A stretch of 64,000 nt of DNA from Siphonodentalium dalli (Eukaryota > Mollusca > Scaphopoda > Gadilida > Siphonodentaliidae), in the NCBI GenBank assembly GCA_032622095.1, contig CP136063.1, positions 24,616,987 to 24,680,986 on the forward strand. The letters are read 5' to 3'. Below, piece after piece: positions 1 to 64,000 of this stretch. How positions within the stretch are numbered: position 1 is the first letter of the stretch; every line of letters begins with the position of its first letter. A program made the position numbers and the translations under genes. The notes below the pieces were generated by a model. That model had not been told where the DNA came from. It worked only from the letters and a program-made list of their open reading frames with translations, and did not search any database.

Positions 1-962
1 ATCGGGTTTCCCTTTGTACAGTCCGCGATCGGGTTTCCCTTTGTACAGCAATATATTCCCACTTTCGATATTTTCGGACTAGATCGTTCATATCACATAA
101 TTGAAAACCCACTTGCCAAAATTTATGTTAGATTTGGAAATAAAAATATGTTTACTGTACACTAATTGTTAGAGCTTACCTTTTGCTGTTACGGAACGAT
201 ATTTCATAAGTACGAAAATAATGAAATACGTTCGTCACCTAACTTCGTCTTGAATGTCGATCTATTGAGCGCTTTTATTAATTAGCTTTCTGACTCCATG
301 CTTTCAGTCTCCATTTGGGGTAAAAAAAAGTTTAGCCAAAAGTTTAGCCAAATGAAATTTTTATTAGCCAAATTCGAAAAAGATTAGCCATTGGCTAATT
401 TGGCTACCGACAGCGTGAACACTGTTGACGAGTAGTTAGCCCATAGGATATTTTCATATAATAAGTTGAACAAACATTTGTTGAACTTGTATATTATCAA
501 AAAATTTCCCTCCTGCACTTTTATTTATCTGTCATCTGCTTTTATCACCTTATCATCCCTCCAAATCAGTAATAGAACAGTCCGATGTACATTTTTTAAC
601 TGACTGGGAGTATCCATTTTTTATAGGATGGGTTAAAACATGACATCTGAACTACACAAAAATGTGAATATATAGTCCTTCGTTCATCGCGAATAATCAT
701 CGGTAAATAAACGGGCATGCTTCCGCCAGTGTGAGTTACTACATATACATATAATTTATATAAAAGAACAGCATTGTGTGCTGCCAATTTTGATACAAAT
801 TTATGAATTTATCTGCTTTGGGTAAGTCTATGCACTATGTGCGTTTGACACCTCATTGCAGTGTTTCACTTAATCACTTCAAGACACATTTTTTGCATAA
901 AAAATCCAACCATGTTCTATTTCAGATAATACCCTTGATAATTGTGCCCTTATTTCTTTTAG
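1..962. other. Intron or upstream sequence, no gene seen
   Basis: No exon with good borders and a fitting frame is visible. A 21-bp block beginning ATCGGGTTTCC occurs twice with a 27-bp period (1-48). Between about 330 and 405 the heptamer TAGCCAA recurs several times. The last bases are a strong pyrimidine tract and AG, the acceptor of exon 1. Confidence 0.5.
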
Positions 963-1108
963 TTCCCTGAAGACAAACTGAATTTCCTGATCATTCTGCA
1001 GAAAGTCGAAGTGGATGCCATCATTAATACAGGCAGCATGATATCGAATGTCACAATTTTGGCGAGTGACTTTAATGCTGGTAAAATTGGCTTCACCGAT
1101 GAATCAAA
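963..1108 (+). CDS. ADGRV1: Exon 1: Calx-beta to Calx-beta junction of ADGRV1-like receptor
   Basis: Internal coding exon of 146 nt. The acceptor is a T-rich tract ending TTTTAG and the donor is AAA|GTGAGT. Read from its first base it gives 48 codons and leaves AA (phase 2). The peptide contains FPEDKLNFLIILQKVEVDA, then NVTILASDFNAGKIGFTDES. A hydrophobic strand followed by V-T-I-L-A-x-D, then G-x-I-x-F, is the usual end of one Calx-beta repeat and start of the next. ADGRV1 carries dozens of such repeats. The AA remainder joins the first G of exon 2 to give Lys, and the next repeat then continues without a gap. Entry phase 0 is assumed because the upstream exon lies outside the window. Other Calx-beta proteins (FREM, NCX) are possible for this exon alone; the later GAIN-like exons favour ADGRV1. 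Confidence 0.72.
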
Positions 1109-1170
1109 GTGAGTTATTTATGATCAAAATGAAATTTAATTCTTTATGGATTGAAGTTAATTTGTATTAC

Positions 1171-1396
1171 AGTAGTGCCGTTAATAATCAACTCCTTAAC
1201 CACAGCAGAATTATGGGTAACTTTTCTGGATTTAGTCGGAAATATGGCTTATTGCCATTCATTGGAAAGCTCTCAGTGAGAGCTTTGAGAGCTAAATTCC
1301 GATGAATGGGAACAAGCCATATTTCCGACTAAATACTGAAAAGTTACCCATAATTCTGCTACGGTTAAGGAGTCGATTATTGAGGGCATTACCGTA
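1171..1396. repeat. Foldback element (long imperfect inverted repeat)
   Basis: Two arms of about 90 bp (about 1171-1262 and 1303-1396) are reverse complements with few mismatches, separated by about 40 bp. Outer ends read TAGTGCCGTTAATAATC on the left and, on the reverse strand of the right arm, TAATGCCCTCAATAATC. No coding capacity. Probably a non-autonomous hairpin transposon inside intron 1; the superfamily is not evident. Confidence 0.75.
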
Positions 1397-2456
1397 CTGA
1401 CCCGGTTCAAAGCCCATGCCCGTGTTTAAGCCCACCCATATCTTTTGGCCAAATTCCATGCACAGGGGTATATTCGTGTTTAAGCCCACCCCAAATTTTT
1501 GTCAATTTCAGCAGTGATAAGTAAGTATTTGCTAATGATACTCCCCAAATAAATAATTCCAATATAACGGGAAGTATATTCGCAAACGATCGGTGACGGC
1601 AAGAATGCCACGAAAAATGGAAAGTTATACTTCGTAGGTAAGTGATAATATTAAATGAAATAAAATAAAGTGAATCTTAAATTCTCATTTGTTTATTCAA
1701 TTATACGTCCCGGGGGAAACCAAAGGTTAACAGACATAAAATACAAAAGAACCCACTCGCTAACAGCGTATAGCTTTAAAAACCATGTGCGGCTATGCAC
1801 GTGCAATACTTTAATCAAAGCGCACCTGTTCAACATATTTTTCGTGTTCAGTGACAACATACCGTAGGTATGTTCCTACATGTGACCAAACACAAAGAAC
1901 TGGCTTCTTGGTTATTTAAACACACAGTGGGTATAATAATGGAGCAGAAGGGGGAACTTGTCATTCAACAACAATGTCTTCCAAACTACGTCAACGTTAT
2001 TCACCAAAATAAAGGTTATCGACATCAAACTGCATTTTGTTCACGTTTTACAGTATAAACAATTCAGGAGCAATAACTCTAAATATTCAAACACGTGCTT
2101 TTTTATACGTTTTAGCAGAAATACAAGCCTTTTGTCAGTACTGTTAATAATTACACTCACTGGCTTTTGTTAAACATGCAATTAGTCGCTATTGAAACAT
2201 CCTCTATGTGGAAAATGGATCACGAATAAAGTGCCGGGTTTATTGTTTTCCTAATCGGATTAAGTCTGAACATTGATATAAACTATAGACTATAAGATAA
2301 GGGATTTACCCATAACCCACACTACCGCTTACATAATAGTGTCATTTTAACATGGGAATTTTGGGCAATAAAACTACAAGACTTAAAGTGTTATTATAAT
2401 ATTTTAATATTCACATTTAATTGAAAAATTACTTTCTCAAAGTAACTTATAAATAC
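1397..2456. other. Intron 1, mostly unstructured
   Basis: A 17-bp block CGTGTTTAAGCCCACCC occurs twice, at 1421-1437 and 1475-1491. No exon or transposon end was recognised in the rest. Confidence 0.4.
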
Positions 2457-2600
2457 TTAGGCCACGGTTTTTTTATTTTGTGTTTACGGATTTTTTCGGC
2501 CATAATCAACTTGGGTAGGATGAAAAAATTTAAAAAATAAAAAACTGAAAAATGTGTTTTTATTTTTTTTTTTTTTTTGGGGTTTGTAAACTCAATTTTA
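2457..2600 (+). repeat. Single end of the GGCCACTG inverted-repeat family
   Basis: From 2460 the sequence GGCCACGGTTTTTTTATTTT resembles the two ends of the element at 8400-10055, and the T-rich continuation with CGGATTTTTTC is also shared. It is preceded by TTA. No partner end was found nearby, so this is either a solo end or a strongly decayed copy. A long poly-T tract lies near 2560. Confidence 0.45.
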
Positions 2601-2839
2601 GCTCACCTTTTAAAGATGAAGATTCAAGTGAGTTATACCCATCACTTTTAAGGAATCCTCAGAAAAGGTGACCACTCAATAGTCCCTGAACTATCTTATT
2701 TCAGATACACTGAGAGTAATATATGCAGGACTGATGTGACAATGGGGCTTGCCATACCCCATATTGTATATATCGGTATAAACCAAAGTATGGTCTCACT
2801 TTCTCATGCTATTTTGACTAGGTGATACTCTGTCATGGG

Positions 2840-3100
2840 AGTGGCTAAAATAACTCATTCCCATCCACCTGTCAATGTACACAGCAAATTTCAAACAGAT
2901 TGGATGAAAATGTGGGCTGTAGTCCGTGGTAAAGGATTTAAGTGCAAAATCCTAGATGGCCACCGGTGGCTATGTTTTTTTTAAATGGGCATGACCAAAA
3001 TCACTCGTTCCCATCTACGTGTCAGTGTACATAGCAAATGTCATGAATATTGGATGACAAATGTGGGCCTATTAGCCCGTACTAAAGGATTTAAGTGAGT
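2840..3100. repeat. Two-copy tandem repeat, 150-bp period
   Basis: The block at 2851-2880 (ACTCATTCCCATCCACCTGT and following) recurs at 3001-3030 with a few changes, and the flanking bases through 'GGATGA...ATGTGGGC' and 'AAAGGATTTAAGTG' recur as well. No coding frame. It resembles the low-copy 150-bp repeats further on only in period. Confidence 0.6.
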
Positions 3101-3789
3101 TATATAAAAGGATGACGAAGTGACTCAGGAACGAAGTGACCTGTTCCCGTATTAATCCAAGTATTTTTTGTTTGCATTAGGCCTAAATTTCTGCAGTAAT
3201 ATATAAAGAAATAAGGTGCCCCATTTGCAGAAATAATTTTACCAACACGTTTTTTAGCTTTAATTTCTCCCCACCATGAAAACACATCCACTGAAAAAGT
3301 GTGAAAAATAATTGGCTTTTTTAAGGACAAAAGTCACAATACACATGTCACAAATTCGTTTTAATACAATGAAGGGAAACATACACGTTTGTATGTCGAG
3401 TTTATCAATGGGACATTTAATTTCTACCCTTGATTTCTTTAACAAGCTGCCGCTTGTATAAATGTCAACGACGAACGGTTTTGGATTTACAGAAATACTT
3501 CCGGGTTTGGAAGGGAGGTAACTCACTATTAAATAAACGTGTATATAAAAACACGCACCGGAACATTTCCCCGAAGTGTTTTCATTCGATAAATTGGAAA
3601 AGATGGGAGGCTGTCACTGGGGGAGGGGTTGTACAAATATAATTTTGACAATCAATATCCGATTTATTCTTTCAATATTCGACCCAAATATGTGGGTCGG
3701 CGGAAAATATAAAATAAAAAAAGGTGGTGGTTTTTATGTTTACCCATACCATGTATGGTAAACATAGTGTCGTTGTCCGGATTGACCAC

Positions 3790-4620
3790 TCGTCGTGCGT
3801 GCGTCCGTCCGTCTGTCCGTCCGTCTGTCTGTCTGTCCGTAGACACTTTATGTGTAATGCGATAACTCAAACATTTTTTACCTGATCAAAACCAAATTTT
3901 GTATATGGGGTTTTCAGCCCAAAATACAGATCGAGTTCGAATATGGGTTTGATCCGACTTTTTTTGACAGAGTTATGGCCCTTTTTCGACTTAGAATTCA
4001 CGCATTCTGCCATAACTCAAACATTTTTTATCTGATCGGAACCAAATTTGGTATGTGAGTTTCTCGGCCCAAAATACAGATCGAGTTCGAATATTGGTTT
4101 GATCCGACTTTTTATTACGGAGTTATGGCCCTTTTTCGACTTAGAATTAATGAATTCTGCCATAACTCAAACATTTTTTATCTGATCGGAACCAAATTTG
4201 GTATGTGAGTTTCTCGACCCAAAATACAGATCGAGTTCGAATATGGGTTTGATCGGAGTTTTTTTTTACGGAGTTATGGCCCTTTTTCGACTTAGAATTC
4301 ATGAATTCTGCCATAACTCAAACATTTTTTATCTGATTGGAACCAAATTTGGTGTATGAGTTTCTCAGACCAACATACAGATTGATTTCGAATATGGGTT
4401 TGATCGGATTTTTTTTAATGGTGTTATGGTCCTTTGACACATGATTCACACATACATGTACTTCGATAAATCAACCATTTTTCATCTTATAGGAACCAAA
4501 TTTGGTATGTGAGTTTCTCAACTCAAAATACAGAACGAGTTTGAATATGGGTTAGATCCAATTTGTTATACCAGAGATATGGCCCTTTTTAAACTAAGAA
4601 TTATCCAGATTATAACCCAA
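3790..4620. repeat. GTCC/GTCT microsatellite and five-copy 150-bp tandem repeat
   Basis: A (GTCC/GTCT)n stretch at about 3800-3840 leads into tandem units of about 150 bp. Each begins near ATAACTCAAACATTTTTTA and holds ACCAAATTTGGTATGTGAG, then GTTATGGCCCTTTTTCGAC. Unit starts fall at about 3861, 4011, 4161, 4312 and 4462, with the last unit decayed. The pairing of this microsatellite with such units suggests an element tail or a mollusc-type dispersed repeat. No protein is encoded. Confidence 0.75.
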
Positions 4621-6402
4621 GTAACTTACAATTAATGAATACCTGCTTCTCTGTGAGCAAGATAAAAGACAATATAGTTTATTGCTTTGAGAGTTATTTA
4701 TAGCCCTCATATGTTAGGTCTGTATAAGAGACACAGTGAATTATTGGATAAATTTATTTAGCTATCTTTTTAACCACAACTTAGCCAGGTGAATTTATTT
4801 AACTAGACCAATGGAGCTCTCTAAGTCCTTGGATGATGGGACTACATTGGATCAAACAGGGCAGAGATAGGTGATTTAACCCCTTTTACCCATTCCATGT
4901 CTTTTAACCTTTTCCATTAAATAAATAATTATATTATTTTGATATCTCACATGGCAATTTGCAACAACATGAATAGAACTGCTCACACTATGTATGATAG
5001 TGGTGACAGGCTCTAGAGTTTAGATGTTATATTAACCCTTCTATATTGACTCATACATTCCAATAATTTGTGTTATTACTGGTTATTATGTACATTTGTC
5101 ATATACTACTTTAGATCATAACAGTATACTCTATAATTCAACATTAAAAGATTATGATTCTGATCTTAACAATTTACTATCGCCAAGGGATGGGTTAAAC
5201 ATCTGCCGATCGTGATCGGCCTCTCGTTATACTAGTACATGTATCATGATGGCTTATATTTGTCATAATAATGTTGATGTCTGTTTCTTCACATGAAACA
5301 TTTTGTGTGGAGAAGTGCATGACAGTGAACAGCTTGCTAATATCCTTCCAGTCAAGATCGATAAGTGTGTAAACAAAATTATTCACTCGAATACACAACC
5401 GACTGTCGAAACTACAATAATTATTAATAAGGCTGCAGTTTGGCATAACAACATTTTGTTTAATTGAAGGCCAGCCTGGCATTGTTTTTCAGTTTGTGTT
5501 TGTTGTTCGTTTTTATTTTTTTTATTTTACGTTTTGATGGAAGATATTGACTTTCTAGAGAGGATTTGTTTTAATTGTTAGCCTAGATAAAATCCAATGA
5601 TTGCCTCTCATAAAGAGCATCCATGTTTTCGTCGCGGTATAGACAATAAAGAACGTTCTCAATTATGAACGTGCTCTATTTCGATATGCCATGGGTAATT
5701 TTGTATGTGGTATTGTGACATTTAAATATAAAGAGAGTCAATGCTTCCGTCTCCCAAAAGCAGTAGACAATAAAGAGCGTTCTAAATTACGCATTGTGTT
5801 GTCTTTTTGGTGGTACTTAATAATGATTCGCTAGCCCACCCACAACAGAACACACTACATCTACTAGGCATCTTGGCATATGTGGAGATGACAGATACTC
5901 GGGATATTTATATCGAAAGTAAAACAAATAAAAAAAACACAAAACAAAAGCGCCTAAATATATAGAGTTAACATTATTCAGCCCAGTGTTTATATAACAT
6001 TTGGGCGCTTCTTATGTATGACCAGGGGAATGGGATCCTCCGTCGCCCTTTCTATTCACTTTGGGGCATTTTACAGTGCAAACAAGTTCGCGACTGAGAT
6101 TTAAATATATTAAACCGTACTACTACAGTAGACCTAACGTAATAAAACTTCATGAACTATTTAACTCTAGTGGTACGAAAGCTATGAAAAAACTATCAAT
6201 ATTTATAAATAAGGCCCAGCATGAGATAAACCACTCCTGAGGCTTAACAACGTGTTACCAACCAACCCCCCCCCCCATCCACCCCACCCCCCGGACGAAA
6301 TCTATACACATGGCTGCCAAATTACGCCAACCTTTCTTATGAATACACAAATATCCTGTTTAATTCCCAATATATTCATACATATCATTGTGAATTGCAT
6401 GC
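4621..6402. other. Intron 1 sequence without recognised genes
   Basis: No convincing exon. A block AGACAATAAAGAACGTTCT at 5641 is repeated with one change at 5765. A C-rich run lies at about 6266-6295. Short open frames on the minus strand near 5195-5482 have no recognisable motif and I treat them as chance. Confidence 0.35.
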
Positions 6403-6410
6403 ACTGTAAC

Positions 6411-7759
6411 TAGGGCCATGCGAATTGGGGATTTCATTTCGAATCGAATCTCGAATCGAATCACGAGATGATTCGCGATTCGAATCGAATCTAAACCTTT
6501 CGCGGACATCGAAATTTAGCATGATTGTACCGGAGAAAAGTTGAATGAACACCTTTAGATTCGTGTAAATCATAAACAACTCGACGTGTGTATTATTTTC
6601 ATTTCTTCTGCGTAAGATTATAATGTGCTATTTAGTCATTTACATGGATCGGGTTCAAACATCGGCGTTAACCATTGTGTAAAATAGTCATACTTTTCGA
6701 TAAAAAAAAATCAACAATGTTACGATATGTCGCAAGCTATCGATTGTACCCCAGTGTTGATTAATGAGGACCAACCCATCCAGGAAATTCCCAGCTGACG
6801 TGCTGTGCATGGCACCAGATTCGTTGTGTCCGTGGTGGCGAACATGACCCTACTTAAATCCAACCCATATTTAACACACTGGGTTCTGGTCAGTTTCTCT
6901 GTAGCATTTGCCGTGTGATTGGCTTCATTGTCCTCTAAATTGATCACGGACAAACATCTTGTGACAAACTTCCATTCGACGCTTACATAATGGGTGGTCA
7001 GCACAAGATAATTACTGTTGTTGTTGGACTTCCAGTGATCGAAAGTGACTGAAACTTTGGATTTCCCCGTTATCAGTTTTCAAATAGGCCTTCAAACTAC
7101 CCTCCATTGACTCTCTCAGGTCATTTACTTTTCTTGATAGCTTTGTGGGGTGGTGAGTCATAACTTTCTCCAGTGAGCACATCACATATTGTTTGAACCT
7201 CGCGACATAATTATGTGTTTGGGGACGAAATGTTGGCCCATCGTGGACTGTTTCTTGTGTGCGGAATCATGATCACCTACTTGCAAAGTTCAACTTTCGT
7301 TTTTTTTTTTATTTTCCGTCTGTATCGTTCTCTCGAACAGAGTGGGGTGCTTCCGCTGGACATGCAGCCTAAGGTGTGTTGTTGTACCAGTGGGTTGAAC
7401 AGACAAAAGCGTGGGACAGTGCTTACACGCATATTTGTTCTCGCCTTTTAATAAATTGAACTGGCAACGAAACTCATTCATTTTGGTTTTGTATTATTTT
7501 GTAAACACGCGCCTCAGGAATTCCCAATTACGTCACTTCAATATTCATTACGACATTACCTACATTGGTCCTATTTATAGATTATTGCTCGACGCAGCGA
7601 TCTGTTTGATCACCGGGTTATGACAGTTGATTGCCTATATATGATGTATGATCATGAATGATTCGAAAATACTCGAATCGGACAGTCGAATCGAATTGAA
7701 TCGAATCAGGACGACCGATTCGCGAATCGAATCGAATCTCGAAGCTTCGCAGGGAACTA
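6411..7759 (-). mobile_element. Decayed hAT transposon with perfect 8-bp target duplication
   Basis: The element is bounded by the direct 8-mer ACTGTAAC (6403-6410 and 7760-7767). Its ends are inverted: TAGGGCCATGCGAA on the left and, on the reverse strand of the right end, TAGTTCCCTGCGAA. Both subterminal regions are full of GAATC/GATTC words such as TCGAATCGAATC. An 8-bp duplication with short TAGGG-like ends is the hAT hallmark. The interior encodes remnants of a BED finger and hAT transposase on the minus strand. At about 1.35 kb it is shorter than a typical autonomous hAT, so it is internally deleted. Confidence 0.85.
6720..7481 (-). pseudogene. hAT/ZBED-type transposase remnant (BED finger plus catalytic-core fragment)
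   Basis: Read on the minus strand, 7481-7290 encodes a BED-type zinc finger: KYACKHC gives the C-x2-C pair, and THLRLHVQRKHPTLFE supplies the His pair before the typical K-H-P-x-L-F. Further along, 7004-6720 encodes LTTHYVSVEWKFVTRCLSV, a spaced HTAN, and VMFATTDTTN. This matches the hAT order of (T)aHy.s..W.l, HTa.n and the TDn.N segment. The two parts are not in one open frame, and the C-terminal dimerisation region is missing. The protein cannot be active. In an intact relative it would bind the element's ends and cut and paste it; here only the DNA ends could still be substrates for another source. Confidence 0.75.
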
Positions 7760-7767
7760 ACTGTAAC

Positions 7768-8396
7768 ACATTTCCTCTCAATATGTATTGTTATACGATG
7801 AGAGTATCCAATAAATTGAATTGACTGACACTGACGAATAGTCACTGAGTGATTACACATCACTGAGTGAATACGAGACAATCAAAGCACTACTGCCATC
7901 TATTCAACAAAGCAGACACGTGGCAGCATGTTATTAATGGTTACAAAAACAACCATTCTAGGCGCTACTAATTACTTTATTCACATAATTATTGTTTTCT
8001 ATTCCAGATAAACGGCCAAAGCAGCCACACTATCTTCATTAATTAGATAACACATTGAATAGCGACGTAATCTATACACCACACGCGCACATACGACTCC
8101 ACAATTTAGTATCGGCTGACTTACGATTACGTCATCGTAGTCAGCATAATAAACTCCGGCTCCGAATCTGTGTTTTTAATTTGCTCGCCCACAACTACGT
8201 CACTCATAGTCAAGTCACGGAAATCTCCGAATACCGGTGGTGGTATTATTTATTTATTTTACAGGTTATTTATTATGCGATCGGAATGGGACTTGGGTCA
8301 TTTTAATCACAACAGGGAGAGCTTTCCGATTGCATTTTGTAGTTTCTAGACCGAATAAATCCTTTAATATCTGAACATTTCCTAAGGGAACAATAC
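7768..8396. other. Intron 1 sequence without recognised genes
   Basis: No exon or complete repeat recognised. A 23-nt block at 8368-8390 (TATCTGAACATTTCC and the next eight bases) is identical to 21657-21679, so it belongs to a dispersed repeat. Confidence 0.35.
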
Positions 8397-8689
8397 TCAG
8401 GCCACTGTTTTTTGATTAGTTGGTAAGCGGAATTTTTTCTGGAAAAGTTGGGTCGGTTGGTCGGAAAAAAAATAAAATGGAAAACACTCAAATATTCAAA
8501 TTTTCAAATAAAAGGAAAATGGTCTGAAAATAACTTTGTATCATATCTATTATCTTACATCTATTGTTGGCATCTCAATATACAGCAAGATACTTGATCT
8601 GACTAGAAAAACAAGGTTGATATATGTTTGTAATCACTTTTAATACTCTTTAAACATAACATAGCGAAAACAAAACCACAAAACTAGAT

Positions 8690-8874
8690 GTTGATTTTAT
8701 TTGACATTATACAGTATATACATTTGACATACTATATGAATTTAGTATAATATAGTGCCATAAAGGTGTAATATATATGTGAATTTATATTACATCTATT
8801 TGGCACTATATTATATCAAATGTGTATAATATGTAAAATATACTTTGCTATAAATGTCAAATAAAATCGTCAAC
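8690..8874. mobile_element. Small hairpin MITE
   Basis: Ends GTTGATTTTATTTGACAT at 8690 and ATGTCAAATAAAATCGTCAAC at about 8854-8874 are inverted, with a 3-bp insertion in the right copy. The interior is a second AT-rich inverted repeat including TATAGTGCCA and TGGCACTATA. It is nested in the larger element and has no coding capacity. Confidence 0.65.
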
Positions 8875-9074
8875 TCAACAAGCGTGAGCATGATACAAAC
8901 TTTTTGGAACTTACCATTTAAGGACAAACTATTCAAACAGTTCTTATGTGTTTAAAGTATAGAAGAGAGGTGATATGATTGAAGATCATATGGGACTTAT
9001 GTATAAACAATTTTTCACAGACCAAACAAAATTCTTCAATTGAGCTACATACATTGGAACTAGAAGACATGCCT

Positions 9075-9319
9075 TTAACCCTTTGAGTGCCAGGTCCGAT
9101 TTTTGTATCGACCCATATACCCTGTGCCAATGCATTCTCTTATATATGCGAGTCGACCATAGATCGCCTCGCATATATAAGAGAATGCATTGGCCTAACA
9201 ATTATTTTATTTTTTTTACAATTTTTTACAATTTTAATAATTTATTCTTATATTCTTTAACAGACTTATTTTGTAGGTTTAGGGCCGATGAGATCGGCCC
9301 CTGGCACTCAAAGGGTTAA
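9075..9319. mobile_element. piggyBac-like MITE, TTAA-flanked, single hairpin
   Basis: TTAA lies at both edges (9075-9078 and 9316-9319). The ends are CCCTTTGAGTGCCAGG and its reverse complement. TTAA duplication followed by CCC is characteristic of the piggyBac superfamily. The interior carries a near-perfect hairpin (about 9127-9194) built from CCAATGCATTCTCTTATATA and its complement. The same hairpin sequence appears in MITEs with other terminal sequences at 11276, 12413, 16559 and 22487. Confidence 0.8.
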
Positions 9320-9551
9320 ATTTAAACAAGCAATTCACTCAAATGAGAGTGTAAGACAGCATTTATTCTCACAGAGAATAATTTCCGAGCAGAACATGTT
9401 GTTATAAAAGCAGCTTCCATTGTAGTAGTACTACTATATATTCAGTTATTCTAAAATTTAAATACAAGAATGGATGATTTTGCCTTTTTTGAGTTTTGGT
9501 CTCAATTTCATAAATTTCAATTTTATTTGCAAATTATTTCTTAATATTTAC

Positions 9552-9833
9552 CTGCACTGGCACTTCTTCAACAATAGTCCTGCTCCTAGCGAAAATGTAC
9601 TTGTATCCAAATGAACTGAGGGCCGACACCGGAACGTCGGGTTCCTCGATTTTGGTGACCCCCTCAGTAAATTGTTCGGTAAGACCACCAAAGTAGTCAT
9701 GATGAATCAATGCATCATCCTCGATAAACGAGAACAGCTCTCGAACTGTTATTTCGGGATAAACACATTTCAGCTGTTTTCTTATGGTCTTGTTTTCCGA
9801 AATGACAACTGCACACAGACATACTTTTGCCAT
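9552..9833 (-). CDS. Possible first coding exon of an unrecognised protein
   Basis: On the minus strand an ATG at 9833-9831 opens exactly 94 codons and ends at a good donor, CAG|GTAAAT, in phase 0. The peptide starts MAKVCLCAVVISENK, continues with RELFSFIEDDALIHHDYFGG and ends RTIVEEVPVQ. It is acidic, has no signal peptide or membrane segment, and looks like real protein rather than chance translation. Upstream of the ATG is a CpG-containing stretch with CACTTCCGCC, an ETS-like promoter word. I do not recognise the family. Because it lies between the inverted ends at 8400 and 10055, it may be a transposon gene's first exon, a captured host exon, or an exon of an unrelated minus-strand gene. 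No second exon was found on its downstream side. Confidence 0.4.
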
Positions 9834-10058
9834 TTTGAAAAAACGAAAGTAGCCTAGCATTGTTACTAGATTACATAGTGGCGGAAGTGATGCAGAAAAC
9901 ACGGATGCGAAACGTCGCCAAAATTAATCCATTCCTACAAACGGTACACAAAGCGATCTTTTTTTCATTTTTTTAATAAAATTTTATTTTTTTCTAAAAA
10001 CCGAAAAGAAACGACTCGGCGGATCCGCGAACCAACTAATAAAAAAACAGTGGCCTCA

Positions 10059-10730
10059 TCAATGAATATTTATTATAGAAAGGATTAACGTAACACAGTG
10101 TGACTTATTTTGAGGGAAGCTCACACTAAGTTACATCTTCCGAGAAACGACAAGTCAACAATACTACGATTTATCCTGCTGTTATTCCATTCAATAAATC
10201 CATTCTATAAATTGTGATATTAAACGTTTGATAACAGGAAATAGTGCCAGGTGACCTTTGACTTCCGGTTTCTCATCTGTTTAGATTCCGTATGCTACGT
10301 CTCAAAATACTAAAGCTTCCAGTATTTTTCCAATGAACTATAATGAATGAAGAGTTTGAAAAGTTATGTTATTAAATTTACGCCATTAATTACGCCAAAG
10401 AGTCTTTATTTATCTGGGACTATTTCTTTATGCGGGCAAATAACACAAAGTACGTGAAACATCATTGCATGCCTTATATAAGCCAAATTTAGTTTCGCGT
10501 CCATTTGTTGATTTAAGTATATGTTGAGGTTTTGGATCATGTAATAAATATTATCTACAACCCGTCCCCCGATTATAGCGTGATTTACAAAACTCGTCCA
10601 GTAAACTTCGGACTCGTTGTAGATCCTCTATATATATAATAGACTCAGTATCTGTATTAGACTGAGATTGTATGCATATAATCTCACATAATCTGGTGCC
10701 GAACTGAACACAACATATTATTTATCACAG
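10059..10730. other. End of intron 1, no gene seen
   Basis: A small imperfect hairpin lies at about 10088-10134 (GTAACACAGTGTGACTT versus AAGCTCACACTAAGTTAC). The rest is plain AT-rich intron, ending in the acceptor TTTATCACAG at 10730. Confidence 0.4.
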
Positions 10731-10935
10731 GTTCAACATTGTGTCAGCAACTGCAAAGCATGTGTTGCTGAAGGTCATTTGTGCCAAAGGTCAGGGGTTC
10801 AATGTAACTGTCGGATATTCAACGCTACAGCGGACATCTACCAAGCGGGAGAACGACATTACCATATATCCTGCTTTGGAAGCAGAGGACTTCCTCGGAG
10901 ATACAGGAAGGTTGTCCTTCCGAGAAAATAAGCAG
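10731..10935 (+). CDS. ADGRV1: Exon 2: Calx-beta repeat, N-terminal half
   Basis: The 205-nt exon has acceptor ATCACAG and donor CAG|GTTTGT. Its first G completes the Lys codon started in exon 1, followed by 68 codons ending in phase 0. The peptide includes HVLLKVICAKG, FNVTVGYSTLQRTS, EAEDFLGDTGRLSF and RENKQ. Calx-beta repeats show the same order: a strand (v.l.V.R..g), 'v.V.y.T', an acidic D-F pair, 'G.l.F', then a charged residue. These repeats fold as immunoglobulin-like beta sandwiches that bind Ca2+ through acidic loop residues. FLGDTG is likely the D-Y/F-x-x-x-x-G loop. An ATG lies at codon 7 in another reading of the same region, but a gene start here is unlikely because the repeat begins upstream. 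Confidence 0.8.
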
Positions 10936-11275
10936 GTTTGTAGTCATGCCAATTATTTCCCCTTGTATTTTTTTGTATTATTTATCTTGCTGCTAGTTAG
11001 GATACAATTTATATATTGTGTTTCTTTATGCATGTTTGCATGGCCGTGACTGGAGGGTCTTTGCTGAGGGTAGGGCATCCATCTTTTAATATCCGAGTGT
11101 AGATCTCCTTGAAGATCAAAAGTCCAAACTTTGTGAAATCCATTGTATCTTTCTTCTCCTCAGGTGGGTTAGAATTTTCGAAGTGATTCCTCAAACTTTT
11201 TCTAAAATATGGAATGAATATAAGAAAATGTTTTACTCATAAGGACATATTTTACATTAAATATTTGTTGGGAAA

Positions 11276-11538
11276 TTCACCCTTTCATGACGCGAGCTGT
11301 GCTGGGGCAGCATTAAAGATCCTGTGCCAGTACATTCTCTTATTAATGTGAGTTTGCCATACTGGGAGCCTCCCATATATAAGAGAATGCACTGGCCTAC
11401 AAGGTAAAGGTAAATATTTTTAGGCAAATGCATTCTCTTATGTATGAGAGGCACCCTAGCTATGGGTGACTCATAAGAGAATGCATTGGCACAGAGTTTT
11501 CGTAAAATTTCAGGAAGCTCCAGTCATTGAAGAGTTAA
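11276..11538. mobile_element. piggyBac-like MITE, two hairpins
   Basis: The left end CCCTTTCATGACGCGAGCT and right end AGCTCCAGTCATTGAAGAG (imperfect) are inverted. The right edge has TTAA (11535-11538) and the left edge has a one-base variant, TTCA. Two internal hairpins share the CATTCTCTTATATATG stem words of this family. It lies in intron 2. Confidence 0.7.
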
Positions 11539-12065
11539 ACAATCAGAACAATCTCAATCTATTGTTAGCTGGAAAGTTTTAAGAGTGAAATTACAGAATG
11601 TGAAAATCTTTACCAAAGTTGGATGAGGGGGTGGGGGGGGGGGGTGCATGAGTAGTGGTAGAATCACTGTTCTTCAGATTTTTATTTTGATAATTTTTAA
11701 CAACCCTTTTAGCCAAAAAAAGCCAAATTATTGCCTTCTTTCGATGGTGCTTTTCCAAATTTATATAAATAATATTGTTTGTCCTTGATTTTGAATGAGT
11801 GAAGATCTTGTAATACTTTTTGTTTCTTGTTTTTGGTGACTTACCAAAGGCAATGTTTGGTCAAATTGTTGGTCTGTATATACTGATTTGCATGTGAAAC
11901 ATGTACTTCTTTTTATATAATTTGTCACAATTTTATAAAATAAAAAAGTTTGAAATGAAAAATATTTCACTTTCTATTACAAATCAGGATCCTATCCAAT
12001 GCTGTGCTGTTAAACTTAACATGGCAATGTTAATGTAGTAGCTTCAATGGTCTTTTCTTTTCCAG
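11539..12065. other. Remainder of intron 2
   Basis: A G-run lies at about 11629-11644. No exon, transposon end or other structure was recognised. It ends with the acceptor TTTTCCAG. Confidence 0.4.
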
Positions 12066-12169
12066 CTGTATCAGATGATCGAAGTAGATGTTAACATACT
12101 ATTGTCTACAACAAACCTGTTCCCGAAGGAATTCTATGTACAACTGATGAATCCGACTAATGGAGCCAG
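12066..12169 (+). CDS. ADGRV1: Exon 3: Calx-beta repeat, middle
   Basis: The exon has 104 nt, acceptor CTTTTCCAG and donor CCAG|GTGAGA. It enters in phase 0, gives 34 codons and leaves AG (phase 2). The peptide runs LYQMIEVDVN through to KEFYVQLMNPTNGA. 'I.V.V' followed about 20 residues later by E-x-F-x-V-x-L-x-N-P-x-N-G-A is the most recognisable stretch of a Calx-beta repeat. It continues without gap from exon 2 and into exon 4, where AG plus A makes Arg. Confidence 0.82.
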
Positions 12170-12412
12170 GTGAGAGAAACTTTGTATATAAATGTGAGGA
12201 AGATCATAAACTTGGGGGAATTATTCACTATACAGGTCATTACAGATGGTGTTTAATGCTTTTCTTCATCTGTTTTGTCAGCATTAATTAATATCCTCAT
12301 ATGAGTCAATATTATAATCATCACTAATTTATGTTATATATCAAGTCTTAGACTGCCGAGTAATCACAACATCTCTTACAGATATCTTATCAAAATTATT
12401 AGGGCAGTATCA

Positions 12413-12681
12413 GTAACCATTCCATGAATGGAGCTTCCTGAAATTGTGCAAAAACCCTGTGCCAATGCATTCTCTTATATATGCGAGTCTCCCACGGGGA
12501 GTCTCACATATATAAGAAGAAAATGCATTGGCCTAACAATATTTACCTTGACCTTGTAAGCCAGTGCATTCCCTTTATATATATGCGAGGCTCCCTATGG
12601 GAGACTCACATATATAAGAGAATGCACTGACACAGGATCAGTAATGCTGCACCAGCGCATCTCCTGTCATAAAAGGGTTAA
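12413..12681. mobile_element. piggyBac-like MITE, two hairpins, decayed left edge
   Basis: The right edge is AAAAGGG followed by TTAA (12678-12681); the left edge is weakened (GTAACCATTCCATGAATGGAG). The interior has the two characteristic hairpins made of CATTCTCTTATATATGCGAG and its complement. It lies in intron 3, in the same orientation as the copies at 11276, 16559 and 22487. Confidence 0.7.
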
Positions 12682-13482
12682 GGTCACATTGTCTATACAA
12701 TTAACCTGTAATGTGTTCAGAGAAATGTTTCACCTTCCTGGAGCTAATTACACTTAGATGTTATATGGCTGGGCATTATTTTGGTATACGGATTATAATC
12801 AGTAATAATTTCAATACTGTCGCCATTACCATCAATTTTGTTTTTATTTGGTACACCCAACTCTTTGGTAGATACACTGTTTTGAAGGTAGAACCTCATA
12901 ATACTGCTCAACAATGATTGTATTAGAGGCTAATGTGATTGTTTCCTTCCGTGTAAATTAAATGTTTATTTTGATGACTCTTGTTGTAACATTACACCAC
13001 AACAAATTTGATCATATTCACACACTCTGCGGTTCTGTTTATGTATTCCGTGCCTTGCAACATCAATTTGCCAGTCACATTCATATTACGAGTGACTATG
13101 ATTGGTGATTCATGTACTAACTGCTTTCCTTCTTGCTTAATAAATCCCAGATTATTATACATCCCTAACCCTGCATGAATGATAATTCCTAAACATGGCA
13201 GGGAATTTGACTTTTGGCTTAGCAACATAAAAAAATTATTTCCAAATTACAATTAGGCCTTTCTTAAATGTTAGTGTGATATTTGATCAGGTTTCTTTTT
13301 TGTCAAGGTGCCTTTTGTTATTGAATATATGTAGACATAAATCTGACATAAATTGGTTATAAGGTATAACGCGGAGTGATTTTTGAATTATCACAGTATT
13401 TGTATATGCAAATACCGCCCAGCACAATCAGATGTGGTCAATTTAGTTGCTGTTTTCCACAGATTTCACTTTCTAATTTCAG
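12682..13482. other. Remainder of intron 3
   Basis: No exon, complete repeat or RNA gene was recognised. A minus-strand open frame at 12992-13228 lacks motifs and is treated as chance. The end is a good acceptor, TTCTAATTTCAG. Confidence 0.4.
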
Positions 13483-13599
13483 ACTGGATGATCAGAATTC
13501 TCGGGCAATAATCAGACTTGTGCAGCCAGAAGATGTCTCTATATGGCAGACTCTGACAGAATTCACATCAGAGCCGATTACAGACACTAATATGCAAGA
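13483..13599 (+). CDS. ADGRV1: Exon 4: end of last Calx-beta repeat and linker to GAIN
   Basis: The 117-nt exon has acceptor TTTCAG and donor AAGA|GTAAGA. It completes Arg from exon 3, adds 38 codons and leaves GA (phase 2). The peptide LDDQNSRAIIRLVQPED supplies the final strand pair of the Calx-beta fold ('l....a.i.I'). It then changes to a linker, SIWQTLTEFTSEPITDTN, instead of the N-D-x-x-G start of another repeat. This marks the end of the Calx-beta series and the start of the membrane-proximal part. Confidence 0.78.
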
Positions 13600-13752
13600 G
13601 TAAGATTTTCATTTAGTGGGTCTAGTTCTGTCTCCTTGTCCTGATTACTTATCTGCAAGTGTCATGCAACCAGAAGTTTGTCCTTGACAGCAAGAAATTT
13701 TATTGGCTGAGATGCACCAACATTTATTAAAATCGCCAACAGTTCTATATAT

Positions 13753-14401
13753 TAGGGATCTGCGAATCGGGGGTGTCGCATCGAATCGAATATCGATATC
13801 AATATCGAATCCCCTTCCTGATATTGACATAGAATCGAATCTTGATTCGAATCGGGTTGTCAATGTATACCATTGTTAATGCTGGTGCTATCATTACAAA
13901 CAACTGTATTTGTCACTAGATACTATATAACAATATTACTATCCATAAGCATCCTTTGGAACTTGTGTTTATTGAGGACGATCGTGACATATGCAAATCA
14001 CTCTCATGGAGGGTTTTCGCTATATGTTGCATTGAATTTCTGTCTAGTTAAATTTGTGTCATGTCGAACATGACTAACATGACAGTCAGACAATTCATTA
14101 ACATAATCAATTGAGTTCAGAATCTAGCGACCACACACCTTGTAGACAAACCATATATTGTCAATACCAATTACAAATGTATGCAGCGATTGATCACCGT
14201 CACATGTCACCTATGTTTGCTATAACTTGGTCATTTTGTGCTTCATTATTTGTGATTCCAGCCACTTGGTCGCGTGTTATAGAGGCAAAAAACGAGACAA
14301 CACCAAAATCACGCTGATTCGAAAATATCCGAATCAGCGGACCTATTTGGCGTCAATAGATATCGACATCGAATCAAATCTTGAATATTCGCAAGCCCCT
14401 A
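13753..14401. mobile_element. Non-autonomous hAT relative with perfect 8-bp duplication
   Basis: The direct 8-mer CTATATAT flanks the element (13745-13752 and 14402-14409). The ends are TAGGGATCTGCGAAT on the left and, on the reverse strand of the right end, TAGGGGCTTGCGAAT, matching the ends of the 6411 element. Subterminal GAATCGAATC words are shared too. The 649-bp body shows no transposase. It probably depended on a relative of the 6411 element. It lies in intron 4. Confidence 0.85.
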
Positions 14402-14409
14402 CTATATAT

Positions 14410-14838
14410 ATATCCAAGCAGTTCACAAATTTTAATTTGAGTGTGGCTCCATTTGATATACATACACATCCAGCCTTCAGTTACATTTGACAGAATAAAT
14501 TAGATAAATATACATTCTATTCTGCATAGATATCATGATCATCAAAGCTTTTTGAATTAGCAATTACAGGATGTTCTGATTCGGTTAATGGAAATTTGTT
14601 GTTTTGAAGAAATTGTTCAATTTTAGTAACATCGAAAACAATGAAAACTCCCTTTCAAGGCATTCCAGATAAATTATTTGATGGAATATGTACACTATTT
14701 GAATGTTCAAATTGTTTGTTGTCATATTAAATTTCCAAATGAAATCCAAGATCCTGGTTTACCAAAAGGTGTGCATCAATGAACTCTAGCTAACATTTCT
14801 TGTGCAGTTTATTTATTATTGATTATTGTCAACTGCAG
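14410..14838. other. Remainder of intron 4
   Basis: Nothing recognised. It ends with the acceptor GTCAACTGCAG. Confidence 0.4.
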
Positions 14839-14946
14839 GACCTTGAAAAACTTGGATACGATTGCTCAAGACCAACTGGATGACGATCAGGTGACGATGG
14901 TTGAGAACGTCCTCAAGAAAATTACAGATGAGGGTTTGGAGAGAAA
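14839..14946 (+). CDS. ADGRV1: Exon 5: start of GAIN-like helical domain
   Basis: The exon has 108 nt, acceptor CTGCAG and donor AAA|GTATGT. It completes Glu from exon 4, adds 35 codons and leaves AA (phase 2). The peptide TLKNLDTIAQDQLDDDQVTM continues VENVLKKITDEGLER. An amphipathic helix of the form 'l..l...l..ddv..v..vL.kit' is what opens subdomain A of GAIN domains in adhesion GPCRs. The ectodomain order Calx-beta then GAIN points to ADGRV1. AA joins either C of exon 6 or C of the candidate exon at 15093, giving Asn in both cases. Confidence 0.75.
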
Positions 14947-15092
14947 GTATGTGAATTTTAGGTTTTCCTACTTACATTTATGGTTTATCCATCTATCAGG
15001 AAATTAGCACTTGCCCATTGCAAGAAGTTGTTTAGACACATGATCTTCAGATGGAAATAGTTATAACAACATTTTTTCTTACAATTTTTTAG

Positions 15093-15217
15093 CTGTAAAC
15101 TGAAGACTCTGTTCAGTTTAATATCAGGGATTCAAACAGTTTGTGAACAAGAGCTGGCTTGTCAGCGAGTTCTCAAAATGTTTACATGCTTGAATCCCCG
15201 AATATCCAATGAAACAG
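15093..15217 (+). CDS. Candidate alternative (frame-breaking) exon
   Basis: The segment has a strong acceptor (T-rich, TTTTTTAG) and donor ACAG|GTTATG. It enters in phase 2, fitting exon 5, and is open for 41 codons: CKLKTLFSLISGIQTVC, then EQELACQRVLKMFTC and LNPRISNET. The four cysteines and the open frame suggest past or present coding use. Its 125 nt leave phase 1, however, while exon 6 needs phase 2. Inclusion would shift the frame and exon 6 would then stop within a few codons. Direct 5-to-6 joining is clean. So it is a poison or alternative exon, part of a lost isoform, or chance. A diverged partial copy lies at 15814-15892. Confidence 0.35.
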
Positions 15218-15318
15218 GTTATGCGCATCTCCATTGTAATTCAATTTACCAAGAAAAGGTTTTTAAAGGGACCCAAGGCACTCGCAGTGGATAAATATAC
15301 AAAAATTATAATATACCA

Positions 15319-15494
15319 ATAACATGATTTTTGAGGGCGTTATGGTTTATTAACAGCCCAACAGGTATGATTAACAGCCCGAGGGCCTATTAGCGACACG
15401 AGACTGTTGAGGGCCGTTAATGGGCCTGAGGGGTGTAAATCTTTCCTGGAGGGCCATTAATAAACCATGATGCCCGACAAAATCATGTTATTAC
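15319..15494. repeat. Foldback element arms
   Basis: The left arm (about 15319-15360, AATAACATGATTTTTGAGGG) and right arm (about 15449-15494, closing CAAAATCATGTTATT) are inverted. Between them are further short inverted words such as GAGGGCC. Weak outer matches (GCAGTGGATAA near 15286 and ACAGTGGTAATAA near 15674) suggest the whole unit may span about 15285-15695 and include the palindrome that follows. Confidence 0.6.
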
Positions 15495-15540
15495 TATTAT
15501 TACCACACTGTCCTCATGTGATCATGTGATCAGTGACTCA

Positions 15541-15604
15541 ACCGGAAGCGGGTGCCGGGCGTTAATGAAAAAAGCTTCATTAATGCCCGCCGCCCGCTTC
15601 CGGT
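15541..15604. repeat. GC-rich palindrome
   Basis: Two arms of about 30 bp, ACCGGAAGCGGGTGCCGGGC and onward against its complement, meet around AAGCTT with only one or two mismatches. It would form a stable cruciform or RNA hairpin in intron 5. Its GC content is well above the surroundings. It may be the core of the surrounding foldback element. Confidence 0.7.
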
Positions 15605-15813
15605 CAACGGCGCCTCAAAATTATGGAATCTTATGTGGGTAAAATATAGTTAATCTACTAGAGAACGCCATCTACAGTGGTAATAATAGTCTGTAAAACA
15701 TCACAAAAAAATCAAGAAGAATTAGATAAACTTTGTTCTTATATTGATTATAGAAACTTCTTCAATAATGAAATATCGTGTGTTGAAACTATTGTTATGT
15801 AAACAAAACTGTA

Positions 15814-15892
15814 GAGTGTTTTCATGCTCGTATCCCAGAATGTACAACGAAACAGGGTACGTTTATTTCCATTGTAATTCAATCTAGCAAGG
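15814..15892 (+). pseudogene. Relic copy of the 15093 exon end and its intron start
   Basis: This segment aligns with 15179-15255 at roughly three matches in four. RVFSCSYPRMYNET parallels KMFTCLNPRISNET, and the following intronic words TTTCCATTGTAATTCAAT match as well. The donor equivalent reads ACAG|GGTACG, so the GT is displaced by one base. The duplication includes intron sequence, so it arose at DNA level. Confidence 0.5.
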
Positions 15893-16050
15893 AATTTGAA
15901 AAAAAAATGTATTAAAAGTATCATTTAGTCATTTTCATGACACGAATCGAGACTTTCATTTTGCCGTTGTCACCGTGCACAAATTGTTGGGTTTGTTCAT
16001 TGCGTTACTCGGAACACTGCTCCGTAACCATTTCCTGTGGGGCGGGTTGG

Positions 16051-16234
16051 CTCGTTTCGCTACTCCGTTCTGCGCCGATGAAATTGTACCGTGTCACATT
16101 TAGATTTGATGCACGCTGAAGCACCCGATGAACGGTATCTATAGACAACAACGCGCGGGTGTGCTCGTTTCGCTACTCGTTCTGCGCCGATGAAATTTGA
16201 CTGTGCTACATTCAGATTTGATGCACGCTGAAGC
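16051..16234. repeat. 113-bp direct duplication
   Basis: CTCGTTTCGCTACTC at 16051 recurs at 16164. Similarity continues through TTCTGCGCCGATGAAATT to GATGCACGCTGAAGC in both copies (ends 16122 and 16234). The sequence after the second copy, from about 16240, has a diverged relative at about 17103-17225. Confidence 0.7.
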
Positions 16235-16558
16235 GGCCGATGTCGGTGAATCGAAAACTAAAGTTATCCGCTCTCGGCCAATCAGAATGCTTGTTTTTAG
16301 TGACAAATACTCAATTGAATTACAATAAACTTTTGTATCTTGTTGGACTAATTGGACATTAATAGGTAATTCCACTGTAACAGTAATGTTAACATAACAA
16401 TGGTTTTGATATGCAAAACCTTATTATTGGAGAGTTATTAATAATGAAAATAAGTACAATCTATTTTGCATGTACTTGTTGATGACAGTAATGTTTTACA
16501 GACTTTTATAAAGTTTATGTTATTTTATATGAACCCACCTCAGGCCTTGAGTCTCTTT

Positions 16559-16852
16559 TTAACCCTTTGGTGATGGGAGCTGCACTGATGCAGCATTAAA
16601 GATCCTGTGCAAGTGCATTCTCTTATATATGTGAGTCTCCCATAGTGAGCCTCGCATATATAAGAGACTGCACTGGCCTACGAGGTAAATATAACAGAAT
16701 ACATTGGCCTAACAATATTTACTTTGACCTTGTAAGCCAATGAATTCTCTTATATATGCGAGGCTCCCTATGGGAGACTCGCATATATAAGAGAATGCAT
16801 TGGCACAGGGTTTTTGCAAAATTTCAGGAAGCTCCAGTCATGGAAGGGTTAA
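16559..16852. mobile_element. piggyBac-like MITE, two hairpins, intact TTAA edges
   Basis: TTAA is present at both edges (16559-16562 and 16849-16852). The left end is CCCTTTGGTGATGGGAGCT and the right end AGCTCCAGTCATGGAAGGG. Two internal hairpins of the family lie between, the second being CATATATAAGAGAATGCATT with its complement. It is in intron 5. Confidence 0.8.
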
Positions 16853-18672
16853 AGAAACTCAAAAGTATTACATGCCATGAAGTAAGATCTCCTTTTCTGG
16901 TGCGTCAAATCTCCGGGTACATTTCATAGGGCAATTGGAACAGCACCTGTACAGCTTCCTGTTAATCAGTGATGATGTATCTATAGTAAACAACTTTGCG
17001 GTTGAAGAAGTCGATTAAACGATGTCTGGCTGCATGTTGGCGTATTTGATGGGAGCATGTATCAATTTCAACATGTTGTTTCTCATTTTGTTCACACATC
17101 AGCGGACGATGCTGGTGAATCAAAAATTAAAGTTTGCAGTTCTCGACTCATCAGAATGTGTGGTTTAATAACAAATAATTAATTTGAATTACAATATAAT
17201 TTATAATCCAACCAGTAGATATGCTTTTTTCCGCCAAAGGAAGCCTTCACACTGAACTATATGGATATATGTCCTGCTTTTGTAAACCATAGTAGGAAAT
17301 GGGTTAACTTTTTGGTCGCCTACCAGCTTACCCGGATTATTCACGCATGCGCAGTCCCAATATAACAGTTTGAATTCCTCAGTTTATTTTCTGCTACGGA
17401 ACCGAACGGAAGCCTAAGGGAGTATTGTTCAGAATTTGTCGTTTAACAACTAGACAACAAATTCAATTTATCGATACAATAATTACTGGTCGCCTACGCG
17501 TTCGTTTTTATAATTATCGTTTCGAATTCACGGACCGTTTCGCTTCAAACATACAATTGTCCGTGTTTTCGAACAGGCGGCGAACTTAAAAAATTTATCG
17601 AATATGAAAATCGACATTTCGCCATAATCAGCCGCCATTTCAAGGCCTTACAAGGCGCATAGATTATTGTGAGCAATACATCTATGGAATTATTATAGCA
17701 CCTATAAGGTATGATAGAATTTGGCAGATATAAAAAATGCCAGGTGATTCGCTACCGGAAGTCTCCTAATTTCGTGGGAATTTATTTACGCGTGGAAATT
17801 TATTTAGCAATAATTCCATCGCTACTGACGCTATCTATCATAATGTTATGAACAACATTCTTTCACATAATACTTTGTTGTTTTATGGTTCAATACAAAT
17901 GATCCAGATGTGTTGGTCACATTTGAACTTAAAGTTGATTACATCTTGGTTTATCAATGTAAAAATAGGTAACTAAGAATAACAGTAGTGTCATTATTAC
18001 TTTAATAAATTGACAGAGATTGATATTTGACAAGTGTTAGAATTCTGTTCATGGTTTGATTCTCATGGTGTGTGCACGTTAAAGAATGCTACTGGAGTCA
18101 CCACAAGGTTTTAAAGAAAGTTACTCAGCCATGGTAGCACCTGGACCAGTGCGCCTACAACCAGAATTGGTTCCTGCACTGTAATATCTACAGATACATT
18201 GTACAGCCAGCCGGTTCAGCAACCCGGGCTGAACCGGTGGGCTTGTAAATTTCAGAGAAGGATCCAGGGATTGATACCTGTTACAGGTTTGGGCGCTCAA
18301 ACTCTAGAAACCAACATGTTCTCAAATTCCAAGCGGATAGTATTTATTCAAGTTGGATTTTACATTATTTCAAGGAATTTTCTATAATTAAGCACAATAC
18401 CTTGTAATGAAAATCAGCTGATAGGGCGGCCTATATGATATAGAACCTTTATTTGCACGATCTCTGGATCCTTCCCTGCTTGTATTGCTCAGTCATGATC
18501 TCTTCTCGGGCAGGAACAGTTCACGCTCCCCAGATTGTGCCTCGGTGGTACAATCAGCTATTGGGGAGGTGCCGGTGGAGATGACGGGGTACTTGGGACC
18601 TCCAGGACATTTTGTCCCACACCGGGGCGAGCGGTTCTGTTGGCTGAAGTTGCCAAATAGCGTGCGTACGTA

Positions 18673-19280
18673 TTGCCACCGGCTGGGAGGCCTACGGCAA
18701 CTTCGGCGCAGGGCAGTGGCCCTACCCTTACGTACTTAGCGGTAGAGAGTCCGGTCCCCCTGGTCACGATCTATATAACGACACGGCCTTGCCTGCCTCT
18801 CAGCCGTCTTGGGGTTCGGATGCGATGGCCTCTACACATCGTCCTCTTCTACCCATCGTCCTGCTTAGACAGGACATTCAGCTTGGTCGAGACCACCTGC
18901 ATTTTGGGGGGGGGGGGGGGCTCACCCTGGTCCGATGGCTCCACCTCCTTCCGGTTATCCAAACCCGTTTTGGCCATGGGATTCTTCATTTCGACACTGG
19001 ACTCCGAATTGGAACTCAGTTTATCAGCCTTTTGCTCAAGCAGTTGGCCGTAGCTTAAATGCCCATGGGGAGGTATTTATACCTCGATTGAGCCATCGCC
19101 GGAATGGGCCTCCCTCTCGTGTTTTGTTGCCCATTATGGACACTGCAGGTCGTTTCGGCGCTAGGGCAGAGAGCGACATGCTATCCTTACACCCTGAGGC
19201 GTTCGATGACGACACGTCTGCGCACAATACGTCAGACTGGGGGTCTTTTCAGTCTCACAGTCTGGCATCGGTAAGGTAGA
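18673..19280 (+). pseudogene. Gag-like or structural ORF fragment, copy 1
   Basis: GC-rich and unlike the flanking intron. At 18935-19279 the frame reads PPPSGYPNPFWPWDSSFRHW, then a Pro/Arg stretch and AGRFGARAESDMLSLHPEAF, ending acidic. A Pro/Trp-rich head followed by an 'A-x-AES-x-(L/V)-S' acidic tail is similar to ORF1 (gag) proteins of DIRS-type elements; this is resemblance by eye only. A 17-G run near 18905 probably broke the frame upstream. The same module appears decayed at 20260-20560. Confidence 0.35.
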
Positions 19281-20259
19281 AGCTGCGGATCGTGAGTTTA
19301 TATCCAAGGTTTATCTCATCTATAAGCTTCTTCCTACTGAACTATGTACTCTCAAGCTCGCCTGGCTCGCCCTGCGCACTCATACCACCGTCTTCAACTG
19401 CATCGAGAACACGATCTATCTTACCTGTGATATACATTTTATAGGTAAGGTACAATGACTCTCGTCTGACGCAATGGTGAATAGACTTCACACATGAATG
19501 AAGCACATTTACATGGAAAGCATTTATATTGTCATGTGCCACGAAGCCACTGCCAATAGCCTTTCCGAAAGAGTCCATCTCATGGCTCTTCATACTTCTA
19601 TTACCAATATCAATTTGATTATCTGGCACATAGAAAATAAAAAATAAAAACAGGCAAAGACGTTTGCGCTGTCCAGCTCAGCTTTCGAGGAAGCTCATTG
19701 ACTAGCATTACAGACCTTTCCTTGCAGGCAGGGGACCACACCGTATGAGTGGATCCCAACCCCATGGCACCAGACTCCTGATCATAAGGGCCTGAAACCA
19801 TGCTGCCAACTCTGCTAGCTTCGGTCTATGCTAGTTTTGTCCTATTTTCCTTCAACATGCCTTAACCAGGACCACTTAGGTAGGGGGGCTCCTCTCTATC
19901 ATGGCTATTAAAATTCAATAAGTAACATTATAAAGGGATGGGTGTCCTTTAATAGGAGGATGATAATTTCATTTGTTTCCTTCATATCGGGGAGCCATTT
20001 TTAGAGCGGGTCTTCCCCTAGTTTGCTGCATGCTTCACACTAACTTACCTATCACACACCTATGACGTTCTGCTGCATGTTTGGGGGAAAAAGTGACATG
20101 ATGTTCGGGGCAGAGGCCCAGAACTGAATATTCCGTATGGTGACCGTGACAATTTACCCGCGTTTCTCATCTGATTACATTGTACATCATTTGAAGAGAA
20201 GAAAACTGAGGGGCTATATCTCTATATTTAGTGATACATTGGATCATGCTAGGGATCTG

Positions 20260-20560
20260 TACTCGGGCTCCGCCATTGGATTGATGGACTCCCTCTGTTC
20301 CGATGGCTTGACTCCATTATCGTTGTACAACCCGTTTGGCCTAATGGGTTCTCAACTCTATCCCTGTGCCACCAATTTGGCATCAGGTTCTCTGCCTTTT
20401 TCTTTGGCGAACAGCAGTTAGTTAACTCTTAATGTTGGTTGTCTCGCCATCTTCGGAGTGGGCCTCCTCCTGTGCAGGTCGTTCTGTCGCTAAGGCGGAG
20501 AGTGAGTTAGTCTCCTTCCTTCATGATCCTGCATCATGGGACCTTGACGGGTGGGACCTT
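20260..20560 (+). pseudogene. Gag-like fragment, diverged copy 2
   Basis: The DNA from about 20270 parallels 18830-19200. Both have the same order of a 'CGATGGCT' patch, a 'GGCCTAATGGG/GGCCATGGG' patch, GTGGGCCTCC, then GCAGGTCGTT...GAGAGTGA. Translation of the last part gives AGRSVAKAESELVSFLHDP against AGRFGARAESDMLSLHPEA in copy 1. It is interrupted by stops. Two divergent copies inside one inverted-repeat element point to internal duplication or nested insertion. Confidence 0.4.
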
Positions 20561-21281
20561 AGAACCGACAGATGAAGAAGACCCCACAGAGAAGAACGAA
20601 GAGTTTCTTCTTCCATTATACTTGCTCGGTTCGCTCGCAACTATGAATTGGATGGCACCTCATGGGATGTTTCTTTCAAAACAAGGGGACGGTACACATT
20701 TGAGCAATATAGCACTCTAACTATATGAGTTATTTCACATAAATAATCCTAACAGATTCATTAAAGACTTCATATATGGTACAATCTGTTTTAGAAGAGT
20801 ACCTTTACTCAAAATTTGGCTATTAACTTTATTGCTCGTGCCTCCTCCTGGGCTTGCATTCTAATCCATATAGTTAAGTGTGAAGGCTTCCTTTGGCGGA
20901 AAAATATTATTTTTAAAAGTATAATACATTTTTCCTTAAAGAAAGCCTGAACACTGAACTATCATAGGGCCCTCCCATGGCGGTGCCATTCCCAACCCCG
21001 CAACTCGCCAATCTCCTGATTGAGTTGAAAATAAACTGAGGAATTCAATCTGTTATATTGGGACTGCGCATGCGTGAATAATCCGGGCAAGCTGGTAGGC
21101 ATCCGTAGGCGACCAAAAAGTTAACCCATTTCCTACTATGGTTTACAAAAGCAGGACATATATCCATATAGTTCAGTGTGTTCAGGCTTTCTTTAAGGAA
21201 AAATGTATTATACTTTTAAAAATAATATGTTGGTGCACTTGTTTTATTATTATTTGTTTCTAAGTATGAACTTTCTTTCAG

Positions 21282-21446
21282 CTTGTCAAGCAGTGTGATC
21301 AATGATGCTGTGAATGTTTTCTGTAAACTACTGACACCAAAGAACGATGCCACAAAAGGAAGATTTGACCTTGTGCTGCTATTTGAAAAGCTGGCATATT
21401 CCATGTTGACTGGTGCTGAATGTCCATCCCCAGCTCCTCCACACTT
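21282..21446 (+). CDS. ADGRV1: Exon 6: GAIN-like domain, helical core
   Basis: The 165-nt exon has acceptor CTTTCTTTCAG and donor CTT|GTGAGT. It completes Asn from exon 5, adds 54 codons and leaves TT (phase 2). The peptide runs LSSSVINDAVNVFCKLLTP, then GRFDLVLLFEKLAYSMLTG and AECPSPAPPH. Two helices with the 'l...lE.la..l' signature follow the exon 5 helix as expected in GAIN subdomain A. The Cys in 'GAEC' may pair with HC in exon 7. There is no sign of decay. The neighbouring 4-kb mobile element ends only about 80 bp before this exon. Confidence 0.78.
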
Positions 21447-21611
21447 GTGAGTATTCCTCTTTTAACTCTTTCTTTTCTAAATGGATTCTCCCACCTAGTT
21501 ATAAAATAATGTTTTGGAATGGTCTATTATTCATCTGGGGGGGGTGGTGTTGCTGGAAAAATACAAGCAGACAGATTATGAAAGTACAGAGATGTCCTGT
21601 TTATTGGAGGG

Positions 21612-21844
21612 TGATTTCAGATAATAAGTTCATCAAACGACCAATGTTGAACTTATTATCTGAACATTTCCTAAGGGAATTATACACATCAATATAATTT
21701 ATTTGGTGGATTGAGGGTAACATGGTGTGACATTGATGGCTTGGAGTTTATGTTCAAACGAGTCACAAAGCGACAAGGATGAAAATTGGCTCCGAGCCGT
21801 CAATGTCACATCATGTTACCGTCAATTCACCACAATAACATATA
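21612..21844. repeat. Hairpin and adjoining foldback in intron 6
   Basis: A short hairpin (CAGATAATAAGTTCA against TGAACTTATTATCTG) lies at about 21612-21665. A second inverted repeat has arms of about 54 bp, 21692-21746 and 21790-21844, holding GGTAACATGGTGTGACATTG and its near complement. No coding role. Confidence 0.65.
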
Positions 21845-22178
21845 TGTTTTGCTGACAGTCATGGTCATTCTTAGAAATTTGACATTTATTCCAAAGAATG
21901 ATCAGCAGAAAATGTCAAAATCTCCTATCGCTATCGCCATTACATTGTTCAACATAATAAACATCATGAAAAAAGTAGGCCAGCGAGAGACAACGAAAAT
22001 GGTTGGCCTGGTTTCCCTTATGTTGACGGCTCGAGACATAAACATGGGATATGTTGTGCGGCTCTCTGACCAATCAATGTCGCAGTTTCTTACTGGAGTA
22101 TTTAGTATAGAAAGACTGTCTCTAGCTTTTACAGACTTTTGCATTAATTATCAACTCATAAAATATTTGCATATGTAA
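21813..22178 (+). other. Unrecognised 121-codon open frame
   Basis: From ATG at 21813 to TAA at 22176 the frame is open and contains SPIAIAITLFNIINIMKK, TTKMVGLVSLMLTARDINM and FSIERLSLAFTDF. The opposite strand is also open over much of it. I recognise no domain, and neither end has splice sites in a phase fitting exons 6 and 7. It starts inside a foldback arm. Most likely a transposon-derived remnant or chance; listed because it is long for this AT-rich intron. Confidence 0.15.
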
Positions 22179-22486
22179 ACTATAGGTGGCCAAATTCACA
22201 TTTGTTTATAATTGAACTGAAGCAGAATTTAGTAGCACTGAGTGACAACAATTGCACCACTCAATTGCACCGAACTGCAACCATTTGTGCTGAAGTGTAA
22301 TTCATTGTGGTGAAGTAAAATAAAAAATAATTAAAAATGATATAATGAATGAATGGGAATCTATAGTGCATACTACATTGATAACTCAATAGGAGAGTGA
22401 TTTGATGAATCAACAGGTTAAAATGTACATCCAGTGTTTCAATTTAAGCCATTATTGTGAATGTTCCATTCTTTTCTAGCTGTGTG

Positions 22487-22733
22487 TTAACCCTTCCATG
22501 ACTGGAGCTTCCTGAATTTTTGGGAAAACCCTGTGCCAATGCATTCTCTTATATATGTGAGTCTGCCTTGCATATATAAGTGAATAAATTGGCCTAACAA
22601 TATTTACCTTGTAAGCCAGTGCATTCTCTTATATATGATAGGCTCTCTATGGGAGACTCACATATATAAGAGAATGCTTTGGCACAGGATCTTTAAAGCT
22701 ACACCAGCGCAGCTCCCATCATGAAAGGGTTAA
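22487..22733. mobile_element. piggyBac-like MITE just upstream of exon 7
   Basis: TTAA at both edges (22487-22490 and 22730-22733). Ends CCCTTCCATGACTGGAGCT and AGCTCCCATCATGAAAGGG. Two internal hairpins as in the other members. It ends 38 bp before exon 7. Confidence 0.8.
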
Positions 22734-22771
22734 TGAACCATATAATATTACATGAGTATCTTTAATTTCAG

Positions 22772-22855
22772 CCTAATTAAACATTGCATCTATGCTAAAA
22801 TATCAGTAGGTCGCTGGGAACTGGACCGGATACAAGGACTGCAGTATACAGCACA
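22772..22855 (+). CDS. ADGRV1: Exon 7: GAIN-like domain; its 3' end seeded the 37-bp array
   Basis: The 84-nt exon has acceptor TTTAATTTCAG and donor CACA|GTAAGT. It completes Phe from exon 6, adds 27 codons and leaves CA (phase 2). The peptide is LIKHCIYAKISVGRW, then ELDRIQGLQYTA. Alternating hydrophobics in 'IYAKISV' fit the move from helices to the beta part of a GAIN domain. The last 11 nt, TATACAGCACA, and the first intron bases are the unit that is repeated for the next 33 kb. Reading past the donor gives CAG TAA, an immediate in-frame stop, so use of any donor further along the array would end the protein one codon after this exon. Confidence 0.78.
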
Positions 22856-23100
22856 GTAAGTCATCATTATTCTCCTCTTGGTATACAATGCATTTAGTCG
22901 TCATCATTCTCCTCTCGATATACAGCACAGTAAGTCACCATCGTTCTCCTTTCAGTATACAACACAGTAAGTCATCATTATTCTCCTCTTGGTATACAAT
23001 GCATTTAGTCGTCATCATTCTCCTCTCAATATACAGCACAGTAAGTCATCATCATTCTCCTCTTAGTATACAGCACAGTAAGTCACCATCATTCTCCTCT
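22856..23100 (+). repeat. Degenerate proximal edge of the array
   Basis: The first units after exon 7 are the most diverged. They contain CTCCTCTTGGTATACAATGC and ATTTAGTCGTC in place of the CTCAG and GTAAG words. These occur in a block of about three units that is itself duplicated (near 22880 and 22992). Edge units escaping homogenisation is typical of satellites. Confidence 0.75.
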
Positions 23101-26100
23101 CAGTATACACACACTAAGTCACCAACATTCTCCTCTCAGTATTCAGCACAGTAAGTCACCATCATTCTCCTCTCAGTATTCAGCACAGTAAGTCACCATC
23201 ATTCTCCTCTCAGTATACAGCACAGTAAGTCATCATCATTCTCCTCTCAGTATACAGTCATGTAAGTCATCATCATTCTCCTCTCAGTATACAGTCATGT
23301 AAGTCATCATCATTCTCCTCTCAGTATACAACACAGTAAGTCACCATCATTCTCCTCTCAGTATAAAGCACAGTAAGTCACCATCATTCTCCTCTCAGTA
23401 TACAGCCATGTAAGTCATCATAATTCTCCTCTCAGTATACAACACAGTAAGTCACCATCATTCTCCTCTCAGTATTCAGCACAGGAGTCATCATCATTCT
23501 CCTCTCAGTATTCAGCACAGTAAGTCATCATCATTCTCCTTTCAGTATACAACACAGTAAGTCACCATCATTCTCCTCTCAGTATTCAGCACACTAAGTC
23601 ATCATCATTCACATCTCAGTATTCAGCACAGTAAGTCATCATCATTCTCCTCTCAGTATACAGCACAGTAAGTCATCATCATTCTCCTCTCAGTATACAG
23701 CACAGTAAGTCATCATCATTCTCCTTTCAGTATACAGCACAATAAGTCATCATCATTCTCCTCTCAGTATACAGCACAGTAAGTCACCATCATTCTCCTC
23801 TCAGTATACAGCATAGCAAGTCATCATCATTCTCCTCTCAGTATACAGCACAGTAAGTTATCATCATCCTCCTCTCAGTATACAGCACAGTAAGTCAGCA
23901 ACATTCTCCTTTCAGTATACAGCACAGTAAGTCACCATCATTCTCCTTTCAGTATACAGCACAGTAAGTCACCATCATTCTCCTCTCAGTATACAGCCAT
24001 GTAAGTCACCATCGTTCTCCTCTCAGTATACAGCACAGTAAGTCATCATCATTCTCCTCTCAGTATACAGCACAGTAAGTCATCATCATTCTCCTTTCAG
24101 TATACAGCACAATAAGTCATCATCATTCTCCTCTCAGTATACAGCACAGTAAGTCACCATCATTCTCCTCTCAGTATACAGCATAGCAAGTCATCATCAT
24201 TCTCCTCTCAGTATACAGCACAGTAAGTCACCATCATTCTCCTCTCAGTATACAGCATAGCAAGTCATCATCATTCTCCTCTCAGTATACAGCACAGTAA
24301 GTTATCATCATCCTCCTCTCAGTATACAGCACAGTAAGTCACCATCATTCTCCTCTCAGTATACAGCATAGCAAGTCATCATCATTCTCCTCTCAGTATA
24401 CAGCACAGTAAGTTATCATCATCCTCCTCTCAGTATACAGCACAGTAAGTCAGCAACATTCTCCTTTCAGTATACAGCACAGTAAGTCACCATCATTCTC
24501 CTCTCAGTATACAGCATAGCAAGTCATCATCATTCTCCTCTCAGTATACAGCACAGTAAGTCACCATCATTCTCCTCTCAGTATACAGCATAGCAAGTCA
24601 TCATCATTCTCCTCTCAGTATACAGCACAGTAAGTTATCATCATCCTCCTCTCAGTATACAGCACAGTAAGTCACCATCATTCTCCTCTCAGTATACAGC
24701 ATAGCAAGTCATCATCATTCTCCTCTCAGTATACAGCACAGTAAGTTATCATCATCCTCCTCTCAGTATACAGCACAGTAAGTCAGCAACATTCTCCTTT
24801 CAGTATACAGCACAGTAAGTCACCATCATTCTCCTTTCAGTATACAGCACAGTAAGTCACCATCATTCTCCTCTCAGTATACAGCCATGTAAGTCACCAT
24901 CGTTCTCCTATCAGTATACAGCACAGTAAGTCACCATCATTCTCCTCTCAATATACAGCACAGTAAGTCACCATCATTCTCCTTTCAGTATACAGCACAG
25001 TAAGTTATCATCATTCTCCTCTCAGTATACAGCACAGTAAGTTATCATCATTCTCCTCTCAGTATACAGCACAGTAAGTCATCATCATTCTCCTCTCAGT
25101 ATTCAGCACAGTAATTCACCATCATTCTCCTCTCAGTATTCAGCATAGTAAGTCACCATCATTCTCCTCTCAGTATACAGCACAGTAAGTCATCATCATT
25201 CTCCTCTCAGTATTCAGCACAGTAATTCACCATCATTCTCCTCTCAGTATATAGCATAGTAAGTCACCATCATTCTCCTCTCAGTATACAGCACAGTAAG
25301 TCATCATCATTCTCCTCTCAGTATTCAGCATACTAAGTCACCATCATTCTCCTCTCAGTATATAGCATAGTAAGTCACCATCATTCTCCTCTCAGTATAC
25401 AGCACAGTAAGTCACCATCATTCTCCTCTCAGTATACAGCACAGTAAGTCACCATTATTCTCCTCTCAGTATTCAGCATAGTAAGTCACCATCATTCTCC
25501 TCTCAGTATACAGCACAGTAAGTCATCATCATTCTCCTCTCAGTATTCAGCACAGTAATTCACCATCATTCTCCTCTCAGTATATAGCATAGTAAGTCAC
25601 CATCATTCTCCTCTCAGTATACAGCACAGTAAGTCATCATCATTCTCCTCTCAGTATTCAGCACAGTAATTCACCATCATTCTCCTCTCAGTATTCAGCA
25701 TAGTAAGTCACCATCATTCTCCTCTCAGTATACAGCACAGTAAGTCATCATCATTCTCCTCTCAGTATTCAGCACAGTAATTCACCATCATTCTCCTCTC
25801 AGTATATAGCATAGTAAGTCACCATCATTCTCCTCTCAGTATACAGCACAGTAAGTCATCATCATTCTCCTCTCAGTATTCAGCATACTAAGTCACCATC
25901 ATTCTCCTCTCAGTATATAGCATAGTAAGTCACCATCATTCTCCTCTCAGTATACAGCACAGTAAGTCACCATCATTCTCCTCTCAGTATACAGCACAGT
26001 AAGTCACCATTATTCTCCTCTCAGTATACAGCCATGTAAGTCACCATCATTCTCCTCTCAGTATACAGCCATGTAAGTCACCATCATTCTCCTCTCAGTA

Positions 26101-29100
26101 TATAGCACAGTAAGTCACCATCATTCTCCTCTCAGTATACAGCCATGTAAGTCACCATCATTCTCCTCTCGGTATACAGCACAGTAAGTCACCATCATTC
26201 TCCTCTCAGTATACAGCCATGTAAGTCACCATCATTCTCCTCTCAGCATACAGTACAGTAAGTCACCACCATTCTCCTCTCAGTATACAGCACAGTAAGT
26301 CACCATCATTCTCCTCTCAGTATACAGCACAGTAAGTCATCATCATTCTCCTCTCAGTATTCAGCATAGTAAGTCACCATCATTCTCCTCTCAGTATACA
26401 GCACAGTAAGTCATCATCATTCTCCTCTCAGTATACAGCCATGTAAGTCACCATCATTCTCCTCTCGGTATACAGCACAGTAAGTCACCATCATTCTCCT
26501 CTCAGTATACAGCCATGTAAGTCACCATCATTCTCCTCTCAGTATACAGCACAGTAAGTCATCATCATTCTCCTCTCAGTATTCAGCATAGTAAGTCACC
26601 ATCATTCTCCTCTCGGTATACAGCACAGTAAGTCATCATCATTCTCCTCTCAGTATACAGCCATGTAAGTCACCATCATTCTCCTCTCAGCATACAGTAC
26701 AGTAAGTCACCACCATTCTCCTCTCAGTATACAGCACAGTAAGTCACCATCATTCTCCTCTCAGTATACAGCACAGTAAGTCACCATCATTCTCCTCTCA
26801 GTATTCAGCATAGTAAGTCACCATCATTCTCCTCTCAGTATACAGCACAGTAATTCACCATCATTCTCCTCTCAGTATTCAGCATAGTAAGTCATCATCA
26901 TTCTCCTCTCAGTATTCAGCACAGTAATTCACCATCATTCTCCTCTCAGTATTCAGCATACTAAGTCACCATCATTCTCCTCTCAGTATTCAGCACAGTA
27001 AGTCACCATCATTCTCCTCTCAGTATACAGCACAGTAAGTCACCATCATTCTCCTCTCAGTATACAGCACAGTAAGTCACCATCATTCTCCTCTCAGTAT
27101 ACAGCACAGTAAGTCATCATCATTCTCCTCTCAGTATTCAGCATAGTAAGTCACCATCATTCTCCTCTCAGTATACAACACAGTAAGTCACCATCATTCT
27201 CCTCTCAGTATTCAGCACAGTAAGTCACCATCATTCTCCTCTCAGTATACAGCACAGTAAGTCACCATCATTCTCCTCTCAGTATACAGCACAGTAAGTC
27301 ACCATCATTCTCCTCTCAGTATACAGCACAGTAAGTCACCATCATTCTCCTCTCAGTATTCAGCATAGTAAGTCACCATCATTCTCCTCACAGTATACAG
27401 CACAGTAATTCACCATCATTCTCCTCTCAGTATTCAGCATAGTAAGTCATCATCATTCTCCTCTCAGTATTCAGCACAGTAATTCACCATCATTCTCCTC
27501 TCAGTATTCAGCATACTAAGTCACCATCATTCTCCTCTCAGTATATAGCATAGTAAGTCACCATCATTCTCCTCTCAGTATACAGCACAGTAAGTCACCA
27601 TCATTCTCCTCTCAGTATACAACACAGTAAGTCACCATCATTCTCCTCTCAGTATACAGCACAGTAATTCACCATCATTCTCCTCTCAGTATTCAGCATA
27701 GTAAGTCATCATCATTCTCCTCTCAGTATTCAGCACTGTAATTCACCATCATTCTCCTCTCAGTATTCAGCATACTAAGTCACCATCATTCTCCTCTCAG
27801 TATATAGCATAGTAAGTCACCATCATTCTCCTCTCAGTATACAGCACAGTAAGTCACCATCATTCTCCTCTCAGTATACAGCACAGTAAGTCACCATTAT
27901 TCTCCTCTCAGTATACAGCCATGTAAGTCACCATCATTCTCCTCTCAGTATACAGCCATGTAAGTCACCATCATTCTCCTCTCAGTATATAGCACAGTAA
28001 GTCACCATCATTCTCCTCTCAGTATACAGCCATGTAAGTCACCATCATTCTCCTCTCGGTATACAGCACAGTAAGTCACCATCATTCTCCTCTCAGTATA
28101 CAGCCATGTAAGTCACCATCATTCTCCTCTCAGCATACAGCACAGTAAGTCATCATCATTCTCCTCTCAGTATACAGCACAGTAAGTCATCATCATTCTC
28201 CTCTCAGTATACAGCCATGTAAGTCACCATCATTCTCCTCGCAGTATACAGCACAGTAAGTCATCATCATTCTACTCTCAGTATACAACACAGTAAGTAA
28301 CCATCATTCTCCCCTCAGTATACAGCACAGTAAGTCATCATCATTCTCCTCGCAGTATACAACACAGTAAGTCATCATCATTCTACTCTCAGTATACAAC
28401 ACAGTAAGTAACCATCATTCTCCCCTCAGTATACAGCACAGGAAGTCATCATCATTCTCCTCTCAGTATACAACACAGTAAGTCACCATCATTCTCCTCT
28501 CAGTATAAAGCACAGTAAGTCATCATCATTCTCTCAGTATACAGCACAGTAAGTCACCATCATTCTACTCTCAGTATACAGCCATGTAAGTCATCATCAT
28601 TCTCCTCTCAGTATACAGCACAGTAAGTCATCATCATTCTCCTCTCAGTATACAGCCATGTAAGCCGCCATCATTCTCCTCTCAGTATACAGCACAGTAA
28701 GTCATCATCATTCTCCTCTCAGTATACAGCATAGTAAGTCATCATCATTCTCCTCTCAGTATACAGCACAGTAAGTCATCATCATTCTACTCTCAGTATA
28801 CAACACAGTAAGTCATCATCATTCTCCTCTCAGTATACAGCGCAGTAAGTCATCATCATTCTCCTCTCAGTATACAGCACAGTAAGTCATCATCATTCTC
28901 CTCTCAGTATACAGCCATGTAAGTCACCATCATTCTCCTCGCAGTATACAGCACAGTAAGTCATCATCATTCTACTCTCAGTATACAACACAGTAAGTAA
29001 CCATCATTCTCCCCTCAGTATACAGCACAGGAAGTCATCATCATTCTCCTCTCAGTATACAACACAGTAAGTCACCATCATTCTCCTCTCAGTATAAAGC

Positions 29101-31079
29101 ACAGTAAGTCATCATCATTCTCTCAGTATACAGCACAGTAAGTCACCATCATTCTACTCTCAGTATACAGCCATGTAAGTCATCATCATTCTCCTCTCAG
29201 TATACAGCACACTCAGTATACAGCACAGTAAGTCACCATCATTCTCCTTTCAGTATACAACACAGTAAGTCATCAATATTCTCCTCTCAGTATACAACAC
29301 AGTAAGTCATCATCATTCTCCTTTCAGTATACAGCACATTAAGTCATCATCATTCTCCTCTCAGTATACAGCACAGTATACAGCATATTAAGTCACCATC
29401 ATTCTCCTTTCAGTATACAACACAGTAGGTCATCATCATTCTCCTTTCAGTATACAGCACAGTAAGTTATCATCATTCTCCTCTCAGTATACAGCACAGT
29501 AAGTCACCATCATTCTCCTCTCAGTATACAGCACATTAATTCATCATCATTCTCCTCTCAGTATTCAGCACAGTAAGTCACCATCATTCTCCTCTCAGTA
29601 TACAGCACAGTAAGCCATCATCATTCTCCTCTCAGTATACAACACAGTAAGTTATCATCATTCTCCTCTCAGTATACAGCACTGTAAGTCATCATCATCA
29701 TCATCCTCTCGGTATACAACACAGTAAGTCATCATCATTCTCCTCTCAGTATTCAGCACAGTAAGTCATCATTCTCCTCTCAGTATACAACACAGTAAGT
29801 CATCATCATCATCCTCTCAGTATACAGCACAGTAAGTTATCATCTCTCACCTCTCAGTATACATCATAGTAAGTCGCCATCATTCTCCTCTCAGTATACA
29901 CACACTAAGTCATCATAATTCTCCTCTCAGTATACAGCCATGTAAGTCATCATTCTCCTTTCAGTATTCAGCACAGTAAGTCACCATCATTCTCCTCTCA
30001 GTATACAGCACAGTAAGTCATCATTATTCTCCTCTCAGTATACACACACTAAGTCATCATCATTCTCCTCTCAGTATTAAGCACAGTAAGCCGCCATCAT
30101 TCTCCTCTCAGTATACAGCACAGTAAGTCATCATCATTCCCCTCTCAGTATACAACACAGTAAGTCACCATCATTCTCCTCTCAGTATACAGCACAGTAA
30201 GTCACCATCATTCTCCTCTCAGTATACAGCACAGTAAGTCACCATCATTCTCCTCTCAGTATTCAGCACAGTAAGTCACCATCATTCTCCTTTCAGTATT
30301 CAGCACAGTAAGTCACCATCATTCTCCTTTCAGTATTCAGCACAGTAAGTCACCATCATTCTCCTTTCAGTATTCAGCACAGTAAGTCACCATCATTCTC
30401 CCCTCAGTATACAGCACAGTAAGTCACCATCATTCTCCTTTCAGTATACAACACAGTAAGTCACCATCATTCTCCTCTCAGTATACAGCACAGTAAGTCA
30501 TCATCATTCTCCTCTCAGTATACAGCACAGTAAGTCATCATTATTCTCCTTTCAGTATTCAGCACAGTAAGTCACCATCATTCTCCTCTCAGTATACAGC
30601 ACAGTAAGTCATCATCATTCTCCTCTCAGTATACAGCACAGTAAGTCATCATCATTCTCCTCTCAGTATTCAGCACAGTAAGTCACCATCATTCTCCTTT
30701 CAGTATTCAGCACAGTAAGTCACCATCATTCTCCTTTCAGTATACAACACAGTAAGTCATCATCATTCTCCTCTCAGTATACAGCACAGTAAGTCATCAT
30801 CATTCTCCTCTCAGTATTCAGCACAGTAAGTCACCATCATTCTCCTTTCAGTATTCAGCACAGTAAGTCACCATCATTCTCCCCTCAGTATACAGCACAG
30901 TAAGTCACCATCATTCTCCTCTCAGTATACAGCACAGTAAGTCACCATCATTCTCCTCTCAGTATACAGCACAGTAAGTCATCATCATTCTCCTCTCAGT
31001 ATACAGCACAGTAAGTCATCATTATTCTCCTCTCAGTATACAGCACAGTAAGTCATCATCATTCTCCTCTCAGTATACA

Positions 31080-31960
31080 ACACAGTAAGTCATCATCATT
31101 CTCCTCTCAGTATACAGCACAGTAAGTCATCATCATTCTCCTCTCAGTATACAGCGCAGTAAGTCATCATCATTCTCCTCTCAGTATACAGCATAGTAAG
31201 TCATCATCATTCTCCTCTCAGTATACAGCACAGTAAGTCATCATCATTCTCCTCTCAGTATACAACACAGTAAGTCATCATCATTCTCCTCTCAGTATAC
31301 AGCACAGTAAGTCATCATCATTCTCCTCTCAGTATACAGCGCAGTAAGTCATCATCATTCTCCTCTCAGTATACAGCATAGTAAGTCATCATCATTCTCC
31401 TCTCAGTATACAGCACAGTAAGTCATCATCATTCTCCTCTCAGTATTCAGCATACTAAGTCACCATCATTCTCCTCTCAGTATACAGCACAGTAAGTCAT
31501 CATCATTCTCCTCTCAGTATACAACACAGTAAGTCATCATCATTCTCCTCTCAGTATACAGCACAGTAAGTCATCATCATTCTCCTCTCAGTATACAGCG
31601 CAGTAAGTCATCATCATTCTCCTCTCAGTATACAGCATAGTAAGTCATCATCATTCTCCTCTCAGTATACAGCACAGTAAGTCATCATCATTCTCCTCTC
31701 AGTATACAACACAGTAAGTCATCATCATTCTCCTCTCAGTATACAGCACAGTAAGTCATCATCATTCTCCTCTCAGTATACAGCGCAGTAAGTCATCATC
31801 ATTCTCCTCTCAGTATACAGCATAGTAAGTCATCATCATTCTCCTCTCAGTATACAGCACAGTAAGTCATCATCATTCTCCTCTCAGTATACAACACAGT
31901 AAGTCATCATCATTCTCCTCTCAGTATACAGCACAGTAAGTCATCATCATTCTCCTCTCA
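31080..31960 (+). repeat. Higher-order repeat of five- and seven-unit blocks
   Basis: The marker variant GCGCAG occurs at about 31154, 31339, 31598 and 31783, spacings of 185, 259 and 185 bp (5, 7 and 5 units). Flanking variants (CAACACAG before, CATAGTAAG after) keep the same order. This shows multi-unit duplication rather than single-unit slippage. Confidence 0.75.
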
Positions 31961-34900
31961 GTATACAGCCATGTAAGCCGCCATCATTCTCCTCGCAGTA
32001 TACAACACAGTAAGTCATCATCATTCTACTCTCAGTATACAGCACAGTAAGTCATCATCATTCTCCTCGCAGTATACAGCCATGTAAGTCATCATCATTC
32101 TACTCTCAGTATACAACACAGTAAGTCATCATCATTCTCCTCGCAGTATACAGCACAGTAAGTCACCATCATTCTCCTCTCAGTATACAACACAGTAAGT
32201 CATCATCATTCTCCTCGCAGTATACAGCACAGTAAGTCATCATCATTCTCCTCGCAGTATACAGCACAGTAAGTCATCATCATTCTCCTCTCAGTATACA
32301 GCCATGTAAGTTATCATCATTCTCCTCTCAGTATACAGCATAGTAAGTAACCATCATTCTCCTCTCAGTATACAGCACAGTAAGTCATCATCATTCTCCT
32401 CGCAGTATACAGCACAGTAAGTCACCATCATTCTCCTCTCAGTATACAACACAGTAAGTCATCATCATTCTCCTCGCAGTATACAGCACAGTAAGCCGCC
32501 ATCATTCTCCTCGCAGTATACAACACAGTAAGTCATCATCATTCTCCTCTCAGTATACAGCCATGTAAGTTATCATCATTCTCCTCTCAGTATACAGCCA
32601 TGTAAGCCGCCATCATTCTCCTCGCAGTATACAGCCATGTAAGTTATCATCATTCTCCTCTCAGTATACAGCCATGTAAGCCGCCATCATTCTCCTCGCA
32701 GTATACAGCCATGTAAGTTATCATCATTCTCCTCTCAGTATACAGCCATGTAAGTTATCATCATTCTCCTCTCAGTATACAGCATACTCAGTATACAGCA
32801 CAGTAAGTCATCATCATTCTCCTCTCAGTATACAGCCATGTAAGTTATCATCATTCTCCTCTCAGTATACAGCACAGTAAGTAACCATCATTCTCCTCTC
32901 AGTATACAGCACAGTAAGTCATCATCATTCTCCTCTCAGTATACAGCACAGTAAGTAACCATCATTCTCCTCTCAGTATACAGCATAGTAAGTAATCATC
33001 ATTCTCCTCTCAGTATACAACACAGTAAGTCACCATCATTCTCCTCGCAGTATACAGCACAGTAAGTTATCATCATTCTCCTCTCAGTATACAACACAGT
33101 AAGTCATCATCATTCTCCTCTCAGTATACAGCCATGTAAGCCGCCATCATTCTCCTCTCAGTATACAGCACAGTAAGTCACCATCATTCTACTCTCAGTA
33201 TACAGCACAGTAAGTTATCATCATTCTCCTCTCAGTATACAGCACAGTAAGTTATCATCATTCTCCTCTCAGTATACAGCCATGTAAGCCGCCATCATTC
33301 TCCTCTCAGTATACAACACAGTAAGTCATCATCATTCTCCTCTCAGTATACAGCCATGTAAGCCGCCATCATTCTCCTCTCAGTATACAGCACAGTAAGT
33401 TATCATCATTCTCCTCTCAGTATACAACACAGTAAGTCATCATCATTCTCCTCTCAGTATACAACACAGTAAGTCACCATCATTCTCCTCTCAGTATACA
33501 GCACAGTAAGTCATCATCATTCTCCTCTCAGTATACAGCCATGTAAGCCGCCATCATTCTCCTCTCAGTATACAGCATAGTAAGTAATCATCATTCTCCT
33601 CTCAGTATACAACACAGTAAGTCATCATCATTCTCCTCTCAGTATACAGCCATGTAAGCCGCCATCATTCTCCTCGCAGTATACAGCACAGTAAGTCATC
33701 ATCATTCTCCTCTCAGTATACAGCACAGTAAGTCATCATCATTCTCCTCTCAGTATACAGCACAGTAAGTCATCATCATTCTCCTCTCAGTATACAGCAC
33801 AGTAAGTTATCATCATTCTCCTCTCAGTATACAGCACAGTAAGTCATCATCATTCTCCTCTCAGTATACAGCACAGTAAGTCATCATCATTCTCCTCTCA
33901 GTATACAGCACAGTAAGTCACCATCATTCTCCTCTCAGTATACAGCACAGTAAGTCATCATCATTCTCCTCTCAGTATACAGCACAGTAAGTCATCATCA
34001 TTCTCCTCTCAGTATACAGCACAGTAAGTCATCATCATTCTCCTCGCAGTATACAGCACAGTAAGTCATCATCATTCTCCTCTCAGTATACAGCACAGTA
34101 AGTCATCATTATTCTCCTCTCAGTATACAGCCATGTAAGTCACCATCATTCTCCTCTCAGTATACAGCACAGTAAGTTATCATCATTCTCCTCTCAGTAT
34201 ACAGCCATGTAAGCCGCCATCATTCTCCTCTCAGTATACAGCACAGTAAGTTATCATCATTCTCCTCTCAGTATACAGCACAGTAAGTCATCATCATTCT
34301 CCTCTCAGTATTCAGCACAGTAAGTCACCATCATTCTCCTCTCAGTATACAGCCATGTAAGCCGCCATCATTCTCCTCTCAGTATACAACACAGTAAGTC
34401 ATCATCATTCTCCTCTCAGTATACAGCCATGTAAGCCGCCATCATTCTCCTCTCAGTATACAGCACAGTAAGTTATCATCATTCTCCTCTCAGTATACAA
34501 CACAGTAAGTCATCATCATTCTCCTCTCAGTATACAACACAGTAAGTCATCATCATTCTCCTCTCAGTATACAACACAGTAAGTCATCATCATTCTCCTC
34601 TCAGTATACAGCCATGTAAGCCGCCATCATTCTCCTCGCAGTATACAGCACAGTAAGTTATCATCATTCTCCTCTCAGTATACAGCCATGTAAGCCGCCA
34701 TCATTCTCCTCGCAGTATACAGCACAGTAAGTCATCATCATTCTCCTCTCAGTATACAGCACAGTAAGTCATCATCATTCTCCTCGCAGTATACAACACA
34801 GTAAGTCATCATCATTCTCCTCTCAGTATACAGCATAGTAAGTAATCATCATTCTCCTCTCAGTATACAGCCATGTAAGCCGCCATCATTCTCCTCGCAG

Positions 34901-37900
34901 TATACAGCACAGTAAGTCATCATCATTCTCCTCTCAGTATACAGCACAGTAAGTCATCATCATTCTCCTCTCAGTATACAGCACAGTAAGTCATCATCAT
35001 TCTCCTCTCAGTATACAGCACAGTAAGTTATCATCATTCTCCTCTCAGTATACAGCACAGTAAGTCATCATCATTCTCCTCTCAGTATACAGCACAGTAA
35101 GTCATCATCATTCTCCTCTCAGTATACAGCACAGTAAGTCACCATCATTCTCCTCTCAGTATACAGCACAGTAAGTCATCATCATTCTCCTCTCAGTATA
35201 CAGCACAGTAAGTCATCATCATTCTCCTCTCAGTATACAGCACAGTAAGTCATCATCATTCTCCTCGCAGTATACAGCACAGTAAGTCATCATCATTCTC
35301 CTCTCAGTATACAGCACAGTAAGTCATCATTATTCTCCTCTCAGTATACAGCACAGTAGGTCATCATCATTCTCCTCTCAGTATACAGCACAGTAAGTTA
35401 TCATCATTCTCCTCTCAATATACAGCACAGTAAGCCGCCATCATTCTCCTCGCAGTATACAACACAGTAAGTCATCATCATTCTCCTCTCAGTATACAGC
35501 CATGTAAGTTATCATCATTCTCCTCTCAGTATACAGCATACTCAGTATACAGCACAGTAAGTCATCATCATTCTCCTCTCAGTATACAGCCATGTAAGTT
35601 ATCATCATTCTCCTCTCAGTATACAGCCATGTAAGCCGCCATCATTCTCCTCTCAGTATACAGCATAGTAAGTAATCATCATTCTCCTCTCAGTATACAA
35701 CACAGTAAGTCATCATCATTCTCCTCTCAGTATACAGCACAGTAAGTTATCATCATTCTCCTCTCAGTATACAACACAGTAAGTTATCATCATTCTCCTC
35801 TCAATATACAGCACAGTAAGTCATCATCATTCTCCTCTCAGTATACAGCATAGTAAGTAATCATCATTCTCCTCTCAGTATACAACACAGTAAGTTATCA
35901 TCATTCTCCTCTCAATATACAGCACAGTAAGCCGCCATCATTCTCCTCGCAGTATACAGCACAGTAAGTTATCATCATTCTCCTCTCAGTATACAGCACA
36001 GTAAGTCATCATCATTCTCCTCTCAGTATACAGCACAGTAAGTTATCATCATTCTCCTCTCAGTATACAGCACAGTAAGTCATCATCATTCTCCTCTCAG
36101 TATACAGCCATGTAAGCCGCCATCATTCTCCTCTCAGTATACAGCACAGTAAGTTATCATCATTCTCCTCTCAGTATACAGCCATGTAAGTTATCATCAT
36201 TCTCCTCTCAGTATACAGCCATGTAAGCCGCCATCATTCTCCTCTCAGTATACAGCACAGTAAGTCATCATCATTCTCCTCTCAGTATACAACACAGTAA
36301 GTTATCATCATTCTCCTCTCAGTATACAGCCATGTAAGTCATCATCATTCTCCTCTCAGTATACAGCCATGTAAGCCGCCATCATTCTCCTCTCAGTATT
36401 CAGCACAGTAAGTTATCATCATTCTCCTCTCAGTATACAGCCATGTAAGTCATCATCATTCTCCTCTCAGTATACAGCCATGTAAGCCGCCATCATTCTC
36501 CTCGCAGTATACAGCACAGTAAGTTATCATCATTCTCCTCTCAGTATACAGCACAGTAAGTCATCATCATTCTCCTCTCAGTATACAGCACAGTAAGTTA
36601 TCATCATTCTCCTCTCAGTATACAGCCATGTAAGTCATCATCATTCTCCTCTCAGTATACAGCCATGTAAGCCGCCATCATTCTCCTCTCAGTATACAGC
36701 ACAGTAAGTCATCATCATTCTCCTCTCAGTATACAGCACAGTAAGTTATCATCATTCTCCTCTCAGTATACAGCACAGTAAGTCACCATCATTCTACTCT
36801 TAGTATACAGCACAGTAAGTCACCATCATTCTACTCTTAGTATACAGCACAGTAAGTTATCATCATTCTCCTCTCAGTATACAGCCATGTAAGCCGCCAT
36901 CATTCTCCTCTCAGTATACAGCCATGTAAGTCATCATCATTCTCCTCTCAGTATACAGCCATGTAAGTCATCATCATTCTCCTCTCAGTATACAGCACAG
37001 TAAGTTATCATCATTCTCCTCTCAGTATACAGCCATGTAAGCCGCCATCATTCTCCTCTCAGTATACAGCACAGTAAGTTATCATCATTCTCCTCTCAGT
37101 ATACAGCCATGTAAGCCGCCATCATTCTCCTCTCAGTATACAGCACAGTAAGTTATCATCATTCTCCTCTCAGTATACAGCACAGTAAGTTATCATCATT
37201 CTCCTCTCAGTATACAGCACAGTAAGTCACCATCATTCTACTCTTAGTATACAGCACAGTAAGTTATCATCATTCTCCTCTCAGTATACAGCCATGTAAG
37301 CCGCCATCATTCTCCTCTCAGTATACAGCACAGTAAGTTATCATCATTCTCCTCTCAGTATACAGCACAGTAAGTCATCATCATTCTCCTCTCAGTATAC
37401 AGCACAGTAAGTCACCATCATTCTACTCTTAGTATACAGCACAGTAAGTTATCATCATTCTCCTCTCAGTATACAGCCATGTAAGCCGCCATCATTCTCC
37501 TCTCAGTATACAGCACAGTAAGTTATCATCATTCTCCTCTCAGTATACAGCCATGTAAGCCGCCATCATTCTCCTCTCAGTATACAGCACAGTAAGTTAT
37601 CATCATTCTCCTCTCAGTATACAGCACAGTAAGTTATCATCATTCTACTCTTAGTATACAGCACAGTAAGTTATCATCATTCTACTCTTAGTATACAGCA
37701 CAGTAAGTTATCATCATTCTCCTCTCAGTATACAGCCATGTAAGCCGCCATCATTCTCCTCTCAGTATACAGCACAGTAAGTTATCATCATTCTCCTCTC
37801 AGTATACAGCCATGTAAGCCGCCATCATTCTCCTCTCAGTATACAGCACAGTAAGTTATCATCATTCTCCTCTCAGTATACAGCACAGTAAGTTATCATC

Positions 37901-40539
37901 ATTCTCCTCTCAGTATACAGCACAGTAAGTTATCATCATTCTCCTCTCAGTATACAGCCATGTAAGCCGCCATCATTCTCCTCTCAGTATACAGCACAGT
38001 AAGTTATCATCATTCTCCTCTCAGTATACAGCACAGTAAGTTATCATCATTCTCCTCTCAGTATACAGCCATGTAAGTCATCATCATTCTCCTCTCAGTA
38101 TACAGCCATGTAAGCCGCCATCATTCTCCTCTCAGTATACAGCACAGTAAGTCATCATCATTCTCCTCTCAGTATACAGCACAGTAAGTTATCATCATTC
38201 TCCTCTCAGTATACAGCCATGTAAGCCGCCATCATTCTCCTCGCAGTATACAGCACAGTAAGTTATCATCATTCTCCTCTCAGTATACAGCACAGTAAGT
38301 CATCATCATTCTCCTCTCAGTATACAGCACAGTAAGTTATCATCATTCTCCTCTCAGTATACAGCCATGTAAGTCATCATCATTCTCCTCTCAGTATACA
38401 GCCATGTAAGCCGCCATCATTCTCCTCTCAGTATACAGCACAGTAAGTTATCATCATTCTCCTCTCAATATACAGCACAGTAAGTCACCATCATTCTACT
38501 CTTAGTATACAGCACAGTAAGTTATCATCATTCTCCTCTCAATATACAGCACAGTAAGCCGCCATCATTCTCCTCGCAGTATACAGCACAGTAAGTTATC
38601 ATCATTCTCCTCTCAGTATACAGCACAGTAAGTCATCATCATTCTCCTCTCAGTATACAGCACAGTAAGTTATCATCATTCTCCTCTCAGTATACAGCCA
38701 TGTAAGCCGCCATCATTCTCCTCTCAGTATACAGCACAGTAAGTTATCATCATTCTCCTCTCAGTATACAGCCATGTAAGTTATCATCATTCTCCTCTCA
38801 GTATACAGCCATGTAAGCCGCCATCATTCTCCTCTCAGTATACAGCACAGTAAGTTATCATCATTCTCCTCTCAGTATACAGCACAGTAAGTCACCATCA
38901 TTCTACTCTTAGTATACAGCACAGTAAGTTATCATCATTCTCCTCTCAATATACAGCACAGTAAGTCATCATCATTCTCCTCTCAGTATACAGCCATGTA
39001 AGCCGCCATCATTCTCCTCTCAGTATACAGCACAGTAAGTTATCATCATTCTCCTCTCAGTATACAGCACAGTAAGTTATCATCATTCTCCTCTCAGTAT
39101 ACAGCACAGTAAGTCATCATCATTCTCCTCTCAGTATACAGCACAGTAAGTTATCATCATTCTCCTCTCAGTATACAGCCATGTAAGTCATCATCATTCT
39201 CCTCTCAGTATACAGCCATGTAAGCCGCCATCATTCTCCTCTCAGTATACAGCACAGTAAGTTATCATCATTCTCCTCTCAATATACAGCACAGTAAGTC
39301 ACCATCATTCTACTCTTAGTATACAGCACAGTAAGTTATCATCATTCTCCTCTCAATATACAGCACAGTAAGCCGCCATCATTCTCCTCGCAGTATACAG
39401 CACAGTAAGTTATCATCATTCTCCTCTCAGTATACAGCACAGTAAGTCATCATCATTCTCCTCTCAGTATACAGCACAGTAAGTTATCATCATTCTCCTC
39501 TCAGTATACAGCCATGTAAGTCATCATCATTCTCCTCTCAGTATACAGCCATGTAAGCCGCCATCATTCTCCTCTCAGTATACAGCACAGTAAGTTATCA
39601 TCATTCTCCTCTCAGTATACAGCACAGTAAGTCACCATCATTCTACTCTTAGTATACAGCACAGTAAGTTATCATCATTCTCCTCTCAATATACAGCACA
39701 GTAAGCCGCCATCATTCTCCTCGCAGTATACAGCACAGTAAGTTATCATCATTCTCCTCTCAGTATACAGCACAGTAAGTCATCATCATTCTCCTCTCAG
39801 TATACAGCACAGTAAGTTATCATCATTCTCCTCTCAGTATACAGCCATGTAAGCCGCCATCATTCTCCTCTCAGTATACAGCACAGTAAGTTATCATCAT
39901 TCTCCTCTCAGTATACAGCCATGTAAGTTATCATCATTCTCCTCTCAGTATACAGCCATGTAAGCCGCCATCATTCTCCTCTCAGTATACAGCACAGTAA
40001 GTTATCATCATTCTCCTCTCAGTATACAGCCATGTAAGCCGCCATCATTCTCCTCTCAGTATACAGCACAGTAAGTTATCATCATTCTCCTCTCAGTATA
40101 CAGCCATGTAAGCCGCCATCATTCTCCTCTCAGTATACAGCACAGTAAGTTATCATCATTCTCCTCTCAGTATACAGCCATGTAAGCCGCCATCATTCTC
40201 CTCTCAGTATACAGCACAGTAAGTTATCATCATTCTCCTCTCAGTATACAGCCATGTAAGTCATCATCATTCTCCTCTCAGTATACAGCCATGTAAGCCG
40301 CCATCATTCTCCTCTCAGTATACAGCACAGTAAGTTATCATCATTCTCCTCTCAGTATACAGCCATGTAAGTCATCATCATTCTCCTCTCAGTATACAGC
40401 CATGTAAGCCGCCATCATTCTCCTCTCAGTATACAGCACAGTAAGTTATCATCATTCTCCTCTCAGTATACAGCACAGTAAGTCACCATCATTCTACTCT
40501 TAGTATACAGCACAGTAAGTTATCATCATTCTCCTCTCA

Positions 40540-42110
40540 GTATACAGCCATGTAAGCCGCCATCATTCTCCTCTCAGTATACAGCCATGTAAGCCGCCAT
40601 CATTCTCCTCTCAGTATACAGCACAGTAAGTTATCATCATTCTCCTCTCAGTATACAGCACAGTAAGTCACCATCATTCTCCTCTCAGTATACAGCACAG
40701 TAAGTCACCATCATTCTCCTCTCAGTATACAGCACAGTAAGTCATCATCATTCTCCTCTCAGTATACAGCCATGTAAGCCGCCATCATTCTCCTCTCAGT
40801 ATACAGCACAGTAAGTTATCATCATTCTCCTCTCAGTATACAACACAGTAAGTCATCATCATTCTCCTCTCAGTATACAGCACAGTAAGTCATCATCATT
40901 CTCCTCTCAGTATACAGCACAGTAAGTTATCATCATTCTCCTCTCAGTATACAGCACAGTAAGTCATCATCATTCTCCTCTCAGTATACAGCACAGTAAG
41001 TCACCATCATTCTCCTCTCAGTATACAGCACAGTAAGTCATCATCATTCTCCTCTCAGTATACAGCCATGTAAGCCGCCATCATTCTCCTCTCAGTATAC
41101 AGCACAGTAAGTTATCATCATTCTCCTCTCAGTATACAACACAGTAAGTCATCATCATTCTCCTCTCAGTATACAGCACAGTAAGTCATCATCATTCTCC
41201 TCTCAGTATACAGCCATGTAAGTTATCATCATTCTCCTCTCAGTATACAGCATAGTAAGTAACCATCATTCTCCTCTCAGTATACAACACAGTAAGTCAT
41301 CATCATTCTCCTCTCAGTATACAGCCATGTAAGCCGCCATCATTCTCCTCTCAGTATACAGCCATGTAAGCCGCCATCATTCTCCTCTCAGTATACAGCA
41401 CAGTAAGTTATCATCATTCTCCTCTCAGTATACAGCACAGTAAGTCACCATCATTCTCCTCTCAGTATACAGCACAGTAAGTCACCATCATTCTCCTCTC
41501 AGTATACAGCACAGTAAGTCATCATCATTCTCCTCTCAGTATACAGCCATGTAAGCCGCCATCATTCTCCTCTCAGTATACAGCACAGTAAGTTATCATC
41601 ATTCTCCTCTCAGTATACAACACAGTAAGTCATCATCATTCTCCTCTCAGTATACAGCACAGTAAGTCATCATCATTCTCCTCTCAGTATACAGCACAGT
41701 AAGTTATCATCATTCTCCTCTCAGTATACAGCACAGTAAGTCATCATCATTCTCCTCTCAGTATACAGCACAGTAAGTCACCATCATTCTCCTCTCAGTA
41801 TACAGCACAGTAAGTCATCATCATTCTCCTCTCAGTATACAGCCATGTAAGCCGCCATCATTCTCCTCTCAGTATACAGCACAGTAAGTTATCATCATTC
41901 TCCTCTCAGTATACAACACAGTAAGTCATCATCATTCTCCTCTCAGTATACAGCACAGTAAGTCATCATCATTCTCCTCTCAGTATACAGCCATGTAAGT
42001 TATCATCATTCTCCTCTCAGTATACAGCATAGTAAGTAACCATCATTCTCCTCTCAGTATACAACACAGTAAGTCATCATCATTCTCCTCTCAGTATACA
42101 GCCATGTAAG
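40540..42110 (+). repeat. 777-bp (21-unit) tandem duplication
   Basis: The variant CATAGTAAGTAACC at 41251 recurs at 42028, exactly 777 bp later. Preceding markers (CCATGTAAGCCGCC, then GTAAGTTATC, then CAACACAG) appear in the same order in both copies. It indicates a recent block duplication of 21 units. Confidence 0.75.
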
Positions 42111-45100
42111 CCGCCATCATTCTCCTCGCAGTATACAACACAGTAAGTTATCATCATTCTCCTCTCAGTATACAGCACAGTAAGTCATCATCATTCTCCT
42201 CTCAGTATACAGCCATGTAAGCCGCCATCATTCTCCTCGCAGTATACAGCACAGTAAGTCATCATCATTCTCCTCGCAGTATACAACACAGTAAGTCATC
42301 ATCATTCTCCTCTCAGTATACAGCCATGTAAGCCGCCATCATTCTCCTCGCAGTATACAACACAGTAAGTAACCATCATTCTCCTCTCAGTATACAGCAC
42401 AGTAAGTAACCATCATTCTCCTCTCAGTATACAGCACAGTAAGTTATCATCATTCTCCTCTCAGTATACAACACAGTAAGTAACCATCATTCTCCTCTCA
42501 GTATACAACACAGTAAGTAACCATCATTCTCCTCTCAGTATACAGCACAGTAAGTTATCATCATTCTCCTCTCAGTATACAGCATAGTAAGTAACCATCA
42601 TTCTCCTCTCAGTATACAACACAGTAAGTCACCATCATTCTCCTCTCAGTATACAGCACAGTAAGTTATCATCATTCTCCTCTCAGTATACAGCATAGTA
42701 AGTAACCATCATTCTCCTCTCAGTATACAGCACAGTAAGTTATCATCATTCTCCTCTCAGTATACAGCACAGTAAGTCATCATCATTCTCCTCTCAGTAT
42801 ACAACACAGTAAGTCATCATCATTCTCCTCTCAGTATACAGCCATGTAAGCCGCCATCATTCTCCTCTCAGTATACAGCACAGTAAGTTATCATCATTCT
42901 CCTCTCAGTATACAGCACAGTAAGTCATCATCATTCTCCTCTCAGTATACAGCACAGTAAGTCATCATCATTCTCCTCTCAGTATACAGCACAGTAAGTC
43001 ATCATCATTCTCCTCTCAGTATACAGCACAGTAAGTCATCATCATTCTCCTCTCAGTATACAGCACAGTAAGTCATCATCATTCTCCTCTCAGTATACAA
43101 CACAGTAAGTCATCATCATTCTCCTCTCAGTATACAGCATAGTAAGTAACCATCATTCTCCTCGCAGTATACAGCACAGTAAGTTATCATCATTCTCCTC
43201 TCAGTATACAGCATAGTAAGTAACCATCATTCTCCTCTCAGTATACAGCACAGTAAGTTATCATCATTCTCCTCTCAGTATACAGCACAGTAAGTTATCA
43301 TCATTCTCCTCTCAGTATACAGCACAGTAAGTTATCATCATTCTCCTCTCAGTATACAGCATAGTAAGTAACCATCATTCTCCTCTCAGTATACAACACA
43401 GTAAGTCATCATCATTCTCCTCTCAGTATACAGCATAGTAAGTAACCATCATTCTCCTTTCAGTATACAGCACAGTAAGTCACCATCATTCTCCTCTCAG
43501 TATACAGCACAGTAAGTCACCATCATTCTCCTCTCAGTATACAGCACAGTAAGTCATCATCATTCTCCTCTCAGTATACAGCACAGTAAGTCATCATCAT
43601 TCTCCTCTCAGTATACAACACAGTAAGTCATCATCATTCTCCTCTCAGTATACAGCACAGTAAGTCATCATCATTCTCCTCGCAGTATACAGCACAGTAA
43701 GTCATCATCATTCTCCTCTCAGTATACAGCACAGTAAGTCATCATCATTCTCCTCTCAGTATACAGCCATGTAAGCCGCCATCATTCTCCTCGCAGTATA
43801 CAGCACAGTAAGTCATCATCATTCTCCTCTCAGTATACAGCACAGTAAGTCATCATCATTCTCCTCTCAGTATACAGCCATGTAAGTCACCATCATTCTC
43901 CTCGCAGTATACAGCACAGTAAGTCATCATCATTCTCCTCTCAGTATACAGCCATGTAAGCCGCCATCATTCTCCTCGCAGTATACAGCACAGTAAGTCA
44001 TCATCATTCTCCTCTCAGTATACAGCACAGTAAGTTATCATCATTCTCCTCTCAGTATACAGCACAGTAAGTCACCATCATTCTCCTCGCAGTATACAGC
44101 ACAGTAAGTCATCATCATTCTCCTCTCAGTATACAGCCATGTAAGTCACCATCATTCTCCTCTCAGTATACAACACAGTAAGTCATCATCATTCTCCTTT
44201 CAGTATAAAGCACAGTAAGTCATAATCATTATCTCAGTATACAGCACAGTAAGTCATCATCATTCTCCTCTCAGTATACAGCACAGTAAGTCATCATCAT
44301 TCTCCTCTCAGTATACAGCCATGTAAGTCACCATCATTCTCCTCTCAGTATACAGCCATGTAAGTCACCATCATTCTCCTCTCAGTATACAGCACAGTAA
44401 GTCATCATCATTCTCCTCTCAGTATACAGCCATGTAAGTCACCATCATTCTCCTCTCAGTATACAGCACAGTAAGTCATCATCATTCTACTCTCAGTATA
44501 CAACACAGTAAGTCATCATCATTCTCCTCTCAGTATACAGCGCAGTAAGTCATCATCATTCTCCTCTCAGTATACAACACAGTAAGTCACCATCATTCTC
44601 CTCTCAGTATACAGCACAGTAAGTCATCATCATTCTCCTCTCAGTATACAGCGCAGTAAGTCATCATCATTCTCCTCTCAGTATACAACACAGTAAGTCA
44701 TCATCATTCTCCTCTCAGTATACAGCACAGTAAGTCATCATCATTCTACTCTCAGCATACAGCACAGTAAGTCATCATCATTCTACTCTCAGCATACAGC
44801 ACAGTAAGTCATCATCATTCTCCTCTCAGTATACAGCACAGTAAGTCATCATCATTCTCCTCTCAGTATACAGCGCAGTAAGTCATCATCATTCTCCTCT
44901 CAGTATACAACACAGTAAGTCATCATCATTCTCCTCTCAGTATACAGCGCAGTAAGTCATCATCATTCTACTCTCAGCATACAGCACAGTAAGTCATCAT
45001 CATTCTCCTCTCAGTATACAGCACAGTAAGTCATCATCATTCTCCTCTCAGTATACAGCACAGTAAGTCATCATCATTCTCCTCTCAGTATACAGCGCAG

Positions 45101-45469
45101 TAAGTCATCATCATTCTCCTCTCAGTATACAACACAGTAAGTCATCATCATTCTCCTCTCAGTATACAGCACAGTAAGTCATCATCATTCTACTCTCAGC
45201 ATACAGCACAGTAAGTCATCATCATTCTACTCTCAGCATACAGCACAGTAAGTCATCATCATTCTCCTCTCAGTATACAGCACAGTAAGTCATCATCATT
45301 CTCCTCTCAGTATACAGCGCAGTAAGTCATCATCATTCTCCTCTCAGTATACAACACAGTAAGTCATCATCATTCTCCTCTCAGTATACAGCGCAGTAAG
45401 TCATCATCATTCTACTCTCAGCATACAGCACAGTAAGTCATCATCATTCTCCTCTCAGTATACAGCACA

Positions 45470-48400
45470 GTAAGTCATCATCATTCTCCTCTCAGTATAC
45501 AGCCATGTAAGTCACCATCATTCTCCTCTCAGTATACAGCCATGTAAGTCACCATCATTCTCCTCTCAGTATACAGCACAGTAAGTCATCATCATTCTCC
45601 TCTCAGTATACAGCCATGTAAGTCACCATCATTCTCCTCTCAGTATACAGCACAGTAAGTCATCATCATTCTACTCTCAGTATACAACACAGTAAGTCAT
45701 CATCATTCTCCTCTCAGTATACAGCGCAGTAAGTCATCATCATTCTCCTCTCAGTATACAACACAGTAAGTCACCATCATTCTCCTCTCAGTATACAGCA
45801 CAGTAAGTCATCATCATTCTCCTCTCAGTATACAGCGCAGTAAGTCATCATCATTCTCCTCTCAGTATACAACACAGTAAGTCACCATCATTCTCCTCTC
45901 AGTATACAGCACAGTAAGTCATCATCATTCTACTCTCAGTATACAGCACAGTAAGTCATCATCATTCTCCTCTCAGTATACAGCACAGTAAGTCATCATC
46001 ATTCTCCTCTCAGTATACAGCACAGTAAGTCATCATCATTCTCCTCTCAGTATACAGCACAGTAAGTCATCATCATTCTCCTCTCAGTATACAGCACAGT
46101 AAGTCATCATCATTCTCCTCTCAGTATACAGCACAGTAAGTCATCATCATTCTCCTCTCAGTATACAGCACAGTAAGTCATCATCATTCTCCTCTCAGTA
46201 TAAAGCACAGTAAGTTATCATCATTCTCCTCTCAGTATACAGCACAGTAAGTCATCATCATTCTCCTCTCAGTATACAGCACAGTAAGCCGCCATCATTC
46301 TCCTCGCAGTATACAGCACAGTAAGTCATCATCATTCTACTCTCAGTATACAGCACAGTAAGTCATCATCATTCTCCTCTCAGTATACAGCACAGTAAGT
46401 CATCATCATTCTCCTCTCAGTATACAGCATAGTAAGTCATCATCATTCTCCTCTCAGTATACAGCCATGTAAGCCGCCATCATTCTCCTCGCAGTATACA
46501 GCACAGTAAGTCATCATCATTCTACTCTCAGTATACAGCACAGTAAGTCATCATCATTCTCCTCTCAGTATACAGCACAGTAAGTCATCATCATTCTCCT
46601 CTCAGTATACAGCCATGTAAGCCGCCATCATTCTCCTCGCAGTATACAGCACAGTAAGTCATCATCATTCTACTCTCAGTATACAGCACAGTAAGTCATC
46701 ATCATTCTCCTCTCAGTATACAGCACAGTAAGTCATCATCATTCTACTCTCAGTATACAGCACAGTAAGTCATCATCATTCTACTCTCAGTATACAACAC
46801 AGTAAGTCACCATCATTCTCCTCTCAGTATACAGCCATGTAAGCCGCCATCATTCTCCTCTCAGTATACAGCACAGTAAGTCATCATCATTCTACTTTCA
46901 GTATACAGCACAGTAAGTCATCATCATTCTCCTCTCAGTATACAGCACAGTAAGTCATCATCATTCTACTCTCAGTATACAGCACAGTAAGTCATCATCA
47001 TTCTCCTCTCAGTATACAACACAGTAAGTCACCATCATTCTCCTCTCAGTATACAACACAGTAAGTCATCATCATTCTCCTCTCAGTATACAGCCATGTA
47101 AGCCGCCATCATTCTCCTCTCAGTATACAGCACAGTAAGTCATCATCATTCTCCTCTCAGTATACAACACAGTAAGTCATCATCATTCTCCTCTCAGTAT
47201 ACAGCCATGTAAGCCGCCATCATTCTCCTCTCAGTATACAGCACAGTAAGTCATCATCATTCTACTTTCAGTATACAGCACAGTAAGTCATCATCATTCT
47301 ACTCTCAGTATACAACACAGTAAGTTATCATCATTCTCCTTTCAGTATAAAGCACAGTAAGTCATAATCATTATCTCAGTATACAGCACAGTAAGTCATC
47401 ATCATTCTCCTCTCAGTATACAGCCATGTAAGTCACCATCATTCTCCTCGCAGTATACAGCACAGTGAGTCATCATCATTCTACTCTCAGTATACAACAC
47501 AGTAAGTTATCATCATTCTCCTTTCAGTATAAAGCACAGTAAGTCATAATCATTATCTCAGTATACAGCACAGTAAGTCACCATCATTCTCCTCTCAGTA
47601 TTCAGCACAGTAAGTCATCATCATTATCCTCTCAGTATAAAGCACAGTAAGTCATCATCATTCTCCTCTCAGTATACAGCACAGTAAGTCATCATCATTC
47701 TCCTCTCAGTATACAACACAGTAAGTCATCATCATTCTCCTCTCAGTATTCAGCACAGTAAGTCATCATCATTATCCTCTCAGTATACAGCCATGTAAGT
47801 CATCATCATTCTCCTCTCAGTATACAGCCATGTAAGTCATCATCATTCTCCTCTCAGTATACAGCACACTCAGTATACAGCACATTAAGTCATCATCATT
47901 CTCCTCTCAGTATACAGCACAGTAAGTCATCATCATTCTCCTCTCAGTATACAGCACAGTAAGTCACCACCATTCTCCTCTCAGTATACAGCATAGTAAG
48001 TCATCATCATTCTCCTCTCAGTATACAGCACAGTAAGTCATCATCATTCTACTCTCAGTATACAACACAGTAAGTTATCATCATTCTCCTTTCAGTATAA
48101 AGCACAGTAAGTCATAATCATTATCTCAGTATACAGCACAGTAAGTCATCATCATTCTCCTCTCAGTATACAGCCATGTAAGTCACCATCATTCTCCTCG
48201 CAGTATACAGCCATGTAAGTCACCATCATTCTCCTCGCAGTATACAGCACAGTAAGTCATCATCATTCTCCTCTCAGTATACAGCACAGTAAGTCATCAT
48301 CATTCTCCTCTCAGTATACAGCCATGTAAGTCACCATCATTCTCCTCTCAGTATACAGCCATGTAAGTCACCATCATTCTCCTCTCAGTATACAGCACAG

Positions 48401-50930
48401 TAAGTCATCATCATTCTCCTCTCAGTATACAGCCATGTAAGTCACCATCATTCTCCTCTCAGTATACAGCACAGTAAGTCATCATCATTCTACTCTCAGT
48501 ATACAACACAGTAAGTCATCATCATTCTCCTCTCAGTATACAGCGCAGTAAGTCATCATCATTCTCCTCTCAGTATACAACACAGTAAGTCACCATCATT
48601 CTCCTCTCAGTATACAGCACAGTAAGTCATCATCATTCTCCTCTCAGTATACAGCGCAGTAAGTCATCATCATTCTCCTCTCAGTATACAACACAGTAAG
48701 TCACCATCATTCTCCTCTCAGTATACAGCACAGTAAGTCATCATCATTCTACTCTCAGTATACAGCACAGTAAGTCATCATCATTCTCCTCTCAGTATAC
48801 AGCACAGTAAGTCATCATCATTCTCCTCTCAGTATACAGCACAGTAAGTCATCATCATTCTCCTCTCAGTATACAGCACAGTAAGTCATCATCATTCTCC
48901 TCTCAGTATACAGCACAGTAAGTCATCATCATTCTCCTCTCAGTATACAGCACAGTAAGTCATCATCATTCTCCTCTCAGTATACAGCACAGTAAGTCAT
49001 CATCATTCTCCTCTCAGTATAAAGCACAGTAAGTTATCATCATTCTCCTCTCAGTATACAGCACAGTAAGTCATCATCATTCTCCTCTCAGTATACAGCA
49101 CAGTAAGCCGCCATCATTCTCCTCGCAGTATACAGCACAGTAAGTCATCATCATTCTACTCTCAGTATACAGCACAGTAAGTCATCATCATTCTCCTCTC
49201 AGTATACAGCACAGTAAGTCATCATCATTCTCCTCTCAGTATACAGCACAGTAAGTCATCATCATTCTCCTCTCAGTATACAACACAGTAAGTCATCATC
49301 ATTCTACTCTCAGTATACAGCACAGTAAGTCATCATCATTCTCCTCTCAGTATACAGCCATGTAAGCCGCCATCATTCTCCTCGCAGTATACAGCACAGT
49401 AAGTCATCATCATTCTACTCTCAGTATACAGCACAGTAAGTCATCATCATTCTCCTCTCAGTATACAGCACAGTAAGTCATCATCATTCTACTCTCAGTA
49501 TACAGCACAGTAAGTCATCATCATTCTACTCTCAGTATACAACACAGTAAGTCACCATCATTCTCCTCTCAGTATACAGCCATGTAAGCCGCCATCATTC
49601 TCCTCTCAGTATACAGCACAGTAAGTCATCATCATTCTACTTTCAGTATACAGCACAGTAAGTCATCATCATTCTCCTCTCAGTATACAGCCATGTAAGC
49701 CGCCATCATTCTCCTCGCAGTATACAGCACAGTAAGTCATCATCATTCTACTCTCAGTATACAGCACAGTAAGTCATCATCATTCTCCTCTCAGTATACA
49801 ACACAGTAAGTCACCATCATTCTCCTCTCAGTATACAGCCATGTAAGCCGCCATCATTCTCCTCTCAGTATACAGCACAGTAAGTCATCATCATTCTCCT
49901 CTCAGTATACAGCACAGTAAGTCATCATCATTCTACTTTCAGTATACAGCACAGTAAGTCATCATCATTCTACTCTCAGTATACAACACAGTAAGTTATC
50001 ATCATTCTCCTTTCAGTATAAAGCACAGTAAGTCATAATCATTATCTCAGTATACAGCACAGTAAGTCATCATCATTCTCCTCTCAGTATACAGCCATGT
50101 AAGTCACCATCATTCTCCTCGCAGTATACAGCACAGTAAGTCATCATCATTCTACTCTCAGTATACAACACAGTAAGTTATCATCATTCTCCTTTCAGTA
50201 TAAAGCACAGTAAGTCATAATCATTATCTCAGTATACAGCACAGTAAGTCACCATCATTCTCCTCTCAGTATTCAGCACAGTAAGTCATCATCATTATCC
50301 TCTCAGTATAAAGCACAGTAAGTCATCATCATTCTCCTCTCAGTATACAGCACAGTAAGTCATCATCATTCTCCTCTCAGTATACAACACAGTAAGTCAT
50401 CATCATTCTCCTCTCAGTATTCAGCACAGTAAGTCATCATCATTATCCTCTCAGTATACAGCCATGTAAGTCATCATCATTCTCCTCTCAGTATACAGCC
50501 ATGTAAGTCATCATCATTCTCCTCTCAGTATACAGCACACTCAGTATACAGCACATTAAGTCATCATCATTCTCCTCTCAGTATACAGCACAGTAAGTCA
50601 TCATCATTCTCCTCTCAGTATACAGCACAGTAAGTCACCACCATTCTCCTCTCAGTATACAGCATAGTAAGTCATCATCATTCTCCTCTCAGTATACAGC
50701 ACAGTAAGTCATCATCATTCTACTCTCAGTATACAACACAGTAAGTTATCATCATTCTCCTTTCAGTATAAAGCACAGTAAGTCATAATCATTATCTCAG
50801 TATACAGCACAGTAAGTCATCATCATTCTCCTCTCAGTATACAGCCATGTAAGTCACCATCATTCTCCTCGCAGTATACAGCCATGTAAGTCACCATCAT
50901 TCTCCTCGCAGTATACAGCACAGTAAGTCA
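45470..50930 (+). repeat. Large block duplication of about 2.7-2.8 kb inside the array
   Basis: The stretch with paired GCGCAG units near 45720 is echoed near 48540. The group with TATAAAGCACAG plus CATAATCATTATCTCAG near 47340-47560 is echoed near 50000-50230. The order of variant units is conserved across the two blocks, with shifts of roughly 2.8 and 2.7 kb. Confidence 0.65.
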
Positions 50931-51301
50931 TCATCATTCTACTCTCAGTATACAGCACAGTAAGTCATCATCATTCTACTCTCAGTATACAGCACAGTAA
51001 GTCATCATCATTCTCCTCTCAGTATACAGCCATGTAAGTCACCATCATTCTCCTCGCAGTATACAGCACAGTAAGTCATCATCATTCTCCTCGCAGTATA
51101 CAGCACAGTAAGTCATCATCATTCTCCTCTCAGTATACAGCCATGTAAGTCACCATCATTCTCCTCGCAGTATACAGCACAGTAAGTCATCATCATTCTA
51201 CTCTCAGTATACAGCACAGTAAGTCATCATCATTCTCCTCTCAGTATACAGCACAGTAAGTCATCATCATTCTACTCTCAGTATACAACACAGTAAGTTA
51301 T

Positions 51302-54300
51302 CATCATTCTCCTCTCAGTATACAGCCATGTAAGTCACCATCATTCTCCTCGCAGTATACAGCACAGTAAGTCATCATCATTCTACTCTCAGTATACAAC
51401 ACAGTAAGTTATCATCATTCTCCTTTCAGTATAAAGCACAGTAAGTCATAATCATTATCTCAGTATACAGCACAGTAAGTCACCATCATTCTCCTCTCAG
51501 TATACAGCACAGTAAGTCACCATCATTCTCCTCTCAGTATTCAGCACAGTAAGTCATCATCATTATCCTCTCAGTATAAAGCACAGTAAGTCATCATCAT
51601 TCTCCTCTCAGTATACAGCACAGTAAGTCATCATCATTCTCCTCTCAGTATACAACACAGTAAGTCATCATCATTCTCCTCTCAGTATTCAGCACAGTAA
51701 GTCATCATCATTCTCCTCTCAGTATTCAGCACAGTAAGTCATCATCATTATCCTCTCAGTATAAAGCACAGTAAGTCATCATCATTCTCCTCTCAGTATA
51801 CAGCACAGTAAGTCATCATCATTATCCTCTCAGTATAAAGCACAGTAAGTCACCATCATTCTCCTTTCAGTATAAAGCACAGTAAGTCATCATCGTTATT
51901 TCAGTATTCAGCACAGTAAGTCACCACCATTCTCCTCTCAGTATACAGCACAGTAAGTCATCATCATTTTCCTCTCAGTATACAACACAGTAAGTTATCA
52001 TCATTCTCCTCTCAGTATAAAGCACAGTAAGTCATCATCATTCTCCTCTCAGTATACAGCCATGTAAGTCACCATCATTCTCCTCTCAGTATACAGCACA
52101 GTAAGTCATCATCATTCTCCTCTCAGTATACAACACAGTAAGTCATCATCATTCTCCTCTCAGTATACAGCACAGTAAGTCATCATCATTATCCTCTCAG
52201 TATACAGCCATGTAAGTCATCATCATTCTCCTCTCAGTATACAGCACAGTAAGTCATCATCATTCTACTCTCAGTATACAACACAGTAAGTCATCATCAT
52301 TCTCCTCTCAGTATACAGCCATGTAAGTCATCATCATTCTCCTCTCAGTATACAGCACAGTAAGTCATCATCATTCTCCTCTCAGTATACAGCACAGTAA
52401 GTCATCATCATTCTCCTCTCAGTATACAGCGCAGTAAGTCATCATCATTCTCCTCTCAGTATACAGCATAGTAAGTCATCATCATTCTCCTCTCAGTATA
52501 CAGCACAGTAAGTCATCATCATTCTCCTCTCAGTATACAGCACAGTAAGTCATCATCATTCTCCTCTCAGTATACAACACAGTAAGTCATCATCATTCTA
52601 CTCTCAGTATACAACACAGTAAGTCATCATCATTCTCCTCTCAGTATACAGCCATGTAAGCCGCCATCATTCTCCTCTCAGTATACAGCACAGTAAGTCA
52701 TCATCATTCTCCTCTCAGTATACAGCACAGTAAGTCATCATCATTCTACTCTCAGTATACAACACAGTAAGTTATCATCATTCTCCTTTCAGTATAAAGC
52801 ACAGTAAGTCATAATCATTATCTCAGTATACAGCACAGTAAGTCACCATCATTCTCCTCTCAGTATACAGCACAGTAAGTCATCATCATTCTCCTCTCAG
52901 TATACAGCCATGTAAGTCACCATCATTCTCCTCTCAGTATACAGCACAGTAAGTCATCATCATTCTCCTCTCAGTATACAGCCATGTAAGTCACCATCAT
53001 TCTCCTCTCAGTATACAGCACAGTAAGTCATCATCATTCTCCTCTCAGTATACAGCCATGTAAGTCACCATCATTCTCCTCTCAGTATACAGCCATGTAA
53101 GCCGCCATCATTCTCCTCTCAGTATACAGCACAGTAAGTCATCATCATTCTACTCTCAGTATACAGCACAGTAAGTCATCATCATTCTCCTCTCAGTATA
53201 CAACACAGTAAGTCATCATCATTCTCCTCTCAGTATACAGCACAGTAAGTCATCATCATTCTCCTCTCAGTATACAGCACAGTAAGTCATCATCATTCTC
53301 CTCTCAGTATACAGCACAGTAAGTCATCATCATTCTCCTCTCAGTATACAGCACAGTAAGTCATCATCATTCTACTCTCAGTATACAGCACAGTAAGTCA
53401 TCATCATTCTCCTCTCAGTATACAGCACAGTAAGTCATCATCATTCTCCTCTCAGTATACAACACAGTAAGTCATCATCATTCTCCTCTCAGTATACAAC
53501 ACAGTAAGTCATCATCATTCTCCTCTCAGTATACAACACAGTAAGTCATCATCATTCTCCTCTCAGTATACAGCACAGTAAGTCATCATCATTCTCCTCT
53601 CAGTATACAGCACAGTAAGTCATCATCATTCTCCTCTCAGTATACAGCACAGTAAGTCATCATCATTCTCCTCTCAGTATACAGCACAGTAAGTCATCAT
53701 CATTCTACTCTCAGTATACAGCACAGTAAGTCATCATCATTCTCCTCTCAGTATACAGCACAGTAAGTCATCATCATTCTACTCTCAGTATACAGCACAG
53801 TAAGTCATCATCATTCTCCTCTCAGTATACAGCACAGTAAGTCATCATCATTCTCCTCTCAGTATACAACACAGTAAGTCATCATCATTCTACTCTCAGT
53901 ATACAGCACAGTAAGTCATCATCATTCTACTCTCAGTATACAGCACAGTAAGTCATCATCATTCTCCTCTCAGTATACAACACAGTAAGTCATCATCATT
54001 CTACTCTCAGTATACAACACAGTAAGTCACCATCATTCTCCTCTCAGTATACAGCCATGTAAGCCGCCATCATTCTCCTCTCAGTATACAGCACAGTAAG
54101 TCATCATCATTCTACTTTCAGTATACAACACAGTAAGTTATCATCATTCTCCTTTCAGTATAAAGCACAGTAAGTCATAATCATTATCTCAGTATACAGC
54201 ACAGTAAGTCATCATCATTCTCCTCTCAGTATACAGCCATGTAAGTCACCATCATTCTCCTCGCAGTATACAGCACAGTAAGTCATCATCATTCTACTCT

Positions 54301-55690
54301 CAGTATACAACACAGTAAGTTATCATCATTCTCCTTTCAGTATAAAGCACAGTAAGTCATAATCATTATCTCAGTATACAGCACAGTAAGTCACCATCAT
54401 TCTCCTCTCAGTATTCAGCACAGTAAGTCATCATCATTATCCTCTCAGTATAAAGCACAGTAAGTCATCATCATTCTCCTCTCAGTATACAGCACAGTAA
54501 GTCATCATCATTCTCCTCTCAGTATACAACACAGTAAGTCATCATCATTCTCCTCTCAGTATTCAGCACAGTAAGTCACCATCATTCTCCTCTCAGTATA
54601 CAGCATAGTAAGTCATCATCATTCTCCTCTCAGTATACAGCCATGTAAGTCATCATCATTCTCCTCTCAGTATACAGCACACTCAGTATACAGCACATTA
54701 AGTCATCATCATTCTCCTCTCAGTATACAGCACAGTAAGTCATCATCATTCTCCTCTCAGTATACAGCACAGTAAGTCACCACCATTCTCCTCTCAGTAT
54801 ACAGCATAGTAAGTCATCATCATTCTCCTCTCAGTATACAGCACAGTAAGTCATCATCATTCTACTCTCAGTATACAACACAGTAAGTTATCATCATTCT
54901 CCTTTCAGTATAAAGCACAGTAAGTCATAATCATTATCTCAGTATACAGCACAGTAAGTCATCATCATTCTCCTCTCAGTATACAGCCATGTAAGTCACC
55001 ATCATTCTCCTCGCAGTATACAGCACAGTAAGTCATCATCATTCTACTCTCAGTATACAACACAGTAAGTTATCATCATTCTCCTTTCAGTATAAAGCAC
55101 AGTAAGTCATAATCATTATCTCAGTATACAGCACAGTAAGTCACCATCATTCTCCTCTCAGTATACAGCACAGTAAGTCACCATCATTCTCCTCTCAGTA
55201 TTCAGCACAGTAAGTCATCATCATTATCCTCTCAGTATAAAGCACAGTAAGTCATCATCATTCTCCTCTCAGTATACAGCACAGTAAGTCATCATCATTC
55301 TCCTCTCAGTATACAACACAGTAAGTCATCATCATTCTCCTCTCAGTATTCAGCACAGTAAGTCATCATCATTCTCCTCTCAGTATTCAGCACAGTAAGT
55401 CATCATCATTATCCTCTCAGTATAAAGCACAGTAAGTCATCATCATTCTCCTCTCAGTATACAGCACAGTAAGTCATCATCATTATCCTCTCAGTATAAA
55501 GCACAGTAAGTCACCATCATTCTCCTTTCAGTATAAAGCACAGTAAGTCATCATCGTTATTTCAGTATTCAGCACAGTAAGTCACCACCATTCTCCTCTC
55601 AGTATACAGCACAGTAAGTCATCATCATTTTCCTCTCAGTATACAACACAGTAAGTTATCATCATTCTCCTCTCAGTATAAAGCACAGTA
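51302..55690 (+). repeat. Terminal duplication, offset 3,661 bp, ending at the array edge
   Basis: By eye, 51302-52029 and 54963-55690 are identical, including the rare unit CATCGTTATTTCAG and TCATCATTTTCC. In the second copy the array stops right after AAGCACAGTAA. The first copy continues as normal array, so the distal boundary cuts through a duplicated block. Confidence 0.75.
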
Positions 55691-55691
55691 A

Positions 55692-57114
55692 CCCAGTAGG
55701 CACACGACGTCGAACTGACGTTGGATATTGGTTGGATTTAGGTCGCGACGTCGGCGACCTGAATCCAATGTCCATGCGACGTCAGAATCAAAACGTTGTA
55801 TTTAAGTCAGTCGTTGACGTCGTAGCAACGTCGTGTAGCAGATTTTATTCCAACATATTCTAGAATGAAAGTTTTCGACCTGAATCCAACGTCCATGCGA
55901 CGTCAGAATCAAAACGTTGTATTTACGTCAGTCATTGACGTCGTAGCAACGTCGTGTAGCAGATGTTATTCCAACATATTCTAGAATGAAAGTTTTATAC
56001 CTGAATCCAACGTCCATGCGACGTCAGAATCAAAACGTTGCATCTACGTCAGTCGTTGACATCGTAGCAACGTCGTGTAGCAGATTTTATTCCAACATAT
56101 TCTAGAATGAAAGTTTTCGACCTGAATCCAACGTCCATGCGACGTCAGAATCAAAACGTTTTATCAACGTCAGTCGTTGACGTCGTAGCAACGTCGTATA
56201 GCATATTTTATTCCAACATATTCTAGAATGAAAGTTTTCGACCTGAATCCAACGTCCATGCGACGTCAGAATCAAAACGTTGTATTTACGTCAGTCGTTG
56301 ACGTCATAGCAACGTCGTATAGCAGATTTTATTCCAACATATTCTAGAATGAAAGTTTTCGACCTGAATCCAACGTCCATGCGACGTCAGAATCAAAACG
56401 TTGTATTTACGTCAGTCGTTGACGTCGTAGCAACGTCGTGTAGCATATTTTATTCCAACATATTCTATAATGAAAGTTTTCGACCTGAATCCAACGTCCA
56501 TGCGACGTCAGAATCAAAACGTTGTATCAACGTCAGTCGTTGACGTCGTAGCAACGTCGTGTAGCATATTTTATTCCAACATATTCTAGAATGAAAGTTT
56601 TCGACCTGAATCCAACGTCCATGCGACGTCAGAATCAAAACGTTGTATTTACGTCAGTCGTTGACGTCATAGCAACGTCGTATAGCAGATTTTATTCCAA
56701 CATATTCTAGAATGAAAGTTTTCGACCTGAATCCAACGTCCATGCGACGTCAGAATCAAAACGTTGTATTTACGTCAGTCGTTGACGTCGTAGCAACGTC
56801 GTGTAGCATATTTTATTCCAACATATTTTATAATGAAAGTTTTCGACCTGAATCCAACGTCCATGCGAAGTCAGAATCAAAACGTTGTATTTACGTCAGT
56901 CGTTGACGTCATAGCAACGTCGTATAGCAGATTTTATTCCAACATATTCTAGAATGAAAGTTTTCGACCTGAAAATCCAACGGCCATGCGACGTCAGAAT
57001 TAAAACGTTGTATTTACGTCAGACGTTGGCGTCATAGCAACGTCGTGTAGCAGATTGTATTCCAACATATTCTAGAATGAAAGTTTTCGAGCTGAATCCA
57101 ACGTCCATGCGAAG
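55692..57114. repeat. 121-bp ACGTC-rich satellite
   Basis: Nearly twelve units of 121 bp (starts of GACCTGAATCCAACGTCCAT at 55756, 55877, 55998, 56119 and so on). Each unit has GCGACGTCAGAATC, ACGTCAGTCGTTGACGTCG and TTCCAACATATTCTAGAATG. TGACGTC and its reverse recur, the core of a CRE/bZIP site. It starts abruptly after the 37-bp array with ACCCAGTAGGCACACGACG. The apparent 64-codon frames in it are by-products of the repeats. Confidence 0.9.
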
Positions 57115-57549
57115 AGGCCCCAACCCCACCCCCCTGGAATACGGAATACCACTTAGCACAGAGGGTGGAATACGGAATACCAGTTAACAGCCATATGGAA
57201 TTTTCCGGATAAATGTTCTATTGCCGTACGAACGCCGGTCATCCCGCAGTGTCCACATCTAAAATGATCTAAAATGAAGATGATCGACGATCTGTATATA
57301 TGTCAAACTGTTAATTTATTGTGACAAAAATCGCATTTAAATTATTATTATGATCATTTTTTGGAAGGTGTCGAAGGTCGGCGTACGAATACCGGTATTT
57401 TTGGAATACCGAATACCTCCTAACAGAGGGGCCGGAATACGGCGTACCTCATAACAGGGCATGGAATACGGCGTACGAAAAGGGGGTGGGGGCCCCATGA
57501 ACATCACCAACTTCAACTGGGGAACTTCAATCTTATCCTAAGTCTCAAC

Positions 57550-57640
57550 AGAATGATGTCCCCGGAGGGTGAATTTGATGAGGCTAGCCCGATGTACATT
57601 CATCACCTGGGGATCTCATTCTGCAAATGACAGACACCAT
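57550..57640. repeat. Palindromic end of an inner element, left
   Basis: CAGAATGATGTCCCCGGAGG at 57550 and CCTGGGGATCTCATTCTG further on are inverted. The outer word CTGCAAATGACAG (from about 57622) is the reverse of CTGTCATTTGCAG at 59924-59936, next to a second palindrome of the same type. Together they mark the ends of an inner nested element. Confidence 0.5.
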
Positions 57641-57759
57641 TGGCTTGCACTGCGTTCATGTGTAATACATCCCTATATATATATTCTCCCCCGTCATTCC
57701 ATCGGAGGACTATATAGTCATGACCACCGTCCGTATATGTGTACGTCGGTGTGTGCGTC

Positions 57760-58100
57760 CATCCGGAACTTTGTCCAAGCATTTATTCTGTCATTTTCTG
57801 GTAAATTTGTTTTTAACTTGGCACAAATATCAATCAGCATGTGAACCTGCGCATCTGAGATTTTGAGTTCGGTCGGACTTATTTTGGCGGAGTTATTGCC
57901 TTTTTTTCGACATAGAATCTTACGTCCTGGGACGCATCTTTTGTCCGAGGTAGTATTCCGTCATTTTCCAGTAAATTAAAAAAAAAATTCGCACAGATGT
58001 CAACCAGCATGGAAACTTGCGACCCTTTGAGTTCAGTCGGAGTCATTCTGGTGGATTTATTGCCATTTTACGACATAAAATATTCAATGTTTTTTATTTT
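57760..58100. repeat. Two-copy tandem repeat of about 180 bp
   Basis: The order CATTTATTCTGTCATTTTCTGG, 'AATATCAATCAGCATG', 'TTGAGTTCGGTCGG' and 'TTATTGCC...CGACAT' at 57780-57915 recurs with changes at about 57950-58075. The style is like the 150-bp repeats at 3850-4620 (CGACTTAG, GAGTTATGGCC), so both may be tails of related elements. Confidence 0.5.
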
Positions 58101-58198
58101 AGTGCTGTTGGCCCTTTCTCGACACATTATAGATCATGTCATGAATCTCTACTATTAGCAACACGCACGTAGAGATCATATTCCACCAGTACAAAACC

Positions 58199-58577
58199 TT
58201 GGAACTTTTTGAAGTTTTGACAGGGAACCTTATAAAGTCGAAAAGATAACGCGGGGAATATATTTCTTAGTTATTACCTGTTCCTTCATAATGTACTTCA
58301 CTGTATAGGTGAAGGTCCAAACTCGAAATTTCACGATTTAAGTGAATTTGTGAGCGAATTTGCTTTGCGTCGTGTACAATTATGGAATTTCTCCTCGGTA
58401 ATTAATTCAATGTTTATTGCGATATCAGCTCACAAAAGTCACATAAAAACATTCAATTTCTAGTTGGGATTTTCACATGCAGTGAAGTATATTATTAAGG
58501 AACAGATAATAACTAAGAAATATATTCCCCTGAGTTATTTGTTCGACTTTATGTCAAAACGTCAAAAAGTTCCCAGG
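58199..58577. repeat. Foldback element, ~380 bp
   Basis: The left arm (58199-58312) with GGGGAATATATTTCTTAGTT and the right arm (58487-58577) with AACTAAGAAATATATTCCCC are inverted over about 90 bp, including CTGTTCCTT and its complement. The loop is AT-rich without coding capacity. Confidence 0.75.
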
Positions 58578-58579
58578 TT

Positions 58580-59677
58580 TTCAGCGACTTTTTATTTATT
58601 TTGTTTCATCAGATGGTGAAATCGCTCCCGGCTTGATGCGCATATATTTTTTTCGAACTATGTTCTAGGTTTAACGATATATTGACCATGCACATTAGAA
58701 CAATGCAACACACAACTTACATTAATTATACTGGAAGCAGTTTAATTAAACCCCCGAGTGCGTCGCGGCTAAAGGAACAATACGAGAAACTCGGAGGATA
58801 CCAATCTTATTTTTACCATCGATTTACATATAAATAAATAATTCGGAGTTTCTCTGCATGATAATTTTCCACCTTTGCTTGTTTTCAGGAAATTTGGATC
58901 AATTTGATGAAGTTTTTATTAATGGAGAACAAACCATTGCACCAGTGCGTCGGCCCGGTGTTAGACTGTCCGATCAATATCAGTCGAGGAGAATGTTTGT
59001 GGCATTTCAGTACGATATATACACGGGAGATTAACCGTACTTGTTGCGGCTTCAACGGTCAGCTTTTACTCAGTAATTTTAATATTTTGTTAAATGAGAT
59101 GAAATTCTGCGAACCTGTGAGTTTGGTCTGATCCAAGGGTGGGGTGGAGTGCAGTAAATACACGAGACACTGCAATACGGACTTTATATGCTACCAGAAA
59201 GATTCATTAAAGTAATAGAATCTGTATTTTCTTCAACTCAATGTTGTGGCGACAGGGGAGGGGAGTCGAGTGGGGGTCTCAACCCCTCTTCCCAACTTGG
59301 CCAAAATATTCAACATTTGGAAATTTCATGTCTGACACAACATTTTTTTCAGACCAAAAGCTGGTTGTAGTTTGTACTATATATATCATAGATTTGTTAT
59401 TCCAACCGTATTTAGTGTGCAATTTGTTGTTTTCAGAGACAAATATTGTCCTGGGGGCGAGTAAAATATTGTGCTGGGGGTGTGTCAAATGTTTCTTCAA
59501 GGGGAGGTTGGTAGATCATGACATGAATCTCTACTCTAGCTACGCACCTAGATCATATTCCACCACTACAAAATATGGGTGGGAACTTTTTGATGTTTTG
59601 TTTAGTTATATATAGTTATATACCCTACCGGTACATATTGTCCATGCTATTAAATTACTTCTAGATCATTTTGAGGT
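58580..59677. other. Interior of the composite element, nothing firm
   Basis: No exon or protein motif recognised. A stretch at 59514-59600 (ATGAATCTCTACTCTAGC, ATCATATTCCACCACTAC, GGGAACTTTTTGATGTTTT) repeats 58140-58220 with changes, in direct orientation. Small open frames at 58904-59131 and 59241-59615 have no motif. Confidence 0.4.
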
Positions 59678-59825
59678 TTAACCCTTTCAGTGCCAAGTCC
59701 AATTTTTGCTTGATCATTCGAATTTATTGATTATAATAATGTGATACATTGATGGAAAGAGCTCTAAAAATGATCAAGGATATATGTTTTTATACAAAAA
59801 TCGGAATTGGCACTGAAAGGGTTAA
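59678..59825. mobile_element. Short piggyBac-like MITE
   Basis: TTAA at 59678-59681 and 59822-59825. Ends CCCTTTCAGTGCCAAGTCC and the inverted GGAATTGGCACTGAAAGGG. It is 148 bp including flanks, with no internal hairpin of the longer type. The ends resemble those of the 9075 copy (AGTGCCA). Confidence 0.75.
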
Positions 59826-59921
59826 ATGGGCCAAGTTAAAATTGGTAAGATCAGAAATCAAAACACATGCATGATCTGAAATTGCTCTGCCACCTCTCTG
59901 CACCAAGCCTGAGATTTGTGT

Positions 59922-60025
59922 GCCTGTCATTTGCAGAATGAAGTCCCCGGAGGGTGAATTTAGTGATGCTATCACGCATAGCGGGCTAGCATCACTAAAT
60001 TCACCTTCTTGGCACCTCATTCTGC
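59922..60025. repeat. Palindromic end of an inner element, right
   Basis: GAATGAAGTCCCCGGAGGG with GAATTTAGTGATGCTA is followed by its near complement TAGCATCACTAAATTCACC and CCTCATTCTGC. It pairs with the palindrome at 57550. Confidence 0.6.
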
Positions 60026-60327
60026 TTAGGCCTCATCTTCTCTGGAAAGTTTCTTTATTATAACTTCTTCACATAGATGAGGCCCCCACCTCCCACACCC
60101 CTCTGGAATACGGAATACCACTTTACACAGAGGGTGGAATACGGAATACCAGTTAACAGCCGTATGGAATACATAAAAATATATGAAAACTTCATTTTTT
60201 GGAAGGTCGGCGTACGAATACCGGTATTTTTGGAATACCGAATACCTCCTAATAGAGGGGCCAGAATACGGCGTACCTCATAACAGGGCATGGAATACGG
60301 CGTACGAAAAGGGGGGTGGGGGCCTCT

Positions 60328-60475
60328 GCGAAGTGAGAATCAAAACGTTGTATTTACGTCGTAGCAACGTCGTGTAGCAGATTTTATTCCAACATATTCT
60401 AGAATTAAAATTTTCGACCTGAATCCAACGTCCATGCGAGAGGTCAGAATCAAAACGTTGTATTTACGACCTGAA
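60328..60475. repeat. 121-bp satellite, resumed part
   Basis: After the insertion the satellite continues for about one unit: AATCAAAACGTTGTATTTACG, CAACGTCGTGTAGCAG, then a partial second unit with small insertions, dissolving near 60475. Confidence 0.8.
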
Positions 60476-60656
60476 GGCATTTAACGTCGGCTCCCGATCC
60501 GGCGGTGCGCTGGTCAACACAGTGCCATCCCTGGCGACGACACTGAGAGAGGAACGGATGAACGAATTTTACTGAGTACGTTTTTGTTTTAATACTTCCG
60601 GTTACCGATCGCACATCGTGGCTTCAATATCGTTTGCTTGACTTTAACTTAATCCG
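60476..60656 (+). promoter_or_regulatory. Possible CpG-containing promoter and 5' leader
   Basis: Compared with its surroundings the stretch is richer in CG (CGGCTCCCGATCCGGCGGTG, CGACGACACTGAG) and contains ACTTCCGGTTACCGATCGC, a strong ETS-type word common at TATA-less promoters. It precedes an ATG and a consensus donor. No start site can be shown from sequence alone. Confidence 0.3.
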
Positions 60657-60716
60657 ATGCAATCGCTTAATAAATTGATCTCGCAAACTTCACCGACGAC
60701 GCTAAAAAACAAGAAG
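60657..60716 (+). CDS. Possible first coding exon, 20 codons
   Basis: ATG at 60657 opens exactly 20 codons, MQSLNKLISQTSPTTLKNKK, ending at the consensus donor AAG|GTAAGT in phase 0. The peptide has no recognisable motif. The candidate exon at 62926 reads into a stop at once in phase 0 (GAG CTA CAA TGA), so the two do not make a long protein; another exon would be needed. It could be the start of a downstream gene, an alternative start of the host gene, or a non-coding RNA exon. Confidence 0.25.
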
Positions 60717-61032
60717 GTAAGTAGGTCTACACAATTTTTATTCATTGATTGAATTTTTTTCTCTTGGCTAGAATTTGTCGGAAAAATTTAGGCCTAGCAA
60801 ATCAATGATTTTGGGGAAAATTACCTCTGAACAATGAAAGATATAATATATTTATTGGTAATCTAAACCGTAACCTGATGTTTCTATCAGTATCATTATC
60901 AACTCTATCATAATAATGAATCTATGATTTCATGATTATATACATTTTAAATTGATGTCAGTGACTCAGAATTGAAATTCAGATTTTGGGAAAATTCAAT
61001 TGTGAATGTGGTCGATATTCGGGGAATGTGGC

Positions 61033-61590
61033 TGATGTGGTCAATGTCGTACCGTTTTATACAGATCGGCACTCGGAGTGCCTTTATGTATACAGATCGG
61101 CACTCCAGTCTCGCGTAATATCACGTGACACTTTAATGACGTAAAAGGAAATACAGTGAAATCTAGGTCATGCCATGATCCTCTACTAAGTCTAACGCCC
61201 GTAGAACGAGCATTAGCCTTAGTAGAGGTTCATGGCATGACCTAAGTGAAATCATGTTTCCCCTAGATCGGAAAGTGTTTGTTTTCGGTGCCAATTTAAA
61301 CTGATTTGATTGTATTTAAACTAAAAATAATTTAGATACATGTAGATGAATAGTACGTGTTGGTGGTAGTTGGTGGTTCACGAGAAGCGTTTCTCACTCA
61401 TGTTCTCGAAGGGAAAGGACAAGTTTGCTGTCGCCATTGATAGAAAATTATAGCAGGCGCAAGCAGATGAACATATTTTCAGCAGATGAACTCTCGCGGT
61501 ATGCGGGACTGGAGTGCCGATCTGTATACATATAGAAAGGCACTCCGAGTGCCGATCTGTATAAAAAGGTACGACATAGACCACATCAGC
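61033..61590. repeat. Nested foldback element
   Basis: The outer arms at 61033-61116 and 61504-61590 are inverted and include two copies each of ACAGATCGGCACTC or its complement, around CACTCGGAGTGCC. Inside, 61164-61190 and 61219-61244 form a second hairpin from TAGGTCATGCCATGATCCTC and its complement. The open frames on both strands here come from the symmetry. Confidence 0.75.
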
Positions 61591-61594
61591 GGGA

Positions 61595-61705
61595 ATGTGT
61601 CGATTCGGTCCCGCATCGATTCGGTCCCGCATCGATTCGGCCCTCTTTATTTCATTTCGGCTGAGTCGATTCGATCCCAGGTCGATTCGGTCGCAGGTAG
61701 GTCAA
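61595..61705. repeat. Short GATTCGGTC tandem repeat
   Basis: CGATTCGGTCCCGCAT is repeated at a 16-bp period from about 61598, followed by looser copies (GTCGATTCGATCCCAG, GTCGATTCGGTCGCAG). Confidence 0.7.
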
Positions 61706-62322
61706 TTTGACCGTATTCGCTCTCCGGCTACGAGTACTACGTTCAAAATAGTTGTTTATTCAAAAGTATGTTTGCACCGGGTGCATCAAAATTAGTTAAA
61801 TTACGTTCAAGAAATCGATTGACAAATACCATTGTTACCCTATTACCCTATGTTCCTCTTGCAAAATAGCATCCAATAAATCGATACCCGCATCGGCCGC
61901 ATTTTAATATATATGCAATGTTTTCTGATTTCTTCTATTATAATACATGTGTATTTTCAAAATCTAAGTGCCAGTCAGGGGACAATATACTCTCTACATC
62001 ATAGAATACCAGGGGAATACACGCATGGTATTTTGAAATATAGGAATGCCAGGGAAACGGAACGAACGTCTCTATAGCTATGTGCGTTATATTATATAGG
62101 TGTACAGATATATGTTCTGTTTCCGGTTCTGACTTTTTCATTTATAATTTAAATTTAATGGCGGTGCCCATTGCTAATTTAAAATGAATAAATATTGTCT
62201 CGATTTTCAATTTTTTACATACCGCTTATAATCTTCGGTCACTGGACCATACCGGATGTTGATTCAGTGGCGTTTATACATGGTATTAGTAATTTGTTCT
62301 GCTTTGAGCCACCAATATAGAG
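61706..62322. other. No gene or repeat recognised
   Basis: AT-rich sequence with only short open frames. Nothing supports an exon. Confidence 0.35.
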
Positions 62323-62466
62323 GATCTCACATGAGTTTCTATTTTATACGGAATTTATCAACCGAGTTCACTAAATTCGATTTGAGCCGAGGTTTACCGA
62401 CGCTCAAATAGAATTTAGAAGACGAGGTTGATAAATTACGTATAAAATAGGACGAGTGTGAGATAC
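62323..62466. repeat. Foldback, ~145 bp
   Basis: Arms 62323-62365 (GATCTCACATGAGTTTCTAT and onward) and 62425-62466 (ATAGGACGAGTGTGAGAT at the end) are inverted, with ATTTATCAACC and GGTTGATAAAT inside. Confidence 0.7.
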
Positions 62467-62925
62467 CTTTTATCACATGATCAAATAAACCCGAAGCAAC
62501 GCGAAATATTCATCGAAAACAACAATCATAAAATATAGCGATCGCAAGTTATTTGAAGAACGCCGTGACGTCATTGCACGCGCTGATATTAAACGTGTCT
62601 ATTACCGATAATTATGAAACTGCTTTTATGGCCAAATTATGTGATAAAAATCATTCTGGAATCACTCTGCTGTGTTTGTGCATTATTACATTGGCTACGT
62701 TCTGTCATTATGTGATGTTTTGGTCTGTGCGGCAGTGGTCATGTCATATTATTCTTACAATTAACTTACATATACTCTGGTACAATACCATAATATGATT
62801 CTTAGAATCTTAGAAAAAAGTGCAAGCAGGTAAGATGTCACCCTAATAACAATCATAATTAGGAATTATAATAATATGATGCAATTCAGTGAGTCACTAA
62901 TATTTTAAATTATTCTTTCTTTCAG
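62467..62925. other. No gene recognised; ends in a good acceptor
   Basis: A short open frame near 62553-62798 lacks a good start context and motifs. The last bases, TATTCTTTCTTTCAG, are a strong acceptor used by the next entry. Confidence 0.35.
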
Positions 62926-63076
62926 GAGCTACAATGAGCTTGCACGGGTTAGCATCAACCGAGTACCGGTATCTGCGAAAAAAACATCGGACGCAACATA
63001 CGGATGGTACAATCTTCTCAAGTTGATGTGTAATAACAGAAGTACCAGTACCGGTACTATGGAGTCTTTGCCCAGG
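62926..63076 (+). CDS. Possible exon 8 of the receptor
   Basis: After a strong acceptor the sequence is open in phase 2, the phase exon 7 leaves: CA plus G gives Gln, then SYNELARVSINRVPVSAKKT and YGWYNLLKLMC. A possible donor AGG|GTGTGT ends 50 further codons in phase 0; without it the frame stops at TGA 63098-63100. A strand such as 'ARVSINRVPV' would suit the beta part of a GAIN domain, but similarity is weak. If correct, intron 7 is 40 kb and wholly contains both satellites. Phase agreement occurs by chance one time in three, so this is tentative. Confidence 0.35.
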
Positions 63077-63100
63077 GTGTGTTTGCACGAGTGTGACTGA

Positions 63101-64000
63101 AGAACAGATTCCTTGAATGGTTCAATGAAATCTGGTATCTACAATTATGGTCTATTACATGTGTACATGTAGCACCATCTCAAATATATTCTAGTGAATT
63201 ATGGACTGTTACGGTCTTGCAGGTGTCAGCTGGTTCCAATAAATCGAGAATGTTCAATAGGAACTTGCACAGAAATGCACTGAATATAATGTTACAAGAT
63301 TTGTGGAAAGTTAAGTGACTGAGATATTCTGATACACGAGACAGTTCAAAGCCTTGAATATAAGACTCGGCGACGACAACCAGCTTTCCTATAAGCATGC
63401 GATGGCAACTGATGTACTGTCTGATATATACAGTTGACAGTTGCAGGATGGTGGTGTTTAATTTAGTTGTTCAGTGATATTTCGGATGTTCTTTCAAATG
63501 AACTGTATTTTCGTGAACAAATACTGTTGCCAATACATTGGCTGATCAACCGGACATGGAAATTTCAGGATATGTATACTGTTATGGAGAAATGGATAGA
63601 GGAATATGTTGACTGTTGTGTCACTGTTTCATCAGTTTATCAGACCTGTTCATTAAATGTTATTTGTCTACATAATATTTACATTTTACTATTAAGCGAA
63701 AGATGTTGTCTTTGTATGTTTTTTTCAAAGAGTTTTCTATCCTGGAAACGTGCTAACCTACTAGTATATGTGATAACCGTCTGTGCATTTTATTTAATAG
63801 ATTGCATTGAAACTCTATAATTACTCAAACTACTGGTACATGTATATTAGCAGTGAAATTGGACTGCAGAAATTAGCATAGTTGCAGTTGAGCTAACTGT
63901 TCAGTCAGAAAGTTATCTCATAAGTTAATGAATTTTCAGGTTAGATAACTCATGAAATACATACAAAGACACTTTCAGCTTTACTGAGGTTGTATGAAAC
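63101..64000. other. No gene recognised
   Basis: An open frame at 63467-63820 has high Cys/Leu content and no domain. No splice-bounded exon in a supported frame was found. Confidence 0.35.

What the first reader, a model, noticed from the sequence alone, without database searches (positions are those of the whole stretch)
22845..55690. A splice junction turned into a 33-kb satellite
Every consensus unit holds a pyrimidine tract plus CAG, an 11-nt micro-exon identical to the end of exon 7, and a GTAAGT donor, all in host-gene sense. The transcript would thus present several hundred tandem acceptors and donors inside one intron. I know of no named class of satellite built from a gene's own exon/intron border. 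Possible roles: splice-site decoy, sponge for U1/U2AF/PTB-like factors, recursive-splicing ladder, or a tolerated accident. Seen directly: unit content and identity with exon 7. Inferred: any effect on splicing.
Basis: partly seen in the sequence, partly recalled or inferred. Interest (0 to 1): 0.92.

Follow-up and report, generated by a model that had tools for sequence, protein, structure and literature searches.

The report
Splice junction copied into giant minisatellite
The border between one predicted exon and its intron in an animal receptor gene has been copied head to tail about 950 times, which puts hundreds of consensus-like splice signals inside a single intron; this is an extreme case of a known but little-known kind of repeat called a 'mirage', and a ready natural test of how cells ignore false splice sites.

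Summary
The array is real: 37-bp unit, about 893 units at 22842-55691, and it resumes past the window for some 62 more after a 10.76-kb transposon-like insertion. Unit 1 is the junction itself: the last 14 nt of a predicted exon plus the first 23 nt of its intron. That exon's splice sites score weakly, but it joins in phase to the next exons of an ADGRV1-like adhesion GPCR. Duplicating those 37 nt sets the intron's pyrimidine tract before the exon's CAG, so one slippage event makes an acceptor. All 906 genome matches to the unit core lie in this locus or in a second copy of the region 130 Mb away, where the array starts at the same exon but is only 6.5 kb. Rare variants hit AG/GT as chance predicts (7 of 55, 5.9 expected); common variants lean the other way. 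This one is far larger than those I could read about. Effects on splicing are untested; geometry (11-nt 'exon', 26-nt 'intron') suggests most sites are silent.

The parts
22772..22855 (+).
   Evidence: open frame, acceptor tttaatttcag (score 0.8, weak), donor CACA|GTAAGT (3.0); seen only at lowered thresholds. Its end phase fits the next predicted exon (A|GGT GAT GAT...), giving ...QGLQYTAQGDDLFRVP...; identical in the second copy
22842..22878 (+). Founder unit: 14 nt exon end (CAGTATACAGCACA) + 23 nt intron start (gtaagtcatcattattctcctct) = 37 nt
   Evidence: read directly and from edge comparison of both copies
22842..55691 (+). 37-bp mirage-type array, about 893 units; the consensus unit holds pyrimidine tract-CAG, 11-nt pseudo-exon and GTAAGT
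55692..64000 (.). Insertion into the array (runs on to position 66450 in window coordinates, outside the window): imperfect terminal inverted repeats CCCAGTRGGCACAYGACGTC, 2-bp AA duplication; the array resumes at 66451-68703
   Evidence: the second copy's array is uninterrupted
14839..14946 (+). Predicted upstream host exon, TLKNLDTIAQDQLDDDQVTMVENVLKKITDEGLER, perhaps the start of the GAIN domain
   Evidence: splice-bounded open frame at lowered thresholds, identical in the second copy; domain call is by eye
12066..12169 (+). Predicted upstream host exon resembling the end of a Calx-beta repeat (FYVQLMNPTNGA)
   Evidence: the Pfam search gave no hit, likeness judged by eye
10731..10935 (+). 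Predicted upstream host exon resembling the start of a Calx-beta repeat
   Evidence: Pfam gave no hit
1002..1108 (+). Predicted upstream host exon resembling part of a Calx-beta repeat
   Evidence: Pfam gave no hit

Best explanation
This is a giant 'mirage' minisatellite in an ADGRV1-like gene. Shown: a 37-nt stretch made of the last 14 nt of a predicted coding exon and the first 23 nt of its intron forms unit 1, and the repeats run on from it in register. Inferred: one tandem duplication of this stretch set the intron's pyrimidine-rich start directly before the exon's CAG, so each added unit automatically became acceptor + 11-nt pseudo-exon + donor. Unequal exchange or slippage then grew the array, to about 35 kb in one copy of the locus and 6.5 kb in the other. 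Inferred: the gene is spliced from the exon end (22855) to the next exon (69804) over a 46.9-kb intron, and the array is mostly silent because the donor and the next acceptor are 26 nt apart and the pseudo-exon is 11 nt long, both below what animal spliceosomes normally handle (general knowledge, not tested). It is tolerated rather than selected.
For: Unit 1 overlaps the exon end and intron start exactly. Exon phases fit across the array and beyond: 22772-22855, 69804-69867, 70872-70952, 80656-80786 and 83084-83294. The exons at 69804 and 70872 are two of only three sense loci with such strong sites in 67.8 kb of non-array DNA, against one in antisense. Host identity: PDB 9fte (ADGRV1) E=1.7e-10, the match lying in the TM4-5 exon, weak GPS and 7tm_2 matches. 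The repeat core was found nowhere else: 906 genome matches = 762 + 144 in the two loci, all + strand. Both copies share both array edges but differ in length, about 176 against about 948 TRF copies. Identical 10-unit blocks recur at lags such as 21, 73, 77, 100 and 113 units. Rare variants: 7 of 55 at AG/GT, 5.9 expected. Precedents.
Against: No RNA, so exon borders, splicing and silence are unproven. The key exon scores weakly and candidates of that weakness are common in introns (27 rows in 7.3 kb). No outgroup, so the order (exon first, array later) rests on logic. Host label: GPS and 7tm_2 are below their cut-offs, and the top Pfam hit of the GPS-TM1 exon was DUF997, also below cut-off. 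Common variants avoid the splice columns: mean divergence 1.6% in 8 core columns against 6.9% elsewhere, permutation P=0.016, but rotation 3 of 37 and rank test P=0.08, which could hint at selection to keep the sites. Units nearest the exon have more broken sites, which could hint at selection against near sites.
Confidence: 0.72

Rival explanations
1. The array is a selected splicing device: a sink or delay for U1/U2AF-type factors, or a recursive-splicing ladder that tunes how much full-length receptor is made.
For: Hundreds of near-consensus sites almost only in sense; the most frequent variants spare the splice columns; inclusion of exactly three (or six) pseudo-exons keeps the reading frame.
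Against: Rare variants hit AG/GT at the neutral rate; array length differs about five-fold between the two copies; the geometry (11 nt/26 nt) is poor for splicing; inclusion of 1, 2, 4 or 5 units gives stops.
Confidence: 0.08
2. The array is a burden: it lowers correct splicing of the gene, and the sites nearest the exon are being broken by selection.
For: Units 2-50 of the long array have 15 of 49 broken AG or GT against 37 of 842 further on; in both copies the first two array acceptors after the exon are dead; the last five full units of each block are intact.
Against: Edge units of satellites are commonly less homogenised; the 15 broken units are of 8 types; in the short copy the excess is not significant, 9 of 49 against 13 of 125, P=0.2; the far block beyond the insertion also has many broken donors, GT kept in 40 of 46 body units.
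Confidence: 0.12
3. Satellite first: a tandem array came to lie beside the exon and the gene adopted its first GTAAGT as donor, so the exon end is satellite-derived; or the predicted exon is no exon and the likeness to a border is chance.
For: Sequence alone cannot give the order; no outgroup was available; the exon's own sites score weakly.
Against: The unit core was found nowhere else in the genome, and the exon end joins in frame to a strong exon, a one-in-three fit by phase alone.
Confidence: 0.1
4. Assembly effects: the array length, or the second copy 130 Mb away, is an artefact (for instance an unpurged second haplotype placed elsewhere).
For: The two copies are colinear where probed over some 275 kb with identity varying from 92 to about 100%, which also fits two haplotypes.
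Against: No N gaps in the stretches checked; homology stops on the right inside gap-free sequence; the array is present in both copies with shared edges.
Confidence: 0.05

Closest known systems
'Mirage' minisatellites of amphioxus (Adh3, globin BflGb6/BflGb9, troponin C; similar repeats in PGBD5)
   Same: Tandem repeats that span an exon/intron border; many units carry AG/GT; copy number differs between haplotypes; edge units escape homogenisation (PMC3087553 passages; PMC3902484 passage).
   Different: There 6 and 3 units in the two BflGb6 haplotypes, with units of 10-72 bp (Adh3) or 150-160 bp. Here about 955 units and 35 kb in one copy; nearly every unit forms a full acceptor + 11 nt + donor.
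CBS 31-bp VNTR at the exon 13/intron 13 border (human)
   Same: VNTR on an exon/intron border; more repeats go with lower enzyme activity (PMC5188458 passage; PMC1395315 table).
   Different: 31-bp unit, described in the passage as in non-coding sequence. Its copy number of about 16-21 and its use of repeated donors are recalled; the primary paper was not held.
Intron gain by tandem duplication (Rogers model; ATP2A1; potato RdRp; 24-bp fission yeast repeats)
   Same: Duplication across or near a border creates new splice signals at once (PMC4974935 abstract and introduction).
   Different: Those make an intron that is used; here hundreds of potential sites, with no evidence of use.
Human internal tandem repeats at exon/intron borders in segmental duplications
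   Same: Border repeats that vary between duplicated copies and can create introns (PMC2812944 passages).
   Different: On average 30-bp units repeated 4 times, 160 bp in all.
Satellite-containing giant introns of Drosophila Y genes (kl-3, kl-5)
   Same: Satellite DNA inside introns that must be transcribed (PMC6508621 listing; PMC11207136 abstract).
   Different: Those introns are megabase-scale; derivation from the gene's own splice junction is not mentioned in what I saw.

Membership tests
Mirage minisatellite | Tandem repeat unit spans an exon/intron border of the host gene | tested here: met
   unit 1 = predicted exon end 14 nt + intron start 23 nt; the border itself lacks RNA proof
Mirage minisatellite | Units carry AG and/or GT splice signals | tested here: met
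   1017 of 1074 deletion-free units keep both
Mirage minisatellite | Length differs between haplotypes or copies | tested here: met
   about 35.1 kb against 6.5 kb; whether haplotype or paralogue is open
Mirage minisatellite | Edge units excluded from homogenisation | tested here: met
   second unit and last unit divergent from consensus and shared by both copies
Mirage minisatellite | Does not disturb normal splicing | not testable with these tools
   no RNA data
Mirage minisatellite | Somatic instability (reported at Adh3) | not testable with these tools
   needs reads from tissues
ADGRV1 (adhesion GPCR V1) | 7TM part related to ADGRV1 | tested here: met
   phmmer to PDB 9fte, E=1.7e-10, match in the TM4-5 exon outside the window; 7tm_2 19.5 bits, cut-off 20.6
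ADGRV1 (adhesion GPCR V1) | GPS motif before TM1 | tested here: inconclusive
   PF01825 19.3 bits, cut-off 22.5; DUF997 scored higher on the same exon, 23.3 bits, cut-off 26.3; sequence CVYYD...W...C...CSCKHLTHYAV fits by eye
ADGRV1 (adhesion GPCR V1) | Calx-beta repeats upstream | tested here: inconclusive
   three exons look alike by eye, no Pfam hit
FIRRM (DUF4487) | DUF4487 domain in the host gene | tested here: not met
   weak hit E=0.005, but the genome's only match over the cut-off lies on C9; the hit was taken as chance
Zero-length recursive splice site (ratchet point) | AG directly followed by GT | tested here: not met
   AG and GT are 11 nt apart in the consensus

The most novel reading that the evidence does not exclude
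The array is a length-coded splicing rheostat: several hundred copies of the exon's own donor and of an emergent acceptor occupy U1 and U2AF-type factors along a 47-kb intron, so that array length (35 kb against 6.5 kb) sets the rate or fidelity of joining the two exons of the receptor's GAIN domain; occasional inclusion of three 11-nt pseudo-exons would even yield an in-frame receptor variant with 11 extra residues.
Probability: 0.08. Interest if true: 0.85.

Novelty: new variant of a known kind. Interest (0 to 1): 0.5.

Why it matters
The locus is a natural experiment in splice-site choice. A donor is followed by hundreds of copies of its own sequence and by hundreds of pyrimidine-tract acceptors, with two array lengths in one assembly. 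It tests directly whether spacing (11-nt exon, 26-nt intron) is enough to silence consensus-like sites. It also shows how one slippage event across an exon/intron border can turn out complete splice signals, as in tandem-duplication models of intron birth. If the organism is not a cephalochordate, it widens the known range of mirages.

Tried and rejected
FIRRM as host gene: a weak DUF4487 hit (E=0.005) was rejected because the genome's only DUF4487 match over the cut-off lies on C9.

An exon at about 15098-15222: most of it matches a dispersed repeat with over 100 places among the 139 matches, so I do not count it; this puts the number '7' in doubt. A candidate exon near L006:7799-7936 (VLTDAVTSIG...) lies in a 4.4-kb stretch missing from the second copy, with no splice-bounded candidate found for it; dropped. 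Candidate exons between 55692 and 66450 (such as 58834-59034) lie in the inserted element; dropped.

Chance control for the exons: at the lowered thresholds needed to see the key exon, introns give many false rows (27 in 7.3 kb), so its sites alone prove nothing; at strict thresholds (acceptor over 3.5, donor over 6.5) only the loci at 12066, 69804 and 70872 appear in sense and one in antisense.

Selection for the splice columns: column permutation gives P=0.016, but rotations of the same pattern give 3 of 37, the rank test 0.08, and rare variants show no depletion; treated as unproven. Selection against near-exon sites: strong in the long copy by raw counts, but pseudo-replicated and not significant in the short copy.

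Pfam scans of the window's + strand found nothing useful (of the part before the array, only one frame per stretch was scanned before position 8502; the minus strand not at all), nor did scans of 20 kb downstream. Pfam and PDB searches with the joined GAIN-domain exons gave weak DUF997 and GPS hits and no PDB hit. The colinear copy could not be settled as paralogue or haplotype: the probe at 24750001 listed no partner near 154 Mb, those at 24850001 and 23700001 fell in repeats, and probes fetched at 24570001 and 24150001 were not searched. An intronic 27-bp minisatellite in abalone TSSK1-like (PMC6905558 passages) was not described as spanning a border.
Full report
What is there. Tandem Repeats Finder reports one array at 22842-55691, period 37, 886.5 copies, 90% matches. 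A cyclic alignment to the consensus CAGTATACAGCACAGTAAGTCATCATCATTCTCCTCT gives 893 units in this block, 860 of them gapless. In the same block 740 units read [CT]AG + TAT + 8 nt + GTAAGT; in 419 of these the 11 nt are TATACAGCACA, the others being variants such as TATACAACACA (113) and TATACAGCCAT (78). Over all three blocks (1131 units), of 1074 units without deletions 1044 keep AG, 1044 keep GT, 1017 keep both and 934 keep GTAAGT. Simple splice matrices (human-like weights written from recall) give 248 donor-like sites per 10 kb in sense, 0.3 antisense and 18 in upstream flank. GC skew is -0.44 to -0.50 in the 2-kb steps that lie wholly in the array.

The array is longer than the window shows. 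At 55692 a 10,759-bp insertion begins, with imperfect terminal inverted repeats (CCCAGTAGGCACACGACGTC and CCCAGTGGGCACATGACGTC) and a 2-bp AA duplication; the array resumes at 66451 in window coordinates and runs to 68703 by TRF, some 62 more units. In the second copy of the region the array is uninterrupted.

The host exon is a supported prediction. I had no RNA, so I looked for exons with splice sites, an open frame and fitting phase. Downstream of the array: 69804-69867 (GDDLFRVPMQIPNMRNVDSSQ), 70872-70952 (CFDFHVIEYTSEQWFSKSSEPELLGSK), 80656-80786 (IISFGLKDRSSSYSENPATFTINIPEDPSRISGPYSKVNLKKA; weaker, with other possible starts) and 83084-83294 (CVYYD...CSCKHLTHYAV..., a GPS-like motif and first membrane helix). 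The exon at 22772-22855 ends with two bases over, and the exon at 69804 begins with the one needed; the chain reads ...WELDRIQGLQYTA-Q-GDDLFRVPMQIPNM.... A control bears on this: with strict site scores, sense strands of 67.8 kb of non-array DNA around the array give only the loci at 12066, 69804 and 70872, antisense one. So the two exons after the array are hardly chance. The exon at 22772-22855 is weaker: acceptor 0.8, donor 3.0, and at such thresholds introns give many false candidates (27 rows in 7.3 kb); its support is the phase fit (one in three by chance), the sense of the joined protein, and its identity in both copies.

Which gene. Further exons carry 7TM helices; the joined query matches ADGRV1 (PDB 9fte, E=1.7e-10, the match lying in the exon at 90752-90909). 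GPS and 7tm_2 Pfam matches fall just below their curated cut-offs (19.3 against 22.5; 19.5 against 20.6); on the GPS-TM1 exon a family of unknown function, DUF997, scored higher, also below its cut-off (23.3 against 26.3). No Pfam hit was found for the Calx-beta-like exons, and no PDB hit for the GAIN exons. I call the host ADGRV1-like. The intron that holds the array would run from 22856 to 69803, 46.9 kb. 'Exon 7' as a number is not confirmed, since a piece that looks like an upstream exon (about 15098-15222) is mostly a dispersed repeat.

How the unit arose. Unit 1 is the host's own sequence: 14 nt of exon (CAGTATACAGCACA) and 23 nt of intron (gtaagtcatcattattctcctct), 37 nt in all (22842-22878). 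When such a stretch is duplicated in tandem, the pyrimidine-rich end of the first copy comes to stand before the CAG of the second, which makes an acceptor that did not exist before. So every unit becomes acceptor + 11 nt + donor by register alone. This is inference, but it is economical, and it resembles the tandem-duplication route to intron gain, including a duplication across an exon/intron border in potato (PMC4974935: abstract and introduction read).

Where else it occurs. A 22-nt core with up to two mismatches has 906 matches in the 2.23-Gb genome, all on the + strand (withheld or unassembled stretches would not show). Counting locally, 762 lie in this locus and 144 in a second locus at C3:154.475-154.481 Mb, 906 in all, none outside the arrays. 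The second locus is a copy of the whole region: exon and first intron bases identical over 72 nt; aligned pieces of more than 250 bases and over 92% alike sum to 39.5 kb with 1.6% mismatches, gaps not counted, so this is a floor. Colinearity was probed, not read throughout: 24450001 (95%), 24606987, and piece by piece from there to about 24726700, after which no further forward match over 250 bases was found in the next 14 kb and 8 kb of gap-free sequence. The probe at 24750001 listed no partner near 154 Mb; those at 24850001 and 23700001 fell in repeats; two more fetched probes were not searched. Ten exons compared between copies show 13 base differences in 1236 nt, 6 silent and 7 changing the protein, and no stop. 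It may be a segmental duplication or a second haplotype placed elsewhere; I cannot tell. In either case the array there is 6.5 kb (about 176 units) against some 35.1 kb here, with both edges shared. So it predates the split and has changed length about five-fold since.

How it evolves. Local comparison of 10-unit blocks in the long array finds identical blocks at many lags (for example 21, 73, 77, 100, 109 and 113 units): repeated segmental duplication by unequal exchange or slippage, with no single higher-order period. There are 154 distinct unit types, partial and gapped ones included, 55 of them seen once; 147 of 176 units in the short array have a type also found in the long one.

Is there selection on the splice signals? 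Rare unit types (one or two copies) with a one-step parent give 55 events (11 rare types had none and were left out); 7 fall on AG/GT (5.9 expected) and 13 on CAG+GTAAG (11.9 expected), so there is no depletion. Against this, common variants avoid the eight core columns (mean divergence 1.6% against 6.9%; column permutation P=0.016; but 3 of 37 rotations, the true register counted, do as well and the rank test gives P=0.08). Linked variants make these tests optimistic. Near the exon the sites are worse: among the first five units AG is kept in 2 of 5 and GT in 3 of 5 in the long array, 3 of 5 and 3 of 5 in the short one (unit 1, the junction itself, counted), against 862 of 877 and 845 of 877 in the body of the long array; the last five full units of each block are intact. 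Units 2-50 have 15 of 49 broken against 37 of 842 in the long copy, but 9 of 49 against 13 of 125 (P=0.2) in the short one, and the 15 are of only 8 types. Broken sites also occur far from the exon: in the block beyond the insertion GT is kept in 40 of 46 body units. Edge decay and selection near the true donor cannot be told apart here.

What it most likely does. The donor of a unit and the acceptor of the next are 26 nt apart, and the pseudo-exon has 11 nt; from general knowledge both are below usual animal limits. I expect most array sites to be silent and the gene to splice over them. If single pseudo-exons were used, one, two, four or five copies would bring stops soon after; three or six keep the frame.

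Comparison with what is known. There is one: 'mirages', minisatellite-like tandem duplications of exon/intron borders in amphioxus Adh3 and globin genes. Passages in PMC3087553 say that many units hold AG/GT signals, that RT-PCR suggests normal splicing, that clusters are unstable in length (6 and 3 units in two haplotypes), and that edge units escape homogenisation. A passage in PMC3902484 adds PGBD5 and troponin C. The first mirage paper itself was not held. The human CBS 31-bp VNTR lies at the exon 13/intron 13 border (PMC5188458 passage; PMC1395315 table), and human border repeats averaging 30 bp x 4 can form introns (PMC2812944 passages). The present case meets the sequence features I could test. 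It differs in scale (about 955 units, 35 kb) and in that nearly every unit has all the signals. In the ten literature searches made (several lists were cut) I saw no listing of a mirage of this size or of one in ADGRV1; most subscription papers are not in that library.

Verdict.

Noticed in passing
55692-66450 in window coordinates (the window holds 55692-64000): Transposon-like insertion with CCCAGT...ACTGGG ends, a 121-bp tandem block near one end (55755-57112) and an 83-bp tandem block near the other (65908-66436); the second copy's array lacks it.
   Followed up: partly
C3:24450001-24726700 and C3:154282865-154520450 (window region and its copy): Some 275 kb of sequence, colinear where probed, present twice on one chromosome, identity 92 to about 100%; segmental duplication or second haplotype placed 130 Mb away.
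   Followed up: partly
units 2-50, about 22879-24690: Splice signals nearest the host exon are broken more often than in the body of the long array, and the first two array acceptors are dead in both copies.
   Followed up: yes
80781-80793 in window coordinates (outside the window, in L011): A later predicted exon of the same gene ends in AGCACA|gtaagtc, the same 13 bases as the end of the array's host exon and its donor; probably coincidence.
   Followed up: no
3858-4602: Separate tandem array, 150-bp unit, about 5 copies.
   Followed up: no
6720-7493, minus strand: Open frames that look by eye like a hAT-type transposase; not searched.
   Followed up: no
15098-15300: Dispersed repeat with more than 100 places in the genome that supplies a splice-bounded open frame; possible exonised repeat or false exon.
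   Followed up: partly
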